Program-made: the position numbers and the translations under genes
Source: Flavobacterium gilvum
GTDB lineage: Bacteria; Bacteroidota; Bacteroidia; Flavobacteriales; Flavobacteriaceae
Assembly: GCF_001761465.1 (NCBI RefSeq)
Contig: NZ_CP017479.1
Coordinates: forward strand, 3,906,001 to 3,970,000
DNA: 64,000 bases
Reading direction: 5' to 3'
Shown here: piece by piece, positions 1-64,000 of the stretch
Layout: the number at the start of each line of letters is the position of its first letter
Position numbering within the stretch: position 1 is the stretch's first letter
Notes under the pieces: model-generated
Told to the model about the DNA's origin: nothing
Seen by the model: the letters and a program-made list of their open reading frames with translations, nothing else
Databases searched by the model: none

Positions 1-2211
1 GAATGCATGTTTTTCAGGTAAAATGTAATCTTCGTGACTGATAATACTTCCATTGTCAGTTCCAATAATTTTACCGGAGCCAGAAACTGTAAATTTTATT
101 AGGTTGTCTGCATTGGCGCATCTTACCCCTTTATCGTCAACAATCGTAGCGGTGATAAAAGAAACGTCATCCCAATTATTAGAAAGAGTTGAATTACTTT
201 TTTCAATTATAATTTTGGTAGGTTTTCCGGCAGAAGCAAATTCTTCCTGAGCAACCACTTTACCATTGTTTTTTCCAACTGCTTTTATTGTTCCTTTTTC
301 AAAAGTTACATTCCATTCTCTTGGCGAATCATCGGCAGGTTTTTTTATTGTCCCTAATGATTTTTCGTTAAGGAAAAGCTCCACTTCATCACAATTGCTG
401 TACACATTTACTTTTGCATTATCATACGTATCAAAATCACTTGGCGTCCAATCGGCAACCCAATTTCCTGCACCGGCGTTATCCGACTTTCTCACGATAT
501 GCACAACAGGTTCCGGGGACCACCAACTGTCTCTTTGCAGTGATTGTTGCTTCCAGTTCCCTGCTCTATCAAACAACCCTTGATTGTTGGTCGTTTCTGG
601 CCAATCAGCTTCGCCCAAATAATCATAACCTGTCCACAAAAATTGTCCTGCCATATATGGTTTATCTCGCAAAGCAAGCCATTGACTAATAACATGGGTA
701 TTTTCAGTGCCTATCACTTTCCAGTTTGGATGCGCTTCATGTGCGGCGATTAGCTCATTTTCACGGTAATTTTGTCCCACTACATCCATTTGCTCTGCAA
801 AACCACTTAGATACACTTTTGAATTTGCCGGTCTGAAAAGTGCCATCGTAACTGGTCTTGTGTTATCGTATTTCTTTACGACATCTTCTTGCATTTTATA
901 AGCCTTGTAACCTTCTGGATAACTCAAATCATCGTGTATTTCATTTCCGATGCTATAAATCACGATTGAAGGATGATTACGGTCTCTTAAAATTAAGTCT
1001 CTTGTATCTTGTTCCCACCATTCTTTGAAATATAAATTATAGCCTTTTTCACCATTATGTTTGGCCGCAGTCCAGGTATCGAAAGTTTCGTCCATCACTA
1101 AAAACCCCATTTGATCGCATAAATCTAGAAACTCTGGAGCAACAGGATTGTGGGAAGTACGGATAGCATTTACGCCTACTTCTTTCAGTTTTTTGAAACG
1201 TTCTTTCCAAACGCCTAAAGGCACGGCCGCTCCAACAGCTCCACCGTCATGATGCAAACAAACGCCTTTTAGTTTTATATTTTTCCCATTAAGCCAAAAA
1301 CCGGTTTCGGCAATGAACTCGGCTTTTTTAATTCCAAATGGTATCGTTTGATTATCAACAAGCGTTTTACTGGAATATAATTTGGCTACAGCCGAATATA
1401 AATTAGGATCTTCAACATTCCATAATTTTGGGTTTCCAATTTCAATATCCTGAGTAAATAAGCCTGTTCCTTTTGCTAAAATATTTTTTGTACTTTCAAC
1501 CGTTTTTACGACCTTTCCTTTGTTATCCACAATGTCGATTTGCAGTTTGTAATCGCCTGCTTTTCCATTATTCTGAACTTCGATTTTAAGATTAACAACC
1601 GCCTTACTAGCAGACGCATTTGGAGTTGTAATGAAAGTTCCCCAATGCGTAAAATGAGTTGGACTAACCGAAACCAAACGAACATGGCGGTAAATCCCTG
1701 CGCCAGTATAATAACGAGACGCAGGCTGAATCGAATTATCGGCTCGCACTGCGATGACATTAGGCTTGTCAAAATTCAAATAAGGAGTCAGGTCGTAACT
1801 CATGCTGATATAACCGTAGGGTCGTTTACCCAAAGACTTTCCGTTTATCCACACTTCGCTGTTTGCCATGATTCCGTCAAATTCAACAGAACACATTTTA
1901 CCGGCATCGGCCTTACTTATTTCAAACGTTTTGCGATACCATCCGATACCCGAAGGCAAATAACCACCTCCTCGTCCTGAAGGATTGGCTCTGTCATACG
2001 AACCTTCAATACTCCAATCGTGGGGAACGTCAAGCGTTCTCCATTGTTTATCATTAAATTCTGGTTTCTCGGCACCGGGAACATCGTCTTTTATAAATTG
2101 CCAGTCATTATCAAAATTAATTATTTTGCGTGCCTGGGAAAAAGCGTTTGTCGCCAATGCGAGTAAGAGAAACAACATGACGAATTGCAATTTGTGGTAA
2201 AAATATTTCAT
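1..2211 (-). CDS. GH2 beta-galactosidase-type glycosidase, C-terminus cut by window edge
   Basis: A continuous reading frame of 737 codons starts at ATG 2211 and runs off position 1, so the C-terminus is missing. Residues 1 to about 25 form a signal peptide ending in AFSQ, so the enzyme is exported. The N-terminal sugar-binding fold (VPHDWSIEG, EVWINGKSLG), immunoglobulin-like domain and TIM barrel of family GH2 follow in order. The expected acid/base Glu is about residue 424 in SIGNEIHDD and the expected nucleophile is about residue 503 in GTENTH. GH2 members with this layout are mostly exo-beta-galactosidases, sometimes glucuronidases; the exact sugar cannot be read here. It lies 21 bp downstream of the sulfatase gene, so the two are probably co-transcribed. 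Confidence 0.88.
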   Translation of the reverse strand, partial: MKYFYHKLQFVMLFLLLALATNAFSQARKIINFDNDWQFIKDDVPGAEKPEFNDKQWRTLDVPHDWSIEGSYDRANPSGRGGGYLPSGIGWYRKTFEISKADAGKMCSVEFDGIMANSEVWINGKSLGKRPYGYISMSYDLTPYLNFDKPNVIAVRADNSIQPASRYYTGAGIYRHVRLVSVSPTHFTHWGTFITTPNASASKAVVNLKIEVQNNGKAGDYKLQIDIVDNKGKVVKTVESTKNILAKGTGLFTQDIEIGNPKLWNVEDPNLYSAVAKLYSSKTLVDNQTIPFGIKKAEFIAETGFWLNGKNIKLKGVCLHHDGGAVGAAVPLGVWKERFKKLKEVGVNAIRTSHNPVAPEFLDLCDQMGFLVMDETFDTWTAAKHNGEKGYNLYFKEWWEQDTRDLILRDRNHPSIVIYSIGNEIHDDLSYPEGYKAYKMQEDVVKKYDNTRPVTMALFRPANSKVYLSGFAEQMDVVGQNYRENELIAAHEAHPNWKVIGTENTHVISQWLALRDKPYMAGQFLWTGYDYLGEADWPETTNNQGLFDRAGNWKQQSLQRDSWWSPEPVVHIVRKSDNAGAGNWVADWTPSDFDTYDNAKVNVYSNCDEVELFLNEKSLGTIKKPADDSPREWNVTFEKGTIKAVGKNNGKVVAQEEFASAGKPTKIIIEKSNSTLSNNWDDVSFITATIVDDKGVRCANADNLIKFTVSGSGKIIGTDNGSIISHEDYILPEKHAF

Positions 2212-2232
2212 TCTTTTTTATGTTAAAATGGG

Positions 2233-3606
2233 TTATTTATTGACTTTTTCGGCATCCTTTTTAAATTGATTTTCGAGTGCAGTTTTCATTTGTGTTGAGA
2301 TGGTTTCGTTTTGCGACCAAACATTATGCTTTTCTTCAGGGTCTTTTTCAATGTCATACAGTTCATAATCTGTTGAAACTTCTTTGGAATGGCGGGTTCT
2401 TACTATTTTCCATGGTTTATTGATTAAACATTCCTGTAAATGCCCTCTGATGTAAATTTCTTTATCGGAAATCGTTTTATTATCTGCAATGGTTGGCCAA
2501 ACATTCTTTCCTTCAATACTTTTTGGTAAGTTGTTATCTCCCGCCAAAAACAGAATGCTCGGCAGCAGATCAATCACCGATATATAGTTTGAGTTTTTAT
2601 AATTTTTCAGATGCTCTTTCCAATAAACCACACAGGGAACTCTGACTGCTCCCTCATAATTAGACGTTTTCCAGTCCCTAAGCGGTGTATTGTCTCCAAG
2701 AGTTGTATTTCCGGGAATCGTTCCGCTGTATTCGTTTCGGGAATCCCAATTCTCCATCGCTCCATTATCGCTCATAAAAATAACCACCGTGTTTTTGTCA
2801 AGTTTTTGCTGTTTCAGATTTTCGAGCAAAATTCCGATGCTATTATCCAAATGACTCATAGCGGCCGCATAGTCACGCCGCGAAGGGTCTTTTATCGAAT
2901 TTATATAAGGAGCTTTCCATTTTTGTTCTTCCTGCAAAGGAAAATGCGGGGCACTGTAGGCTACCTCCAAAAAGAAATTTTTCTTTTTATCTCTTTTTTC
3001 CGAAAGCCATTTGATGGCCTCGTTGGTGATTAAGTCGGTGGCGTGGCCTTTCTCTTCTATAAATTCTCCGTTACGATACCAACTCTTATCTCCATTTTTG
3101 TACAGATGCGTATATTGATCTATTTGTCCATGCAAAAAACCATAGGAATAATCAAATCCATACGCTTTTGGACCATTACTGAGCTGTAATCCCAAATGCC
3201 ACTTCCCAACAAGTGCTGTTTCATAATTGTTTTGTTTTAACAATTTAGGCAAAGTCGGAATAGAATCCGGCAATTTTGTTTGGTCTTTATCGCTTATCGG
3301 AGCCACAATTCCCAATCGACTTGAAGGCCTTCCTGTTAACAGGCTTGCTCTAGTAGGAGAACAAGTTGGATTGGCATAAAATCGGTTAAGTTCTACTCCA
3401 TTTTTGGCTAAATTATCAATATTGGGCGTTTTTATTTCCGAACCATGATACCCGACATCATTCCATCCCAAATCATCGGCAATAATCAAAATGACATTGG
3501 GTTTTTCTGTTGCTCTATTTTGAATTTTTTGTCCAAAAGAAACCGAAAAACAGAACAACAATATAAGTACCGTTTGGATTTTGTTCCCGATAAGACTTAT
3601 TTTCAT
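2233..3606 (-). CDS. Secreted S1-family sulfatase
   Basis: The 457-residue protein has a signal peptide (to about residue 26, VSFGQ) and the alkaline-phosphatase fold of type I sulfatases. The maturation motif CSPTR, with Cys82 to be converted to formylglycine, is followed by ASLLTGR. Metal-binding Asp residues are visible in IADDLGWND (44-45) and SDNGAMENW. Length is normal for the family. It would remove sulfate esters from a carbohydrate in the periplasm or outside; the maturase is not in the window. It is followed after 21 bp by GH2 and preceded by GH115, suggesting that the substrate or a variant of it is sulfated. The S1 subfamily cannot be assigned by eye. Confidence 0.9.
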   Translation of the reverse strand: MKISLIGNKIQTVLILLFCFSVSFGQKIQNRATEKPNVILIIADDLGWNDVGYHGSEIKTPNIDNLAKNGVELNRFYANPTCSPTRASLLTGRPSSRLGIVAPISDKDQTKLPDSIPTLPKLLKQNNYETALVGKWHLGLQLSNGPKAYGFDYSYGFLHGQIDQYTHLYKNGDKSWYRNGEFIEEKGHATDLITNEAIKWLSEKRDKKKNFFLEVAYSAPHFPLQEEQKWKAPYINSIKDPSRRDYAAAMSHLDNSIGILLENLKQQKLDKNTVVIFMSDNGAMENWDSRNEYSGTIPGNTTLGDNTPLRDWKTSNYEGAVRVPCVVYWKEHLKNYKNSNYISVIDLLPSILFLAGDNNLPKSIEGKNVWPTIADNKTISDKEIYIRGHLQECLINKPWKIVRTRHSKEVSTDYELYDIEKDPEEKHNVWSQNETISTQMKTALENQFKKDAEKVNK

Positions 3607-3688
3607 TTAATTTTTTTTATCGAATTTCACTTAACACCCACTTTACCGCAAATAGCGCAATGATTTCATATCACTTTACCTATTTTTT

Positions 3689-3720
3689 CGCAAGGTTCGC
3701 AAAGCTTTGCGAACCTTGCG
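3689..3720. repeat. Perfect 32-bp palindrome between GH115 and sulfatase genes
   Basis: Two 16-bp arms, CGCAAGGTTCGCAAAG and its exact complement, abut with no loop. Related CGCAA/GCAAAG words flank it (about 3655-3670 and 3738-3752). It resembles the short interspersed palindromes found between flavobacterial genes. It could act as a partial terminator or an mRNA end-protecting hairpin between the two genes; no protein is encoded here. Confidence 0.8.
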
Positions 3721-3795
3721 TTATTATCAAAAAAATCCTTGCGCTCTTTGTTGTTAAATAGCCTCACAAATATTTGAACACTTTGCAAATTCTAC

Positions 3796-6225
3796 CTATA
3801 AACTACTTTTCACTACAATATAATCGAGTACAATTCCTGTTTGATTGACGTCAATTTTGATTATGTGTTTTCCATTGGTTTTGATCGAAACCGGCACTTT
3901 TACAATGGCACTATTTCTCAGAACATTTTCTTTCCAGGTTTTGTCCCTGTCTTTTGTATTAATCAGGAAAGATTTCACTTCGTTTTGGTCTATTTGTATT
4001 CCAATTTCGTGATCAAATTTGTTGGCATGAGTCGGAATCAAATGAACTTCTATTTCGTAATCGCCAGTTTCGTTTGCTACAAATTCATAGGTAACCGAAG
4101 GCTTTTCCGTTTTAAAATAAGTCTGCTTAAAAGGAAACAAGGTAACGGCATTATTACTGTAACCAAATCCTTTTATGTCTTGCCATTTATAGTTTTTGGA
4201 GCTTTTGTTAGCAACAAATTTATTAGCCTGTATTGTAATAATTAATTTGGAACCTGTTTTTACAATAGGTTCTTGCGAAACAGCATTCGCTTTTATTGAA
4301 TCAAAAACAGGAAGATTTCTTGGATGCATCGACATCATCTGATTCCATTTTCCTTTGCTCATTTCATTGTTGTAATAAGTAGTAAGTTCTTTGATTTTTT
4401 CAAAAGCTTTCGCCGATAAATTCCAATAATTTTCTTTTTGTTTTAAATCGCTTGTCGTTGCCCACAGATTCCAATACAAAAATTTATGGTTCATATAACC
4501 AGCGCCTTTGATTGGGTAAACTACCAATTGAAACCACGCATCTTTACGCTCTTCGGGGACAAGTGAAGACAAAGCATCAACTTTACTCATTAAATTATCG
4601 TAGGCCTTTATTCTTTGCAAAGATTCTTCTTGGGTAAAATCAGAAAGTTTAATTGGCGTTGTAGGCTCAGTTTGACTCCATCCCATGTATTCCGGCTTTC
4701 GGATAAATGCCAATCGGTAATACTCTTCAAATACAGTACTCAAATCTTGGGCAATATTTGGAGAAAATTCTCTGCCAATCCAGTTTTTCATGTATCCATC
4801 AAGACCATCCGATTTTATGCTGTTAACATCCCAAGCCAAATCCAGGAAAAGTTCCATATCATACTCTCCCGGTTTAATATCTCCCACATTTACAATCCAC
4901 ATCTTTTTGGCTCCGTTTTCATAGGCTTTGGTCATTTCAAACCACAATAAACCCGGTTGAACAGTGCTTAACCAAAGGTAATCGTGTGGTCTTCCCCAAT
5001 AGCTTAAATGATAATAAACACCACTTCCACCGCTGCGTTTTTGCTCTTCTTCATCGCTCAAACGACGGATATAACCGTAATTGTCATCCGGCCAGACAAG
5101 GGTTACGTCATCCGGGACTTTGAGTCCGTTGTCATACAATTCCAGAACTTCTTTGTAGGGAACAAATGCCTGTGGAATATCTTTTAAGGGTTTTGCAAAT
5201 GTTTTGGATAACATTTCGCGCTGAACTCCAATTATTTTATCCACCATTTCCTTAGACTCTTTTACATCTTTGGCACCTTCCATTTTGCTGTCGTGAACAC
5301 CTCGCATTCCGAGCGTCATAATGGTTTGGTTGTTGGCCGACTTCAATTCATCCAATCGGTCTTGCCAATATTTATTGACTTGCGTGCTGTTGGTAAAATA
5401 ATTATAGTCGCCGTAGATTTTGGGTTTCCACTCGTCCACGTTATTTCTTAACATCGGTTCGGCGTGGGAAGAACCGATAACGATATGGTATTTTTGTGCC
5501 ATTTCCTTGTTACCGCCAATAGTAAAAAAACCCTTGGTGCAAGGATGCATCGCCGGCCAGATGGTATTGGCTTTCAGACGTAATAACAACTGAAATATTT
5601 TTTCGTAGGTTTTGGGGCCAATGTTACCTACTTCGGGTTCAAAAGTTTTTGCTGCCCAAGGCTCCAATCCCCAATCTTCATCGTTCAAAAAGATGCCTCG
5701 GTATTGCACCGATGGTGAGGAAACTATTCCGCTTTGAGGAAGTTTTAATGAAAGTTTTTCTTTTTTGATGGGATTAACATCTGCCCACCATTTCCAAGGG
5801 GAAACGCCCAAACGTTCCGCTATTTCGAAAATAGCATAGACCGTTCCGCGGACATCGCTTCCTTGTATCAAGAGATTGTCTTTTTCTTTTTTGATGCTGA
5901 ATTTTTCCCATTGTCCCGAGAGTTCTTTTGTGGTTGTTTTTGATGAAAACAAAGCACTTCCAACTTCGCCGATGTAAATCCCTTTTTGGGAAAATGATTT
6001 TGTTGTTTTGATTTCAGGTTGCTTGCCTGTAATGTCTCTAATGTCATTGGCCAATTCATTGACAGCCCAAACAATTAGTGGATCGGAATTATCAGCGATA
6101 AAAATAGTCGTAGCCTGATTCGAATCGGCGATTTGATAATCTGTTGTATTCTTATTTTGTCCAAATGAAATTTGGATAAAAAAAATGGCTATAACCAAGA
6201 AAAAGGCAACTGAATTTTTATTCAT
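3796..6225 (-). CDS. GH115 alpha-glucuronidase
   Basis: The 809-residue protein has a signal peptide (FFIQISFGQ) and the conserved GH115 core: NDEDWGLEPWA, GPKTYEKIF, LKANTIWPAMHPC, then WPDDNYGYIR and the C-terminal GH115 accessory domain (about 640-809). Family members remove alpha-1,2-linked glucuronic acid or 4-O-methylglucuronate from glucuronoxylan or arabinogalactan side chains, and act in the periplasm or at the surface. Beside galactanase- and rhamnosidase-type genes, arabinogalactan or a rhamnogalacturonan side chain is more likely than xylan, because no xylanase is seen. It sits in the minus-strand series GH43, GH28, GH115, sulfatase, GH2. Confidence 0.9.
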   Translation of the reverse strand: MNKNSVAFFLVIAIFFIQISFGQNKNTTDYQIADSNQATTIFIADNSDPLIVWAVNELANDIRDITGKQPEIKTTKSFSQKGIYIGEVGSALFSSKTTTKELSGQWEKFSIKKEKDNLLIQGSDVRGTVYAIFEIAERLGVSPWKWWADVNPIKKEKLSLKLPQSGIVSSPSVQYRGIFLNDEDWGLEPWAAKTFEPEVGNIGPKTYEKIFQLLLRLKANTIWPAMHPCTKGFFTIGGNKEMAQKYHIVIGSSHAEPMLRNNVDEWKPKIYGDYNYFTNSTQVNKYWQDRLDELKSANNQTIMTLGMRGVHDSKMEGAKDVKESKEMVDKIIGVQREMLSKTFAKPLKDIPQAFVPYKEVLELYDNGLKVPDDVTLVWPDDNYGYIRRLSDEEEQKRSGGSGVYYHLSYWGRPHDYLWLSTVQPGLLWFEMTKAYENGAKKMWIVNVGDIKPGEYDMELFLDLAWDVNSIKSDGLDGYMKNWIGREFSPNIAQDLSTVFEEYYRLAFIRKPEYMGWSQTEPTTPIKLSDFTQEESLQRIKAYDNLMSKVDALSSLVPEERKDAWFQLVVYPIKGAGYMNHKFLYWNLWATTSDLKQKENYWNLSAKAFEKIKELTTYYNNEMSKGKWNQMMSMHPRNLPVFDSIKANAVSQEPIVKTGSKLIITIQANKFVANKSSKNYKWQDIKGFGYSNNAVTLFPFKQTYFKTEKPSVTYEFVANETGDYEIEVHLIPTHANKFDHEIGIQIDQNEVKSFLINTKDRDKTWKENVLRNSAIVKVPVSIKTNGKHIIKIDVNQTGIVLDYIVVKSSL

Positions 6226-6298
6226 TTTTAGTTGTTTTTAATAAGCTCCTTCGATTCTTTAAATCAAAAAAAACTTGAAAATTTCATCCTTTTATTGC

Positions 6299-6434
6299 CT
6301 CGTAGAGGCTTGCTGTTTGTAGCTTTTAAGATTTATATAAAAAGCTCCGCAAGTTTTGAACCCATTTTACAGGTCGCTCCTATGGAGCTAAATTTTAATC
6401 AACTATTTTTCTACAAACAGTTGACCTCTACGAG
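6299..6434. repeat. Long inverted repeat in 434-bp gene-free stretch
   Basis: Arms 6299-6322 and 6411-6434 are complementary over two blocks (CTCGTAGAGG and CTGTTTGTAG) separated by a 4-nt mismatched segment. Smaller inverted repeats (AGCTTTT/AAAAGCT; GCTCC-TAT-GGAGC) lie in the loop. It looks like a folded interspersed element, not a gene. The stretch 6226-6659 holds this and the hairpin element at 6481-6635; no coding sequence is supported. Confidence 0.75.
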
Positions 6435-6480
6435 GTCTCTGTATATTTTAATCTAAGTTGGATTATTAAAATTTTCACCA

Positions 6481-6635
6481 TTTTTGGGATGACTGCAAAA
6501 AAGCAAAATCTTTCCTTTTAGCCCCGATTGAAGTGGAAATCCTTTTGTAGATACGGGTTTTAAACCCGTCTCTACAAAAGATTGCAACGAAAAGCGGGAC
6601 CCATCTTTCCTGAAAAAGCCAAATCTTTCTGCTCC
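6481..6635 (+). repeat. Interspersed hairpin element, copy 1
   Basis: This stretch aligns end to end with the reverse complement of 14490-14634. Shared blocks are TTTTTGGGATGA, TTTTAGCCCCGAT, GAAGTG, AAATCCTTTT, GATTGCAACG, AGCGGGAC and TTCTGCTCC. The middle of copy 1 carries a long stem (6542-6580) around ACGGGTTTTAAACCCGT, while copy 2 has a different, AT-rich stem. No reading frame is present. This is a non-coding repeat family, possibly REP- or MITE-like. Confidence 0.8.
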
Positions 6636-6659
6636 TAAAAAAAAAACGGTTCCAAAAAA

Positions 6660-7988
6660 TTACTCCACTTTCTTATTGTTTACAACAACATTTTTGAAAG
6701 TAACTCCTTTAATCAAACTTTTATCGATGTTGTCTTTTTTCGATTCGACTTTTATATTTTCGAAAGTGAAATTGGACAAACGAACATTCGGGTCGTTCTC
6801 TACACCGTAAAATGTATCGCATTTCAAATCGATGTTCTTTAAAGTAACGTGGTCTCCATAGGACAACGGGATATCAGGACGCCCTTTTAGGTCAAAAAAC
6901 TGTTTCCAGGCAAAAATGGCAAGTCCGGTTTTGGCATCTCCTTTTATGTTTTCTACTCGAATATATTCGTAAAGTTGTGGCGTATCGGGTCTCATTTTTA
7001 GCCACAACAATCTCGAAGCTTCTTCGATTTTACAATTACGCATAATCACGTTTCGGTTATGAATGGATTCGCTTCCGTTTGTCAATGCCGAGTGGCAAAA
7101 TCCAAAATGACAGTCTTCGATTATGATATTATTATTTGCTCCATTATTCGGATCCTTATCGGCGTAAGGGCCTTTTCCGCCCTTTAGTGCAATAGCATCA
7201 TCGTTAACGGACATATAACAACCTTTTATCAAAACATTGGTGCAAATATCAACATCAATCGCGTCTGTACTTGGAGCTTTTATTTCCTTACCTGGCGAAA
7301 AAATGTACAAATCGATCAATTTTACATTATTGCATTTGTAAAAATGATTCGTCCAAAAACCGGAATTAATCAACTTAACATCTTGAAATTGAACATTATT
7401 GGAATTCCACACAAAAACCAAACGCGGTCTTGAAACTTCGAGATTGGTGCATTTTGGATTCTCTTTACGTCTTGCCCAAAATGCTTCGTAATATTTATAT
7501 CCATTTCCGTTGATGGTTCCTTTTCCCGTGATAGAAAAATCATCAACTCCGTAGGCATTTACCAAAGCCGGGAAATAATCAAGGTTTTGTCCCTCCATTC
7601 GCGAAGGCATAATCGGGAAATTGGAAATATCGTCTGAACCTTTTAAAGTTGCTCCTTCGGAAACATGCAGACTTGTTTTGGGTTTAAAAAACAAGGCTCC
7701 GCTCAAGAACACGCCTTTTGGAATTATGATTACTCCTCCTCCATTTGCGGAAGCTTTGTCAATTACAGCCTGAATTGCTGCAGTCTGAATTTTGGTGCTG
7801 TCATTGTTTACACCATAATTAGTAACAACATACTGTTTACCTAATTTTTCTAATTTTATTTTGCTGTAATCCTTAAACCACTTTGAAATTGCCGTTCCAT
7901 CGGGGAAAGTTTCGGCTTTGCTTTTTTGCGAAAATGTCATTTGCGAAAATCCGATAAGGCAAATTAACAGGCTAAAAATATTCTTCAT
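6660..7988 (-). CDS. GH28 polygalacturonase/rhamnogalacturonan hydrolase-type enzyme
   Basis: The product, 442 residues from ATG 7988, has a signal peptide (MKNIFSLLICLIGFSQMTFSQ) and a right-handed beta-helix. GH28 motifs appear in order: APSTDAIDVD (catalytic Asp about 242), SVNDDAIALKGG (Asp about 263-264), a His in CHSALTNGSE, and RLLWLKMR. A GTG nine bases upstream is in frame, but the ATG gives a cleaner signal peptide. The usual GHG is replaced by CHS and RIK by LKM, as in divergent Bacteroidota GH28 that act on rhamnogalacturonan or oligogalacturonides as exo-enzymes. Family is sure; endo/exo mode and exact linkage are not. Confidence 0.88.
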   Translation of the reverse strand: MKNIFSLLICLIGFSQMTFSQKSKAETFPDGTAISKWFKDYSKIKLEKLGKQYVVTNYGVNNDSTKIQTAAIQAVIDKASANGGGVIIIPKGVFLSGALFFKPKTSLHVSEGATLKGSDDISNFPIMPSRMEGQNLDYFPALVNAYGVDDFSITGKGTINGNGYKYYEAFWARRKENPKCTNLEVSRPRLVFVWNSNNVQFQDVKLINSGFWTNHFYKCNNVKLIDLYIFSPGKEIKAPSTDAIDVDICTNVLIKGCYMSVNDDAIALKGGKGPYADKDPNNGANNNIIIEDCHFGFCHSALTNGSESIHNRNVIMRNCKIEEASRLLWLKMRPDTPQLYEYIRVENIKGDAKTGLAIFAWKQFFDLKGRPDIPLSYGDHVTLKNIDLKCDTFYGVENDPNVRLSNFTFENIKVESKKDNIDKSLIKGVTFKNVVVNNKKVE

Positions 7989-8077
7989 TATGTTCACTTT
8001 TTATTAAATTATTATTTTTTTCTTTTTACTGTAATTTATTAATTGTGTGTGTGTTTATAAAAATTACAAGCTATGGA

Positions 8078-9514
8078 TTAATTAATCATTATTTTATCCA
8101 ACGAAATAAAATATCCCGTACTGCCATAATCTGATTTTCTTTTATCAGACCAATTGGATTTTTCGCCTGTCACATAAACCGTTAATTTATAATCGCCTTT
8201 TTTCAAAATCGGAGATTGGAATACCGCTGTTGATACTAGTGATTTGCTATACATATCAACTAAACAGCTTACTATAATTTTCCCTTTTTTATTAGATAAT
8301 ACAACTTTTGCATAACCGTTTTCGGTACTGACAAAACTATATAATGCAATTTGGCGACCGCTGAATTCGATTGAAAACGAAGCGTCTTTTTCATTGGATT
8401 TGCTTTCAGAACTTCCATCTTCACTAGCGATTTCTTGCCAATTTCCAGAAAATTTAATTTGCTTATCAGTATTTTCAATTATTTTATTGGTTGAATTAAT
8501 TGGCGATGATAATCCCGTCGATAGGTTAATTTGCCATGCTTCCTGATATTTTGGTATAGAAAGTGAAGTTCCCGAAATAGTTAATGGTTGCCAAACATAA
8601 GTCGCCGATGAAGCCTGCTTTGGGAAAGACCATCTGTCTCCCATAAACATATAAGTCGTGCCTTGCGTTCCCTGAATTGGCAACACAAAAGTCGATTGCG
8701 AATTCCATGTTAATGAACCCTCTGGAGCAATAAGTCCTCTCGAAACCCAAGGCCCATATATAGATTCTGAAGTGTAGTAATAATTATCGTTGCGTTCCCA
8801 ACTCGTAAGGTTTGAACCAATGAGATAATAAACTCCGTCTTTTTTTAACATCGTAGGCGATTCAAATCCCGTCGTCATATTTTTATTCACCTGCTCCACA
8901 ACCGATTTATAATCATCTGCCAATCTATAAATTTCGCCTCCATGAATCAGAATATAACCTGAACCGTTTGTATCCTGAAAAGTTCCCATATCCCATTTTT
9001 TTATGGGTTTTCCGTCAAACAGCAATGCTCCCTTAAATTGATAAGGCCCAGTAATTGTTTTGGAAGTCGCATAACCCACAAATTGATCTTTATAGGTAAT
9101 CGAGTCGGCGTGCATAAACATTAAATATTCTCCGGTTTTGGGACATTTCATTACTTTGGCTCTTTCGCCAACGCGGTTAGGCCCCAATTTTCCTGATTTT
9201 TGAAGAGGAAGTGCAACATTCTCAAATTTCCAATTGTAAAGGTCTTTTGACGAATAACAATTAAATCCCGCAAACGCATTACTGGCATCACTATGGGCTT
9301 CGCCAAAAAGGTAAAATTTACCATTATCCTTGATAATATTAGCCCCATGCGCACTTACAACTTTTCCGTTTTGGTCGAACCAAGGTGTCCCAGAATAAAT
9401 TGCATCAGCTTTTCCTTGGAATTGTGCAAATGAAACAAATACGTTCATCAAAAGAATGACACCCATCATTCCTTTGCTAAAAAATTTAAAAATAGAATAA
9501 TTATTTCGGAACAT
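8078..9514 (-). CDS. GH43 subfamily-24-type exo-beta-1,3-galactanase
   Basis: Five-bladed beta-propeller GH43 domain (SAHGANIIKDNGKFYLFGE, CYSSKDLYNW, GTFQD, GFESPTMLKKDGVYYL) followed by a roughly 130-residue C-terminal beta-sandwich resembling a carbohydrate-binding module. The Glu in ESPT and the Gln in NSQSTF are 55 residues apart, the spacing of the catalytic Glu208 and Gln263 of fungal Pc1,3Gal43A; the usual N-terminal base Asp is absent, as in GH43_24. Start: TTG 9541 and ATG 9532 are also in frame, but the predicted -7 box at 9539-9546 puts the mRNA start near 9533, so ATG 9514 (MFRNNYSIF...) is preferred. It heads the GH43-GH28-GH115-sulfatase-GH2 series. Confidence 0.8.
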   Translation of the reverse strand: MFRNNYSIFKFFSKGMMGVILLMNVFVSFAQFQGKADAIYSGTPWFDQNGKVVSAHGANIIKDNGKFYLFGEAHSDASNAFAGFNCYSSKDLYNWKFENVALPLQKSGKLGPNRVGERAKVMKCPKTGEYLMFMHADSITYKDQFVGYATSKTITGPYQFKGALLFDGKPIKKWDMGTFQDTNGSGYILIHGGEIYRLADDYKSVVEQVNKNMTTGFESPTMLKKDGVYYLIGSNLTSWERNDNYYYTSESIYGPWVSRGLIAPEGSLTWNSQSTFVLPIQGTQGTTYMFMGDRWSFPKQASSATYVWQPLTISGTSLSIPKYQEAWQINLSTGLSSPINSTNKIIENTDKQIKFSGNWQEIASEDGSSESKSNEKDASFSIEFSGRQIALYSFVSTENGYAKVVLSNKKGKIIVSCLVDMYSKSLVSTAVFQSPILKKGDYKLTVYVTGEKSNWSDKRKSDYGSTGYFISLDKIMIN

Positions 9515-9538
9515 TTTTTGAATTAAATTCATAATTCT

Positions 9539-9584
9539 CAAATTTATTCCGTTTATTTTTTTTTTGTATCCTGTACTATCCGCT
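9539..9584 (-). promoter_or_regulatory. PUL operator-promoter A1 for GH43_24 gene
   Basis: Read on the minus strand, the 18-bp element AGCGGATAGTACAGGATA (9584-9567) is followed by 20 bp and then TAAATTTG (9546-9539), a match to the Bacteroidota -7 box TAnnTTTG. The two half-sites are 10 bp apart. The same arrangement with the same 20-bp gap occurs at six other promoters here. Confidence 0.75.
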
Positions 9585-9602
9585 ATTTTTCAATTCAAAA
9601 AA

Positions 9603-9648
9603 ACAGGATGCTACAGGATAACCATTTGTAGGCTAAAATCTATTTTTA
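9603..9648 (+). promoter_or_regulatory. PUL operator-promoter A2 for plus-strand GH43-like gene
   Basis: ACAGGATGCTACAGGATA (9603-9620), 20 bp, then TATTTTTA (9641-9648), one base off TAnnTTTG. It faces away from A1, giving a back-to-back divergent promoter. The predicted transcript start near 9655 leaves a leader of about 225 nt before the gene at 9880. Confidence 0.68.
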
Positions 9649-9679
9649 CTTGGAATAAAATCAGCACTATTTGTTTTTT

Positions 9680-9845
9680 AACATATAAGTCATATAAGTT
9701 AGTTACTTAAGTAGTTTGTCATTTCAGTAATTAAAAAGAGAATATAAGTAAAATGTGTGTTTTAAAAGTCGGTATGACTTTGCTCGAATGAACTATTGCT
9801 CTTACTTATTTTAATCGAATAAAAAACTTATATGACTTATATGTT
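9680..9845. repeat. Perfect 21-bp inverted repeat in the leader of the 9880 gene
   Basis: Arms 9680-9700 and 9825-9845 are exact reverse complements built from the words ATATAAGTC and ATATAAG. They are separated by 124 nt, and the right arm ends 34 bp before the ATG. If the promoter at 9603-9648 is right, both arms lie in the 5' leader and could pair in the mRNA. No reading frame is supported between 9515 and 9879. Confidence 0.8.
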
Positions 9846-9879
9846 TCAAAAATATTACTAACCAACTTCACTTTAAACC

Positions 9880-11511
9880 ATGATGACATTTAAACCAAAA
9901 CAAAGAAGAAACAAATCCATTTTTATCAATGTATTTATGTTGACTTTAATAATTTGTGGAAGCACATTTTATTCGGCAAAATCACAAACATTGAACATCA
10001 AAAATGATGTGTTTTGGTACACCAAAAATAAACTTCCGATAAATAGTCAGGGTGGCGGAATCTTCACATTTCCCGACCCGAAAACAGGCGAAAAAAAATA
10101 TTATTGGTATGGAGTCTATTACAAAGAAGCCGATACCTATCGTGACGATCCTTCTGTTACACTAAAAAATAACACATTCGAATCGGTTACTTGTTACAGC
10201 TCAACCGACTTGGTAAACTGGACGTTTGAGGCAAATGTTTTGACCAATGACGAACTCAAAAAACAACCTGATTACCGCAAAACCTGGGTTGGGCGTTTGG
10301 GTGTTGCTTATATTCCAGAAATAAAAAAATACGCGATGTTTGTGCAACACGGTGGTGAAGTATTGATTACCGTTTCGGACTCTCCAACCGGGCAGTTTAC
10401 GTGGCATCAGCAAATAAGCATGAAAGAAATGATAGGCACGACCAACACCGGCGATCAAACCGTTTTTACCGACGATAACGGAAAATCCTATCTTATTTAC
10501 AGTTATGGGCAAGGCCGAAATAAAATTTACGTTTCGGAGATTGGCATGAAAAACGGTATGGTAAACCTGCTGGATTGCACCGAAGTTTTCAAGGGCGAAA
10601 ACCGTGAAGGAAACTGTATGTTCAAATACAAAAACAAATATTACCTCGCCGCTTCTAATATTTATGGTTGGGATTCTTCACTCGCCTATTACTTAGTTTC
10701 CGACAATATCCGAGGGCCTTATGAAGCTAAACAGGGAATGATGGTCATGAATGGTTGTGCCGATGATTATGCGCATGTGACCCAAACCGGATTTTTTGTT
10801 ACACTAAAAGGAAGCAAACAGGAAACAGTGGTGTATTGTGGTGACCGCTGGGCAAATTTTGCCGGAAACGGATTGGGATATAACCAATGGTTTCCGCTTT
10901 CGTTTGAAGGGCATACGCCTTATTTTAATTCGCTTGGTTCTTGGAATCTTAATGTCAAAACAGGAGAATGGAACGTGGCTCCCGACAATAATTTTGTCAA
11001 AAACGGAAGCTTTGAGGCTGACCGCAGAACCGTTCCAAATCCAGTAAAACCAAGACAATCATTTATGACGGGTTGGAACAACAAAGTTATTGAAGGCAAT
11101 CAAATTAGTTTTGATACAATTACTTCACCATACACCAACCATGAAAATAGTGAAAGCGACAGAAAAATAGTTATTGGCGAAAAAAGCCTGTCCATAAGCG
11201 ACAAAGTGAATTTTAAACGGGAAGTGTCACAAACCATAACATCGTCTCCTTTTGTAAAACTCGAAAAAGGAAGTTACTCGCTGACTGCCAGAGTCAAAAA
11301 CGGCGGAAAATTTACCCAACTCGAAATGTACGCCACCAGTAACGAAAAAACCCTGAAATACAAAATCACTGAAGAAAATACCGAATGGAAAACTATCAAA
11401 ATAGAAAACATAAAAGTGGAAAACGAGAAAGTGATAATTGGATTCTTGGCTAATGGTTCTGCGAATGCTTTTTGCTATGTCGATGATATTTCGCTTGTGA
11501 AAAACAGGTAA
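9880..11511 (+). CDS. GH43-like (subfamily-24-like) galactanase with C-terminal carbohydrate-binding domain
   Basis: The 543-residue exported protein has a signal peptide after a basic N-terminus (to about residue 36, SAKSQ). A beta-propeller follows (NSQGGGIFTF, KKYYWYGVYY, CYSSTDLVNW, GDQTVFTDD, REGNCMFK, HVTQTGFF). Glu243 and Gln302 fit the acid and base-like Gln positions of GH43_24, though 59 apart instead of 55. Residues about 370-543, beginning NNFVKNGSFEADRR, look like a CBM4/9-type beta-sandwich. It is divergently transcribed from the other galactanase-type GH43 and carries its own copy of the PUL operator. Likely activity is on beta-1,3-galactan or a related side chain; specificity is unproven. 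Confidence 0.75.
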   Translation: MMTFKPKQRRNKSIFINVFMLTLIICGSTFYSAKSQTLNIKNDVFWYTKNKLPINSQGGGIFTFPDPKTGEKKYYWYGVYYKEADTYRDDPSVTLKNNTFESVTCYSSTDLVNWTFEANVLTNDELKKQPDYRKTWVGRLGVAYIPEIKKYAMFVQHGGEVLITVSDSPTGQFTWHQQISMKEMIGTTNTGDQTVFTDDNGKSYLIYSYGQGRNKIYVSEIGMKNGMVNLLDCTEVFKGENREGNCMFKYKNKYYLAASNIYGWDSSLAYYLVSDNIRGPYEAKQGMMVMNGCADDYAHVTQTGFFVTLKGSKQETVVYCGDRWANFAGNGLGYNQWFPLSFEGHTPYFNSLGSWNLNVKTGEWNVAPDNNFVKNGSFEADRRTVPNPVKPRQSFMTGWNNKVIEGNQISFDTITSPYTNHENSESDRKIVIGEKSLSISDKVNFKREVSQTITSSPFVKLEKGSYSLTARVKNGGKFTQLEMYATSNEKTLKYKITEENTEWKTIKIENIKVENEKVIIGFLANGSANAFCYVDDISLVKNR

Positions 11512-11530
11512 AATTTGATTGCGAATTGAG

Positions 11531-11623
11531 CCACGGATTTTTACGGATAAAGCGGATTGGCACAGATTATTTATTAGAAATCAATAAAATCCGTGACATC
11601 CGTGACATCCGTGACATCCGTGG
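11531..11623. repeat. Tandem and inverted CCACGGAT / ATCCGTGAC repeats
   Basis: Nine-base unit ATCCGTGAC occurs three times in tandem (11589-11615) plus ATCCGTGG, and its complement CCACGGAT lies at 11531-11538. The region is non-coding and resembles the 'ccacggat...' intergenic repeats of flavobacteria. Confidence 0.75.
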
Positions 11624-11701
11624 TTAATTTTGGAATTCAGTTTGATTTTGTAAAAAGTAAGGTTATTAATTAAGGATAAAAATTGTCATAAAATATAAAG
11701 C

Positions 11702-11731
11702 AAAAATGAGGCTCGCAAGCCTCATTTTTTG
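11702..11731. terminator. Bidirectional intrinsic terminator
   Basis: Stem AAAAATGAGGCT with loop CGC and complement AGCCTCATTTTTT lies between two convergent genes. A-rich and T-rich flanks allow use in both directions. Confidence 0.85.
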
Positions 11732-11748
11732 TTTAAACTAATCAAAAA

Positions 11749-13083
11749 CTATTTCCTATTCAGCCACTCCTTCGGCACATTAACAATACAAATATTCATC
11801 GTGCGATTGTCCTCGGAAAGCATCGCCGATTGAATTTCAATTTTGGTTCCGTCCCTGTTAAAAGTCGGGTGAATGTGGTCAGCAGCGGTTTCTTTGTGGC
11901 CTGTTGTAAGCATCATCATTTCATTGGTTTTGCGGTCAATCAGGTAGAGACTTCTTGAAAAATCATCACCAACTGCCCATCTACCGTCTGCAGAACCATG
12001 AACGTGCCACAAACCGCTACCGCTTTTGGTTTGTCCTGCAATAATCATTTCTCGGGTTCTCAAATTCACAATTGCCAAACCAGTAGGTTTTTCGCGAGTA
12101 CCCGTAGCTCCCCAATTGCTTTCCTGTCCGGGATTCACCGGGTTGCGTATCTCGCCGTTTTTGGCAGCTTCCACCGGAGCTTCTTTCTCTATATCAATTT
12201 TTCGGTGTCCCATAATCGCCATTGCCACCTCATCTTTGCCAATTACCGCTTCGTGAGTCACCCACTCATAATCGGCTTCGGGATACAGCGGTCGCAAACC
12301 CGAACCGTCTGCCATCACCGTCCAAGTGCGTTGTGGCGACTTCCCTCCTGTTTCCCAGCAAAAAACAATCTCGCCCGGATTCCAAATATTCGACTGAATA
12401 TGTCCCACCTGAAAAGGTACCGAAACCACATGTTTCAACTCTCCTGTTTTAATATTCATACTGCCAATTCCTCCCGGCCCTGCACCCATGTTGCGTGGGC
12501 CAAAACTTTTTTCGATTACAACATCGGGTTTTAGGTATTTGGCCGCTTCTTCTTTTCCTTCCCTGAAATACACCCAATCTTCATTGGCATCCAAAGCCAT
12601 ATCACCCGAAGCACCCATTCCTGCTTTTGTGATTCCGCAAACTCTTTCATAAGCCGAAACAGGTTTCATTTTCCCCGCTTGGCTGTCTTTGAAAACTGCA
12701 TCCAGATTGACCTCCATAACCTTCATTTTGTCCTCGCCAGCATTGCGCATAAAATACAGTTTCATCGACTTTTGCGCCATACACAGTGTTCCGGTATAAC
12801 CGCCTTCGGTAACCTGAACCATCACGCCTGTTTTTTCATTGACCGCCAAGGCTTCGCCATTGGCTCTTTTGGTTCTGAAAATAAGCCATTCCCCATCAGC
12901 AGTCCATTGCGGATGCGTTGGATAGGTTTTGGAATCCCCTGCCGATTTGGTGGTCAAAAAAATTAATTCCTGTCCCGTTACCGGATCTTTTATGATCTTC
13001 TTTTCTGATGGAAAACGAGTTCCAATCTGACTAAAAGAGGCAACGGTAACCAATAAAAAAAGTGTATTAAAAACTGTCTTCAT
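11749..13083 (-). CDS. PL22 oligogalacturonate lyase, exported form
   Basis: The 444-residue protein has the seven-bladed propeller layout of oligogalacturonate lyases. Landmarks are THPQWTADGEWLIF, GHIQSNIWNPGEIVF, EWVTHEAVIG, LWHVHGSADGRWAVGDD and DHIHPTFNRDG. The His-rich motifs (HIQ, THE, HVH, HIH) are the likely Mn-binding ligands. Family enzymes cleave di- and trigalacturonate to 4-deoxy-5-ketouronate. An N-terminal signal peptide (MKTVFNTLFLLVTVASFSQ) sends this one to the periplasm, while enterobacterial members are cytoplasmic. It follows GH105 by only 3 bp, so the operon would process unsaturated uronides in the same compartment. Confidence 0.85.
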   Translation of the reverse strand: MKTVFNTLFLLVTVASFSQIGTRFPSEKKIIKDPVTGQELIFLTTKSAGDSKTYPTHPQWTADGEWLIFRTKRANGEALAVNEKTGVMVQVTEGGYTGTLCMAQKSMKLYFMRNAGEDKMKVMEVNLDAVFKDSQAGKMKPVSAYERVCGITKAGMGASGDMALDANEDWVYFREGKEEAAKYLKPDVVIEKSFGPRNMGAGPGGIGSMNIKTGELKHVVSVPFQVGHIQSNIWNPGEIVFCWETGGKSPQRTWTVMADGSGLRPLYPEADYEWVTHEAVIGKDEVAMAIMGHRKIDIEKEAPVEAAKNGEIRNPVNPGQESNWGATGTREKPTGLAIVNLRTREMIIAGQTKSGSGLWHVHGSADGRWAVGDDFSRSLYLIDRKTNEMMMLTTGHKETAADHIHPTFNRDGTKIEIQSAMLSEDNRTMNICIVNVPKEWLNRK

Positions 13084-13086
13084 TTC

Positions 13087-14439
13087 TTACTTTGATGTGT
13101 TATCTTTCCCTTCAACTTTCAACTGCATGGCACTGTCGTTTATGTGGAATTGATTTCCTTTCAGCAACAGCATCACTTCTGCTCCAGCCAGCAAAACAGG
13201 ACCATAACCGTGCGCAGCAAAAACATTTACAGGTCGGTAATAATAAAATGCCGGATCAAATCCCATACCGGTTCCCACACAAGTTCCTTCTACTTGTCCT
13301 TTATCATTTACTTTGGTTGACACGGCATTCCAACCCAATAATACAGCAGGGCCATAAGTCATTTTGTCAACATAGCCACGATTAATGGCTCTCGCAATCG
13401 AATAGGTATAAATCGCTGTTGCCGATGTTTCCAAATACGTATCATTTCTGTCCAATAATTGATGCCAAAATCCAGTTCCGTCCTGATATTGAACCAACCC
13501 TTTGATATGTTTTTGCAACTGCGCCAATACCTGCGGATATCCCGGATGATTTTTTGGCAGCACTTCCAGTAATTCTACCATAGCCATCACCGCCCAACCA
13601 TTGGCTCTGCCCCAATGAAATTCAGGGTGGTCTTTCATAGACTCTACCCAACCGTGCATGTAAATCCCTTTTTGCTCATTAAACATTCTTGCTGAAAACT
13701 GATTTACCTGCTTTACAGCATCGTCAAAATATTTCACATCGCCTGTATAAGCACCCATTTGTGCCAATGCAGGAACACTCATAAACATATCGTCCAACCA
13801 AAGCGAGTTGTCCTGTGGTCTGTTTCGTGCCAAAGTTCCATCCTTCAACCTGAATTGTTTATTACTGATGAAATCAATATAATTTTTAACCAAAGGGTCA
13901 ATATTTGCTTTCAGCCCTTCTTTTTTTGCTTTTATAAAAGCAGCACAAAGTGCTCCTGCAAAATCCAGTGCTTCGGGATGCAGGGTTTTAATCATATCTT
14001 TATCTTTGATATTCACTTCCTTATAATTCTCGGCCACATCTGCAATTAGCTGCATTCGCTTCGTATTATAATCGGCAAAATATTTTTCACCCGTAGCTTT
14101 TGCAGCCAAAGTCATTCCTGCATAGGTAACTCCCCATTCGTAACTCGTCAGTCTAAAAGCACCAGGTTCAAACATAATGTTTTCATTGCCCTTTTTATAA
14201 TTGGTGATTTCGGCTTTTGTATCAGCATTTATGATTTTCGAAGCTGTGTTTTTGTCCAAAAAACCATAAATCCTGTCCAAAACCGCTTTTATGTCTCCTT
14301 GCTGCGGAACCACATACGGGGTTGGATAATTGGGTTTCATCAAATGCAATGGTGCTGTTGCATCGTTAACTTGGGCAATAGCCACGTTAAATACTCCAAG
14401 CGAGAACAGGACTAAAGCTTTGGCATATGTTTTTTTCAT
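13087..14439 (-). CDS. GH105 unsaturated rhamnogalacturonyl/uronyl hydrolase
   Basis: The 450-residue protein has a signal peptide (to about residue 22, VAIAQ) and an alpha/alpha6-barrel. GH105/GH88 motifs are YEWGVTYAGM, DNSLWLDDMFMSVP (candidate catalytic Asp), HGWVESMKDHPEFHWGRANGWAVMA and YLETSATAIYTY. These enzymes hydrolyse the 4,5-unsaturated uronic acid left at oligosaccharide ends by polysaccharide lyases. It probably works with the adjacent PL22 lyase. It lies downstream of the DUF4861 gene, separated by a hairpin repeat element, and its transcript probably begins at the operator upstream of the CBM9-PKD gene. Confidence 0.88.
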   Translation of the reverse strand: MKKTYAKALVLFSLGVFNVAIAQVNDATAPLHLMKPNYPTPYVVPQQGDIKAVLDRIYGFLDKNTASKIINADTKAEITNYKKGNENIMFEPGAFRLTSYEWGVTYAGMTLAAKATGEKYFADYNTKRMQLIADVAENYKEVNIKDKDMIKTLHPEALDFAGALCAAFIKAKKEGLKANIDPLVKNYIDFISNKQFRLKDGTLARNRPQDNSLWLDDMFMSVPALAQMGAYTGDVKYFDDAVKQVNQFSARMFNEQKGIYMHGWVESMKDHPEFHWGRANGWAVMAMVELLEVLPKNHPGYPQVLAQLQKHIKGLVQYQDGTGFWHQLLDRNDTYLETSATAIYTYSIARAINRGYVDKMTYGPAVLLGWNAVSTKVNDKGQVEGTCVGTGMGFDPAFYYYRPVNVFAAHGYGPVLLAGAEVMLLLKGNQFHINDSAMQLKVEGKDNTSK

Positions 14440-14489
14440 TGGTTAGAAATTAAAATTATTATTTGTATACTGGTTCTAATTATTAATTT

Positions 14490-14634
14490 GGAGCAGAATG
14501 ATTTAGCCTTTTCAGTAAGCATTTGTCCCGCTATCCGTTGCAATCTTTTTATTTTTAAAGAAAAAATAAAAAGGATTTTCACTTCTATCGGGGCTAAAAA
14601 GAGCGATTTGGCTTTTTTGACATCATCCCAAAAA
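14490..14634 (-). repeat. Interspersed hairpin element, copy 2
   Basis: This is the reverse-orientation partner of 6481-6635: the minus strand reads TTTTTGGGATGA, then TTTTTAGCCCCGATAGAAGTG, AAATCC, a short AT-rich stem, GATTGCAACGGATAGCGGGAC and TTCTGCTCC. It is non-coding and fills most of the 263-bp gap between the DUF4861 and GH105 genes. Confidence 0.8.
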
Positions 14635-14702
14635 GCACTGAATCTGTTTGTAATTCAGACCTAAGAGGTTTTAAAAACCTGTTAGATCTCAAACTCAAAT
14701 AT

Positions 14703-15992
14703 TTATTTTGCCTCAACAACAATTTTTACAGAAAGCTCTTTTGCCAAATTAGTTACATATTTGGTAAAAAAGTTCGAATCCTCAAAACCTTTATCTGCAC
14801 TCAATTCCCATCCGGCAACGGCATAATAACTGATTTCCTTGTTGTTTTCAAGAGGTAATTCTGCCAAATAACTGTCTGTTAACTGTCCTTTTTTAGGAGC
14901 TTCGAGGTAACCTTGATACCCTATTTTAGGTACCAAAATTGCGCTTCCTAAAATCCACTCGCGATTGTAGGTTAGTCTGTCATGCAGAAAGAGACACACA
15001 AAATCCCCAGCGTCTACCACTCCCACACTTCTCTGATTGTTGATATTTGATAGCGCCACAAGAAAAGTTTCATTCCCTTTAAGACCACTAATTGAAACTG
15101 TGTTTTTGTAGGCATACATTCCCGGCCAAATTGATGTTGTCTCATGAACTTGGTATTTGTTCCCCGAAGCTTCCCAGTTTTGATAATCATAACTTAAAAC
15201 CGAATTTACCGGTCCTTCACTCACGATTTTAAAAGTCGTTTTCTCGACATTATTCACTGAATCGGTTCCCAGAATCCCTAGTCTTTTGATTTCATTATTA
15301 ATCAATAAGGCATAGCCTCCCAATCCAACTGAACTCCCTACTGGAAAAACATCTCTTCCCCAATCGTACATTTGGTGGTAATTATCCTCTACCGCTCCTT
15401 TATCATTAATACCCACATTTTCTGGAGTAATAGCAGGAAGCTTTTTTCCAAAAACATCTTTGGCATTTCGACCATCCAAATAATGCCTAAAACCTACTTT
15501 ATCATTCTCCCAAGTTGGCCCATCGGTTTGATAACGTTGATAGCCCAATGCCTTATACACTTCGTTGGCAGGCAAAACCTCTTCGGTAGCAGGTTTTACT
15601 GGTTCATCTTTTCCTGCTCTTTTCCCGAAACGAACACTGGTCCGAACAGGAAATTTTGGTACATCTTTAACCCATTTCAACTGAACTATTTTCTTTTCTT
15701 TGGCCGAAAAATCTGTTACCAAAAATAGTTCGTCCCATTTTCCGTCTCCATCCAAATCATTAACCTGAGATGGAATCGGTTCATTTTTATAGCTCAAAAG
15801 CGGAAAATCCTTTGCTATTCCTTTTTTGTCAATAACACTTCTTTTTATCGTTACCGCTTTATCCGTCAGTTTCATATCCGAGTCGTTGGATAACGTCACT
15901 GTAGAAATTACCCCATTCTGCTGTGCTCTGCAACTCATAATCGACAATACCGCCAAAGCTATCGGTACGAATAATTTAAAATTAGATTTCAT
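14703..15992 (-). CDS. DUF4861 family protein (PUL-associated, function unknown)
   Basis: The 429-residue exported protein has a lipoprotein-like N-terminus (SIMSCRAQ, Cys about 21). The body matches the DUF4861 family found in pectin and ulvan PULs: SQVNDLDGDGKWDELFLVTDF, GPTWENDKVGFRHYLDGRNAKD, YHQMYDWGRDVFPVG, and a C-terminal AVAGWE. The fold is expected to be all-beta. It is a candidate uncharacterised carbohydrate-active enzyme or binding protein: conserved His, Asp and Trp residues cluster in FRHYLDGR and MYDWGRD. It follows the CBM9-PKD gene by 47 bp and precedes GH105 and PL22. Confidence 0.7.
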   Translation of the reverse strand: MKSNFKLFVPIALAVLSIMSCRAQQNGVISTVTLSNDSDMKLTDKAVTIKRSVIDKKGIAKDFPLLSYKNEPIPSQVNDLDGDGKWDELFLVTDFSAKEKKIVQLKWVKDVPKFPVRTSVRFGKRAGKDEPVKPATEEVLPANEVYKALGYQRYQTDGPTWENDKVGFRHYLDGRNAKDVFGKKLPAITPENVGINDKGAVEDNYHQMYDWGRDVFPVGSSVGLGGYALLINNEIKRLGILGTDSVNNVEKTTFKIVSEGPVNSVLSYDYQNWEASGNKYQVHETTSIWPGMYAYKNTVSISGLKGNETFLVALSNINNQRSVGVVDAGDFVCLFLHDRLTYNREWILGSAILVPKIGYQGYLEAPKKGQLTDSYLAELPLENNKEISYYAVAGWELSADKGFEDSNFFTKYVTNLAKELSVKIVVEAK

Positions 15993-16039
15993 TTTATTGT
16001 TTAAGTTTTTTTATGTTTAAGTTTTGCGAATCGACTTTT

Positions 16040-17122
16040 CTATTTCACCGCCACATCCCATATTTTAGACATTCTCGACTTTCCTTTTGGTCCTTCGATG
16101 TATAAAACAACAATGTATTTCCCAGCCTCTTTGTATTGATGTATAGGATTTTGTTCCGTTGAAGTCGTACCGTCACCAAAATCCCATTTCCAGGATTTGA
16201 TTTCCCCTTCTGATTGGTCGATAAAAGCAACCATTCTTCGGTTCATGTCAACTGTGTAAAATTTCCATTTTGCAACAATGTCTTTTTTAAATTCTTTTTC
16301 CAATGGCATCAGCTTAAAAGGCAGACTATAATCGGCATTTCCATACATTTTGTGTTCTTTGGATAAATTCCAAAATCCGTTGTTGGCTTCTTTATTTACA
16401 TCGTCATAATCAATAATTGCCCAACAAAGTCCAATGTTTTTGTTTTCTTCCAAAATAGATTCCACCGCTCTTTTGGGATCGTTTCCAGCATAGTCAAAAG
16501 GCGTAATCCAAAATTCCAGTGTCAACTTCCCCGATTCGCCCGGTTTAAAATTATAATGTGTCGCGGCATTCGCATACGGCAATTCCTTTATCCACGGCTG
16601 ACTGCCCCAAACCAGCGTCCAGTCTTTGCCTTCTGCGGGAGTAAAAATATGATAATTTTGGGCATGAACTCCGTGATACGAAAAATAAGCGTCCATCGTA
16701 TTCGTCAATGCTTTATTGGGATGAAAACGGTCAATGAACGGCCCACCAGATTGATCGGCATCGACAATCAATTCGAAAGTGTCATTATGAAGTCCTGGCA
16801 ACGAAAAATCCCAATAATCATCGTAGGCTTCATATAAAAAATACAGACGGTTCAAACCTTTTACCCAAGCGACTTTTACCTTTACATCCAGATTTTTTGG
16901 ATCAGCCTTGGACTGTTTTCCGCTGTCTTCCCAAAGTTCATTCATCCCAACGGTATAAGTCTCGGGAACCATCTTCCAATCATCGGCATTTCCGTCTATT
17001 GTTGGAATTTTATTGGCCGGAAATTGAAAAACTTTAAACATTCTCGTGTCCTGTGACCAACATTGGATTCCGAAAAACAGCAACAAAAATACTATCAGTA
17101 TATTTTTTTTACTTGGTATCAT
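16040..17122 (-). CDS. Exported CBM9-like protein with C-terminal PKD domain
   Basis: The product is 360 residues from ATG 17122; a TTG 21 bases upstream is in frame but gives a poorer signal peptide. After the signal peptide (FFGIQCWSQ), residues to about 260 resemble a CBM9/DOMON-type sugar-binding fold (IPTIDGNADDWKMV, RLYFLYEAYDD, NDTFELIVDADQSGG, LTLEFWITPFDYAG). The last 75 residues form a PKD domain (WKWDFGDGTTSTEQNP, HQYKEAGKY). No catalytic motif is obvious, so it probably binds substrate at the cell surface, though some CBM9-like domains occur in uncharacterised enzymes. It is first in the operon with DUF4861, GH105 and PL22. Confidence 0.72.
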   Translation of the reverse strand: MIPSKKNILIVFLLLFFGIQCWSQDTRMFKVFQFPANKIPTIDGNADDWKMVPETYTVGMNELWEDSGKQSKADPKNLDVKVKVAWVKGLNRLYFLYEAYDDYWDFSLPGLHNDTFELIVDADQSGGPFIDRFHPNKALTNTMDAYFSYHGVHAQNYHIFTPAEGKDWTLVWGSQPWIKELPYANAATHYNFKPGESGKLTLEFWITPFDYAGNDPKRAVESILEENKNIGLCWAIIDYDDVNKEANNGFWNLSKEHKMYGNADYSLPFKLMPLEKEFKKDIVAKWKFYTVDMNRRMVAFIDQSEGEIKSWKWDFGDGTTSTEQNPIHQYKEAGKYIVVLYIEGPKGKSRMSKIWDVAVK

Positions 17123-17226
17123 CTGGTAATTTATTTGAATCAAAAAGCTTTTTTAAATTACAACTTTAGAATATATATCCCTTTATTTTTTTGCAAGATT
17201 TGGGGACTTTCATATAAGGCAACTTC

Positions 17227-17272
17227 CAAATATATTCATTAAAAATAGTTTTACTGTCCTGTAGCATAGGGT
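17227..17272 (-). promoter_or_regulatory. PUL operator-promoter F for CBM9-PKD/DUF4861/GH105/PL22 operon
   Basis: On the minus strand ACCCTATGCTACAGGACA (17272-17255), 20 bp, TATATTTG (17234-17227). The upstream half-site is degenerate, but the downstream half-site, the spacing and the -7 box agree with the six other sites. The predicted leader is about 100 nt. Confidence 0.6.
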
Positions 17273-17310
17273 TCTCGAAAACATCAAATATCACGGTAGT
17301 ATTTTTAAAA

Positions 17311-17368
17311 AAACAGCGAAAATCTGCGAAGTCTGCGAGCTTTTTTTTCACGCTGACTTCGCTGACTT
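17311..17368. repeat. Imperfect GCGAAGTCTGCGAG inverted repeat
   Basis: TCTGCGAAGTCTGCGAG is followed by a T-tract and GCTGACTTCGCTGAC, which pairs imperfectly with it. It lies in the 276-bp gene-free stretch between two PUL operons (17123-17398) and could act as a weak terminator or transcript-end hairpin. It is similar in wording to other flavobacterial intergenic repeats. Confidence 0.5.
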
Positions 17369-17398
17369 TCCCAGATAAAACTAATTAATCCGACAATA

Positions 17399-19825
17399 TT
17401 ACTTTGATTGCAGGGCAATTTTCGCGCTTTTTAATCCTTTTCCGGTAACAGATAATTCGATTGCTCCCGCCTCTGTGGTTGATTGCACCAAAACGACCAA
17501 TTTACCGCTGAATAATTTCATGGTAGGCAAATGGAATTGTTCCAATGAAGTTGCGTCACCATTACAGGCTGCACGATAAATTCCTTTTCCGTTTACGCTA
17601 AAGTTAAGCTGTTGCGTGGCCGTTGGACAAAGGTTTCCGTTTTTGTCCACAACCGAAACGGTGACGAAAGACAAATCCTCGCCATTGGCTTCCAGAGTTG
17701 TTCTGTCGGCTTCCAGTTTTATTTGGTACGGATTTTCAGCGGTATGAATTTCCTCCTCGGCAACCGCTTTTCCGTCTTTGTCTAGCGCCACCACTTTGAG
17801 GGTTCCCGGCTCGTATTTTATATCCATCCACATCAAACGATACCTCTTTTGTGGCGAGGTATTATTTTTTTTCTGAATTCCCATACTTTTTCCGTTAACG
17901 AAAAGCTCAGCGCTGTCATAACTGGTGTAAACAAACACTGGAGTCGTCTGACCTTCTCTTCCTTTCCAATTCCAATGTGGTAAAATATGGAGTGTTTTTT
18001 CATTGGTATTCCAACGACTTCTGTAGAGATAAAATCGATCTTTTGGTAAACCCGCCAAATCACTCAACCCAAAATACGAACTTCTGGAAGGCCATTTTTC
18101 GTCATAAGGTGTTGGTTCTCCCAAATAATCAAAGCCTGTCCAAACAAATTCGCCAATTACCCAAGGTTTGTCATCCTGCAAAATAAAATCATCTTCGGGC
18201 AGATTGGACCAACTGCAATATTCCAAATCATAGGAAGAACACTGATAATCATCATATTGTTTAGATACCGCTTTCTCGACCGGAAATTTATAAATACCAC
18301 GGGAACTCACCGTCGATGCGGTTTCGGAACCTAATATAAATCCTTGTGGAAATTTTTTGAAAGCTTCATCATACAAATGAACACGATAATTCAGCCCGGG
18401 AATATCCATCAATGCACCAAATCCTGATTCCATCGTGGCTTTCACCTGATCCATCCCTACAGTAACCGGTCTGGTTGGGTCCTCGCGATGAAAAATTTCC
18501 TGTAACCATTTGGCTCTTTTCACGCCTTCGGCACCCCATTGGTCTGGCACTTCATTACCAGAACTCCACATCACAATTGATGGATGATTTCTAGTTGCGT
18601 GAACCAAATTCACAATATCTTTTTCGGCATCTTTTTCAAAAAAACGGTTATAGCCATTTTTTACTTTTGGCTTTGCCCATTCATCAAAACTTTCGGCAAG
18701 AAACATAAATCCCATTTCGTCACACAATTCCAATTGCTCCAATGATGGCATATTGTGCGAACTACGAATGGCATTGCAGCCCAAATCTTTCAAAATCGTT
18801 AATTGTCTGCGTAAAGCCGCCTTGTTGATTGCCGTCCCGATAGGCCCCAAATCATGATGAAGACAAACACCCTTGAATTTTCGGATTTGACCATTTAAGC
18901 TAAAACCTTTATTGGGTTCAAATTTAATGGTACGAATTCCAAATCGGGTACTAGTTTCGTCTTTCAGGACATCGCCATCATACAATTGCGAAATTGCCGT
19001 ATAGAGATAAGGCGTTTCCGGACTCCACAAATGCGGATTTTTTACGGCAATATTTTGCTCAAATTCATTTCCAAAAAGAGCATTCGATTCATTTGTTGCC
19101 ACTTCGTTTCCGTTAGCGTCTTTAATTTTTGTAATGATGCGTAGGTTTTCGCCAGAAATTTTTGTCTTAACATTCACTTTTGCCAAATCATCAGAAACCA
19201 CCGGAGTTGTGATGAACGTTCCCCATTGGTCAATACTTTCTTTATTTTTGACAATCAATTTTACTTTTCGGTACAAACCGGCACCCGGATACCAGCGGGA
19301 AGACTCTCCCTTATTGGACAAATGAACTGCCAAATTGTTTTTTGCATTGGCAGAAACAAAATCGGTTATATCAAAATAAAAGTAATTGTAACCATAGTTC
19401 CATTCACCTACTTTTTTGCCGTTCACAAATACTTTTGGCTCGCTCATGGCACCTTCAAAAAGCAGAAGTACTTTCTTGTCTTTATTCAAATCAGGCACTG
19501 AAAACTGATTTCGATACCACGCTTCACCAATATAGGGCAAAGCTCCAGTTCGACCGGTTTTTTCGGTGGCCACTTTTTCTCCATTTTGGACAATAGCGGT
19601 CACTTGTTTGTCCACTTCTTTATCAAAAGGTCCATAAATAGCCCAATCATGAGGAACGGTTACCGATTGCCATTTTGAATCATTAAAACTATTTTCAAAA
19701 GCTTTTTCGTTTTGACCTTTGGCAAATTTCCATCCTGACTTTAGCTCAATAATTGTTGTTTTTTGGGCGAATGTCATTAGATTTAAAAATAAAAATGCCA
19801 AAAATAGGTTTGACTTACATTTCAT
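17399..19825 (-). CDS. GH2 glycosidase (beta-galactosidase-type)
   Basis: The 808-residue complete GH2 has a signal peptide (to about residue 20, LMTFAQ). The jelly-roll domain shows VPHDWAIYGPFD, EAWYRNQF and SEPKVFVNGKKVG. The TIM barrel carries SSGNEVPDQWG (acid/base Glu) and ILGSETAST (nucleophile Glu). C-terminal DUF4982-like and Ig-like domains follow (SAELFVNGKSMG, SVVDKNGNLCP). It has the same overall plan as the partial GH2 at the left edge but is clearly a different paralogue. It would remove a terminal beta-linked sugar, most likely galactose, in the periplasm. It lies 350 bp beyond rhaM, with repeats between, so it may have its own promoter or be read through from the GH43-rhaM transcript. 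Confidence 0.88.
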   Translation of the reverse strand: MKCKSNLFLAFLFLNLMTFAQKTTIIELKSGWKFAKGQNEKAFENSFNDSKWQSVTVPHDWAIYGPFDKEVDKQVTAIVQNGEKVATEKTGRTGALPYIGEAWYRNQFSVPDLNKDKKVLLLFEGAMSEPKVFVNGKKVGEWNYGYNYFYFDITDFVSANAKNNLAVHLSNKGESSRWYPGAGLYRKVKLIVKNKESIDQWGTFITTPVVSDDLAKVNVKTKISGENLRIITKIKDANGNEVATNESNALFGNEFEQNIAVKNPHLWSPETPYLYTAISQLYDGDVLKDETSTRFGIRTIKFEPNKGFSLNGQIRKFKGVCLHHDLGPIGTAINKAALRRQLTILKDLGCNAIRSSHNMPSLEQLELCDEMGFMFLAESFDEWAKPKVKNGYNRFFEKDAEKDIVNLVHATRNHPSIVMWSSGNEVPDQWGAEGVKRAKWLQEIFHREDPTRPVTVGMDQVKATMESGFGALMDIPGLNYRVHLYDEAFKKFPQGFILGSETASTVSSRGIYKFPVEKAVSKQYDDYQCSSYDLEYCSWSNLPEDDFILQDDKPWVIGEFVWTGFDYLGEPTPYDEKWPSRSSYFGLSDLAGLPKDRFYLYRSRWNTNEKTLHILPHWNWKGREGQTTPVFVYTSYDSAELFVNGKSMGIQKKNNTSPQKRYRLMWMDIKYEPGTLKVVALDKDGKAVAEEEIHTAENPYQIKLEADRTTLEANGEDLSFVTVSVVDKNGNLCPTATQQLNFSVNGKGIYRAACNGDATSLEQFHLPTMKLFSGKLVVLVQSTTEAGAIELSVTGKGLKSAKIALQSK

Positions 19826-19890
19826 TTGTCTTTTATTATTTTTTTTAGGAAAGTTATAATTTCATTTCAAAACTTGCTCTCAAAAATACC

Positions 19891-20118
19891 AATCCCAGAA
19901 TCCTTTTAGACTGCTCACGAAGTCTATACAGAATCTGGGATTATGCAACTACTTAAACACGAAAACTTTCAATAATTATTTTTTTTATGGTTATCCGCTA
20001 TGTTGCCCATAAGCCGAAGATAGACCACAGATTGAACGGATTAAACTGATTGTCACAGATTTTTTTGATGCTTCCATTTTTAAAATTTGTGCAAATTCGT
20101 GTAATTTGTGGCAAAAAA
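19891..20118. repeat. Hairpin (19891-19942) and CCACAGATT/GTGTAATTTGTGG repeats
   Basis: In the 350-bp gap 19826-20175, 19891-19942 folds as a nested hairpin (AATCCCAGA...TCTGGGATT with inner AGACT/AGTCT). At 20031-20118 are CCACAGATT...CACAGATT and AATTTGTGCAAATTCGTGTAATTTGTGG, the same word family as the inverted repeat at 36955-37018. No gene is supported. Confidence 0.65.
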
Positions 20119-20175
20119 AACCTTATTAGGTACGATTACGGACAAGCATATATTTTTTTATATATAAATTCATTA

Positions 20176-20502
20176 TTAATCAAGATGAAATACTTCAATC
20201 AATGAAGTTGACTCCGGAGAGTTATCAGGATTGGTTTCCATAATATCGGCCATATAAGCCCACCATTTTTTTACAATAGGATGACTGGGCAAAGAATCGA
20301 AATCAAAATCGGCACTTATCTTTTGAACTGCAAAAAGAATCAGGGTTTCTTCGTCAAGAAAAATACTGTAATCCTGTATTCCTGAATCCGAAAGCAAGGC
20401 TTGAAGTTCAGGCCAAATCTGGTCATGACGCTTTTTGTATTCCACTTCAAAACCCGGTTTTAATTTCATTTTGAAAGCATTTCTAACGGTGTTGTTTTTC
20501 AT
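20176..20502 (-). CDS. rhaM: L-rhamnose mutarotase
   Basis: The 108-residue protein has no signal peptide and is therefore cytoplasmic. It shows the RhaM pattern MKLKPGFEVEYKKRHDQIWPEL, GIQDYSIFLDEETLILFA and HPIVKKWWAYMADIM, with the His, Tyr and Trp-Trp residues typical of the dimeric family. It interconverts alpha and beta anomers of L-rhamnose. Its start overlaps the stop of the upstream GH43 gene by an ATGA, indicating translational coupling. Its presence is strong evidence that rhamnose is a released sugar, consistent with the GH106 gene at 32928. Confidence 0.92.
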   Translation of the reverse strand: MKNNTVRNAFKMKLKPGFEVEYKKRHDQIWPELQALLSDSGIQDYSIFLDEETLILFAVQKISADFDFDSLPSHPIVKKWWAYMADIMETNPDNSPESTSLIEVFHLD

Positions 20503-21533
20503 TTTTTGGTTGGTTTAAGGTTAATATAAACAAGTTTATCTCTATTGCAAACAATTTCTCCATTGACGTATTCCAGCTCCGCAACCTGAATGGAACTCCT
20601 TCTGGTTTCGTAGCTGTCAATTCCTTTATTTTCGGGCGTTCTTCCAGGATGCGTGAAATAGAACACATAAGCTTTGTTGCCATTTACCACCACATCAGGA
20701 TGTCCCCCGATTACTTTGTCATCAACTCCCGTTCCGGGTATTTGCAATATGTTTTTCTCCTGATGATTCCAATTGACAAAATCTTCGGAGGAATAAACTC
20801 CTAATCCTTTCCAGGCATCAATAACCATCCAGTTTTTGTCTTTCCATCTAAATACCTTTGGACCTTCACCTCGGTCTTTTATCACTTTTTTTCCGCTGTC
20901 TATCCACTTGTACAAATCTTTACTATCTGCATAATATATGGACTTTCCTTCTTTTTCGTTATTGTAATACATTCGCCAATTTCCGTCGGGCAATTGAAAA
21001 ACGGAAGCATCGATACTGCGGTCGGATGCGAGAGTCAGTTTGGATTCAAAATTCCAGTCAGTCAAATTTTTACTCGTTAAATGTATGATGTAACGCGGAT
21101 GATTCCAGTCTTCAAAAATACCAGGAACAATCGTAAGATACATATGGTATTTCCCCTTGTGCATAATCACGTCCGGAGCCCAGTAGGTAACATCTTTAGT
21201 AGAATAATTGATATTGCAGTTGGTTTTATATTTCCAATGTGCACCATCTACAGATTCGGCAATTCCTATCGGAGTCCCATGAACCCAACTCACTCCGTTA
21301 CCACCAATATTTGCCCTTCTGTTGGTATAAAACATGTACCATTTTTTTTCTTTTTTGTTCCAAATAATAGTGGGATCAGCAGCACCATCATAAATGGAGT
21401 CTCGGAACAACGGCTTATCAGCAATTTTACCTTCTTCTTTTTCCGAATTATTCTGAGCAAAAAGAGGCAGACAAAATAAAACCATCAAAACAAAAAAAAT
21501 CTTTTTTAAAGAACCCGTTGAAGTAACTTTCAT
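20499..21533 (-). CDS. GH43 family glycosidase
   Basis: The 344-residue exported protein has a signal peptide (MVLFCLPLFAQ) and a five-bladed beta-propeller. The three GH43 acidic positions are visible: Asp in GAADPTIIW, Asp in RSIDASVFQ and Glu in RGEGPKVFRW. YWAPDV is also typical. Families with this signature are arabinofuranosidases, xylosidases or galactosidases acting on pectin side chains; the subfamily cannot be told. It is first in a two-gene unit with rhaM, behind one of the best PUL operator-promoters (21553-21598). Confidence 0.87.
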   Translation of the reverse strand: MKVTSTGSLKKIFFVLMVLFCLPLFAQNNSEKEEGKIADKPLFRDSIYDGAADPTIIWNKKEKKWYMFYTNRRANIGGNGVSWVHGTPIGIAESVDGAHWKYKTNCNINYSTKDVTYWAPDVIMHKGKYHMYLTIVPGIFEDWNHPRYIIHLTSKNLTDWNFESKLTLASDRSIDASVFQLPDGNWRMYYNNEKEGKSIYYADSKDLYKWIDSGKKVIKDRGEGPKVFRWKDKNWMVIDAWKGLGVYSSEDFVNWNHQEKNILQIPGTGVDDKVIGGHPDVVVNGNKAYVFYFTHPGRTPENKGIDSYETRRSSIQVAELEYVNGEIVCNRDKLVYINLKPTKK

Positions 21534-21552
21534 AAAGGATTATTAGTTAATT

Positions 21553-21598
21553 CAAATATATTTATTTGTTATTTTAATAGTATCCTGTGCTATACTGT
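21553..21598 (-). promoter_or_regulatory. PUL operator-promoter B for GH43-rhaM
   Basis: Minus strand ACAGTATAGCACAGGATA (21598-21581), 20 bp, TATATTTG (21560-21553). Same spacing and orientation as the other PUL sites; the predicted leader is about 15-20 nt. Confidence 0.75.
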
Positions 21599-21702
21599 AA
21601 CTTTTTTTGCAAAAAAAGGATTCACAACAATTACAAAATACTTTTTCAAAATGGATTATTGCATTACTCTTTTAAAGATTCTATTACTTATATGGAAGCA
21701 AA

Positions 21703-21735
21703 AAAAACCGCCCCAAAAAATTGAGACGGTTTTTC
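21703..21735 (-). terminator. Intrinsic terminator after SusD1
   Basis: On the minus strand AAAAACCGTCTCA, loop, TGGGGCGGTTTTT, then further T residues, 23 bp after the susD stop. The stem includes G-T pairs. Confidence 0.8.
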
Positions 21736-21757
21736 CAATAAAAAATAACTATAATTA

Positions 21758-23863
21758 CTAATAACCAGGATTTTGCCAAGCTTTCTTTTGAGCATCAGAC
21801 AAGTTACTATTATCTTCATTCAATAAACCATCAATAAATGTTTGTGGAATAGGACGAAGTTCATGTTTACCTGCAGTAATAAATTTAGCTTCAGGATTAA
21901 ATAATTTCGTACGTTTAATCAAAGTACCTGTACGCGATAAAGTCTCCCAACGATCATATTCACCCAACAATTCGCGGGTACGCTCGTTAAGAATAAAGTT
22001 TAATGCACGATCCAAATCACTTGACGCACCTATTTGAGAAAGTATTGCCTCATCTTCAGCAGGCAAGTTTGCAGGGAATGATGTCAATTGCAAATTAGAT
22101 GCTGCCGTAGTAACTGGTTGCCCAGGATTAGACAAATAATAGGTGTTCATATTCAAATTTGCATTAACAAAATTTGTTGCTGCAGTTCCAGTATTTAAAG
22201 GGTTTACTTTAAATGCCTCAGAACCATCAATATAATATGATCTATTTTCACCTGCTTTCCATTGAGCACGGGCTCTTACCACATTGATATCAGCCATTGC
22301 ACTACCATATTGTCCTAAACGAGCGTAACATTCAGCACGTAAAAGATACGTCTCAGCCAAACGAGCCATGATTACATCACGATGAGCATCATTTCTTTCT
22401 CCAGTACGAGATCCGTCATCTGTTTTATTGATTCCAGCATAAAAGTTACAAATAGGAGTAGCCTTAAAGTTAGGAGCTACATATGTGCCATTTTGATACA
22501 AGACCAATGAAGCGGGTGCATACTGTCCCACTTTGGTAGTCAAAGATCCTGAAGTAGTCGTTTGTCTAGCACCTGAGGCACCTCCCCATGCAGGCAAACG
22601 GCCTGCAACATCTTTCCATGTAGGATTTTGAACACTTGCACCGAAAGTAAATCCGTTATAAGTATTGTCTGCTTTAGTATTCAAAATCATTACAACCGCA
22701 GGATCACCCAATGCAACATTATTTGGATTAGGAGTTCTTAAAGTAGTCACACCGTAAACAGTCTTAAATGTTTTCCACATACGTGCGTCATTTACGTGAT
22801 TGTAAACAGCATAACTATACTCTGTAGGACGACAACGTTGGAAGTCCATGGAACCAATCCAAACCCCACGAGCTACCCAACCTCCAGCAAAACTTGAAAA
22901 TTGAGGACTAAAATAATTATAGGTACGATTTCCGAAACGACCACTAGTTATAGCATCACCATTATGGCCTGCAGCCATTAATATTTCATTCAATTGTTCA
23001 TTTGGACAATCTATACCAGTCCATCTGGAATACAAATCATTATAATCCGGAGTTAATGCACCACGTGCACTGATTGCATAACTACAAGCATCCTTTGCCT
23101 CATTATAATCAGCTGTTCTATAAGCACTGTTCCAAGAATTATTTCGCTCGGATGAACGGAATAATAAGGCTTTTGCCAAGAAATGGGCTGCAGTTGCTTT
23201 TGTCCAAGTTATTCCTTTCCCATAAGTATATATTTCTCCTTCAAAAAGATTATACGCATTACGAAGATCAGATATTACCTGAGCCCAACACTGCTCTTCG
23301 GTTGCTCGAGTGAAATTACGAACAACACCTTGTGCCGGTACCGTTTGAAGAACAACACCGCCATACTGTGCGGTAAGACGATAATAATTATAGCCACGCA
23401 TAAAATATCCGTGTGCTAAAACACGATTACGAACTTTTACATCAGTAATCACGGTAGGTGCTTTTGCAATAATCGTATTGGCAGAGGCAATACCATAATA
23501 CATCTCATCCCAAAGAGCGTTAGGGTTAGTAGCATTTCCGTTGGCAGCTCCTGTTCCTGTAGTTGCCCCAACCGGTCCCAAACGATTGTCGTAGGTATTC
23601 CACATTTCATTGGTAAGGTCATTGGCATTGGTAAACTCATCTGTACCATATTGAGTAATCCCATAAGCCCACTCAAAACCAAAATGCCAACGAATATTAC
23701 CATAAAGAGACACTGACAAATCCTCAAGTCCCTCAGGAGTATCAAAATATGCTGTCGAATATCTACTGTTTTGTTCTTCGTTCAAAAAATCATCCGAACA
23801 GGAACCAAAGGATAGCCCTATCAACACCAGAAAGACAATGCTTATATTTTTAATATTGTTCAT
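21758..23863 (-). CDS. SusD/RagB-family surface glycan-binding lipoprotein (pair 1)
   Basis: The 701-residue SusD-like protein has a lipoprotein signal (LIGLSFGSCSDD, Cys22). Landmarks are FLNEEQNSRYSTAYF, the TPR-containing core (YFMRGYNYYRL) and a conserved C-terminal block LNFILNERTRELLGEYDRWETLSRTGTL with RPIPQ near the end. SusD proteins form the lid of the SusC TonB-dependent channel and bind oligosaccharides at the outer membrane. It is 34 bp downstream of its SusC partner and followed by a terminator. The length is above the usual 500-600 residues, suggesting inserted loops for a larger ligand. Confidence 0.93.
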   Translation of the reverse strand: MNNIKNISIVFLVLIGLSFGSCSDDFLNEEQNSRYSTAYFDTPEGLEDLSVSLYGNIRWHFGFEWAYGITQYGTDEFTNANDLTNEMWNTYDNRLGPVGATTGTGAANGNATNPNALWDEMYYGIASANTIIAKAPTVITDVKVRNRVLAHGYFMRGYNYYRLTAQYGGVVLQTVPAQGVVRNFTRATEEQCWAQVISDLRNAYNLFEGEIYTYGKGITWTKATAAHFLAKALLFRSSERNNSWNSAYRTADYNEAKDACSYAISARGALTPDYNDLYSRWTGIDCPNEQLNEILMAAGHNGDAITSGRFGNRTYNYFSPQFSSFAGGWVARGVWIGSMDFQRCRPTEYSYAVYNHVNDARMWKTFKTVYGVTTLRTPNPNNVALGDPAVVMILNTKADNTYNGFTFGASVQNPTWKDVAGRLPAWGGASGARQTTTSGSLTTKVGQYAPASLVLYQNGTYVAPNFKATPICNFYAGINKTDDGSRTGERNDAHRDVIMARLAETYLLRAECYARLGQYGSAMADINVVRARAQWKAGENRSYYIDGSEAFKVNPLNTGTAATNFVNANLNMNTYYLSNPGQPVTTAASNLQLTSFPANLPAEDEAILSQIGASSDLDRALNFILNERTRELLGEYDRWETLSRTGTLIKRTKLFNPEAKFITAGKHELRPIPQTFIDGLLNEDNSNLSDAQKKAWQNPGY

Positions 23864-23897
23864 ATTTCTTATTTTTTAATATTAATTCATTTATCTA

Positions 23898-26800
23898 TTA
23901 GAACCCAACTTCAAGCCCCATAACAAAACTTCTGTTGTAGTAGGTCGAGTTAGTATCAAAATCATACCAATTCACTGATTGATATAAACTGCCAGGGCTA
24001 ATAGCCTGTGCGTAAAGTTTGAAATTCGCTACACCTATTTTTGAAGTAAGATCTTTAGGGAAATTGTAGCCTAAAGAGATATTACGAATTTTTGCAAAGG
24101 CTGCGTCCGTAAACCCAAGTAAACCAGAAAATTGATCTCTTGAACCTGCTGCAGCTTGACCCAATATAGGTTTTTGAAACTCTGCATCTGTATTTAACGG
24201 TGTCCAATAATCGGTTTCACGCTGATTAGCATGAGCGGTCATTGCCTCACCTCCTAAAGATGCCATATACCCCATGCGCCCGAATATTTCAATTCCCAAT
24301 TCAAAACCTTTATACGCAAATGTATTGTTCCATCCCATAGTCCAATTAGGATTACTGTTACCAAGAACTACCTGGTCAGCGTTTGTCATTTTGTAATCAC
24401 CGTTTTGGTCTTTAGGACGCACATTACCAGGCACAAAGCTATAACCGTTTCCAGGAGCATTCCATTTAGCCATTTCAGCCTGATCTTCAGGAGTATCTTG
24501 CCACAATCCTAAGTTATCGTAACCGTATTGAACGGCAATTGACTTACCTATAAACCATCTGTTTTGAATATCATCGTTTTTACCAACAGCTAATTCTTCA
24601 ATTTGATCTTTTTGCCAAGCTCCAATCAAAGTAGTTTCCCAAGTAAATCCACTTTCAGTCTGTATCGGAATAAGATTAAGCGTAACTTCAACACCTTTGT
24701 TACTAGTTTTTCCAATATTGGAAAAAGTACTAGGATAACCTGTTACTGTAGAAATAAGAGGCTGTAATATCAAATCGTTTGTATACGACTTATAACCTTC
24801 AACAGTTCCACTAACTCTATTATCCAAGAAACTAAAATCAATTCCCAAGTTATATTGGGTAGTTTTTTCCCATCCCAATTCTGGATTAGGCATTGGAACC
24901 TGAGTACCTGTATAATAAGGTTCGTTGGTCGTATAGCCTTGTTCATTTGACCTTCCGTTAAAAGGAAGCCACACTGAAGAAATGTTACCTAATGTTTGGT
25001 AAGGATCTACAGATGAGTTACCTGTAACACCAACACCTAGACGAAGTTTTAAATTTTGAATCCAATCCACATTGACCATGAAATCTTCTTTATTGATTCT
25101 CCATCCAAAAGCTGCCGATGGGAAAAAGTCCCATTTATGACCTTCAGACAATTGCGAAGCTCCATCCCAACGACCAGATAGCGTCAATAAGTAACGACCA
25201 TCATATCCATAGTTCAAACGCGCCATATAAGAAGAAAGTTGGCGCTGAGTAAGATTAGAACTCATTGCAGCACTATTCGCTGGATTTGTTAAATCTACAG
25301 TTCCAAAGGCATTCCACAAGAAAGATGGCTTAGCTATATTATTGGCTTGCATCGATGATTCTTCGATATCCCATGATGAAGCAGACTGAAGCAATGTTAC
25401 ACCTACATTGTGTTTACTTGCAAAGGTGCGATCGTAAGTTAACATATTATCCAAAGTCCACGAAAAATCACGACGATTTCTAAGTCTGGCAAAATTGGTT
25501 CCTGCACTTCCATCAGCATTCACTTTAAGTGAAGAAGTTCCATCAATATACACACCCTCTCTCCAATGACGGAAGTCAGGTCCAAAATTAATTTTATAAC
25601 TCAATCCTTTTACAGGCTCCCAAATTTTTCCGATATCAAAAGTCCCAGAAAAATTTCCTAATAAGCGCATAATTTGATTTTGCTGTGTACTCTTATCCCA
25701 CTCGTCCATTATCGTATAAATTCCACTCTCACCTCCTGGATTAATTATAAGCTTACCATTAGCATCATAAGGAACAGCCATATTATAAATAGATTTTGCT
25801 GCACCATAAATTGCATTTGGAGCCGAACCGCTACGAGCACTCAAAGTTGACATTCCAAAATCCTGCTCACTCCATGTCGCATTCAAGGAAGCCGACAATT
25901 TGAACCATTCAGTAGCTACTACATTAGTACTTGCCTTAGCAGTATAACGTTTGTACCATTGTCCTTTTTGTGTTCCTTGATTATCCAAATAACCAAAAGA
26001 TCCATAGCCATTTACTTTTTCTGAACCTCCACTTGCACTTAAAACATGCTCAGTAGTAACTCCAGTTTGGGTTACAAATTTTGTCCAATCTGTATTAGTT
26101 ACTTTAGAAGGATCCCAAGCACCACTCTCCCAACCTTTCAATACATTATCTCTTGAAGTTTGCCCGTCTAATGGACTGTCAAAAAGCAGCCTATCGCTTG
26201 CTAAAGTTGCATCTTTCGGATTAATACCAGATGCCCAACGTCTGAAATCAATAAAATCTTCAGCACTCATGGAAGGCGATCTGTCCACAATTTCTTGTGT
26301 TGTAACTGTCCCAGCATAGTTCAAGCTAAAGCGACCTGCTTTACCTTGCTTAGTAGTAACGATGATAACCCCGTTAGCTCCACGAGATCCATAAATAGCC
26401 GTTGCAGAAGCATCTTTAAGAATATCGATCGAGGCAATATCACGAGGATTAAGCGTTTCGATAGAAGATTCCGACATTAAAGGTACACCATCCACTACAT
26501 AAAGAGGATCACTACTCGCTCTTATCGAACGTTGACCACGAATACGAACTGATCCCACAGTTCCCGGACGTTCGCTAGACACGATATCTACCCCTGCAGC
26601 CTTACCTTGTAAGCCCTCAAGCGCATTGTTTACCGGACGGCTCATCAATTTCTCCGCAGTAACACTTACTATCGCTCCTGTAACATCCGATTTCTTGGCG
26701 GTACCGTATCCAACGACTACAACCTCATTAAGCTGAGCCACTTCATCTACCATCACCACATCCAAAGCACTGCTTGATTTATCCACAGTCCTCTCAATCG

Positions 26801-27041
26801 TTTTCGAACCTGTAGAAGAAAAAACTAATACTTGACCCGGTGAAGCAGAAATTGAATACTTACCATCAAAATCAGTACTAGCACCCACCTTAGTTCCCTT
26901 AATAACAACGTTTACTCCGGGAATAGGTAATCCTGTTGCGTCTTTAATCGTCCCTTTAACCACTTTGCTTTGAGCATAAACTGAAACATGCAGTAAAGCA
27001 AAAAAGGCAATAGTCAGAAAAAGACTAAATTTACTTTTCAT
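23898..27041 (-). CDS. SusC/RagA TonB-dependent outer-membrane receptor (pair 1)
   Basis: The 1047-residue protein has a signal peptide (VSVYAQ), an N-terminal carboxypeptidase-regulatory-like domain (GTIKDATGLPIPGVNVVIKG), a TonB box region, and a plug with the SusC signature DILKDASATAIYGSRGANGV. A 22-strand beta-barrel ends in an aromatic C-terminus (MGLEVGF). It imports oligosaccharides into the periplasm using TonB energy. It is preceded by operator-promoter C and forms a two-gene unit with SusD1. Confidence 0.95.
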   Translation of the reverse strand: MKSKFSLFLTIAFFALLHVSVYAQSKVVKGTIKDATGLPIPGVNVVIKGTKVGASTDFDGKYSISASPGQVLVFSSTGSKTIERTVDKSSSALDVVMVDEVAQLNEVVVVGYGTAKKSDVTGAIVSVTAEKLMSRPVNNALEGLQGKAAGVDIVSSERPGTVGSVRIRGQRSIRASSDPLYVVDGVPLMSESSIETLNPRDIASIDILKDASATAIYGSRGANGVIIVTTKQGKAGRFSLNYAGTVTTQEIVDRSPSMSAEDFIDFRRWASGINPKDATLASDRLLFDSPLDGQTSRDNVLKGWESGAWDPSKVTNTDWTKFVTQTGVTTEHVLSASGGSEKVNGYGSFGYLDNQGTQKGQWYKRYTAKASTNVVATEWFKLSASLNATWSEQDFGMSTLSARSGSAPNAIYGAAKSIYNMAVPYDANGKLIINPGGESGIYTIMDEWDKSTQQNQIMRLLGNFSGTFDIGKIWEPVKGLSYKINFGPDFRHWREGVYIDGTSSLKVNADGSAGTNFARLRNRRDFSWTLDNMLTYDRTFASKHNVGVTLLQSASSWDIEESSMQANNIAKPSFLWNAFGTVDLTNPANSAAMSSNLTQRQLSSYMARLNYGYDGRYLLTLSGRWDGASQLSEGHKWDFFPSAAFGWRINKEDFMVNVDWIQNLKLRLGVGVTGNSSVDPYQTLGNISSVWLPFNGRSNEQGYTTNEPYYTGTQVPMPNPELGWEKTTQYNLGIDFSFLDNRVSGTVEGYKSYTNDLILQPLISTVTGYPSTFSNIGKTSNKGVEVTLNLIPIQTESGFTWETTLIGAWQKDQIEELAVGKNDDIQNRWFIGKSIAVQYGYDNLGLWQDTPEDQAEMAKWNAPGNGYSFVPGNVRPKDQNGDYKMTNADQVVLGNSNPNWTMGWNNTFAYKGFELGIEIFGRMGYMASLGGEAMTAHANQRETDYWTPLNTDAEFQKPILGQAAAGSRDQFSGLLGFTDAAFAKIRNISLGYNFPKDLTSKIGVANFKLYAQAISPGSLYQSVNWYDFDTNSTYYNRSFVMGLEVGF

Positions 27042-27077
27042 AATAGTTAAATTAAGTTAAAATTTTAGTTTGTTATT

Positions 27078-27123
27078 CAAATTTATTTAAAACCAAAAAG
27101 GAACTTATCCTGCAGTATCCTGC
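27078..27123 (-). promoter_or_regulatory. PUL operator-promoter C for SusC1-SusD1
   Basis: Minus strand GCAGGATACTGCAGGATA (27123-27106), 20 bp, TAAATTTG (27085-27078). Both half-sites are nearly perfect. The rest of the 367-bp gap up to 27408 is AT-rich and holds only the terminator of pair 2. Confidence 0.8.
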
Positions 27124-27358
27124 TTGATTCCAAGCGTTTTATCTAATTTGAACAAAGAAAAAACACTTCCTACCCAAACAAGTCGCTAAACGACAATCAA
27201 TTAACTATTATTTAACTTTTATTTATTTTTTTATTCAACAGAAAAAAATAGCATAAATTAATTAAAATAACAAGAAAAATAGCAAATTCATAAAAAAGAA
27301 ACACCAAAAAAAAGGTTTTGAAAATAAAAAGACAAAGTAGTCTATTATCAGCAAACAA

Positions 27359-27387
27359 AAAACCGCCTCAGGATTTGAGGCGGTTTT
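27359..27387 (-). terminator. Intrinsic terminator after SusD2
   Basis: Perfect 12-bp stem AAAACCGCCTCA / TGAGGCGGTTTT with a 5-nt loop, followed on the minus strand by T residues, 21 bp after the susD stop. Confidence 0.88.
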
Positions 27388-27408
27388 GAAAGAAACATAC
27401 TTTTTTTA

Positions 27409-29352
27409 TTAATAACCAGGATTCTGCATAGCTTGTTTTTCATCAGCAGTCAACGGTTTTCCGCTTCCATAAACCCCATCAAGGAAAGTTTGGGGAATTG
27501 GACGCAAGTTATGGTACGGTTGGATATTTAGAGCCGCATCAATATTATACGCTTTAGCTCTAGGAACCAAGGTTTTGGTTCTACTCAAATCCTCCCAACG
27601 ATGGAACTCTCCGCAAAGTTCTCTAGCACGCTCATTCAACACTAGGCACAACATTCTGTCATAATCACTAGCATAGCCCAACTTCGTGATTACAGCTTGA
27701 TCTTCTGCCGGTAAAGCACTTATATTGGCAATAGTCAAGTTTGTCGCTGTAGTTGCTACTGGAATATTATTTGATTCGTAATAAGAATTTTCAGCTATGT
27801 ACGAAATTGGAATTCCTGCTTGCCCAGCAGTAGTAAAAGCAGCCGATCCATCAACATAAGCAGCACGATTTTCTCCTGCCTTATAGGCAGCACGAGTACG
27901 AACTGTATTGATATAAGTCAGTGCATCTGCAAAAGAAGCTCCTCCTATTTTTGCCAGACGTACTTTTGCCTCTGCGGCCATCAGATAAGTTTCTGCAGAA
28001 CGCGCCAATACCACGTCACGAGATCCTCTTATACTTGTCAAATCGATCCTGTTACCATCCATGTATTTGCTTAAAGAAGGAAATCGTACATCTTTATTAA
28101 AACCAACATTATCTGCAGCATACGCAACATACACGCTTGGAATGGTTTTTCCAGTTTTTGAATCAATTATAACATCATTGTTTTTAGTTTTTGCAAAACG
28201 AGTATCCGAAGGCGTATTTACAATATACATAATACCCAAATCACCATTTTTATAAATCCCCGATGGATTGTTTACGATACTTTTTGTTTGGAAACTTTTC
28301 CAAAAACGAGAATCATTCACTTTATCAAAAACATCAAGCGTAAAATAAGTTGGAGCCAAACGGCTAAATGGTCTTCCTCCTGCCAGATTACGTTTCATTT
28401 GAGGCAATTGATCATACGTTGAAAGGAAATACAAATGCTGTTGGTTTGCTACCGTAATCAATGTACTGGCATTAAACTGAGCAGATAATATTAATTCTGG
28501 AAGTTTTTCGTTTGCATCATCTGCAACGGTATATTTCCATAAATTATCAAAGTTTGCCGCCAATGGGTGATGAGAGATAACCTCATCAGACAGAGTAACA
28601 ACCTTTTGCAAATCGGCTAATTTTGTAGTTCCGTTCCAGCTATCATTAATTTCGCTCGCACGAGACAAATATGCTTTTGCCAAATAATGAGCTGCTGCAT
28701 CTTTTGTTATTCTAGCAGGAAATCCTGTATTGCTTAACAAGTTATAAGCCTGAGTAAAATCAGCTATTATCTGATCCAAAACAGCCTGAGGAGTTGCTCT
28801 GCCAAATTCTAATTGCACTGTAGAATAGGTTTTTGTCACCAAAGGCACTCCGCCATATTGACTTAATAATTTCAAATAATTGAAAGCTCTCAAAAAGTAA
28901 CCTTCTCCCAACGCTGTTTTCTTAATAGCATCATTGGTAGAATTGATTGTTGTTGCCGCTTCTATTAACTGATTAGCATTACCAATTCCGATATACAAAT
29001 TGTCCCAATTGGTATTGGCCGCAACAGTATTAGCATTAGACACAGTTACAAAAGCCTTAAAACCTGTTCCGTAATTATTCCATGACCAGTTTGACGGGTC
29101 TCCTCCCTGACGAAACTCATCTGTTCCAGATTCAGTTGCAGCAAGAGGAACCTCACCTTGAAATTCTAAGGCAAATACCTGCTCATACGTCCCAACTACC
29201 AAGGCCTGAATCCCCGCTTCGGTTTTATAATAATCTTTACTGTAGGCTGTAGTCAATTCTTCGTCCAGGATATTTTGGTTACAAGATGAGCTGCCAATAG
29301 CCATTACAGCCAAAAGCAATAAATTTATGTATGGTTTTTTATAATTTTTCAT
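27409..29352 (-). CDS. SusD/RagB-family surface glycan-binding lipoprotein (pair 2)
   Basis: Starting at ATG 29352 the product is 647 residues with a lipoprotein signal (AVMAIGSSSCNQN, Cys24). A longer frame extends upstream into susC, but it would bury the signal peptide. SusD landmarks are ILDEELTTAYSKDYY, GYFLRAFNYLKL, a C-terminal LVLNERARELCGEFHRWEDLSRT and RPIPQTFLDG. The stop of SusC2 lies 11 bp before this start, so translation is probably coupled. It resembles SusD1 most at the C-terminus, so the two pairs are related but divergent and may take different oligosaccharides. Confidence 0.93.
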   Translation of the reverse strand: MKNYKKPYINLLLLAVMAIGSSSCNQNILDEELTTAYSKDYYKTEAGIQALVVGTYEQVFALEFQGEVPLAATESGTDEFRQGGDPSNWSWNNYGTGFKAFVTVSNANTVAANTNWDNLYIGIGNANQLIEAATTINSTNDAIKKTALGEGYFLRAFNYLKLLSQYGGVPLVTKTYSTVQLEFGRATPQAVLDQIIADFTQAYNLLSNTGFPARITKDAAAHYLAKAYLSRASEINDSWNGTTKLADLQKVVTLSDEVISHHPLAANFDNLWKYTVADDANEKLPELILSAQFNASTLITVANQQHLYFLSTYDQLPQMKRNLAGGRPFSRLAPTYFTLDVFDKVNDSRFWKSFQTKSIVNNPSGIYKNGDLGIMYIVNTPSDTRFAKTKNNDVIIDSKTGKTIPSVYVAYAADNVGFNKDVRFPSLSKYMDGNRIDLTSIRGSRDVVLARSAETYLMAAEAKVRLAKIGGASFADALTYINTVRTRAAYKAGENRAAYVDGSAAFTTAGQAGIPISYIAENSYYESNNIPVATTATNLTIANISALPAEDQAVITKLGYASDYDRMLCLVLNERARELCGEFHRWEDLSRTKTLVPRAKAYNIDAALNIQPYHNLRPIPQTFLDGVYGSGKPLTADEKQAMQNPGY

Positions 29353-29363
29353 AATATATCTTA

Positions 29364-32300
29364 TTAGAATTGGACATTTAATCCCATTGTGAATCCTCTG
29401 TTTGAAGCTGTTGTTTGCGTATCCAAATCTGTCCATTTAAGTTTAGAATAAATCATAAATGGATTGTTTGCCTGCATATACAATCTCAATTTGCTCACTC
29501 CAATTTTTTGTGCTAATTCATTTGCGAAATTATATCCCAAAGAAATGTTTCTCATTTTTAGGAAAGTTCCATTACGATATCCCAATACCGGAAAATAAGC
29601 ATCTCCAGTTCCCGCAGAATAGATTGGTTTTTGATATTCTGAATTGGTGTTGATTTCGGTATAATAATCGATTTGTCTTTGCGCCAACCTTGCACCTTCG
29701 TTTTCTCCTAATGTATCATAGATATATCCTGTTTTTCCATACATAAAGAAAGACAATTCAACATTTTTATAAACAAAAGTATTTGTAAGTCCATATATAT
29801 ATTTTGGATCTTTACTTCCTATAATAACGCGGTCGTTATTGGCATCGATTTTATAATCTCCATTTTGATCAACTGGCCTTGCGTTACCAAATGAGAAAAC
29901 ATTGGCACCGGCAGCAGCATTAAATTTTGCCATTTCGGCAGCATCTTCAGGTTTCCAAATTCCGTTTGATTCAAAACCATAAATCACGTTTTGAGGTTGC
30001 CCGATGAACAAGTTGTTGTTAATGTCATCAAATTTTCCGTTTTGCAAAGAAACAATCTCACTGTGCTGATAAGAAGCACTAAGACTGGAACTCCATTCAA
30101 AATCTTTGGCAACCACATTCACGGTATTCAAAGTTAACTCAACCCCATTTCCTTTTGTTTCCCCCACATTTTGATAGGTATTAGTAACCCCAAGTGGCGT
30201 TGGAACACTACTTCTTAGCAATAAATCGTTTGTATTACTTGTATAATATTCTAAAGCACCGGATACTCTACTATCAAACAATGAAAAATCAAGACCATAA
30301 TTGAATTGTGTTGTTTTTTCCCAACCCAAATCAACATTACCCAACGAAGTGTTATTTGTCACCCCAGATGTTGTTGATCCCAATGGATAAACTACTCCTA
30401 ACAATGGTGGAGTTGTACTATAAGCAGGTACAGCAGCATTTCCTGTAACACCGTAACCAGCTCTCAATTTTAATTGGTTAACCCATTTTACATCTTCCAA
30501 AAACTTTTCTTTACTTAAAACCCAAGCCAAGGAAGTACTAGGGAAATAATCACCTTTGTTTCCTTCTGCCAATTGCGAAGCTGCATCCCAACGAAGCGAT
30601 GCTGTAACCAAATACTTGTCGGCATAACCATAATTTACTCGCCCCATATAAGATGACAATGCATTCTCAACCAAACCTGAAGAATAACCTGCAAGTGTCA
30701 CGTTTGATGGAGTAAGTGCATTCCATTTGTTGGCAGGGTTTTTAACATCATTGGCAGACATAGCACTTGTCTCATTTTCATATTGCATTTGCGAAGCCAA
30801 TAAGGTTACACCAAAATTATGATTGCCTAATGTTTTATTATAAAAAATCAAGTTGTCTAAAGTATAGGAAACCGTTTGTTCCTTATTTAAGGCTGCATAA
30901 CTTGTTCCTGAACGGATACCCGATTTACCATCTAAATATATTCCTTCACGGAATGAAGTCAAATCTGGACCAAAATTGATACGGTATTTTAACCCATCAA
31001 GCCAAGATGTAACTCCGCCCAAATCAAACTGAGCATATAAACTACCAAAAGCGCGCATTGTAACACGTTGATCTTGCGAGTATTTATCTTCATCAACCGG
31101 AGTTCTAATTGCAGAATCTCCTCCTGGATTATCAATTCTATTTCCGTTATTATCATAAGGAACAGCATAAGGAAGGTTGGTACGTGCAGTTGCATATATA
31201 CCTGTAGAGCTTGTAACTGCGGTTCTTCCTGTATTGGACTGACCATATTCATTTATACCATAACTTGTATTAAGACTAACCCCCATGGAAAACCATTTGG
31301 TAGGCGTAATATCAACATTGGCAGTTCCGGTGTAACGCTTGAAGCTTTGGCCATTTAGTGTTCCCACATTATCCAAATACCCAAAAGATCCATAGGCCTT
31401 CATTTTTTCAGTACCTCCACTAACTCCCACGGTGTGTTGTTGAGTAACTCCTGTACGGGTAACAAATTTAGTCCAATCCGTAGTGGCTACTTTAGAACCA
31501 TCCCAAGCGGTAGTAATGTTTCCGTTTGCGTCTTTCCATCCTTTTTCGATGTTTGCCCAAGCATACGGATCTGCTGTAGCCACAAAAATAGCTTTATCAT
31601 TTGCGATAGTTGGTTGATCTCCTCTTGGGAAACCACTCGGATTAGAGTAATATCTTGCCCAACGACGAAATTCAATATACTCGGCTGCAGTCATATTTGG
31701 AGCATTTTCGTGAATCGTTTCAGTAACAAGGGAAGTGTCATAATTTAAAGTAAACTTCCCGTTCTTACCTTTTTTGGTTGTAACAATTACCACCCCATTT
31801 GCACCACGCGAACCGTAAATAGCGGTAGCCGAAGCGTCTTTTAATACGTCGATCGTCTCAATATCAGTAGGATTCAAAAATCCGATTCCTCCTGAATTTG
31901 GGTCAACACTGATTTTTCCCGCTGTATCAACATTAAGTTTAGAATTCATAGGAATTCCGTCTACTACATATAGAGGAGCATTAGAAGCCGAAATAGAACG
32001 CGCTCCACGAATAGTGATACTTTGCACTTCTCCAGGACGCTCGTTAGTACCAACGTCAACCCCGGCAGCTTTACCCTGCATGGCTTGCACGGCACTCACA
32101 ACAGGTCTTGAAGCAATATCTTCGGCATTTACGCTCACTACAGATCCTGTAAGATCCTTTTTCTTTTTTGTCCCATAACCTACAACAACAACCTCATCTA
32201 GGGTGTTATTTTCTTCTTTCAGGACAACATTAATTTGAGAAGACTGTCCCACCGTTATTTCCTGAGTCTTGGAACCCACAAAACTATAAACCAGAATAGC

Positions 32301-32507
32301 CCCGGGAGAAACACTGATGGTATAGTTTCCATCAAAATCTGCTGTTGCTGCTTTTTGAGTCCCTTTGATAAGAACACCAGCACCGGGCAAAGGCAAACCA
32401 GAAGCATCCGTTATTTTTCCTTTAACCACTTTGTCCTGAGCATAGCCCGACGAACTCATCAAAGCAAACAGCATCATAATAAACAAAAAAGGTAATTTGT
32501 TTTTCAT
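29364..32507 (-). CDS. SusC/RagA TonB-dependent outer-membrane receptor (pair 2)
   Basis: The 1047-residue protein, equal in length to SusC1, has a signal peptide (SSGYAQ), a carboxypeptidase-like domain (GKITDASGLPLPGAGVLIKG), the VVGYGTKKKKDLTG motif, plug motif DVLKDASATAIYGSRGANGV and a C-terminal MGLNVQF. It imports glycan fragments together with SusD2. The gene is preceded by operator-promoter D, the best match in the window, and is divergent from the GH106 operon. Confidence 0.95.
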   Translation of the reverse strand: MKNKLPFLFIMMLFALMSSSGYAQDKVVKGKITDASGLPLPGAGVLIKGTQKAATADFDGNYTISVSPGAILVYSFVGSKTQEITVGQSSQINVVLKEENNTLDEVVVVGYGTKKKKDLTGSVVSVNAEDIASRPVVSAVQAMQGKAAGVDVGTNERPGEVQSITIRGARSISASNAPLYVVDGIPMNSKLNVDTAGKISVDPNSGGIGFLNPTDIETIDVLKDASATAIYGSRGANGVVIVTTKKGKNGKFTLNYDTSLVTETIHENAPNMTAAEYIEFRRWARYYSNPSGFPRGDQPTIANDKAIFVATADPYAWANIEKGWKDANGNITTAWDGSKVATTDWTKFVTRTGVTQQHTVGVSGGTEKMKAYGSFGYLDNVGTLNGQSFKRYTGTANVDITPTKWFSMGVSLNTSYGINEYGQSNTGRTAVTSSTGIYATARTNLPYAVPYDNNGNRIDNPGGDSAIRTPVDEDKYSQDQRVTMRAFGSLYAQFDLGGVTSWLDGLKYRINFGPDLTSFREGIYLDGKSGIRSGTSYAALNKEQTVSYTLDNLIFYNKTLGNHNFGVTLLASQMQYENETSAMSANDVKNPANKWNALTPSNVTLAGYSSGLVENALSSYMGRVNYGYADKYLVTASLRWDAASQLAEGNKGDYFPSTSLAWVLSKEKFLEDVKWVNQLKLRAGYGVTGNAAVPAYSTTPPLLGVVYPLGSTTSGVTNNTSLGNVDLGWEKTTQFNYGLDFSLFDSRVSGALEYYTSNTNDLLLRSSVPTPLGVTNTYQNVGETKGNGVELTLNTVNVVAKDFEWSSSLSASYQHSEIVSLQNGKFDDINNNLFIGQPQNVIYGFESNGIWKPEDAAEMAKFNAAAGANVFSFGNARPVDQNGDYKIDANNDRVIIGSKDPKYIYGLTNTFVYKNVELSFFMYGKTGYIYDTLGENEGARLAQRQIDYYTEINTNSEYQKPIYSAGTGDAYFPVLGYRNGTFLKMRNISLGYNFANELAQKIGVSKLRLYMQANNPFMIYSKLKWTDLDTQTTASNRGFTMGLNVQF

Positions 32508-32542
32508 AAAAGTTAATTTTTAGTTAATTAATTTAGTCGAAA

Positions 32543-32588
32543 CAAATATATCCAGTAGCCCTCCTCTATCTATCCTGCACTATCCTGT
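32543..32588 (-). promoter_or_regulatory. PUL operator-promoter D for SusC2-SusD2
   Basis: Minus strand ACAGGATAGTGCAGGATA (32588-32571), 20 bp, TATATTTG (32550-32543). The two half-sites share CAGGATA exactly, 10 bp apart. It lies in the 420-bp divergent region 32508-32927, which is otherwise AT-rich and non-coding. Confidence 0.82.
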
Positions 32589-32800
32589 ATTTTTATTAAA
32601 AAAGAACATTATTATCAATAATTTTTATAAAATTTAAATAAAAAATCTCTTTTAAAACTAAATTAAAAGTGATTATAAAAAAATATCTTAAAATAACATG
32701 AAAATAACTTTATTTATACTTATTATATTATTTAATAAAAAACTATAAAAAACACATAAAAAACAACTTTTTTCAATAAATCATTCACACTTTAATCAAA

Positions 32801-32846
32801 ACAGGACTCAACAGGATACTATTCACATATACTACTTATAATTTTA
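32801..32846 (+). promoter_or_regulatory. PUL operator-promoter E for GH106 operon
   Basis: ACAGGACTCAACAGGATA (32801-32818), 20 bp, TAATTTTA (32839-32846; last base off consensus). The predicted leader to ATG 32928 is about 75 nt. Confidence 0.7.
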
Positions 32847-32927
32847 CGCTAAACCATTATTTTGATATAATGATTACAATTTTATCAAAACATAAATTAA
32901 CCTAGAACCAAAGAACAGTATCCAATT

Positions 32928-35729
32928 ATGAAACCAAACCTTCGAAATCAATTACTACTATTCATATTCTTTAGTACGTTAATCACTTTTGGACAAGAGA
33001 CAGTAAACTCTCCCTGGCCTAAATCTTCAAACATAAATCAGCCTTGGGCCCGTTGGTGGTGGATGGGAAGCGCAGTGGATAAACCTAATCTTAAAAAAAG
33101 CCTTTTAGATTTCCATAAAGCAGGAATTGGAGGTGTCGAAATAACTCCTATTTATGGTGTAAAAGGTGAAGAAAACAACTTTATTGATTACCTATCGCCA
33201 AAATGGATGGAAATGCTCGATTACACTATCCATGTAGCCGACAGTCTTCACATGCAGGTTGATATGGTTCTCGGGACAGGATGGCCTTATGGCGGTTCAC
33301 ATGTCACCTTGCCTCATGCTGCTACAAAATTGGTTGTCGAGAAATACCAATTGAAAAAAAATGAAACATTTGATCGAAATATTAAAGTTGAAAACACTAA
33401 AGAAAAACAACCTGCAGAACTTTTATATGTTGTTGCTTATGGAAGTGATGGATCTGTTATCAATCTGACAAATCAATTAAATAAAAACGGCTCAAAACCA
33501 GAGGATAAAGGTATCGACGGAAAATCCATCTCTATTCCTAATCCATTAGAACCAAATAAATTAAAATGGAAAGCTAAAAAAACGGATTATACACTATATG
33601 CCGTTTTTAGTGGTAAAACCGGACAACAAGTTAAAAGATCAGCACCGGGAGGAAGCGGTTTTACATTAGATCATTATTCAGAAGAAGCCTTAAATGCTTA
33701 CGTAGTTCCATTTAATAATGCTTTTAAAGGTCGTGAAGGAAAAATCAGAGCGATTTTTAATGACAGCTATGAAGTTTACGGAACCGATTTTACACCCAAT
33801 TTCTTTGAAGAATTTCAAAAACGAAGAGGCTACGATTTAAAAAAGCAATTACCCTTATTATTAAGTGAAACTGATAATGAAATTGGTAACCGAATAAAAA
33901 GTGATTATCGTCAGACTATTGGCGATTTATTATTGAACAAATTTGACAAACCCTGGACACAATGGGCACATTCTAAAAACTTTAAAACCAAACTTCAGGC
34001 ACACGGTTCTCCTGGAAATTTAATTGATTTATATGCATCCGCAGATATTCCAGAGTGTGAGACTTTTGGCTCTATGCCATTTGATATTCCAGGTTTTAGA
34101 AGAGAAAAAGAAGACATTCGCGAAGGCGATGCTGATCCGGTAATGTTGAAATTTTCATCTTCGGCAGCTCATATTTCAGGAAAAAAGCTGGTTTCTTCTG
34201 AAACATTTACTTGGCTACGCGAACACTTTAAAACCGCTTTATCACAATGTAAACCGGAAGCAGAGGATCTCATGCTGAATGGAGTCAATCATATTTTTCT
34301 TCATGGTTCCACTTATTCTCCGGAAAGAGCAGCTTGGCCGGGATGGCAATTTTATGCATCTGTAAATTTTAATTCCAATAATAGCATTTGGGAAGATGCT
34401 CCTGCTTTGTTCTCTTATATAGCAAACTGCCAATCGATGTTGCAACAGGGAAAATCAGACAATGAAATATTGCTTTATTGGCCTATTTTTGATAATTGGG
34501 ATAAATACAAAAAAGGAAGTTTATTTGTTGAATACAAAATACATTCTTTATCTGATTGGTTGTATGAAACTTCATTTTATGATACAACCAAAAGCCTTAT
34601 GAAAAAAGGATATGGAGTTGACTTTATCTCAGATAATTTTATAGCTGAAGCAAAAGTAGTGAACGGAAAAGTAAGTTTGCCTGGCGGGACTTTTAAATCA
34701 CTGATAATTCCTGCTTGCAAAAAAATGCCTCTTGTGACTTTACAGAAGCTTATTGAGTTGAAAAAAGCTGGTGCAAATATTATTTTTGAAGGATTACCAG
34801 AATCTGTTCCAGGTTTTTATGACTATCAAAAACAAGAACAAGAACTTAAAAGCCTTTTAACTGCTAATAGCGAATTGGTTAAACCAACAACGGACATTTT
34901 TAAAACACTAGAAGACACTCAAATATATCCTGAAACGCTTGTAAATACAGGCTTAAAATTCATTCGAAGAAATATTGATGGAGAAAAAATATATTATGTA
35001 GTAAATCATACTCCAAAAACAATAGACGAATTTATTCCGCTTCAAATTGGCAATAAAGAAGTTGTAATTTTTGATCCTCTAAATAGAAATTATGGGAACG
35101 CTATTGTAAAGAAAGAGGCGAATATTACGTTGGTAAAAATCAAAATAGAACCGGGACAATCTTATTTTCTAAAAACAGAAAACACCGCTTCGCAAAAGAA
35201 ATGGAATTACTACGAACCAACTGCTGAAGCGGTTCCGTTAAAAGGAAATTGGAAAATTACTTTTGATAAAGGCGGTCCGCAATTACCTCCTAGCGCAACG
35301 GTTTCAAACCTAGAATCTTGGACAAAATTAGGGCCTGAAGCCGAAGCTTTCTCAGGTTCTGCGACATACACACTTCAATTTGATAATCCGAATATCAAAA
35401 CAGAATCATGGAGTTTAAATCTGGGAGATGTTCGCGAAAGCGCAAAAGTTTGGTTAAATGATGAATTTATTGGAACCGCATGGTCAGTTCCTTTTAAATT
35501 GAATATCGGAAAATTAAAAGCTGGAAAAAATACTTTAAAAATTCAGGTTACCAATCTGTCTGCCAACCGAATTAGGGACAAAGAAATAAAAGGTGAAGAA
35601 TGGAAAATTTTTTATGAAATCAATATGGTTGATAAAGATTATAAAAAATTCGATGCCACAAAATGGAATCCGATGCCTTCCGGATTATTAGGACCAGTAA
35701 CTATTACTCCATTAAAACAACAAAATTAA
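32928..35729 (+). CDS. GH106 alpha-L-rhamnosidase
   Basis: The 933-residue protein has a signal peptide (STLITFGQ) and the GH106 start NSPWPKSSNINQPWARWWWMGSAVD. Further motifs are GGVEITPIYGVKGEE, MVLGTGWPYGGSHVT, NDSYEVYGTDFTPNF, HGSPGNLIDLYASADIPECE and ETFTWLREHFK. The C-terminal galactose-binding-like beta-sandwich (SLNLGDVRESAKVWLN) is typical. It removes terminal alpha-L-rhamnose from rhamnogalacturonan or arabinogalactan side chains in the periplasm. It opens a plus-strand unit with GH105 (24 bp on) and an esterase-GH43 fusion. The rhaM gene in the same PUL agrees with rhamnose release. Confidence 0.92.
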   Translation: MKPNLRNQLLLFIFFSTLITFGQETVNSPWPKSSNINQPWARWWWMGSAVDKPNLKKSLLDFHKAGIGGVEITPIYGVKGEENNFIDYLSPKWMEMLDYTIHVADSLHMQVDMVLGTGWPYGGSHVTLPHAATKLVVEKYQLKKNETFDRNIKVENTKEKQPAELLYVVAYGSDGSVINLTNQLNKNGSKPEDKGIDGKSISIPNPLEPNKLKWKAKKTDYTLYAVFSGKTGQQVKRSAPGGSGFTLDHYSEEALNAYVVPFNNAFKGREGKIRAIFNDSYEVYGTDFTPNFFEEFQKRRGYDLKKQLPLLLSETDNEIGNRIKSDYRQTIGDLLLNKFDKPWTQWAHSKNFKTKLQAHGSPGNLIDLYASADIPECETFGSMPFDIPGFRREKEDIREGDADPVMLKFSSSAAHISGKKLVSSETFTWLREHFKTALSQCKPEAEDLMLNGVNHIFLHGSTYSPERAAWPGWQFYASVNFNSNNSIWEDAPALFSYIANCQSMLQQGKSDNEILLYWPIFDNWDKYKKGSLFVEYKIHSLSDWLYETSFYDTTKSLMKKGYGVDFISDNFIAEAKVVNGKVSLPGGTFKSLIIPACKKMPLVTLQKLIELKKAGANIIFEGLPESVPGFYDYQKQEQELKSLLTANSELVKPTTDIFKTLEDTQIYPETLVNTGLKFIRRNIDGEKIYYVVNHTPKTIDEFIPLQIGNKEVVIFDPLNRNYGNAIVKKEANITLVKIKIEPGQSYFLKTENTASQKKWNYYEPTAEAVPLKGNWKITFDKGGPQLPPSATVSNLESWTKLGPEAEAFSGSATYTLQFDNPNIKTESWSLNLGDVRESAKVWLNDEFIGTAWSVPFKLNIGKLKAGKNTLKIQVTNLSANRIRDKEIKGEEWKIFYEINMVDKDYKKFDATKWNPMPSGLLGPVTITPLKQQN

Positions 35730-35753
35730 TCACATTAAATAATAAATATAAAA

Positions 35754-36878
35754 ATGAAAAAAGTAGTATTGTTTTTCGCCATCTGTTTTTTATTCACAAG
35801 TTCGATAGGCGCACAACAGCCATTTGATAAAAAACTAGTATTAAAACAAATGATGCTTGCCAATGATTATTTTATGCAAAAATGGCCAGATGTGGGCAAA
35901 ACCATCATTACAAACAAAGAACGCCCAAGTAATATATGGACTCGCGGCGTATATTATGAAGGACTTATGGCTTTGCATGAAATCTTCCCAAAAGAAGCAT
36001 ATTATGACTATGCCTATGCTTGGTCTGAATTTCATAAATGGGGATTCAATGGAGGAAATACCACCCGCAACGCCGATAATTATTGCGCTGCACAAACCTA
36101 TATTGATTTATATAATTTAGAACCCGATTCTAAAAAATTAAAGAATACAAGAGCGAATATTAATATGCTTTTGAATTCCCCTCAACTTGATGATTGGTCA
36201 TGGATTGACGCTATCCAAATGGGAATGCCTGTTTTTGCAAAGATGGGAGTGCTTGAAAAAGACAATCGCTATTTTGAAAAAATGTACCAAATGTATATGT
36301 ATTCCCGAAACAAACATGGTGATAATGGTCTTTTTAACCCAAAAGACGGATTGTGGTGGCGTGATGCCGACTTTGATCCGCCATACAAAGAACCAAATGG
36401 GCAAGATTGTTATTGGAGCCGAGGAAATGGTTGGGTAATTGCGGCTTTGGCCAAAGTTTTGACCATTATTCCACAAAATGCACCACACAGAGAGCAATAT
36501 GTAAACGATCTTAAAGCCATGGCGGCAGCATTGGCACCTATCCAGAGAGCCGATGGTTTTTGGAATGTGAGTTTGCACGATCCAACAAATTTTGGAGAAA
36601 AAGAAGCTTCGGGAACAGCTTTGTTTATTTACGGAATGGCGTATGGCGTGAACAACGGAATTTTGAAAAAAGAAACCTATTTGCCAGTAATCCAAAAAGC
36701 CTGGAATGCCCTTACCAAAGAAAGTTTACACGACAATGGTTTCTTGGGTTATCTTCAATCAACTGGAAAAGAGCCAAAAGACGGACAACCTCTATCTTAT
36801 GATAAAATACCTGATTTTGAAGACTATGGATTGGGTTGTTTTTTATTAGCTGGTTCCGAAATTTATAAAATAAAATAA
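35754..36878 (+). CDS. GH105 unsaturated uronyl hydrolase (second copy)
   Basis: The 374-residue protein has a signal peptide (SSIGAQ) and the compact alpha/alpha6-barrel of the YteR/YesR group. Motifs are IWTRGVYYEGLMAL, DDWSWIDAIQMGMPVFAKMG (candidate catalytic Asp), CYWSRGNGWVIAAL and EASGTALFIYGMAYG. It would remove unsaturated galacturonate from rhamnogalacturonan disaccharides after lyase action. It is shorter than and clearly distinct from the GH105 at 13087, so the two may differ in aglycone (rhamnose versus another uronide). It lies directly behind GH106. Confidence 0.9.
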   Translation: MKKVVLFFAICFLFTSSIGAQQPFDKKLVLKQMMLANDYFMQKWPDVGKTIITNKERPSNIWTRGVYYEGLMALHEIFPKEAYYDYAYAWSEFHKWGFNGGNTTRNADNYCAAQTYIDLYNLEPDSKKLKNTRANINMLLNSPQLDDWSWIDAIQMGMPVFAKMGVLEKDNRYFEKMYQMYMYSRNKHGDNGLFNPKDGLWWRDADFDPPYKEPNGQDCYWSRGNGWVIAALAKVLTIIPQNAPHREQYVNDLKAMAAALAPIQRADGFWNVSLHDPTNFGEKEASGTALFIYGMAYGVNNGILKKETYLPVIQKAWNALTKESLHDNGFLGYLQSTGKEPKDGQPLSYDKIPDFEDYGLGCFLLAGSEIYKIK

Positions 36879-36954
36879 TATCTTTTATAAAAAAGACCAT
36901 TGTCCACCGCTTGGGTATATCGAACTGAAAGTTTACAAGCCCGGACAACTTATT

Positions 36955-37018
36955 TTTGCCACAAATTACACAAATTGTCACAAGTTAGTTAGTGGAAATT
37001 TGTGTAATTTGCGGCAAA
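36955..37018. repeat. 22-bp inverted repeat within the operon gap
   Basis: Arms 36955-36976 and 36997-37018 (TTTGCCACAAATTACACAAA and complement) pair with one mismatch around a 20-nt loop, followed by eight or more T residues. It could act as a terminator between GH105 and the fusion gene. The same words occur at 20081-20118. Confidence 0.75.
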
Positions 37019-37101
37019 TTTTTTTTTTGAAACTGAAACTAATATTCACTAAAGTGTATAGTTTTAATCATTTTTAAAACCACAAAAAAATCAATATTTT
37101 C

Positions 37102-38907
37102 ATGAACAAACCAAACCTTTTTAGCCAGAAAATAACATTATTACTGTTATTTTTTGGAATGAGTTTTTCTGCTTTTTCGCAAAGCAAAGAAATAAAATTA
37201 TGGGACAAAATCCCCGGCGCAATTGAAGATGCTAACTACAAGGAAGAATTTAGAAAAGATGATAAAGGAAATATAAACGGCATTCTAAAAGTAACCGAAC
37301 CCACCCTGAAAATATTTTTGGCAGAAAATAAAGGATTAAAAAATGCAGCTGTAATCATTTGTCCTGGTGGAGGCTATGCCGTTTTATCTCATGAAAAAGA
37401 AGGCGACAAAATAGCCAAATGGTTGCAATCTATCGGAGTTTCTGCATTTGTTTTAAAATACAGGTTGCCGAGCGATGTCATAATGAAGGATAAGACCATC
37501 GGTCCGTTACAAGATGCTCAAGAAGCTATAAGAATATTACGAAGAAATGCCGCAGAATGGAATCTTGATCCAGCAAAAATTGGCATCATGGGCTTTTCGG
37601 CTGGAGGTCATTTGGCCTCAACTTTGTCCACACATTATAATGACAAAGTATATGAATCCAAAGACGACACCAGTGCCCGCCCCGATTTTTCAATGTTGAT
37701 TTATCCTGTGATTTCTATGGAAGACGGAATAACACACAGCGGATCCAAACAAAACCTTCTAGGAAAAACCCCTAGCGGTGAATTGGTTGCCAAATATTCT
37801 AACGAAAAAAAGGTTAACGAAAACACACCAAAAACATTCCTGGTTCACGCCACCGATGACAAAGCCGTTCCTGTTGAAAACAGCATCAATTATTATTTGG
37901 CTTTAAAACAAAATAAAGTTCCTGCCGAAATGCATCTGTATGAAAACGGTGGTCACGGTTTTGGATTGGGAGTTGCAGGCACCAATAAAAACTGGTCAAA
38001 TGCCTGCGAAAAATGGCTGATTGCCAATGGTTTTATTCAAATACCAGACACTTATTTGTTTGCTTATTTCAAAGGAAACGGAGAAGATGGCCTGCATTTA
38101 GCTTCAAGTAATGATGGTTACAAATGGGAAGCTTTAAAAAAAGATGCCTCATTTTTGACTCCGGAAGTTGGCAAAGACAAATTAATGAGAGACCCTTGCG
38201 TTATCAAAGGCGGTGACGGATTGTACCACATGGTTTGGACAGTAAGCTGGACAGACAAAGGAATTGGTTATGCCTCGTCAAAGGATATGATTCATTGGTC
38301 AAAACAGGAGTTTTTACCGGTAATGTCCCATGAAAACAAAACCCGCAACACTTGGGCACCAGAAATCACTTATGACGAAAATTCAAAAACCTATATGATT
38401 TATTGGGCATCAACCATTGAAGGTAAATTTCCTGAAACCCAGTCAAATGAGGAAAAAGGATATAACCATAGAATTTACTATACAACAACCAAAGATTTCA
38501 AAAAATTCAAACCCACAAAACTGCTTTATGAACCTGGTTTCAATGTCATCGATGCCACTATTGTAAAACAAGGCGAAGGATATACAATGTATCTAAAAGA
38601 CGAAACAAAAGTTCCGGTTCAGAAAAATCTAAAAACAGCTTTCAGTAAAAATCTAACAGGCCCTTATACCAAAGCAAGCGAACCTATTACTGGCAATTAT
38701 TGGGCTGAAGGACCAACCGCAATCCAAATAAATGGAGAATGGATAGTTTATTTTGATAAATACACTCAGAAAAAATACGGAGCTGTAAAGCAAAATTCTA
38801 AAGGTTGGGAGGACATATCAGATCAAATTAGTTTTCCTGCAGGAACACGCCACGGAACGGTTATCAGGGTTCCCGCCGAAGTTATTACCAATTTGAAGAA
38901 AGAATAA
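37102..38907 (+). CDS. Bifunctional alpha/beta-hydrolase esterase fused to GH43-like propeller
   Basis: The 601-residue exported protein has a signal peptide (to about residue 27, FSAFSQ). Residues about 30-310 are an acetyl-xylan-esterase-type alpha/beta hydrolase: oxyanion HGGG-like PGGGYA, nucleophile Ser166 in GFSAGG, Asp about 252 and His285 in GGHGFG. Residues about 320-601 are a GH43-like five-bladed propeller with all three acidic positions visible (Asp in LMRDPCVIKG, Asp in NVIDATIV, Glu in WAEGPTAI). Deacetylation and glycoside cleavage would be linked in one chain, which suits acetylated pectin. It is last in the GH106 unit and followed by a terminator. Confidence 0.85.
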   Translation: MNKPNLFSQKITLLLLFFGMSFSAFSQSKEIKLWDKIPGAIEDANYKEEFRKDDKGNINGILKVTEPTLKIFLAENKGLKNAAVIICPGGGYAVLSHEKEGDKIAKWLQSIGVSAFVLKYRLPSDVIMKDKTIGPLQDAQEAIRILRRNAAEWNLDPAKIGIMGFSAGGHLASTLSTHYNDKVYESKDDTSARPDFSMLIYPVISMEDGITHSGSKQNLLGKTPSGELVAKYSNEKKVNENTPKTFLVHATDDKAVPVENSINYYLALKQNKVPAEMHLYENGGHGFGLGVAGTNKNWSNACEKWLIANGFIQIPDTYLFAYFKGNGEDGLHLASSNDGYKWEALKKDASFLTPEVGKDKLMRDPCVIKGGDGLYHMVWTVSWTDKGIGYASSKDMIHWSKQEFLPVMSHENKTRNTWAPEITYDENSKTYMIYWASTIEGKFPETQSNEEKGYNHRIYYTTTKDFKKFKPTKLLYEPGFNVIDATIVKQGEGYTMYLKDETKVPVQKNLKTAFSKNLTGPYTKASEPITGNYWAEGPTAIQINGEWIVYFDKYTQKKYGAVKQNSKGWEDISDQISFPAGTRHGTVIRVPAEVITNLKKE

Positions 38908-38933
38908 AAATCAATGTTGTTTCGATTAAATTT

Positions 38934-38968
38934 CAAAAGCCTGTAAATATTAATTTTACAGGCTTTTG
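38934..38968. terminator. Bidirectional intrinsic terminator at right end of PUL
   Basis: Perfect 14-bp stem CAAAAGCCTGTAAA / TTTACAGGCTTTTG with a 7-nt loop and T/A-rich flanks, between convergent genes. Confidence 0.9.
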
Positions 38969-38992
38969 TTTTTATTACATTTTTAAGAATCT

Positions 38993-39505
38993 TTATCCTT
39001 CATCCTCTTCTTCATCTTCATGATCAAAATTAAAGAAATCATCAGGATTCAATGGAATATCAGCATCGGGGTCTTTATCATGCGCATTTACACCGGGCGG
39101 ATTAAACAAACCCCATTCATCCTTAATATAATTCCAAACATCAAAACTTGCTACCCAATCAATAAACAGCATTCGAAACTCATCTATTTCCTTTCTAAGC
39201 AAATCGATATACTCAACATTTTCAATCCCATGATAGTGAAGGCTTCCTGCATGAACATACAAATCTCGAGCTGCCTTCCGGATAATCGCAGCATTTTCCA
39301 TCCGCAAATCATATAAATCACCCGCTTCTGCATTAACAATTTTTGCAGGGATTATTATGGCATCTTCCAACATAAATCGAACGCTTGTTTCCTGCAAAAT
39401 TTCATCATCTTTTGGAATAATCTGAACTAAACCTTCAGTCAACTTAAATATTTGTTCTGCCTTTTGATAAATAGGCATATTATGGATTTTATCTAATTTT
39501 GACAT
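38993..39505 (-). CDS. Four-helix-bundle-like protein with acidic tail
   Basis: The 170-residue cytoplasmic protein is helical by composition. PIYQKAEQIFKLTEGLVQIIP and the later IIIPAKIVNAEAGD resemble the four-helix-bundle (S23/IVP-like) family, in which a YEKA...IPANIAEG pattern recurs. The C-terminus is strongly acidic (FDHEDEEEDEG). No enzymatic motif is seen and the role is unknown. A Bacteroidota promoter is visible upstream at 39554-39586. Confidence 0.75.
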   Translation of the reverse strand: MSKLDKIHNMPIYQKAEQIFKLTEGLVQIIPKDDEILQETSVRFMLEDAIIIPAKIVNAEAGDLYDLRMENAAIIRKAARDLYVHAGSLHYHGIENVEYIDLLRKEIDEFRMLFIDWVASFDVWNYIKDEWGLFNPPGVNAHDKDPDADIPLNPDDFFNFDHEDEEEDEG

Positions 39506-39553
39506 TCATTGTTGTTTTACATTATTACAGATTTAATTCGCTTCATAACTACA

Positions 39554-39586
39554 CAAATCTACTATTTTAGGACTAATGCCAAACAA
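39554..39586 (-). promoter_or_regulatory. Bacteroidota-type promoter for the 38993 gene
   Basis: Minus strand TTG (39586-39584), 22-bp spacer, TAGATTTG (39561-39554). The -7 box ends 48 bp before the ATG at 39505. Confidence 0.55.
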
Positions 39587-39623
39587 ATAAAAATCTAAAT
39601 TTATACTTTTATAATATCATAAA

Positions 39624-40193
39624 ATGTTCGCTATGGAAAAAACCTATTCTCTTGTTATTCATCCTTCCGAGTCTATTCTTGCTTTGGTGAAATCAATAAA
39701 AGAACAACTGGCGACAGAAGTGGGTTGGTTCAACAGTAAAAATTCGGTGGGGCATATTACCATCTGCGAGTTTAAAGCAACCGAAAAACAATTAGAGAAC
39801 ATCAAAAATAAAATCCAAAAAATATGCGATACCCTCTCGGCTGTAAATGTACACTTGAATGAATTTAGTTCCTTTCCCAACGGTGCTTTTTTCATTGCTC
39901 CCGACAAGGATTCTCATAAAAACCTGAAGCACATCATGAAACAATTTCACAAATCTTTGTTGATTCCTAATATGCTCAAAAGCGACAATCCTCACCTCTC
40001 CATAGCCCGAAGACTCAAACCCGAAAATCTTGCCAAAGCCAATAAAATGTTTACCTCAATAGATCTGAATTTTATCTGTGACAGTGTGGTTTTGAGACAA
40101 TTTGACGAGCAAATAAAACAGTTTTTTGTTATTGATACTTTAAAATTCGGGGACAATCCAAAAAGTAACATTATTCAAGGGACTCTTTTTTAG
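39624..40193 (+). CDS. 2H phosphoesterase (2'-5' RNA ligase-like)
   Basis: The 189-residue soluble protein has the two histidine motifs of the 2H superfamily, HITI (in GHITICEFKA) and HLSI (in PHLSIARRL), spaced as in the LigT/YjcG group. These enzymes act on 2',3'-cyclic phosphates or 2'-5' linkages in RNA or nucleotides; the actual substrate is not known. ATG 39633 is an equally possible start. It stands alone, divergent from the four-helix-bundle gene. Confidence 0.83.
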   Translation: MFAMEKTYSLVIHPSESILALVKSIKEQLATEVGWFNSKNSVGHITICEFKATEKQLENIKNKIQKICDTLSAVNVHLNEFSSFPNGAFFIAPDKDSHKNLKHIMKQFHKSLLIPNMLKSDNPHLSIARRLKPENLAKANKMFTSIDLNFICDSVVLRQFDEQIKQFFVIDTLKFGDNPKSNIIQGTLF

Positions 40194-40292
40194 TATTTAT
40201 TTATGATTTTTTTTACAAAACAAAAAAAATGGAATAGCAAAAAGAACTAAATTGCAGTTTAAAAAGAATACTATTTTTCCAAAAAGTTATCA

Positions 40293-41483
40293 ATGAAATT
40301 TGCAATAAAATACACCCTCATCATCGCTCTTTTGTTTTTTGTTTCTATTACAAAAGCACAAAAACAAGATATCAATTTCATAGAAAACGATTATAAATCA
40401 GCACTTGAAAAAGCCAAATCGATTAAGAAACCAATTTTTATAATGGTTTATGCCACTTGGTGCCCTCATTGCAACAAAATGAAAAGCACCGTTTTAAAAG
40501 ATCCTGTTGTAGTCGATTTTTTGAACACAAATTACATCAATGTTTCAATAAATGGTGAATCGGAAACAGGAAAGGATTTTATGAAAAATTTTAACGTAAC
40601 TTCTTTTCCCACCTATTTATACCTGAATGAAAATGAAACCCATCTGTACAGCACCGGTGGAGAATTTACTTCTGAAGAATTTATTTTGGAATCCAAAAAA
40701 GCTTTAAACCCAAACACACAAATACCAAATCTGGAAAAAAAATTCAATGACGATAATCGAAGTCCTGAAAACTGTCTTCTTTATTTGAGTGCCATTAGAA
40801 AGAGCATTGAAAAATACAAAACGGATGATGTTGTTGCAAAATACTTGGCAACTCAACCAAAAGATCAACTGTTTACAGCTATAAATTGGAGAATTATTGC
40901 CTTTGGTCTTAATAAATTGGACACCAAAGAGTTTGATTTTGTTTTAAATCACCAAAGTGATTTTGCCAAAGTTTCTTCTCCTAAAAGAGTCGATGCCAAA
41001 ATTGTAAGTGTGGTAAATCAAACCCTGACTCATAACATGGAAAATCTGGATTCTATTACCTACGACAAGAACCGAATTATTGCAAAAAATATTAATTCGA
41101 AAAAAGTAGATTCTTTAGTTTTCAAATACGATTTACAAATGTATGAAGCCTGTAAATGCTGGACAAAATACAAGCAAACCACATTAGAATCTGTACAAAA
41201 ATTGGTTTGGAATGATTACAAAACCATTAATGAAATCTCAAAAAATTATGTCCTTCATGTAAAGGAAAAGAAAGATTTACAAACAACTATTATCTGGGCA
41301 AAAAAGTCGCTGGAATTAAACAATTCAGCCGAGAGCAATTTTTTGCTTGCGCGTTTATACAACAAAATAAAGGATAAAAAATCGGCCACAGAATACGCCC
41401 GAAAGGCCAAAGCTATCATTACTGCCATGGGTTGGGATACCAAAGAAATAGATCAGTTTTATCTGGAATTGGGGATAAAGTAA
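40293..41483 (+). CDS. Exported thioredoxin-fold protein
   Basis: The 396-residue protein has a signal peptide (FVSITKAQ). Residues about 30-140 form a thioredoxin domain with the redox motif ATWCPHCNKM and the cis-Pro loop TSFPTYLYL. The following 250 residues are helical with TPR-like pairs near the end (NFLLARLYNKIKDKKSATEYARKAKA). It probably reduces or shuffles disulfides in the periplasm; a specific partner cannot be named. It is a single-gene unit. Confidence 0.85.
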   Translation: MKFAIKYTLIIALLFFVSITKAQKQDINFIENDYKSALEKAKSIKKPIFIMVYATWCPHCNKMKSTVLKDPVVVDFLNTNYINVSINGESETGKDFMKNFNVTSFPTYLYLNENETHLYSTGGEFTSEEFILESKKALNPNTQIPNLEKKFNDDNRSPENCLLYLSAIRKSIEKYKTDDVVAKYLATQPKDQLFTAINWRIIAFGLNKLDTKEFDFVLNHQSDFAKVSSPKRVDAKIVSVVNQTLTHNMENLDSITYDKNRIIAKNINSKKVDSLVFKYDLQMYEACKCWTKYKQTTLESVQKLVWNDYKTINEISKNYVLHVKEKKDLQTTIIWAKKSLELNNSAESNFLLARLYNKIKDKKSATEYARKAKAIITAMGWDTKEIDQFYLELGIK

Positions 41484-41667
41484 ATTTTATTTCTAAGGAT
41501 TTTTAGCTTTTTTTTGGATACAACATTTTTTTTGAAAGAAACCTTTCAGGATTCTTTATCAATTTTGCTAAAAAAAAGCTACTACTTTTTGAACTAAAAA
41601 AACAACAAAATACCAATTAAAATACTTATATTCAATGTTTTAAAATCACACTTTTAAATTTAATCCT

Positions 41668-42726
41668 ATGGAAACCACAAATGTAAAAGCTTACGGTACC
41701 GAAGCAGCAGACGCCCCTTTAAAACAAATGGATATCCAACGCAGAAACGCTTCTGCAAAAGATATTGAAATTGATATTTTGTATTGTGGCGTTTGTCACT
41801 CCGATTTGCACACTGCCAGAAACGACTGGGGATTTACGACTTATCCAACAGTTGTTGGTCACGAAATTGTTGGAAAAGTAACCAAAGTAGGAAGCGAAGT
41901 AACCAAACTTAAAGTGGGCGATTTTGCCGCTGTAGGATGTTTGGTAGGTTCCTGCCACACCTGTGACAATTGCAAACACGATTTAGAACAATATTGCTCC
42001 AATGGATGGATTGGAACCTACAACAGTCCGGACAAATATTTGGGCGGAATGACTTATGGAGGTTACTCCGAAAAAATTGTGGTTGAAGAACACTTTGTGC
42101 TAAAAGTACCTGCTAATCTTAATCTTGCCGCTACAGCTCCTCTACTTTGTGCGGGAATAACCACTTGGTCTCCACTTCGTCACTGGAAAGTTGGAAAAGG
42201 AAGCAAAGTTGCCGTTGTAGGATTGGGTGGATTGGGACATATGGCCATAAAACTTGCCAAAGGTCTTGGTGCCGAAGTCACCCTTTTTTCAAGAACACCC
42301 GGTAAAGAAAAAGATGCCTTGGAGCTTGGTGCTGATGCTGTAATTATTTCGACTGAGACAAGTCAAATGGCAGCTGTAGGAGGAAAATTTGATTTAATTA
42401 TTGACACCGTTCCTTATGTTCATGACATAAATCCTTATGTTGCAACTTTGAATACCAATGGAACACTGGTTTTGGTGGGTTATTTAGGCGGCTTGGAACC
42501 GTTTTTAAACACTGTACCGATGATAATGGGAAGAAAATCTGTTGCAGGCTCTCTGATTGGCGGTATCGCCGAAACTCAGGAAATGCTTGACTTTTGTGGA
42601 GAACATAACATTGTCTCTGAAATTGAAATAATTAAAATGCAAGAGATTAATGAAGCCTATGAAAGAATGCTAAAAAGTGATGTTCGTTATCGCTTTGTAA
42701 TTGATATGGCTTCGCTTAAAGCCTAA
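41668..42726 (+). CDS. Zinc-dependent NAD(P) alcohol dehydrogenase (YahK/CAD type)
   Basis: The 352-residue medium-chain dehydrogenase has catalytic zinc ligands CGVCHSDLH and GHEIVG with a later Cys in LLCAGITTWSPL. The structural zinc motif is CLVGSCHTCDNCKHDLEQYC. The nucleotide-binding glycine motif is VVGLGGLGHMAIKLA. It fits the cinnamyl-alcohol/aldehyde reductase subgroup, which usually reduces a range of aldehydes with NADPH. It is cytoplasmic and monocistronic, followed by a palindrome and terminator. Confidence 0.92.
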   Translation: METTNVKAYGTEAADAPLKQMDIQRRNASAKDIEIDILYCGVCHSDLHTARNDWGFTTYPTVVGHEIVGKVTKVGSEVTKLKVGDFAAVGCLVGSCHTCDNCKHDLEQYCSNGWIGTYNSPDKYLGGMTYGGYSEKIVVEEHFVLKVPANLNLAATAPLLCAGITTWSPLRHWKVGKGSKVAVVGLGGLGHMAIKLAKGLGAEVTLFSRTPGKEKDALELGADAVIISTETSQMAAVGGKFDLIIDTVPYVHDINPYVATLNTNGTLVLVGYLGGLEPFLNTVPMIMGRKSVAGSLIGGIAETQEMLDFCGEHNIVSEIEIIKMQEINEAYERMLKSDVRYRFVIDMASLKA

Positions 42727-42731
42727 TTTGC

Positions 42732-42760
42732 GTAGAGACGTTGCACTGCAACGTCTCTAC
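42732..42760. repeat. 29-bp palindrome GTAGAGACGTTGCA
   Basis: Perfect 14-bp arms (GTAGAGACGTTGCA and complement) around one central base, immediately after the alcohol dehydrogenase stop. The similar word GTAGA...TCTAC occurs in the hairpin at 6542-6580. It is an interspersed flavobacterial-type repeat. Confidence 0.8.
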
Positions 42761-42767
42761 TAAAGAG

Positions 42768-42806
42768 AAAACCGTTACTACTTTGACATCAAGTGGTAAC
42801 GGTTTT
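42768..42806. terminator. Intrinsic terminator between convergent genes
   Basis: Stem AAAACCGTTAC / GTAACGGTTTT (42768-42778 and 42796-42806) with an inner ACTT/AAGT pairing, between the alcohol dehydrogenase and the cytochrome c gene. Confidence 0.82.
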
Positions 42807-42839
42807 ATTGAAAAAAATGATTTGGGTACTAATTCAAAA

Positions 42840-43241
42840 TTATTTTTTTTCTAATTCTCGTATATAGTTGACCAGTTTCCATCTTTGGTCATCTGTTAAA
42901 ATTCCAAAATAAGTAGCCATTGAAGCATTCCCGTGGGTGATTTTCCAAAAAATTGCACCGTCTGACTGATTTTTTACATTTAATGCTAATAAGTTTGCGG
43001 GACGAGGCTGCATGTTAACGCCTGCTTCTCCATTCCCCTGACCTTTAACACCGTGACACAAAACACACATTTCATTGAAAATTACTCCGCCTTCTTTAAT
43101 GGCATTCTGATTTCCTGCAAATGGGTTTTTTAAAGAGCTCGAATATTCTGGTGCAACCCAGCTAATTTCTTGCGCTATACTTTTTGTACCTGACACAATT
43201 AGTAAAGCAAACACAACTAAAAGTTTAATTTCTGCTTTCAT
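42840..43241 (-). CDS. Small c-type cytochrome
   Basis: The 133-residue protein has a signal peptide (SGTKSIAQ). It contains one haem-binding motif CVLCH and a distal Met candidate in GNASMATYFG, followed by LTDDQRWKLVNYIREL, typical of the class I monohaem cytochrome c family. It would carry electrons in the periplasm; no partner oxidase or dehydrogenase is adjacent. TAAATTTG lies upstream on the minus strand, but its TTG box is too close (14 bp), so the promoter is uncertain. Confidence 0.87.
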   Translation of the reverse strand: MKAEIKLLVVFALLIVSGTKSIAQEISWVAPEYSSSLKNPFAGNQNAIKEGGVIFNEMCVLCHGVKGQGNGEAGVNMQPRPANLLALNVKNQSDGAIFWKITHGNASMATYFGILTDDQRWKLVNYIRELEKK

Positions 43242-43570
43242 GGCCTGATGTTTTATTATATAACAAATTTATGAAAACGTTGTAGCAAGAAAGCTGATAT
43301 TTATCATGAAATCATGAATTTTATAAAGAAAAACCAAAATAACGACACAAAATTAAACAATCCATAAATAAATTAAATTATAGTGATGATTTAATAAAAT
43401 AATTAACCAAGACAACACAATAAAATCACCTTTTTTAACCAAAATTAATTTCATTATTTATTTGTCAGTAAAGAAATAACTGTCTTTTTTTGATTACTGT
43501 TTTAACGACCTCTTTTTAATTAAAAAAATGTCCTTATAACATATTTTGAAGCACAAAGTGAAATGTTTTC

Positions 43571-43723
43571 TTATAAATTATAAAACGCTTTAATTAGAAA
43601 GCGAATTAATAAGTAGAGAATTGCAGATATCAAAGCTAAGGCAATTATGAAGGTGATAATATTGATGACAATATTCGGAACAAAACTCAGCTTAGGATGC
43701 ACATAAAAAGGCTCACGATGCAA
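43571..43723 (-). CDS. Possible small single-pass membrane protein
   Basis: In the 708-bp gap 43242-43949 one minus-strand frame is open from about 43790 to the TAA at 43571. It encodes a basic segment (VHGRLHREPFYVHP), a strongly hydrophobic helix (NIVINIITFIIALALISAIL) and a short basic tail. No ATG is present; TTG 43723 or GTG 43702 would be the start, giving 50 or 43 residues. It may be a genuine small protein, a remnant, or chance. The rest of the gap is AT-rich with no other coding signal. Confidence 0.28.
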   Translation of the reverse strand: MHREPFYVHPKLSFVPNIVINIITFIIALALISAILYLLIRFLIKAFYNL

Positions 43724-43899
43724 TCGTCCGTGGACATTCCGGGCAGCTATTTTTATTCTCTTTTTGATGCTTCGCTTTTTTAGATTACAATATTATGGAC
43801 TGTGGATTATTCTATACAAATATAATCAATTCAAAAACAAGATTTTATAATCAGCATCAAAACAATTAATTGCTATTTCATTCTTTTTGCCAATAAAAA

Positions 43900-43927
43900 A
43901 CCGTCTCACTTTTTGGAATGAGACGGT
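43900..43927 (-). terminator. Intrinsic terminator after the aldehyde dehydrogenase
   Basis: Stem ACCGTCTCA / TGAGACGGT with a 10-nt loop and a T-tract on the minus strand, 22 bp after the stop. Confidence 0.87.
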
Positions 43928-43949
43928 CTTAAAATTGTTTTAAAATCGA

Positions 43950-45530
43950 TTACAAAATATAATCGGTATTGATGAAATTCGATTCTTTGCTATTCAATAA
44001 ATCCTGTAAAATTTCATTGTTATAAGCATTATCTTTTGAAGCGACAAAAGTTCTGATAGAGAACGAACGCAAAGCATCATGAATACTCAATGTTCCTGTA
44101 GCAGAATCTTTTCTTCCTGTAAAAGGAAAAATATCTGGTCCTCTTTGGCAAGAACTGTTCAGGTTTACTCTACAAACTAAGTTTACCAAAGTATCAATAA
44201 GCGGCGCAATAGTTTTGATGTTTTTTCCAAACAAACTTACCTGTTGTCCGTAATTTGACTCAGCCATATCATTCAACGGTTCTTGTATATCTTTGAATGT
44301 CAAAACCGGTACTACAGGTCCAAATTGTTCTTCATTATACACTCGCATTTCTTTACTTACCGGATACAAAATAGCCGGATAAATAAAATTATCAGTTCTT
44401 TTTCCTCCTTTTGCATTGATTACTTTAGCACCTTTTTCTTTTGCATCATTAATTAACTCCTCAATATAGGCAGGCTTTTCGGTTTCTGGAAGTGGCGTTA
44501 ATGCTACTCCTTTTTCCCAAGGATTCCCAAATTTCAAGGCATCAACCTTTTCGGCAAAGCGTTTGTTAAATTCAGCTGCTACATTTTCGTGTACATAAAT
44601 CAATTTCAAAGCTGTACAACGTTGCCCATTAAACGATAATGATCCTGTAATACATTCCTGGATAGCCAAATCCAAATCGGCATCTGGTAAAATTATCGCT
44701 GGGTTTTTGGCTTCTAATCCTAATACCAAACGAAGTCTGTTTTTGTTCGGATGCTGATCCTGTAAAGCGATAGCCGCCTTACTATTCCCAATCAAAGCTA
44801 AAATATCTACTTTTCCAGATTTCATTATTGGTGAAGCAATTTCGCGTCCTCTACCATAAACAATACTGATTACACCTTTAGGAAAACTATTTTTAAATGC
44901 TTCCAACAATGGAGAAATCAATAAAACACCGTGTTTTGCAGGCTTGAAGATTACTGGATTTCCCATAATCAAAGCTGGAATAAGCAACGTAAAAGTTTCG
45001 TTCAATGGATAATTATATGGTCCAAGACACAATACTACTCCAATAGGTCCTCTTCGAATCATGGCATTTATACCCTGTACTTTAGAAAAATGGGCTGAAT
45101 CACTATTTAATTCTTTATAGCTTTGAATAGTGTCATTTATGTATTCTACCGTTCTGTCAAATTCTTTTTCGGAATCACCAAGTGATTTTCCAATTTCCCA
45201 CATCAAAAGTTTAACTACTTCTGTTCGGGTTTCTTTCATTTTTTCGACAAACTTTTCCATGCATTTGATACGGTCAGCAACTTTCATTGTTGGCCACAAT
45301 CCTTGCCCATTATCAAAGGCTGCTCTTGCGGACTCGGCCACTTCAAGCGCTTCGGCCTCACCCATAAATGGAATAGAGCCTAATAATGTTGGTGCATATT
45401 TTTCGGTTGAAGATATTGTAGAATATACCGGTGTTGTTTTTCCGGTCCATTTTTTTAATTTTCCATTTACCAAATAAGTATCTTGAATCAGAGGGGCTGT
45501 TATTTGAAATTCTTCAGGTATTGTATTCAT
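43950..45530 (-). CDS. gapN: NADP-dependent glyceraldehyde-3-phosphate dehydrogenase-type aldehyde dehydrogenase
   Basis: The 526-residue aldehyde dehydrogenase superfamily member has cofactor-site residues [10 protein letters not shown], the catalytic Glu in [12 protein letters not shown] and the catalytic Cys in [14 protein letters not shown], a block typical of the GAPN branch. [17 protein letters not shown] with [14 protein letters not shown] near the C-terminus is also GAPN-like. GAPN oxidises glyceraldehyde-3-phosphate to 3-phosphoglycerate with NADP and gives NADPH without ATP. Assignment within the superfamily is likely, not certain. Monocistronic, with its own terminator. Confidence 0.8.
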
Positions 45531-45568
45531 TCTTTGGTTATTTTGGTTTTCTTATTAAAACTTAAAAA

Positions 45569-45588
45569 AAAGAGGCTGGCGCCTCTTT
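45569..45588 (-). terminator. Intrinsic terminator after the rhodanese gene
   Basis: Stem AAAGAGGC / GCCTCTTT around a TGGC loop, followed by a run of T on the minus strand, 7 bp after the stop. Confidence 0.85.
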
Positions 45589-45595
45589 ATATATA

Positions 45596-45901
45596 TTATA
45601 CTAAATCGCCATCCCATTCTATTACTCCGCCGAGTAAATTATAAGCATTTTCTATGCCTAACTCATTCATTATTTCGCACGCTTTGGCGCTTCTCATTCC
45701 TGAGCGGCAATACACATAATAATTTTTGCTTTTATCCAATGCATTAATAGCATCGACAAACTCCTGTCCTTTATGAATATCTATGTTGATAGCTCCTTCG
45801 ATTATGCCTTGATTGCATTCGTCTTCGGTTCTTACATCCAATATCACAGCATTTTCATCAGCTTCAAATTGGGAAACCCATTCTTCTTGTGTTAAATTCA
45901 T
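45596..45901 (-). CDS. Single-domain rhodanese
   Basis: The 101-residue cytoplasmic protein has the rhodanese fold and active-site loop YCRSGMRSAKA with the persulfide-forming Cys. LDVRTEDECNQGIIEGAINIDI is the usual N-terminal signature. It transfers sulfane sulfur between thiols. It is divergent from the Crp/Fnr regulator, which heads the adjacent sulfur-related genes, so it probably belongs to the same response. Confidence 0.9.
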   Translation of the reverse strand: MNLTQEEWVSQFEADENAVILDVRTEDECNQGIIEGAINIDIHKGQEFVDAINALDKSKNYYVYCRSGMRSAKACEIMNELGIENAYNLLGGVIEWDGDLV

Positions 45902-46227
45902 AATTTATATTTTTTTGTAAAAATACAAGGTTTTTCTCAAACAATATACCTCTTTTTTGTGAATTAATCAAAAAATCAAAGAAAACGTTTTCGTAAAGCA
46001 TAATCTAAACAGTCAAAAAACATTCCTGTTTTTCCAAATTATGAATCTACTTTTTTGATTAAAATACAAAGCTGGTTAACCACATTCCAAAAAACATAAT
46101 GAATCTTCATTTTTTAAAACCTTTGGTTAAAATTTCGATAAAAAATAACTTTTTGTTCAAAATCGGTTATTATAAAACAGCTCACTTTTTTACTAATTTT
46201 ACACTCATTTCAAAATAAAAAATCTAA
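45902..46227. other. Divergent intergenic region, rhodanese / Crp-Fnr
   Basis: A 326-bp AT-rich stretch. A GAAAACGTTTTC palindrome sits at 45981-45992 and could be an operator. No reading frame and no convincing promoter box was found. Confidence 0.4.
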
Positions 46228-46854
46228 ATGCAAGAACAGCTGAATAAAATATTTCCTTCTTTTTCAAAAGAATTAATTCAGGACATTGAAGCAAATCAGA
46301 TTGTCAAAAAAATCAATGTTGGCGAAATTATCATGCGCACCGGGCAGTATATAAAAAATACGGTTCTTGTAAGCAAAGGAACCATCAAAGTATATCGTGA
46401 AGATATTGATGGCGGCGAATTTTTCATGTATTATATACAAGCCGGGCAAGCCTGCGCCTTATCTATGGTTTGTTCTGTCAATAATGAAAAAAGCCAAATC
46501 ATGGCAAAAGTAGTCGATGATGTTGAACTCATTATGGTTCCGCTAGATTTGATGGACAAATGGATGATGCAGCATCGTAGCTGGTATGAATTTGTGATTG
46601 GCAGTTATCGTAATCGTTTTGAAGAAGTTCTGGAATTAATTGACAGCATTGCATTCCGAGCGATGGACGAACGTCTCGAATTTTATTTAAAAAGACAAGT
46701 CGAGGCTTGCGGTTGCAAGGAACTTAAACTCTCGCATCAGGAAATCGGTTCCGATTTGAATACATCGAGAGAAGTCATTTCTAGATTGCTTAAAAAAATG
46801 GAACAAAGAGGTCTTGTAGTTTTAAACCGCAACCAGATTGAGATTTTGATGTAG
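46228..46854 (+). CDS. Crp/Fnr-family transcription regulator
   Basis: The 208-residue protein has an N-terminal cyclic-nucleotide-binding-like beta-roll (about 15-120) and a C-terminal winged helix with recognition motif LSHQEIGSDLNTSREVISRLLKKME. The CNB pocket lacks an obvious cAMP phosphate-binding Arg-Ser pair. There is no N-terminal Cys cluster for a 4Fe-4S centre, but Cys residues (ACALSMVCS, EACGCKE) could sense redox or sulfur state. It lies next to TauE/SafE, a CstB-like enzyme and a rhodanese, so it probably controls reactive-sulfur detoxification. Confidence 0.85.
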   Translation: MQEQLNKIFPSFSKELIQDIEANQIVKKINVGEIIMRTGQYIKNTVLVSKGTIKVYREDIDGGEFFMYYIQAGQACALSMVCSVNNEKSQIMAKVVDDVELIMVPLDLMDKWMMQHRSWYEFVIGSYRNRFEEVLELIDSIAFRAMDERLEFYLKRQVEACGCKELKLSHQEIGSDLNTSREVISRLLKKMEQRGLVVLNRNQIEILM

Positions 46855-46870
46855 AAAAGGTAATATCAAT

Positions 46871-46960
46871 CTCAAAAATCAAATTCAAAAATCAAATTCA
46901 AAAATCAAACTTTAAACTTTTAAACTTTTAAACTTTTAAACTTTAAACTTTTAAACTTTT
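46871..46960. repeat. Tandem micro-repeats AAAAATCAAATTC and TTAAACTTT
   Basis: Three copies of a 13-base unit (TCAAAAATCAAAT) run into about six copies of a 10-base TTTAAACTTT-type unit. Non-coding and slippage-prone, they lie between the Crp/Fnr and TauE/SafE genes. Confidence 0.85.
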
Positions 46961-47019
46961 CCTAAGTGACAAAAGTTACACAACGCCAATAATTGTCTTT
47001 GCATCTTTGTGCAAACAAA

Positions 47020-47817
47020 ATGCAAAACATGGAACACGTTGGCTATTTGGCTTCTTTGGCTATAGGTATCTCATTAGGACTGATAGGTGGCGGAGGATCC
47101 ATTTTGACGATTCCTATATTGGTTTATTTATTTAAAATAGACCCAAAATTGGCCACCAGCTATTCCTTATTCATCGTTGGGATTACAGCTTTGTCGGGAT
47201 GTTTCAGCCATTACAGATTGGGTAATCTCAAAATCAAATCGGCTTTATTTTTTGGTATTCCTTCCGTATTTTCCATATTAGTAATCCGGGAAGTGATTAT
47301 TTTAAAAATTCCCAATGTACTTTTTACAATAAATGATTTTCAGGTCACCAAAAACTTCCTGATTATGATTGTTTTTGCCGTATTGATGATAGCTGCTTCT
47401 TTTTCTATGATTTACAAAAACAATCCACAGATACATTCCTCGGGGACAAATTATTTACAATTAGCACTAATAGGTTCTGTAGTCGGAATCGTAACTGGTT
47501 TTTTGGGCGCAGGTGGAGGATTTTTAATTATTCCGGCTCTTATCTTTTTTGCCAATTTACCTATGAAACAAGCCGTTGGGACATCATTATTAATTATCTT
47601 TATTAACTCTTCCATTGGCTTTGCTGGTGATTTATACATTGGAACACCAATCAATTATGCTTTTTTGTTAACCATTTCGGCAATTGCTTTTATGGGAATG
47701 CTTATTGGTACTCAATTATCAAAAAAAATAAACAGCGCCAAATTGAAACCTCTTTTTGGGTGGTTCATTTTGGTGATGGGAATTTATATTATTATTAAAG
47801 AGATTCTAAGCTTTTAA
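47020..47817 (+). CDS. TauE/SafE-family sulfite/sulfur-anion exporter
   Basis: The 265-residue (ATG 47020) integral membrane protein has about eight hydrophobic helices and two related halves, each opening with a Gly-rich motif (GISLGLIGGGGSILTIPILVYL and GIVTGFLGAGGGFLIIPALIFF), the hallmark of TauE/SafE. ATG 47029 is also possible; an upstream TTG is unlikely. Members export sulfite, sulfoacetate or related anions. It lies 51 bp before the CstB-like gene, so it may export sulfite or thiosulfate made by that enzyme. Confidence 0.88.
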   Translation: MQNMEHVGYLASLAIGISLGLIGGGGSILTIPILVYLFKIDPKLATSYSLFIVGITALSGCFSHYRLGNLKIKSALFFGIPSVFSILVIREVIILKIPNVLFTINDFQVTKNFLIMIVFAVLMIAASFSMIYKNNPQIHSSGTNYLQLALIGSVVGIVTGFLGAGGGFLIIPALIFFANLPMKQAVGTSLLIIFINSSIGFAGDLYIGTPINYAFLLTISAIAFMGMLIGTQLSKKINSAKLKPLFGWFILVMGIYIIIKEILSF

Positions 47818-47818
47818 T

Positions 47819-47857
47819 AAACTTAGAATCTCAGAATCTTAGTAACTTAGTAACTTA
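47819..47857. repeat. CTTAGAATCT / CTTAGTAA short tandem repeats
   Basis: Words CTTAGAATCT, CAGAATCTTAG and twice TTAGTAAC follow one another between two genes of the same unit; non-coding. Confidence 0.6.
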
Positions 47858-47868
47858 AAAATAAATCC

Positions 47869-49284
47869 ATGCAAGTCGAACAAATATATACTGGCTGTCT
47901 GGCACAAGGTGCTTATTATATCACTTCTAATGGAGAAGCGGCCATAATCGATCCGTTGAGAGAAACACAGCCCTATTTGGACAGAATTGAGCGTGACGGA
48001 GTTGAACTGAAGTATATTTTTGAAACTCATTTTCATGCTGATTTTGTTTCGGGTCACTTGGATTTAAGCAAAGAAACTAATGCTGAAATCGTTTATGGCC
48101 CAACAGCTCAACCCGAATTTAAAGCGACTGTCGCAACAGATAATCAATTATTTGAAATAGGAAATATCAAAATAAAAGTATTGCATACGCCCGGGCACAC
48201 ACTCGAGAGTTCCACTTATTTACTTATTGACGAAAACGGGAAAGATCATGCCATTTTCTCCGGTGATACTCTTTTTATTGGAGACGTAGGAAGACCGGAT
48301 CTTGCCCAAAAAGCCGCTTCGATGACACAAGATCAGTTGGCAGGATTACTTTTTCATTCGTTAAGAAACAAAATAATGACACTCGCCGATGATGTTATTG
48401 TGTATCCCGCTCATGGTGCCGGAAGTGCCTGCGGAAAGAACATGAGCAAAGAAACCATTTCGACCATTGGTAACCAAAAAGCGACTAATTATGCGCTAAG
48501 AGCCAACATGACCGAAGCCGAATTCATCGCCGAAGTGACCGAAGGATTGCTCCCTCCCCCCTCCTATTTTGGGATGAATGTCGCAATGAACAAAAAAGGA
48601 TATGATAGTTTTCAGGACGTGCTGCAACACGGGATGAACGCTCTTTCTGTAACCAAATTTGAAGCTATCGCCGATGAAAAAGGAGCTTTGATTCTAGACA
48701 CAAGAAACAGTGGCGATTTTGCCAAAGGCTTCATTCCGCAATCCATAAATATAGGAATAAATGGTGATTTTGCTCCTTGGGTGGGCGCTTTGATTGCCAA
48801 TGTAAACCAACCCATTATCCTAATTACCGAAGTCGGAAGAGAAAAAGAAACCGTAACCCGTTTGAGTCGTGTTGGCTTTGATCATTTGATTGGTCATTTA
48901 GAAGGCGGTTTTGATTCCTGGAAAAAAGCTGGCAAAGATGTAGACACCGTAAACCGAATCACCGCTGACCAATTTAAAGCAAAAGTAAAAATTGGCGAAA
49001 GCAAAATCATCGACATCCGTAAACCAAGTGAATACAGTGCCGAGCATGTCGAAGAAGCTTTTAGCAAACCACTGACAAACATTAACGACTGGATAAAAGA
49101 CATTGATTCAAAAGAACATTTCTTTATTCATTGCGCCGGCGGTTACCGAAGTATGATAGCTGCATCGATATTGCAGGCACGCGGTTTTCGAAATTTCAGT
49201 GAAATAGAAGGTGGATTTAATGCCATTGCCAAAACAAATATTCCCAAAACCGATTTTGTGTGCCAAAGCAAAATGCTGAAATAA
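47869..49284 (+). CDS. CstB-like persulfide dioxygenase with two rhodanese domains
   Basis: The 471-residue protein has three domains. Residues 1 to about 240 are a metallo-beta-lactamase fold of the ETHE1 type (THFHADFVSGH, LHTPGHTLESS, SGDTLFIGDVGRPDL, YPAHGAGSACG), a mononuclear iron persulfide dioxygenase. Residues about 265-360 are a rhodanese-like domain whose active loop lacks Cys (LITEVGREKET). Residues about 370-465 are a rhodanese with Cys (HCAGGYRSM). This order, with the inactive middle domain, matches Staphylococcus CstB, which turns persulfides into sulfite and thiosulfate. It is next to TauE/SafE, as in cst loci. It is likely cytoplasmic, having no signal peptide. Confidence 0.88.
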   Translation: MQVEQIYTGCLAQGAYYITSNGEAAIIDPLRETQPYLDRIERDGVELKYIFETHFHADFVSGHLDLSKETNAEIVYGPTAQPEFKATVATDNQLFEIGNIKIKVLHTPGHTLESSTYLLIDENGKDHAIFSGDTLFIGDVGRPDLAQKAASMTQDQLAGLLFHSLRNKIMTLADDVIVYPAHGAGSACGKNMSKETISTIGNQKATNYALRANMTEAEFIAEVTEGLLPPPSYFGMNVAMNKKGYDSFQDVLQHGMNALSVTKFEAIADEKGALILDTRNSGDFAKGFIPQSINIGINGDFAPWVGALIANVNQPIILITEVGREKETVTRLSRVGFDHLIGHLEGGFDSWKKAGKDVDTVNRITADQFKAKVKIGESKIIDIRKPSEYSAEHVEEAFSKPLTNINDWIKDIDSKEHFFIHCAGGYRSMIAASILQARGFRNFSEIEGGFNAIAKTNIPKTDFVCQSKMLK

Positions 49285-49366
49285 ATTGTAAATGAATTTT
49301 TTCCATTTATCTGTAGCGTCCAAGAGCTGAACGCACTTGATAAAGTGGAAAAAATCCCGTTTTATG

Positions 49367-49466
49367 AGTCTTTACAAGGAACGAAACAATCAGAATTACT
49401 ATATCCGCTCCAATTAATTTTCGGGGCACACTTTTCTTAGTGAGAGCTTCGTTCCTCGCAAAGACT
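49367..49466. repeat. Inverted repeat in 475-bp gene-free stretch
   Basis: Arms 49367-49385 (AGTCTTTACAAGGAACGAA) and 49448-49466 (TTCGTTCCTCGCAAAGACT) pair with two mismatches that leave G-T pairs, around 62 nt. It resembles other flavobacterial 'aggaacgaagc' intergenic repeats. The remainder of 49285-49759 is AT-rich and non-coding. Confidence 0.75.
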
Positions 49467-49724
49467 TTGATTATGTTAATATAAAAACTCGAAAAACGCT
49501 TCCTTTCTCAATGAAATAAGCTATTTCATCTCCACTTCTTATGACAACAATTATTTAATAGAATTAATTCTACTTTATTTAAGGACATTGTACTACATTA
49601 TCTTTTTTAATAAATACGTATTATTGTAAAATAAATCACAATACAACTGATATACAACAGGTTAAAACACTAAATATTTAAGTTATAAAAAAGTTAATTA
49701 ACAATAGTGACTCAAAAAAAACGA

Positions 49725-49732
49725 TACTTTTG
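49725..49732 (+). promoter_or_regulatory. Candidate -7 box TACTTTTG for the small peptide
   Basis: TACTTTTG matches TAnnTTTG, 27 bp before ATG 49760. No TTG is found at the expected distance, so the upstream element may be weak or activator-dependent. Confidence 0.42.
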
Positions 49733-49759
49733 AGTTTACATTAATCAAAATACATGACC

Positions 49760-49939
49760 ATGAAAAACCTAATCACTGTTTTGGCCGTCGCTCTTTTTTC
49801 TGCAGGAATGAATATGAGCGCACAGGAGACAAAACCAAAAGAAGCCCCTAAAAAAGAATGCACTACCAAAGAAAAAAAGGCATGCAGCAGCACATCCAAG
49901 AAAGCTTGTTGCTCTGCTAAAACTACAAAGAAAGCGTAA
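49760..49939 (+). CDS. Small exported Cys/Lys-rich peptide
   Basis: The product is 59 residues from ATG 49760 (or 61 from ATG 49754). A signal peptide (MKNLITVLAVALFSAGMNMSAQ) is followed by a mature part of about 37 residues rich in Lys, with four Cys in KECTTKEKKAC and KKACCSAKTTKKA. The double-Cys pattern suggests metal binding or disulfides; no known domain is recognised. It is framed by a candidate promoter and a strong terminator, so it is transcribed on its own. Its position next to a multihaem cytochrome may be coincidental. Confidence 0.75.
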   Translation: MKNLITVLAVALFSAGMNMSAQETKPKEAPKKECTTKEKKACSSTSKKACCSAKTTKKA

Positions 49940-49962
49940 TGTAATTAATTTATAATGACCCG

Positions 49963-50000
49963 AAAAGAGTGTTTGTACCTTCAAGCACTCTTTTTTTTTT
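49963..50000 (+). terminator. Intrinsic terminator after the small peptide
   Basis: Stem AAAAGAGTG-TTTG / CAAG-CACTCTTTT followed by a ten-base T run. It ends just upstream of the promoter for the cytochrome gene. Confidence 0.9.
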
Positions 50001-50041
50001 GCAAAAAACTTATTCGCTTCATTTTTATTGCAGACTCTCCT

Positions 50042-50071
50042 TTGCGACTACTTTTTAATTCTATATTTTTG
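50042..50071 (+). promoter_or_regulatory. Bacteroidota-type promoter for the multihaem cytochrome
   Basis: TTG (50042-50044), 19-bp spacer, TATTTTTG (50064-50071), 15 bp before ATG 50087. It rules out the longer reading frame upstream as the real start. Confidence 0.7.
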
Positions 50072-50086
50072 AGAAAAATTTTCTAC

Positions 50087-52327
50087 ATGCTCAAAAAATC
50101 TTCAATTGTCATATCAATCCTTATTATCCTATTTGTAATATTTAGAGTTTTTATTGTTGATAGCTGCAGTTCAAAAGATACCGAATACACCGAAACGCTT
50201 TCTGCCAACAATGCCTATGTTGGGGATAAATCCTGCGTAAAATGCCACTCGACCGAACACCATCTATGGAAAGAATCTGACCATTATATGTCGATGCTTC
50301 CCGCCAATGACTCAACTGTAAAAGGAGATTTTAACGATGTGACTTTCACCGCAGATGGTATCACCAGCAAATTTCACAAAAAAGGTTCTAAATTTTTCAT
50401 CAATACCGAAGGAAGTGACGGCAAGAATCATGATTTTGAGATAAAATATATTTTTGGACACAAACCTTTGCAACAATATTTAGTTCAATTTCCAGGTGGA
50501 AGATTGCAAGTGCCACGCCTGAGTTGGGATGTCAATAAAAAGAAATGGTTTAATCAATATGCCGGACAAAAAATTGCTTCACACGATTGGCTGCATTGGA
50601 CAGGAAATGCACAAAATTGGAATACGATGTGTGCCACCTGTCATTCGACTAACTTGCACAAAAACTATGACACCAAAACGGATACCTACAAAACAAGTTA
50701 CAGCGTTATCAATGTAAGTTGCGAAAGTTGTCATGGCGCTGGTCAAAAACACCTAAATTACATAAACGGTTCCGATTATAAATCGGGAGATAAAGTAACT
50801 GGAAGTTTTATGAAATTGGGCAAAAATTCCGGTCAATTGGAACAAATCAATACTTGCGCTCCTTGTCATGCGCGTATCTCCGAAATAAGTCCAAAACATA
50901 TCGACAGCAAGGAAATAATGGACAATTATATTCCGCAAATTCCCGACACAGAATTTTTCCATGCCGATGGGCAGGTTGATGACGAAGATTACATTTATAC
51001 TTCTTTTTTGCAAAGCAAAATGTACAGCAAAGGAGTAAAATGCAGCAATTGTCACAATCCTCACAGTATCAAACTGAAAAAAATTGACAATCAAACCTGT
51101 TTGCAATGTCATATCCAAAAAAAATATGACACACCAAAACATACTTTTCATACAATAGGCTCAAATGGTGCGCTTTGCGTAAACTGTCATATGCCAGGTA
51201 AATTGTACATGGGGAATGATTTGCGACACGACCATAGTTTTAGGGTTCCTCGCCCCGATCTTTCGGTCAAATACGGAACTCCAAATGCTTGCAGTAATTG
51301 CCATAAGGATAAATCCGAAAAAACTTTGGCCGATGCCGTAATCAAATGGTATGGTCCGAACCGAAAGTATCATTTTGCCGATGATTTGATTCCTGGCAGC
51401 CGATTGGACAACCAGAGCGAATCTCATTTAACCCAATTAATCAATATCCAAAACACTCCAAATATCATCAAAGCCACAGCTTTATTCTATTTGGGAAGCA
51501 TAAATTCACAAACAAGTTTAAAAACGATAACGTCTTGCTTAAACCATAAAGATGCTCAAGTACGATACAGAGCTTTACGCAGTTTGTCTATTTTTGCGCC
51601 AAGCGATTGGATTCAAAATGTTGGACCATTATTATCAGACAAAGTGAGGGCTGTTCGTATCGCCGCCGCTGATCTTTTTGTTGGATTACCAAAAGATCAG
51701 ATTCCAAGTCAATACGTAACCGCTTTTGAAACTGCGAATAAAGAATTAGTCAGCTATCTTCATTATCAAACTGACTTTTCGGTGGGAAATATAATGCTTG
51801 CGGATTATTATTTAAAAATTCAGGATTATGTCAATGCCGAATCTTTTTACCTGAAAGGACTAAAAAAAGACGATAAAATGAATTATGCGCTGCTTAATTT
51901 GTCTTCACTTTATAATGCTGTAGGTAAAAATGATGCGTCGTTACACGTTTTGCAAAAAGCGTTGAAAAACGACCCTAAAAATGACCGAATTTATTACAAT
52001 TTGGCTTTGCTTTACAATGAAACGAATAATTCGACAGCAGCCGAAACCGCATTTGCCAATGCTGTTGCTTTAAAATCACAAAATCCAAGAGTGTATTACA
52101 ATTATGGATTAATGCTAAACGCCAAGAAAAATTTTAAAGCAGCCGAAACGATTTTGCAAAAAGGAATCGCGATAAGCCCCAACACACCCGATTTGTATTA
52201 TGCACTAACTTTTGTCTATATCCAAAGTGATAACAAAACAAAAGCACAACAAACAGCTATTAAACTAAAACAATTGGATCCAAATAATCCAAATTATCAG
52301 GGCTTATTTCAGAATTTAGGATTGTAA
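50087..52327 (+). CDS. Eight-haem cytochrome c with HEAT/TPR C-terminus
   Basis: The product is 746 residues from ATG 50087, the first ATG after the promoter. An N-terminal hydrophobic segment (IVISILIILFVIFRVFIV) then SCSSKD may be a signal anchor or lipoprotein site. Eight CxxCH haem motifs follow: CVKCH, CATCH, CESCH, CAPCH, CSNCH, CLQCH, CVNCH and CSNCH. HEAT-like (about 470-560) and TPR repeats (about 590-740) come after. The architecture fits the 'doubled CXXCH / TPR' multihaem cytochromes of Bacteroidota; likely a periplasmic electron-transfer or redox enzyme. No catalytic partner is adjacent. Confidence 0.87.
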   Translation: MLKKSSIVISILIILFVIFRVFIVDSCSSKDTEYTETLSANNAYVGDKSCVKCHSTEHHLWKESDHYMSMLPANDSTVKGDFNDVTFTADGITSKFHKKGSKFFINTEGSDGKNHDFEIKYIFGHKPLQQYLVQFPGGRLQVPRLSWDVNKKKWFNQYAGQKIASHDWLHWTGNAQNWNTMCATCHSTNLHKNYDTKTDTYKTSYSVINVSCESCHGAGQKHLNYINGSDYKSGDKVTGSFMKLGKNSGQLEQINTCAPCHARISEISPKHIDSKEIMDNYIPQIPDTEFFHADGQVDDEDYIYTSFLQSKMYSKGVKCSNCHNPHSIKLKKIDNQTCLQCHIQKKYDTPKHTFHTIGSNGALCVNCHMPGKLYMGNDLRHDHSFRVPRPDLSVKYGTPNACSNCHKDKSEKTLADAVIKWYGPNRKYHFADDLIPGSRLDNQSESHLTQLINIQNTPNIIKATALFYLGSINSQTSLKTITSCLNHKDAQVRYRALRSLSIFAPSDWIQNVGPLLSDKVRAVRIAAADLFVGLPKDQIPSQYVTAFETANKELVSYLHYQTDFSVGNIMLADYYLKIQDYVNAESFYLKGLKKDDKMNYALLNLSSLYNAVGKNDASLHVLQKALKNDPKNDRIYYNLALLYNETNNSTAAETAFANAVALKSQNPRVYYNYGLMLNAKKNFKAAETILQKGIAISPNTPDLYYALTFVYIQSDNKTKAQQTAIKLKQLDPNNPNYQGLFQNLGL

Positions 52328-52355
52328 CAACAATCTTTTTCCTTTAAAAACATTC

Positions 52356-55277
52356 CTAATTAACTTGTTTCTGAGGCAGCCATTTTCGGAAAATAAAATT
52401 CAAATCATCCTCGATTATTGGTTTGGAAACATAATCATTCATACCAAACTCGAGGCATTTATCTTTTTCACCAACCATTATTCCTGCGGTTAAGGCAATG
52501 ATCGGAATTTTGTCGCAACCTTTATGGTTTCTAATTTCGATTGTGGCTTCATATCCATTTTTTATTGGCATCTGAATATCCATTAAAATCAAATCCGGAT
52601 TATTCATTTCCAATTGCTCAATTGCTAATTTCCCGTCTGTAGCCTCCAGAATAATGGCATTTGGAACGATACGTTTTACCAAGGTTTTGGTCAAAAACAT
52701 ATTGATTTTATTGTCTTCTACAATCAAAATGCGTAGTGCTTCTCTATTGTTTGCGTACTCTATCTTTTTTATTTCTTTAGGTGGCGTCAACTCGACAAAG
52801 GCATCTTTTGTTGGGTTTGCTTTTTTAAATTTGATGGAAAAATAAAAGTCACTACCATCTCCGTATTTACTCTTCAATTGTAGATTACTACACATCAATT
52901 CAAGCAGCAAATTGGAAATGGTCAACCCCAAACCTGTACCTCCGAATTTTTTTGAAGTAGCACTTTCTTCCTGAACAAAGGAATTGAAAATTTTCTTTTG
53001 ATTGTATTGTTTAATTCCAATTCCGGTATCTTTTACAGAGAATTTCAGGGTTACATTTTTCGTGGCATCTTTCACCAATTCAACATCCAAATGAATATGT
53101 CCGAACGAAGTGAATTTTAAAGCATTACTCATTAAATTCACCAATATTTGTTTCAATCGAATCGAATCAGCCGCTATATATTGAGGTACGTCTTTATCTA
53201 TATTCAGGGATAAAGCAATATTTTTCAAATTGGCCTGATATTTAAACAAATCAATAACCTGATGCAGCAACTCAAAAAGATCTGTATCCTCTATGTGCAA
53301 CTCTAATTTTCCGGATTCAATTTTGGAGAAATCCAAAATATCATTGATGATTTCCATCAAAGAATTGGCAGAAACATTAATGGTAGACATATATTCCAAC
53401 TGGTTTTTATCCAGATTGGTTTTCATCAACAAATCAGTAAAACCAACAATTCCGTTTAATGGCGTTCTGATTTCGTGACTCATATTAGACAAAAAGTCCG
53501 ACTTGGCCTTATTGGCTTCCTCTGCCTGAATTTTGGCTTTTTTAAGTTCCCGGTTGGTTTCTTTTAACTCCTCATTAATCTCTTCATATTCAACATATTT
53601 AATATACAAATCCTTTTCATTTTCTTCGGCTTTTTCTTTGGCATTTATCAATTCTAATTCCAGTAGTTTTCGATCAGTTATATCTCGAATAGTTCCCACT
53701 ATAATGGCAGGATTATTATCCTTATCGCATTTTAAACTTCCTATTCCGTGCAGCCAACGTTCCGTCTTGTCATTGGCTCTTGTGATTTTATATTCTTTGT
53801 TGAAAGGTTTTCTTTTTGTGATTACTTCCTCTTGAAAATAGTTTTCCAAAGGTTCTCTCCAATCAGGATGGACTAGATCCGACCAGGTTTCTTCATTCAA
53901 ATCAAAGTCGGAATCTATTCCCAAAATAGTATTCAAAATATCTGTTCTGGTCCATTTTTTTGTTTGCAGATTAATGCTGTAAGATCCTAATCGAGCGATG
54001 CTTTGAGTTTCCCTCAGGAACATTTCTTTTTCTTTTAGTGCCTCAATTGACTGAATCCGTTCTGTAATATCTTTTACGAATAATAAAATCTGTTTTTCGT
54101 GTAATTTTACGGCATCTATGGACCAATAACGTAAAAATCCTCTTTTGTTGACAAACTCAATGACCTCATTTGAGACTGTTTTCAAAGAAAGCGTTCCGAA
54201 TAAAGTTTCGATTTTATTCAAAGAATGGAATGGAACAATTTCCCAAAACGTTTTTTTAAACAGTTTCTTTTTGGAATAACCCGCAATTTTTGTTGCCGCC
54301 GGATTTACTTCCAAAAAATTTCCCTGATTGTCTACAACCATTACTCCATCTGGTGCATTTTCTATGTAGTTGCGGAATTTAGCATTACTTTGCTGCTCTC
54401 TTTCCTTTTCTTTGATAGCTTGAAATTCTTTTTCCTTTGCAAAAATTTCATTCTCAATCCTTTTTTTTTCGGTAATATCCTGGGCAACTCCTCTCAACAT
54501 AACAATTTCCCCTTTTTCATTTTCAATAGGAACTCCCGTGCCAAAAACCCATTTAAAACGATTATCTGGAAAATTCAGTTTGTGATTGATTTCATAAGGT
54601 AATTTGGTCTTTACCGATTCATTTATTTTGTCACTCAAAATCTCCTGATCTTCCTTTGAAAAAAAACTCAGATATTGTTCATATAATTTTTCTTTGGTTC
54701 CAAGGGGTATTTCAAAAATAGAATACAACTCTTTGGACCAAACCAATTCCTTCGTTTTCAAGTTAAATTCCCAACTGCCTATTTTTGCTATTTTTTGGGC
54801 TTCGTTCAATAAATTCTCACTGAAAATTAGCTGTTCCTGAATATTTCTGATTTCTGTAATATCTCTCCCGATGGAATAAATCAGATTGCGTTCAGGATTG
54901 ATAATGGATGTCCATTGTACAGACAAAAGTTCCCCTTTTTTAGTAACAATCCGATTTTCAAAGGTGACTGAAGTACTTCCTTCCAATAGTTTTTGAAGAG
55001 CTTCTTGTGATTTTTTAAGATCGTCTGGGTAGAATAATTTAGTATAACTATTGACCAATAATTCTCTTTTGGAGTACCCCAATTTTTTTATAAATACAAG
55101 ATTAAATTCCTTCAAATATATATTCAAATCGGTGACGCAAATAAAATCTGAGGACTCTCTGGTGAAAAATTCAAAATTAGCAATCGAATCTATTTTCTTT
55201 TGCAATAAAGAAATCTTATGCTCTTGTTTCTTGATTTTTTGTAACAATTCTTCAACTGATGGTAAAGTTTCTTTCAT
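52356..55277 (-). CDS. Cytosolic hybrid sensor histidine kinase, four PAS domains
   Basis: The 973-residue protein has no transmembrane segment. In order: PAS/PAC domains at about 37-150, 160-275, 300-410 and 425-545 (the first with [11 protein letters not shown], the third with [16 protein letters not shown]), a coiled coil, HisKA with His601 in [13 protein letters not shown], HATPase with VKDTGIGIK and [12 protein letters not shown], and a receiver domain with Asp900 in [10 protein letters not shown]. It is a soluble hybrid kinase that senses an internal signal; no response regulator or phosphotransfer gene is adjacent. The next gene, 55601-57622, is a shorter paralogue. Confidence 0.93.
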
Positions 55278-55600
55278 ATGAAGATATTTTTTGATTGCTA
55301 TCGGTCATATATAATTTGCATATCTGAATTAATAACCAAAATACAATTTAAATATACAAAACTTATATTACACAACCCACTAACAATTAAATTAATACCA
55401 TATAAAACTAAATATATTTTAACACGTTGGGTGTAATTTTTTTCACCACATAAGAGAAACATGGAATTTATAGTTTTTTTTTAAAAGAACTAGATAACCG
55501 TTTCACTTATCAAATAGTAATCTGTGACCCGAGCCGAAATCGAATTGGCGAAGCAATTACATCCAACAGCTTATTCTAACCATTCTTTTTTGCTATAAAA
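55278..55600. other. Intergenic stretch between paralogous kinases
   Basis: A 323-bp AT-rich stretch; the piece at about 55525-55565 is less AT-rich, but no gene, hairpin or clear promoter box was found. The minus-strand TATTTTGG about 70 bp upstream of the kinase is only a partial -7 match. Confidence 0.35.
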
Positions 55601-57622
55601 TTAATTTTTCAGCCATTTTAAAAGTACTTTCTCGAGCTCTAATTGTACAATTGGCTTTGTAAGATAATCAGACATTCCGTATTCTATGCACTTTTCTTTT
55701 TCACCATTCAAAACCCCCGCAGTGAGGGCAATGACCGGAATGTGTTTGATTTTTTCTTTTTTTCGGATTTCCAAAGTAGCGTCATAACCATTTTGTACAG
55801 GCATCTGAATATCCATCAAAATCAAATCGGGCATGTTTTCTTCTGCCAAAACTACAGCATCAAAACCATTGGTGGCTTCAATCAGTTTACAATCCTTGAT
55901 AACTTTACGGAGCAGGGTTTTGGCCAAAAGCATATTTATTTTGTTATCCTCAACAATTAAAATCTTTGAATCAGATAATGAATTTGAAGACCGTAATACA
56001 TTATCTAAAACCAAATCGTTATTCTCTTCCAAATAAGGAGCTTTATTTATTACTTTCTCAAAAGTTGCTATAAAAAAGAATTCACTTCCCTGACCATAAG
56101 TACTGATTAATTTCAATTCACTATTTTTTAGTGTCAAGAGCTGACTCGAAATTGCCAATCCCAAACCGGTTCCTCCGTACTTTCTAGTGGTGGTATTATC
56201 CGCCTGAATAAAGGATTGAAAAATTTTCTTCTGATTATTGTCTTTAATTCCAATACCTGTATCTATGACAGAAAATTTAATTTTCGAAAATAAATCTTCA
56301 TCTTCAACATGATTCACTCTCAATCTGATGGAACCTGAGAAAGTAAATTTCATCGCATTACTCAACAAATTGACCAATATTTGTTTTAAACGAAAGGAAT
56401 CAGCTTTGATGTATTTTGGCACATTCGGGTCAATTTCAAGGAGTAACTCAATTTTTTTGTGATTTGCTTCGTATTTGAATAAATTAATAATTTGATTCAG
56501 TAATTGAAAAAGGTCTATTTCTTCAAAATTAAGCTCTAGTTTTCCGGATTCGATTTTCGAAAAATCAAGAATATTATTGATGATTTCCATCAAAGTATTG
56601 GCAGATTCATTGACGGTTTTGAGGTATTCCAATTGGTCATTATCAAATTTTGTTTTCAGCAATAAATCTGTAAAACCAACAATTCCGTTAAGCGGTGTCC
56701 GAATTTCGTGAGTCATATTTGCAAGAAAATCAGATTTTGCTTTATTTGCGGCTTCTGCTTTTTCTTTAGCTTTTATAGTGTCGTCAATTAACTTTTTTTG
56801 CGTAATATCCTGTACCACACCTTTTAAAGCAACAACATTATTGTTATTATCCAAAACCGGGACTCCCGTACAAAATACCCATTTCATCTTTTGATTTTTC
56901 AAAATTATTCGATGCTCCATTTCATAAGGAGTCTTTTTGGAAACCGTATTCAAAACATTTGCATTCAATATCTCTGCATCTTCGGGCAAAAAACTGGATA
57001 AGTATTTGGCATATAAATCAGGATCAGCAGGCTTATTCTCGATTTCGAATATTTCGTATAATTCGTTGGACCAATTTAATTCCTGGGTAATCAAATTAAA
57101 ATCCCAACTTCCAATCTTTGCTATCTTTTGTGCCTCATTGAGTGATTTTTCACTGGACAAAAGTTTTTCCTGTGTTTTTCTGATTTCGGTAACATCACGG
57201 GCAATTCCGTAGATTAAACTATTAGTAGCATTCAAATTAGCTTTCCATTGCAAAAAAACCGTTTCACCGTTTTTCTTTATATATCGATTTTCAAAATCAA
57301 TGATTGGGCAATTTTGAGTTAATTTTTTGAATTCCTCCAAAGATTTTTCCAAATCATCGGGATGCACAAAGTCAAAAGAAGGTCTGGAAAGCAATTCCTC
57401 TTTTGAATAACCCAAAGCTTTGGTAAAACCATTATTGACTATTTTGAAATAGGCATCTCTATCGGCAACACATATTAAATCCGGAGACTCTTTTACAAAA
57501 TACTCAAAATTGGTAACGGTATTTTTTTCTTCATTTAACTCCTTTATGAGTTGTTCCTGTTCCTTTACTTTTCGGAGTAATTCTTCATAAGTAAACTCCT
57601 TTTTTGGTTTTCCCATTATCAA
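55601..57622 (-). CDS. Cytosolic hybrid sensor histidine kinase, two PAS domains
   Basis: The 673-residue protein has two PAS/PAC domains (about 37-150 and 160-280), HisKA with His305 in [13 protein letters not shown], HATPase (VIDTGIGIK, KYGGTGLGLAIS) and receiver Asp604 in [10 protein letters not shown]. The N-terminal PAS (ESPDLICVADRDAYF, LGYSKEELL), kinase and receiver regions are closely similar to the 973-residue neighbour, which has two additional PAS domains. A tandem duplication with loss or gain of PAS modules is the simplest reading. No transmembrane segment. Confidence 0.93.
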   Translation of the reverse strand: MIMGKPKKEFTYEELLRKVKEQEQLIKELNEEKNTVTNFEYFVKESPDLICVADRDAYFKIVNNGFTKALGYSKEELLSRPSFDFVHPDDLEKSLEEFKKLTQNCPIIDFENRYIKKNGETVFLQWKANLNATNSLIYGIARDVTEIRKTQEKLLSSEKSLNEAQKIAKIGSWDFNLITQELNWSNELYEIFEIENKPADPDLYAKYLSSFLPEDAEILNANVLNTVSKKTPYEMEHRIILKNQKMKWVFCTGVPVLDNNNNVVALKGVVQDITQKKLIDDTIKAKEKAEAANKAKSDFLANMTHEIRTPLNGIVGFTDLLLKTKFDNDQLEYLKTVNESANTLMEIINNILDFSKIESGKLELNFEEIDLFQLLNQIINLFKYEANHKKIELLLEIDPNVPKYIKADSFRLKQILVNLLSNAMKFTFSGSIRLRVNHVEDEDLFSKIKFSVIDTGIGIKDNNQKKIFQSFIQADNTTTRKYGGTGLGLAISSQLLTLKNSELKLISTYGQGSEFFFIATFEKVINKAPYLEENNDLVLDNVLRSSNSLSDSKILIVEDNKINMLLAKTLLRKVIKDCKLIEATNGFDAVVLAEENMPDLILMDIQMPVQNGYDATLEIRKKEKIKHIPVIALTAGVLNGEKEKCIEYGMSDYLTKPIVQLELEKVLLKWLKN

Positions 57623-57904
57623 AAAATAAATAATTTAACACCCAATGCGTATTTTTCTATAAATATAATACAGTCTTTTAGAAAATAAAACAATATTAGC
57701 AAAAGAAAATGATTACAACTAAAAATTGAAGAGCGCAATTGATTCACTACTATATGGTATCCTCTATTTTTGGTGTCTACCAAAAGAAAAAAAAACCTCT
57801 TTCAAAATATTTTATAACACATTAAAAAACAATTAATTACACTTAATAAAAACCTACAAACAAAATTAGCTTTTTATCAATTAACAAAACATTAACAACA
57901 ACAC

Positions 57905-57937
57905 TTGTATATACAAATATAAATATAACTACATTTG
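57905..57937 (+). promoter_or_regulatory. Promoter with overlapping palindrome upstream of MarR gene
   Basis: TTG (57905-57907), 22-bp spacer, TACATTTG (57930-57937), 26 bp before ATG 57964. The palindrome TTGTATATACAA (57905-57916) covers the -33 box, as expected for autorepression by a MarR dimer. Confidence 0.65.
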
Positions 57938-57963
57938 TACCAACAAATAAAACACCTACAAAT

Positions 57964-58419
57964 ATGAAAATAGAAGAGGAGTTAAAAAGCAAAGTTGATT
58001 ATAATAAATCGACAAGAGTGGTTTTGAATCTAATGTACACACAAAATGTCATCACAGAACGTTTTAATGAAATCATTAAATCCTATGACATTTCTGGAGA
58101 ACAATATAATGTATTACGGATTTTGAGAGGACAAAAAGGATGCCCTGCTAATATGTGCATCATTCAGGAACGAATGCTTGCGAGAACAAGCAACACGACA
58201 AGACTAGTCGATAAATTATTACTGAAAGATTTGGTTACACGAAATGTCTGTCCTGATAATCGAAGAAAAATAGAAGTATTAATCACTCAAAAAGGAATGG
58301 ATTTATTGACAGAACTGGATCCGAAAGTAAAAGAGCATGAAGAATTCTTTGCCAAAAATCTGACCGAAGAAGAATTAATACAATTGAATACTTTACTAGA
58401 AAAATATCGAACTAAATAA
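57964..58419 (+). CDS. MarR-family transcription regulator
   Basis: The 151-residue winged-helix protein has the DNA-binding motif ISGEQYNVLRILRGQKG, ARTSNTTRLVDKLLLKDLV, then the DNRRK wing (CPDNRRKIEVLIT). Cys residues in GCPANMCIIQ and NVCPD suggest possible redox or quinone sensing. It lies 11 bp upstream of a nitroreductase gene and near a YceI gene, a common Bacteroidota grouping. It probably represses this small operon through the palindrome at 57905-57916. Confidence 0.9.
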   Translation: MKIEEELKSKVDYNKSTRVVLNLMYTQNVITERFNEIIKSYDISGEQYNVLRILRGQKGCPANMCIIQERMLARTSNTTRLVDKLLLKDLVTRNVCPDNRRKIEVLITQKGMDLLTELDPKVKEHEEFFAKNLTEEELIQLNTLLEKYRTK

Positions 58420-58430
58420 TAATAAATATC

Positions 58431-59063
58431 ATGAGCAATTTTTTAAATAATCAAAACTGGAGATATGCAACAAAGAAATTTGATGCGACCAAAAAAATTT
58501 CTGCCGAAGATTTAAATACTTTAAAAGAAGCCATCCGTATGAGTTCATCCTCTTATGGTTTACAACCTTACAAAGTTTTCATAATTGAAAACCCAGAATT
58601 AAGAGCAAAAATACAGCCAGCTGCCTGGGGACAATCTCAAATAGTAGAGGCATCGCATTTATTTATTTTTGCCAACGACACCAATATTGGTGATACTGAA
58701 ATCGATGAATTCTTGAAAACAATAAGTGTAACTAGAGAAACTCCTATTGAATCACTGGCAGGTTATGGTGATTTTATGAAATCAAAAATTTCGACTTTGG
58801 AACCTGCAGTAAAAAACGTTTGGACTTCAAAACAAACTTATTTGGCACTTGGAAACTTGCTAAACGCTGCTGCCGAACTTAAAATTGATGTTACTCCAAT
58901 GGAAGGATTTATACCTGCGCAGGTAAATGAAATATTAGGATTTGACAAACTAAACCTTAATACATCACTTATTGCTACAGTTGGTTACCGTCACGAAGAA
59001 GATGCTACACAACACTACAAAAAAGTAAGAAAATCAAAAGAAGACTTATTTATTACATTATAA
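58431..59063 (+). CDS. Nitroreductase-family NAD(P)H-dependent oxidoreductase
   Basis: The 210-residue protein has the FMN-binding nitroreductase fold of the NfsB/YdgI type: WRYATKKFDATKKIS, MSSSSYGLQPYKVFII, PMEGFIPAQVNEILGFD and the final ATVGYRHEEDATQ. It reduces quinones, nitroaromatics or related electrophiles with NAD(P)H in the cytoplasm. It is co-transcribed with the preceding MarR gene (11 bp gap), which likely controls it in response to such compounds. Confidence 0.92.
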   Translation: MSNFLNNQNWRYATKKFDATKKISAEDLNTLKEAIRMSSSSYGLQPYKVFIIENPELRAKIQPAAWGQSQIVEASHLFIFANDTNIGDTEIDEFLKTISVTRETPIESLAGYGDFMKSKISTLEPAVKNVWTSKQTYLALGNLLNAAAELKIDVTPMEGFIPAQVNEILGFDKLNLNTSLIATVGYRHEEDATQHYKKVRKSKEDLFITL

Positions 59064-59113
59064 TAATTACTAATTCAAATTAAATCAATTCACACAAATT
59101 AAACACTTTACAA

Positions 59114-59680
59114 ATGAAAAATTTAAAAACAATTGCCTTAGCATTCGCAGTAGCTTTAACTACATTAACAGTATCAGCTCAAACTAAAAAAGTAGATGTT
59201 TCAAAAAGTACCATCAACTGGGTTGGAAAAAAAGTAACAGGTCAACATTCTGGAACTGTAGCTTTAAAAAGCGGTTCTTTGGTTTTCAAAAAAAATAAAT
59301 TAACTGGAGGTTCTTTCATAGTTGATATGCCAACTCTTACTTCTACAGATTTAACTGGAGAATACCTAGGTAAATTAAACGGTCACTTGAAAGCTGATGA
59401 TTTCTTTGGAACTGACAAATATCCAACGTCTACTTTAGTTTTCAAAACTATCGCGCCAAAAGGAAATAACGTATATACTGTAACTGCCGATTTGACTATC
59501 AAAGCAAAAACAAATCCTGTTACTTTTGATATCACTGTAAACGGAGATACTGCAACTACAGCATTCAAAGTAGACAGAACAAAATATGATATCAAATATG
59601 GTTCAAAAAGTTTCTTCGAAGGATTGGGAGACAAAACTATCTATGATGATTTTGACTTAGCAGTAAACTTGAAATTTTAA
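59114..59680 (+). CDS. YceI-family periplasmic lipid-binding protein (copy 1)
   Basis: The 188-residue protein has a signal peptide (TLTVSAQ) and the YceI lipocalin-like barrel (VDVSKSTINWVGKKVTGQHSGTV, GGSFIVDMPTL, HLKADDFFGTDKYPTSTLVFK, FKVDRTKYDIKYGS). YceI proteins bind polyisoprenoids and occur in stress operons. It lies 50 bp after the nitroreductase and ends at a terminator, so it is likely the third gene of the MarR unit. Confidence 0.92.
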   Translation: MKNLKTIALAFAVALTTLTVSAQTKKVDVSKSTINWVGKKVTGQHSGTVALKSGSLVFKKNKLTGGSFIVDMPTLTSTDLTGEYLGKLNGHLKADDFFGTDKYPTSTLVFKTIAPKGNNVYTVTADLTIKAKTNPVTFDITVNGDTATTAFKVDRTKYDIKYGSKSFFEGLGDKTIYDDFDLAVNLKF

Positions 59681-59701
59681 TTTTAGAATAATTAATGGAA
59701 A

Positions 59702-59729
59702 TGACCCTCAACAGTTTTGTTGGGGGTTA
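59702..59729 (+). terminator. Intrinsic terminator after YceI copy 1
   Basis: Stem TGACCCTCAACA / TGTTGGGGGTTA with a 4-nt loop and an eight-base T run. Confidence 0.9.
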
Positions 59730-59812
59730 TTTTTTTTCCATTTCTCCTGCCAATATCTCAATTTGATAAAGTTGAATTTTCTTCATAAGATTTTTCAAAA
59801 TATACCTCTCGA

Positions 59813-59970
59813 AAAGTCGCAAAGACGCCAAGAAATAGGTTCCAAACTTAGCGACTTTGCGGGAAAATACAAAGCTTAACTTAATGAGATTAACCAATAC
59901 CTCTTAACCTAAAAATTACAAATAAATAATACTGAGAAAATACGCTTAAAATATTGTGATGGTACTTTTG
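59813..59970 (+). other. Leader region before beta-helix gene with short inverted repeat
   Basis: In the 341-bp gap 59681-60021, AAAGTCGC (59813-59820) and GCGACTTT (59851-59858) form a short stem, and TACTTTTG at 59963-59970 matches the -7 box. The box lies inside any frame starting at 59956, which supports ATG 60022 as the next gene's start. No separate gene. Confidence 0.45.
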
Positions 59971-60021
59971 AAAAAAATTAGAACCAAAATTTACTTCAAA
60001 AAACCTACAATAATAAGCCCC

Positions 60022-61293
60022 ATGAAAAAACTATTCGCAACTATTATTCTTTTTTCGATTGTTCCAATAAATGCCCAACAAATCAAAGGAATAACTGGTG
60101 ATACAAACTGGTTTAGCGGTTGGACCAATTTCAAACCTGCCACTACAGAATATAATGAACCCTCCCAAATATTAGCTGGTACAATCAAAACCGACTTAAA
60201 ACTTACAAGAAATAATACTTACCTTTTATCGGGAACGGTTTATGTAACCAATAATGCTGTTGTGATCATAGAACCCGGAACAGTCATAAGAGGAGACAAA
60301 GAATCCTGTGGAACTCTTGTCATTACCAAAGGTTCTAAGATTATAGCCGAAGGTACAGTTGGCAACCCTATTGTTTTTACTTCTGCCAAAAACATTTCTG
60401 AAAGAAGACCTGGGGATTGGGGAGGCATCATAATTCTAGGTGATGCCCCAATAAATAAAATTGGCGGCGTAGGATTTCTGGATTTTAACCTTAATCCTGA
60501 AGTAAGTTATTATGGAGGTCAGGATCCTAACAGCAATTCCGGTATTCTAAAGTATGTTCGTATCGAATATTCTGGTCATAAAATAAATGCTCTAAAGGAA
60601 TTAAATGGTTTATCGATGGCGGGTGTTGGAAAAGGTACTAAAATTGATTTTGTTCAGATAAGTTTCTCCAATGATGATTCGTTTGAATGCTATGGTGGCG
60701 ATGTCAATTTTAGTAATCTGATTTCATTTCGGGCTACCGATGATGATTTCGATTTCACGCAAGGAGTTCAATGCACAATATCCAACAGTATTGCAATCCG
60801 TAACCCTTATTCTTCTGATTTTTCGGGTTCGAGGTGTTTTGAAATCGATTCGTATGATAAAGTTGAAAACGTGGACGTAAGCAAAAAACTAACAAAAATT
60901 ACTGCCAACAACATTACATTAATCAATACCGAAGACAATAATCAGGGATTGGTTCGAGAAGCGGTTTATGTCAAAGAAAAAAGTTATTTCAACATCAACA
61001 ATAGTGTTGTTGACGGATTCAGCAGTTGTGTTTTGCTCGAAAACAAAATCGGCAGCCTCCCAGCCAATCTCGCTAAAATCAACATTCAAAACTTGCAAAT
61101 CAACCGATGCACCGGAATCGTCCTAAGCGAAAATGCGACTGTAAATCAGGAATTATCAAACTGGTACAACAGTGATACTTTCTCATTGGAGACAACAAAA
61201 TTCAACGCCATAGAATTGTTCCTCCAACCCGATATCAAAAAAGTTCCGGATTTTAGATCGAGAAATAACAGCCAATTGGCCAGTTCAAAATAA
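60022..61293 (+). CDS. Secreted beta-helix-like protein, function unknown
   Basis: The product is 423 residues from ATG 60022, with signal peptide MKKLFATIILFSIVPINAQQ. An upstream ATG at 59956 would add 22 basic residues before the signal peptide and is unlikely. Repetitive beta-strand segments follow (TYLLSGTVYVTNNAVVIIEP, GTVIRGDKESCGTLVITKG, GDWGGIIILGDA, LKYVRIEYSG, GLSMAGVGKGTKIDFVQISF, FECYGGDVNFSNLIS), a pattern seen in a family of secreted or outer-membrane Bacteroidota proteins of unknown function with right-handed beta-helices. No catalytic residues recognised. Confidence 0.75.
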   Translation: MKKLFATIILFSIVPINAQQIKGITGDTNWFSGWTNFKPATTEYNEPSQILAGTIKTDLKLTRNNTYLLSGTVYVTNNAVVIIEPGTVIRGDKESCGTLVITKGSKIIAEGTVGNPIVFTSAKNISERRPGDWGGIIILGDAPINKIGGVGFLDFNLNPEVSYYGGQDPNSNSGILKYVRIEYSGHKINALKELNGLSMAGVGKGTKIDFVQISFSNDDSFECYGGDVNFSNLISFRATDDDFDFTQGVQCTISNSIAIRNPYSSDFSGSRCFEIDSYDKVENVDVSKKLTKITANNITLINTEDNNQGLVREAVYVKEKSYFNINNSVVDGFSSCVLLENKIGSLPANLAKINIQNLQINRCTGIVLSENATVNQELSNWYNSDTFSLETTKFNAIELFLQPDIKKVPDFRSRNNSQLASSK

Positions 61294-61301
61294 ATCACAT
61301 T

Positions 61302-61326
61302 AAGCCTGATATAAGTTGTCAGGCTT
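61302..61326 (+). terminator. Intrinsic terminator after beta-helix gene
   Basis: Stem AAGCCTGA / TCAGGCTT (61302-61309 and 61319-61326) with T-rich 3' flank. Confidence 0.82.
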
Positions 61327-61406
61327 TTTTGTTGACTTTTGTTTTGAAACCTTTCAATTTATAGCTCGTTGAGTGAAATTGCTTAAAAATTTAAAAAAAA
61401 TACTGT

Positions 61407-61480
61407 TTTGTCATTTCGAGGCACGAGAAATCGCATTTTATGAATTTATTATGTGATTTCTCGCGCCCCGAAATGACAAA
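61407..61480. repeat. 29-bp inverted repeat with compensating G-T pairs
   Basis: Arms 61407-61435 (beginning TTTGTCATTTCGAGGCACGA) and 61452-61480 (ending CCCCGAAATGACAAA) differ from perfect complementarity at three positions, each a transition that leaves a G-T pair in RNA. The 413-bp stretch 61294-61706 holds this and the terminator; no gene. Confidence 0.8.
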
Positions 61481-61706
61481 CTGATGGATGAGTCTTAACT
61501 ATATAAGTCACGAATTTTAGCAGCGAAATTTAATTACACTCAACGGATTTTTCAAAAAAACAAATCAAAAACTGTAGGAATACAAAATTTTGAACTAACT
61601 TTATAAAGCATTTATAATCTGGATTTTATAAACATTTTCGGCTTCCGTTTATAAAATAAAATCAGCCGATGCTTTTAACTGTTTTATTAACTTAATCGCT
61701 AGAGAT

Positions 61707-62273
61707 ATGAGAAGCTTAAAATCTTTTTGCCTTGTTTTATTGGTTCTTTTTTCCTTTACTAAAGGAATTTCACAAACCTACAAAATTGATGTTTCCAAAA
61801 GCATCATCAAATGGGAAGGAAAAAAAATAACAGGCCAGCACGAAGGAACAATTAACTTCAAGGAAGGCTTTCTTATTTTCAAAAACAAAAAAGTAACGGG
61901 TGGTAGTTTTATTGCCGATATGAAAACCTTATCAAATAATGACCAAACAGGAAGTTCCAAAGCAAAATTGGAAGGCCATTTAAAATCCGAAGATTTTTTT
62001 AGTGTCGATAATTTTACAACTTCTACTTTGGTTTTTAAAAGCATTGCAAGCAAAGGTCCTAATACCTACCTCATCAACGCCGATTTGACAATTAAGGGAA
62101 TTACAAACAACGTTCAGTTTGATTTGGTTGTAAATGGAAACAAAGCCACAGCCAGTTTGCAAATCGACCGTACCAAATATGATATTAAATACGGTTCCGG
62201 AAGTTATTTCGATGATTTAGGCGACAAAACAATTTATGATGATTTTGAGTTAAACGTGGTTTTAGCTTACTAA
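61707..62273 (+). CDS. YceI-family periplasmic lipid-binding protein (copy 2)
   Basis: The 188-residue protein is the same length as copy 1 and closely similar: signal peptide (TKGISQ), IDVSKSIIKWEGKKITGQHEGTI, GGSFIADMKTL, HLKSEDFFSVDNFTTSTLVFK, QIDRTKYDIKYGSGSYF. It is a monocistronic paralogue 2 kb from the first copy, separated by the beta-helix gene and its repeats. Expected to bind a polyisoprenoid or similar lipid in the periplasm. Confidence 0.92.
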   Translation: MRSLKSFCLVLLVLFSFTKGISQTYKIDVSKSIIKWEGKKITGQHEGTINFKEGFLIFKNKKVTGGSFIADMKTLSNNDQTGSSKAKLEGHLKSEDFFSVDNFTTSTLVFKSIASKGPNTYLINADLTIKGITNNVQFDLVVNGNKATASLQIDRTKYDIKYGSGSYFDDLGDKTIYDDFELNVVLAY

Positions 62274-62329
62274 AAACAACGATTTAACAAAAAAATAAAA
62301 AATTTAGCTTTTTTTTTAATTCATATTTT

Positions 62330-62359
62330 TTGTCGGAATGAATATCATTTATATATTTG
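62330..62359 (+). promoter_or_regulatory. Bacteroidota-type promoter for trp leader and trpE
   Basis: TTG (62330-62332), 19-bp spacer, TATATTTG (62352-62359). The predicted start of transcription falls about 12 bp before the leader-peptide ATG. Confidence 0.75.
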
Positions 62360-62377
62360 CGAACAAGAAAAACAAAC

Positions 62378-62434
62378 ATGAACACAATAACAAACAATAC
62401 TTGGTGGTGGAACAATTTACGTCAAACGTCGTGA
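62378..62434 (+). CDS. trpL: trp operon leader peptide
   Basis: The 18-residue frame MNTITNNTWWWNNLRQTS has three adjacent Trp codons (TGG TGG TGG, residues 9-11) and ends in TGA 62432-62434. It lies between a promoter and an intrinsic terminator ahead of trpE, the classical layout of transcription attenuation. Ribosome stalling at the Trp run when charged tRNA-Trp is scarce would favour an antiterminator. Confidence 0.88.
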   Translation: MNTITNNTWWWNNLRQTS

Positions 62435-62470
62435 AATAAGCTCCTATAGTATTATTTGAACTATAAATAT

Positions 62471-62502
62471 AAAAGGCTTGTCATCACGACAGGCCTTTTT
62501 TT
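62471..62502 (+). terminator. trp attenuator terminator
   Basis: A 12-bp stem AAAAGGCTTGTC (62471-62482) / GACAGGCCTTTT (62488-62499) with loop ATCAC and a T run. A competing pairing exists between GTCGTGA at the leader stop codon (62428-62434) and TCACGAC (62484-62490), which invades the terminator; AAGCTCCT (62438-62445) can also pair with its 5' arm through a bulge. These are candidate antiterminators. Confidence 0.85.
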
Positions 62503-62554
62503 ATTTCGAAAAACAAACAAAAAATAAAGACAAAAAATAAAAGCAACATAACGC

Positions 62555-63955
62555 ATGACAACTTATAAACTACAGACCAATTACAAACAAATACTCGCGG
62601 ATACCATTACACCAGTGAGCGTTTATTTTAAAATCCGAGACAAATTTGCAAATAGTCTGCTATTAGAAAGTAGCGATTATCACGCCAATGACAACAGCTT
62701 TTCGTATATCTGCTGCAATCCGATTGCTTCAATTAAAATAGAAAATGAAATTATTTCTAAAAACTATCCGGACGGAACATTGGAAACAATTGCAATTGAT
62801 GCAAACACCAATATTCCAGAAATTATTCAAACCTTTTCCGGACAGTTCAAATCTGATAAAACCGATTTCAAATTCATCAATAACGGATTATTTGGTTACA
62901 TTTCGTATGATGCCGTTCGTTATTTCGAAAAAGTAAACATTTCCAAAAAAGAAAATAGCAATACCATTCCAGATGTGTATTATGCGGTTTACCAAAACAT
63001 AATCGCTATCAACCATTTCAAAAACGAAGCTTATATTTTCAGCCACAGTGTAGATGGAAAAAATAATATCTCAGAAATTGAACAACTATTGCAGTCCAGA
63101 AACATTGCTTCTTATAAATTTTCAAAAGAGGGAGAAGGTTTCTCCAATCTTACCGATGAAGAATTTAAACATAATGTGGCTTTAGCCAAAAAACATTGCT
63201 TCCGTGGTGATGTGTTCCAATTGGTTTTATCCAGAAGGTTTACCCAAGGTTTCAAAGGCGATGAATTCAATGTTTACAGAGCCTTAAGAAGCATTAACCC
63301 ATCTCCTTACCTGTTCTTTTTTGATTATGGTGATTTCAAAATATTTGGTTCTTCACCCGAAGCCCAGATTATCGTCAAAAACCGAAAAGCCGAAATCCAC
63401 CCGATTGCCGGAACTTTCAGAAGAACCGGTGATGATGAAAAAGATGCTGTTTTGGCTAAAAAATTATCCGAAGATAAAAAAGAAAACAGTGAACACGTAA
63501 TGTTGGTCGATTTGGCCCGAAACGATTTAAGTCGTCACGGTCATGGCGTTCAGGTTGAGAAATACAGGGAAGTTCAATTCTTTTCTCACGTAATCCATTT
63601 AGTTTCCAAAGTAACAGGACATTTGCACGAAAAAGCCACTACCATGCAAGTTGTTGCTGATACTTTTCCAGCAGGAACATTGAGCGGAGCTCCAAAACAC
63701 CGAGCCATGCAATTAATCGAAGATTACGAAAAAACAAACCGTAATTTTTATGGCGGCGCTATCGGTTTTATGGATTTTGAAGGTAATTTTAATCACGCGA
63801 TTATGATTCGAACATTCCTGAGCAAAAACCACCAATTGCATTGTCAAGCCGGAGCCGGTATCGTAGCCAGTTCTGACGAAGAAAGCGAAATGCAGGAAGT
63901 TTACAATAAATTACTAGCGCTCAATAAAGCATTGGATTTAGCAGAGACAATTTAA
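62555..63955 (+). CDS. trpE: Anthranilate synthase component I
   Basis: The 466-residue chorismate-binding enzyme has an N-terminal TrpE domain and a C-terminal catalytic domain. Landmarks are NVALAKKHCFRGDVFQLVLSRRF, SPEAQIIVK, HPIAGTFRRTGDDEKDA, LVDLARNDLSRHG, FPAGTLSGAPKHRAMQLI and GGAIGFMDFEGNFNHAIMIRTF. It makes anthranilate from chorismate with ammonia or glutamine supplied by TrpG. It lies 52 bp after the attenuator and is the first structural gene of the trp operon; the next 45 bases to the edge hold no start. Confidence 0.95.
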   Translation: MTTYKLQTNYKQILADTITPVSVYFKIRDKFANSLLLESSDYHANDNSFSYICCNPIASIKIENEIISKNYPDGTLETIAIDANTNIPEIIQTFSGQFKSDKTDFKFINNGLFGYISYDAVRYFEKVNISKKENSNTIPDVYYAVYQNIIAINHFKNEAYIFSHSVDGKNNISEIEQLLQSRNIASYKFSKEGEGFSNLTDEEFKHNVALAKKHCFRGDVFQLVLSRRFTQGFKGDEFNVYRALRSINPSPYLFFFDYGDFKIFGSSPEAQIIVKNRKAEIHPIAGTFRRTGDDEKDAVLAKKLSEDKKENSEHVMLVDLARNDLSRHGHGVQVEKYREVQFFSHVIHLVSKVTGHLHEKATTMQVVADTFPAGTLSGAPKHRAMQLIEDYEKTNRNFYGGAIGFMDFEGNFNHAIMIRTFLSKNHQLHCQAGAGIVASSDEESEMQEVYNKLLALNKALDLAETI

Positions 63956-64000
63956 AAAAGTAATCAGTCTTCAGTTTTTAGTATTCAGTCAAAAACCTGA

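Follow-up and report, generated by a model that had tools for sequence, protein, structure and literature searches.

A putative operator shared by a pectin-type PUL and rhamnose genes of Flavobacterium gilvum, and its co-occurrence with a candidate GntR/LacI-like regulator

Introduction

What reads the pair of short repeats that stands before seven promoters of a rhamnogalacturonan/pectin-type PUL in Flavobacterium gilvum, and which genes does it connect? PUL regulation outside Bacteroides is little known. An earlier note on this DNA knew of no description of the motif, and our literature searches found no published description of the operator either. We analysed a stretch of 64,000 nucleotides (contig NZ_CP017479.1, positions 3,906,001 to 3,970,000; hereafter the window) together with the rest of the genome and its relatives.

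Results

All seven sites of the earlier note matched letter for letter at their coordinates and strands, and the gap to the TAnnTTTR box was exactly 20 bp in 7/7, as had been claimed (Table 1). This box, present at all seven sites, is of the sigma-A type; TAnnTTTG is the consensus of the Bacteroidetes sigma-A -7 box (PMC9723704). Among 20 proteins encoded downstream, four had no Pfam match.

Table 1. Putative operators, -7 boxes and related features. Unprefixed coordinates are positions in the window; scores are from the relatives-only matrix.
Feature	Coordinates	Strand	Sequence	Score (bits)	Context
Operator A1	9567..9584	-	AGCGGATAGTACAGGATA	27.3	Target GH43 8078-9541; probably also the GH28-GH115-sulfatase-GH2 genes behind it
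-7 box of A1	9539..9546	-	TAAATTTG		20 bp past operator A1
Operator A2	9603..9620	+	ACAGGATGCTACAGGATA	31.9	Upstream of GH43 9880-11511
-7 box of A2	9641..9648	+	TATTTTTA		
Operator F (probable)	17255..17272	-	ACCCTATGCTACAGGACA	18.2	Weak distal half, borderline; precedes PKD protein 16040-17143 and DUF4861 14703-15992
-7 box of F	17227..17234	-	TATATTTG		
Operator B	21581..21598	-	ACAGTATAGCACAGGATA	34.1	Upstream of GH43 20499-21533
-7 box of B	21553..21560	-	TATATTTG		
Operator C	27106..27123	-	GCAGGATACTGCAGGATA	33.3	Upstream of SusC 23898-27041 and SusD 21758-23863
-7 box of C	27078..27085	-	TAAATTTG		
Operator D	32571..32588	-	ACAGGATAGTGCAGGATA	37.8	Upstream of SusC 29364-32507 and SusD 27409-29436
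-7 box of D	32543..32550	-	TATATTTG		
Operator E	32801..32818	+	ACAGGACTCAACAGGATA	33.2	Upstream of GH106 32928-35729 and GH88/105 35754-36878
-7 box of E	32839..32846	+	TAATTTTA		
Rhamnogalacturonan/pectin-type PUL, part in the window	1..38907				Continues leftward into the rhamnose operon
rhaT site	G000:C1:3889946-3889991				Outside the window; rhamnose operon left of the PUL
Candidate regulator gene	G000:C1:3890277-3891320				Outside the window, 15 kb to the left; divergent from rhaT

Searching the window for CAGGATA-N3-CAGGATA-N20-TANNTTTR with up to 3 mismatches returned six matches (A1, A2, B, C, D and E, not F), while 100 dinucleotide shuffles of the window gave 0.02 matches on average and 1 at most. 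The genome-wide scan that the earlier note had suggested yielded 13 matches versus 0 with the reversed pattern. One of these 13, at 2657678, lies within an ORF and scored just 14.9 bits; it was treated as chance. A matrix built from relatives alone picked exactly the seven sites in the window, with no eighth site of at least 9 bits. The view of seven equal sites holds for six of them (27.3-37.8 bits), whereas F fits less well (18.2 bits); its distal half, CCCTATG, shares 3/7 positions with CAGGATA. Judged by its sequence, F is probably a genuine site. We call it probable rather than certain because the reversed control over 0.97 Mb, with 20 scores of at least 9, contained 3 of at least 14 and reached 22.7.

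The spacing to the -7 box was strict. Among 141 repeat pairs, TAnnTTTR followed at 20 bp in 68, at 19 bp in none and at 21 bp in one; for the 162 pairs of named loci the corresponding numbers were 94, one and none. The proximal half is near-invariant, and its partner 10 bp further upstream is conserved as well. In 74 pairs the halves are direct repeats with a period of 10 bp, instead of the inverted repeats usual for operators of the GntR family. Convergent pairs at offset 5 showed a small excess (19), which by reasoning is expected from the partly self-complementary word. Longer arrays are not the rule, as a third 10-bp copy (up to 2 mismatches) was found at just 4 of 117 sites, and these 117 sites showed no recurrent additional half-site upstream of the 10-bp pair. 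The Bacteroidetes sigma-A promoter also includes a -33 TTTG element. At spacing 17-22 this element occurred at 1/117 sites and at 3/33 comparison boxes, so that its absence does not separate the two.

Beyond the PUL, sites were detected in the adjacent rhamnose operon, at a second rhaEW copy and at other pectin/rhamnosidase loci; other Flavobacteriaceae carry them before ulvan lyases and rhamnosidases. The site of the rhaT operon places the operator directly in front of rhamnose catabolic genes. In distant loci, rhaEW was directly preceded by a site in 11/11 cases; the 2 of 13 loci without a site at this position both lack rhaEW. Conservation in related flavobacteria, proposed earlier as a check, was confirmed: the operator is kept in relatives, from which the seven sites could be recovered. 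The genome-wide enrichment, the strict spacing, this conservation and the position before sugar-degradation genes support the sites as a putative shared operator. Of the earlier description as the regulon code of the PUL, the shared operator stands, but the code is not confined to the PUL and extends to rhamnose catabolism and to several further loci.

The gene divergent from rhaT encodes a protein of 348 aa, for which we coined the label RhaR-GntR as the candidate reader. It combines a GntR winged-helix domain (PF00392, E 1.4e-11, above cut-off) with a LacI-like sugar-sensing domain (PF13377, 27.3 bits; cut-off 26.5). The predicted model of an ortholog (L073) resembles LacI and CcpA structures, and the PDB relatives of the DNA-binding domain by sequence are GntR proteins, including the repressors YvoA and the arabinose repressor. 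A site sits between the RhaR-GntR gene and rhaT, and in 73 of 80 loci the 700 bp upstream of this regulator's gene contain a site that points away from it.

Presence of sites followed presence of this gene in 299 Flavobacteriaceae genomes. Sites were found in 59/60 genomes with a close RhaR-GntR ortholog (420 matches) and in 40/239 genomes without one (52 matches, near the control rate). Within the genus, 5/5 genomes with the ortholog held 26 matches versus 4 matches in 11 genomes without it, and among 71 genomes with rhaEW the 12 that have no close ortholog never reached 3 matches. The half-site also varied with the regulator: in a diverged subclade it reads CAGAACR, with both spacings unchanged. 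This change of letters was seen in one small subclade plus one case, and CAGAACR at up to 2 mismatches gave no match in genome G037. When 20 loci with the regulator beside rhaEW, mostly from more distant families, were searched for any 10-bp repeat followed by N20, whatever its letters, 2 repeats were found (reversed control 0), which does not support generality there.

Discussion

We consider it quite likely that the sites are operators of RhaR-GntR and that this protein is a rhamnose-responsive activator. RhaR-GntR would read two direct repeats (R)CAGGAYA, 10 bp apart and one per DNA turn, which end exactly 20 bp ahead of the sigma-A -7 box and take the place of the -33 element. Binding of rhamnose, or of a metabolite derived from it, would lead the protein to recruit RNA polymerase and switch on rhamnose catabolism jointly with rhamnose-releasing loci, for rhamnogalacturonan-type pectin here and for ulvan in some relatives. 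An activator replacing the -33 element had been envisaged in the earlier note and is supported as part of this reading, its activating role being what we infer.

Several points count against RhaR-GntR in this role. GntR proteins mostly bind inverted repeats, and precedents on direct repeats have two or three turns between them (PMC5320631). The change of half-site letters covers one small subclade and one case, G037 gave no CAGAACR match, and the more distant families contributed 2 repeats in 20 loci. AusR, a known flavobacterial PUL regulator of the GntR family, is a repressor, which counts against activation (PMC8286568).

AusR also lends weight to a different mode, in which RhaR-GntR would repress from the same operator until a rhamnose-derived effector releases it. 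In Zobellia galactanivorans, AusR represses the PUL genes for alginate (Dudek 2020, via PMC8286568). As proposed for RhaR-GntR, this GntR-family protein governs genes for polysaccharide utilisation in a flavobacterium; it differs from the proposed activator in being a repressor and in its substrate, alginate. The repressors YvoA and arabinose repressor among the relatives of the DNA-binding domain point the same way. Repression, however, needs no single fixed distance to the -7 box, and the site lies upstream of this box. The -33 TTTG is missing in 116/117 sites, which would argue for an activator, yet it is rare in the comparison boxes too. Overall, a repressor appears unlikely.

Still less probable is a reader of another kind that travels with rhamnose and pectin genes (HTCS, AraC-type or unrecognised), with the GntR protein as a mere neighbour. 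In Bacteroides, PULs are usually controlled by HTCS (PMC3878776), and the site at 2.53 Mb has an HTCS gene divergent from it. HTCS sites are, however, about 21 bp apart (PMC3878776), whereas a single 10-bp pair is found here, rarely with a third copy and with no recurrent half-site upstream. All 24 genomic matches to the AraC-type domain PF12833 fall outside the window and lie more than about 50 kb from the rhamnose operon, and the genome has no match to the DeoR domain PF08220. Moreover, the half-site letters shift with the GntR subclade. An HTCS or AraC-type regulator next to the PUL, as suggested earlier, thus misfits in geometry and gene location and was set aside, and the GntR/LacI-like protein beside rhaT is the best candidate reader.

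The fixed spacing and the near-invariant proximal half could also mean that the proximal CAGGAYA serves as a -33-type element that RNA polymerase or an alternative sigma factor recognises directly, no activator being involved; the -7 box of sigma-A type (PMC9723704), the conserved second half and the dependence of site presence on one regulator gene make this very improbable. An origin by chance, base composition or copied promoter segments, conceivable in AT-rich intergenic DNA and for two SusCD promoters of one cluster, is excluded by the shuffle and reversed-pattern controls (6 versus 0.02 expected in the window, 13 versus 0 genome-wide), and both ends are kept while spacer letters differ.

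The proposed RhaR-GntR system has partial counterparts. AraR is a GntR/LacI-type arabinose repressor with the same two-domain build and, unlike the proposed system, represses from palindromic operators; its DNA-binding domain is related by sequence (PDB 4egy and others). MocR/GabR-type GntR activators likewise place a winged helix on direct repeats and can activate, but their effector domain is aminotransferase-like and the repeats are two or three turns apart (PMC5320631). Direct-repeat operators before PUL genes, as here, are described for HTCS and SusR-like regulons of Bacteroides (Ravcheev 2013, PMC3878776); the SusR-like sites are 67/77 bp apart, and both protein families differ from GntR. 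Rhamnose operons with RhaEW are known from AraC, DeoR and LacI regulons, and DeoR-type RhaR uses direct repeats of 10-11 bp periodicity, similar to the sites here (Rodionova 2013, PMC3870299). The text of that study does not mention GntR, and the genome analysed here lacks a DeoR gene.

More widely, we find it fairly probable that a one-sugar code operates across Flavobacteriaceae, in which a GntR/LacI-type activator on one-turn direct repeats 20 bp from the -7 box would wire loci for rhamnose-yielding polymers to rhamnose catabolism, the half-site letters being rewritten along with the regulator and the geometry staying fixed. Control would then be exerted by a released cytoplasmic monosaccharide and not by periplasmically sensed oligosaccharides, and a GntR protein would act on one-turn direct repeats rigidly spaced to a Bacteroidetes promoter. 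From DNA alone, such a promoter code would predict which Flavobacteriaceae loci target polysaccharides that contain rhamnose, and it would make the unassigned families DUF4861, DUF5722 and, by neighbourhood, DUF4450 candidate pectin or ulvan enzymes. SusC/D proteins are reported to be induced by pectin in F. johnsoniae, and the same study saw no promotion of colony expansion by rhamnose, a result that has no bearing on induction (PMC8056085).

The operator in the window and in the genome

All seven operators proposed in the earlier note, each consisting of two CAGGATA half-sites 20 bp before a -7 box, were found in the window exactly as described. A search of the window with CAGGATA-N3-CAGGATA-N20-TANNTTTR (up to 3 mismatches) revealed six of them, all but F, against a mean of 0.02 and a largest count of 1 in 100 shuffles. 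The genome scan (4.40 Mb) suggested in the earlier note gave 13 matches to site, N20 and box and none to the reversed pattern; six lie in the window, two within 17 kb to its left and five elsewhere. When the -7 box was dropped from the pattern, the repeat alone (up to 2 mismatches) matched 27 times in the genome versus 11 times in the reversed control, and TAnnTTTR stood at offset 20 in 9 of these 27 matches. A matrix built on 69 sites taken exclusively from relatives recovered exactly the seven window sites at 9 bits or more.

At A1, the reading frame has two candidate starts. If the box functions at the F. psychrophilum position, which is -12 to -5 in the part of PMC9723704 consulted, the first ATG would be nearly leaderless and the second would have a leader of about 20 bases. 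The site upstream of the paralogous GntR gene possibly reflects autoregulation or a cascade.

Operator sites and neighbouring features (genome G000 unless stated)
Feature	Coordinates	Bits	Remarks
Site	3889946		before rhaT, left of window
Site	3899761		before GDSL/GH2 pair, left of window
Further pattern matches elsewhere in the genome	289076, 320885, 2534577, 2657678, 3604115
Matrix site	320930	36.6	before SusC of second pectin locus
Matrix site	289121	31.5	before gene adjoining GH78-like gene (named by eye)
Borderline site	349272	18.4
Second rhaEW copy	C1:349522-351645 (L257/L258)		protein 99% identical; DNA 96.6% over 2.35 kb; beside second pectin-type locus
Its own operator	351845	26.7	before second rhaEW copy
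Perfect operator	2534577-2534621		SusCD locus with fasciclin-domain proteins (L030, C1:2525001-2538703); HTCS encoded divergently from operator
Paralogous GntR gene	C1:3604292-3605320 (L259:8262-9323)		49% identical to RhaR-GntR
Site upstream of it	3604114	29.9
A1 region	window 9514-9546		first ATG 9532, second in-frame ATG 9514
DUF4861	window 14703-15992		unknown function; apparently behind weak site F
DUF5722, relative	L198:11470-13587; L200:14524-18726		unknown function; apparently behind operator
Crp-like regulator, TauE exporter, metallo-beta-lactamase/rhodanese protein	window 46228-49284		row presumably resembling a sulfide/persulfide unit
Multihaem cytochrome c/TPR protein adjoining two PAS-rich hybrid histidine kinases with receiver	window 49955-57622
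Arrays of some four 10-bp repeats	G184:C6:208935-208999; G163:C4:1429-1473		usual number two
Five CAGGAYA repeats, other family	G305:C2:2404549-2819836		four with box one base off TAnnTTTR

Operator geometry

In 40 stretches of nine relatives (789 kb), a sample enriched by design because it was chosen around earlier matches, 74 pairs of half-sites with at most one mismatch had a distance of 10 bp, against 0-12 pairs for each other distance between 7 and 45 bp; the reversed control gave 4 pairs at 10 bp. Among 141 repeat pairs from these stretches, the window and loci L028 and L029, picked regardless of the -7 box, TAnnTTTR was located at offset 20 in 68, at 19 in none and at 21 in one. The corresponding numbers for T[AT]nnTTTR among 162 pairs in 80 named loci were 94 at 20, one at 19 and none at 21. 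The consensus from 77 sites is RCAGGAYA-SW-RCAGGAYA, with an almost invariant promoter-proximal half. Only 2 of 117 sites of at least 24 bits (window, L029, L030 and the 40 stretches) fall inside ORFs of at least 200 aa, both directly before the aldolase-dehydrogenase fusion gene rhaEW, where the frame is open upstream. The median from box to next ORF start is 43 bases (over the 101 sites for which this distance is 0-299). The one-base box deviations in G305 perhaps represent a different promoter consensus.

An activator contacting RNA polymerase would need an arrangement of this kind: two like, directly repeated half-sites a helical turn from each other, the pair ending at the place of a -33 element and at a fixed distance from a sigma-A -7 box.

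A candidate regulator beside the rhamnose operon

Within the window is a rhamnogalacturonan/pectin-type PUL that comprises two GH2, a sulfatase, GH115, GH28, three GH43, two GH88/105, DUF4861, two SusCD pairs, GH106 and an esterase. Leftward of it come two GDSL proteins, then a GH2, a DUF4450 protein, one product that Pfam does not recognise and a PL11 rhamnogalacturonan lyase. Next is a rhamnose operon made up of rhaT, a RhaEW-type aldolase-dehydrogenase fusion, a gene named rhaA solely from its position and conservation, and an FGGY kinase. Divergent from rhaT lies the gene for RhaR-GntR, a GntR protein of 348 aa whose sensor is LacI-like, and an operator is located between the two genes.

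An AraC-type or HTCS reader adjoining the PUL, as expected in the earlier note, was not borne out, since all 24 PF12833 matches of the genome lie outside the window and more than about 50 kb from the rha operon. A DeoR regulator had no match in this genome, and Pfam revealed no DNA-binding domain in the two hybrid kinases (window 52356-57622). HTCS and SusR motifs, as far as covered in the consulted part of PMC3878776, have other spacings and differ from the 10-bp repeat plus N20. According to the consulted part of PMC5320631, inverted repeats are the usual targets of GntR proteins, but MocR members, some of which activate, recognise direct repeats. The consulted text of PMC3870299 deals with rhamnose regulators of the AraC, DeoR and LacI families, and the word GntR does not occur in it; AusR is described in part of PMC8286568 as a GntR repressor of alginate genes. 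Among the literature matches listed, with most subscription papers and RegPrecise outside the scope, no paper named the motif or the regulator in title or abstract.

Conservation and co-occurrence

A search for RhaR-GntR gave 80 loci (best 80 of 113 relatives), all of which we take, partly from their titles, to be Flavobacteriaceae. Conservation in relatives, a check proposed in the earlier note, was evident: 73 of these best 80 have a site (at most 4 mismatches) in the 700 bp upstream of the regulator gene, facing away from it. Over all 80 loci (1.57 Mb) there were 112 such sites versus 3 in reversed sequence. Among the 13 most distant loci examined (matrix, at least 17 bits), all 11 holding rhaEW (Polaribacter, Hyunsoonleella, Flaviramulus, Algibacter, Galbibacter, Maribacter and one MAG) have a site directly before it; their flanks have diverged, with no rhaT match in the locus. 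At this threshold, distant locus L145 has sites elsewhere in the locus and L146 has none.

The regulator (E <= 1e-110) is present in 60 of 299 Flavobacteriaceae genomes. The pattern CRGKATANNNCAGGAYA-N20-TANNTTTR (up to 2 mismatches) is present in all but one of them (59 genomes, 420 matches) and in 40 of the 239 others (52 matches), with 52 reversed-control matches over all 299 genomes (counted by eye). In the exception, G217, a site of 26.4 bits precedes rhaEW, and its box reads CATATTTG. At least three matches were found in 46/60 genomes with and 2/239 without the regulator. Fisher P values were 2e-34 and below, and overstate independence because the genomes are related. Within the genus, all five further genomes with the regulator have 4-10 matches each (26 in total); the 11 without it (E > 1e-60) have 4 in all, at most one each. 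rhaEW occurs in 71 of the 299 genomes, 59 of which have a close regulator; of the remaining 12, five have a match, two have two and none has three (by eye).

Possible co-variation of operator and regulator

A GntR subclade (42-45% identical) in four rhaEW-positive genomes (G108, G222, G037, G247) carries SRDT[IV]V[RK]A and S[IV]PGKG versus mostly SRDTVEKA and SIRGKG in the main clade. G222 shows CAGAACG-GTA-CAGAACG-N20-TAGATTTG between GntR and rhaEW. Two sites flank GntR in G108, CTTAACA/CAGAACA before rhaEW and CAGAACA/CAGAACG with box TAGTTTAA before a SusC-like gene. In G037 one weak site (15.7 bits) adjoins GntR, and the CAGAACR pattern (up to 2 mismatches) has no match; G247 has one match 15 kb from GntR and none close by. 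Across 20 genomes tested, the CAGAACR pattern matched 24 times in 13. The 4 matches with at most 1 mismatch come exclusively from G222, G247 and G108; the 20 with 2 mismatches are distributed over main-clade genomes as well, and many of them are CAGGACA sites. The CAGGAYA pattern gave 0, 0, 1 and 0 matches in the four subclade genomes. In G448, from another family, CAGAATA-GCA-CAGAACA-N20-TATATTTA lies between GntR and rhaEW. From sequence comparison, one subclade and one further case are suggestive, not proof, of operator letters changing together with the regulator.

Probable effector and target genes

The predicted structure of the ortholog L073 (pLDDT 85.8) matches LacI-family structures, and on this model a sugar-like effector is therefore likely for the candidate regulator. 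Because of the target genes, we infer that rhamnose or its catabolite would be this effector. Pfam (E <= 1e-8) on 20 first downstream genes in relatives, whose marine habitat is presumed, identified a PL28 ulvan lyase and two further proteins that bear the endo-ulvan-lyase beta-trefoil domain. Four carry GH78 rhamnosidase domains, in one case as a fusion with a sulfatase. GH39, GH5, a short-chain dehydrogenase, a 3-keto-disaccharide hydrolase and two DUF5722 were also recognised, as was a CCG protein, presumably of the lactate-utilisation type. Four of the 20 had no match and two a secretion tail only. rhaEW genes were identified by coordinates and one RhaT by eye.
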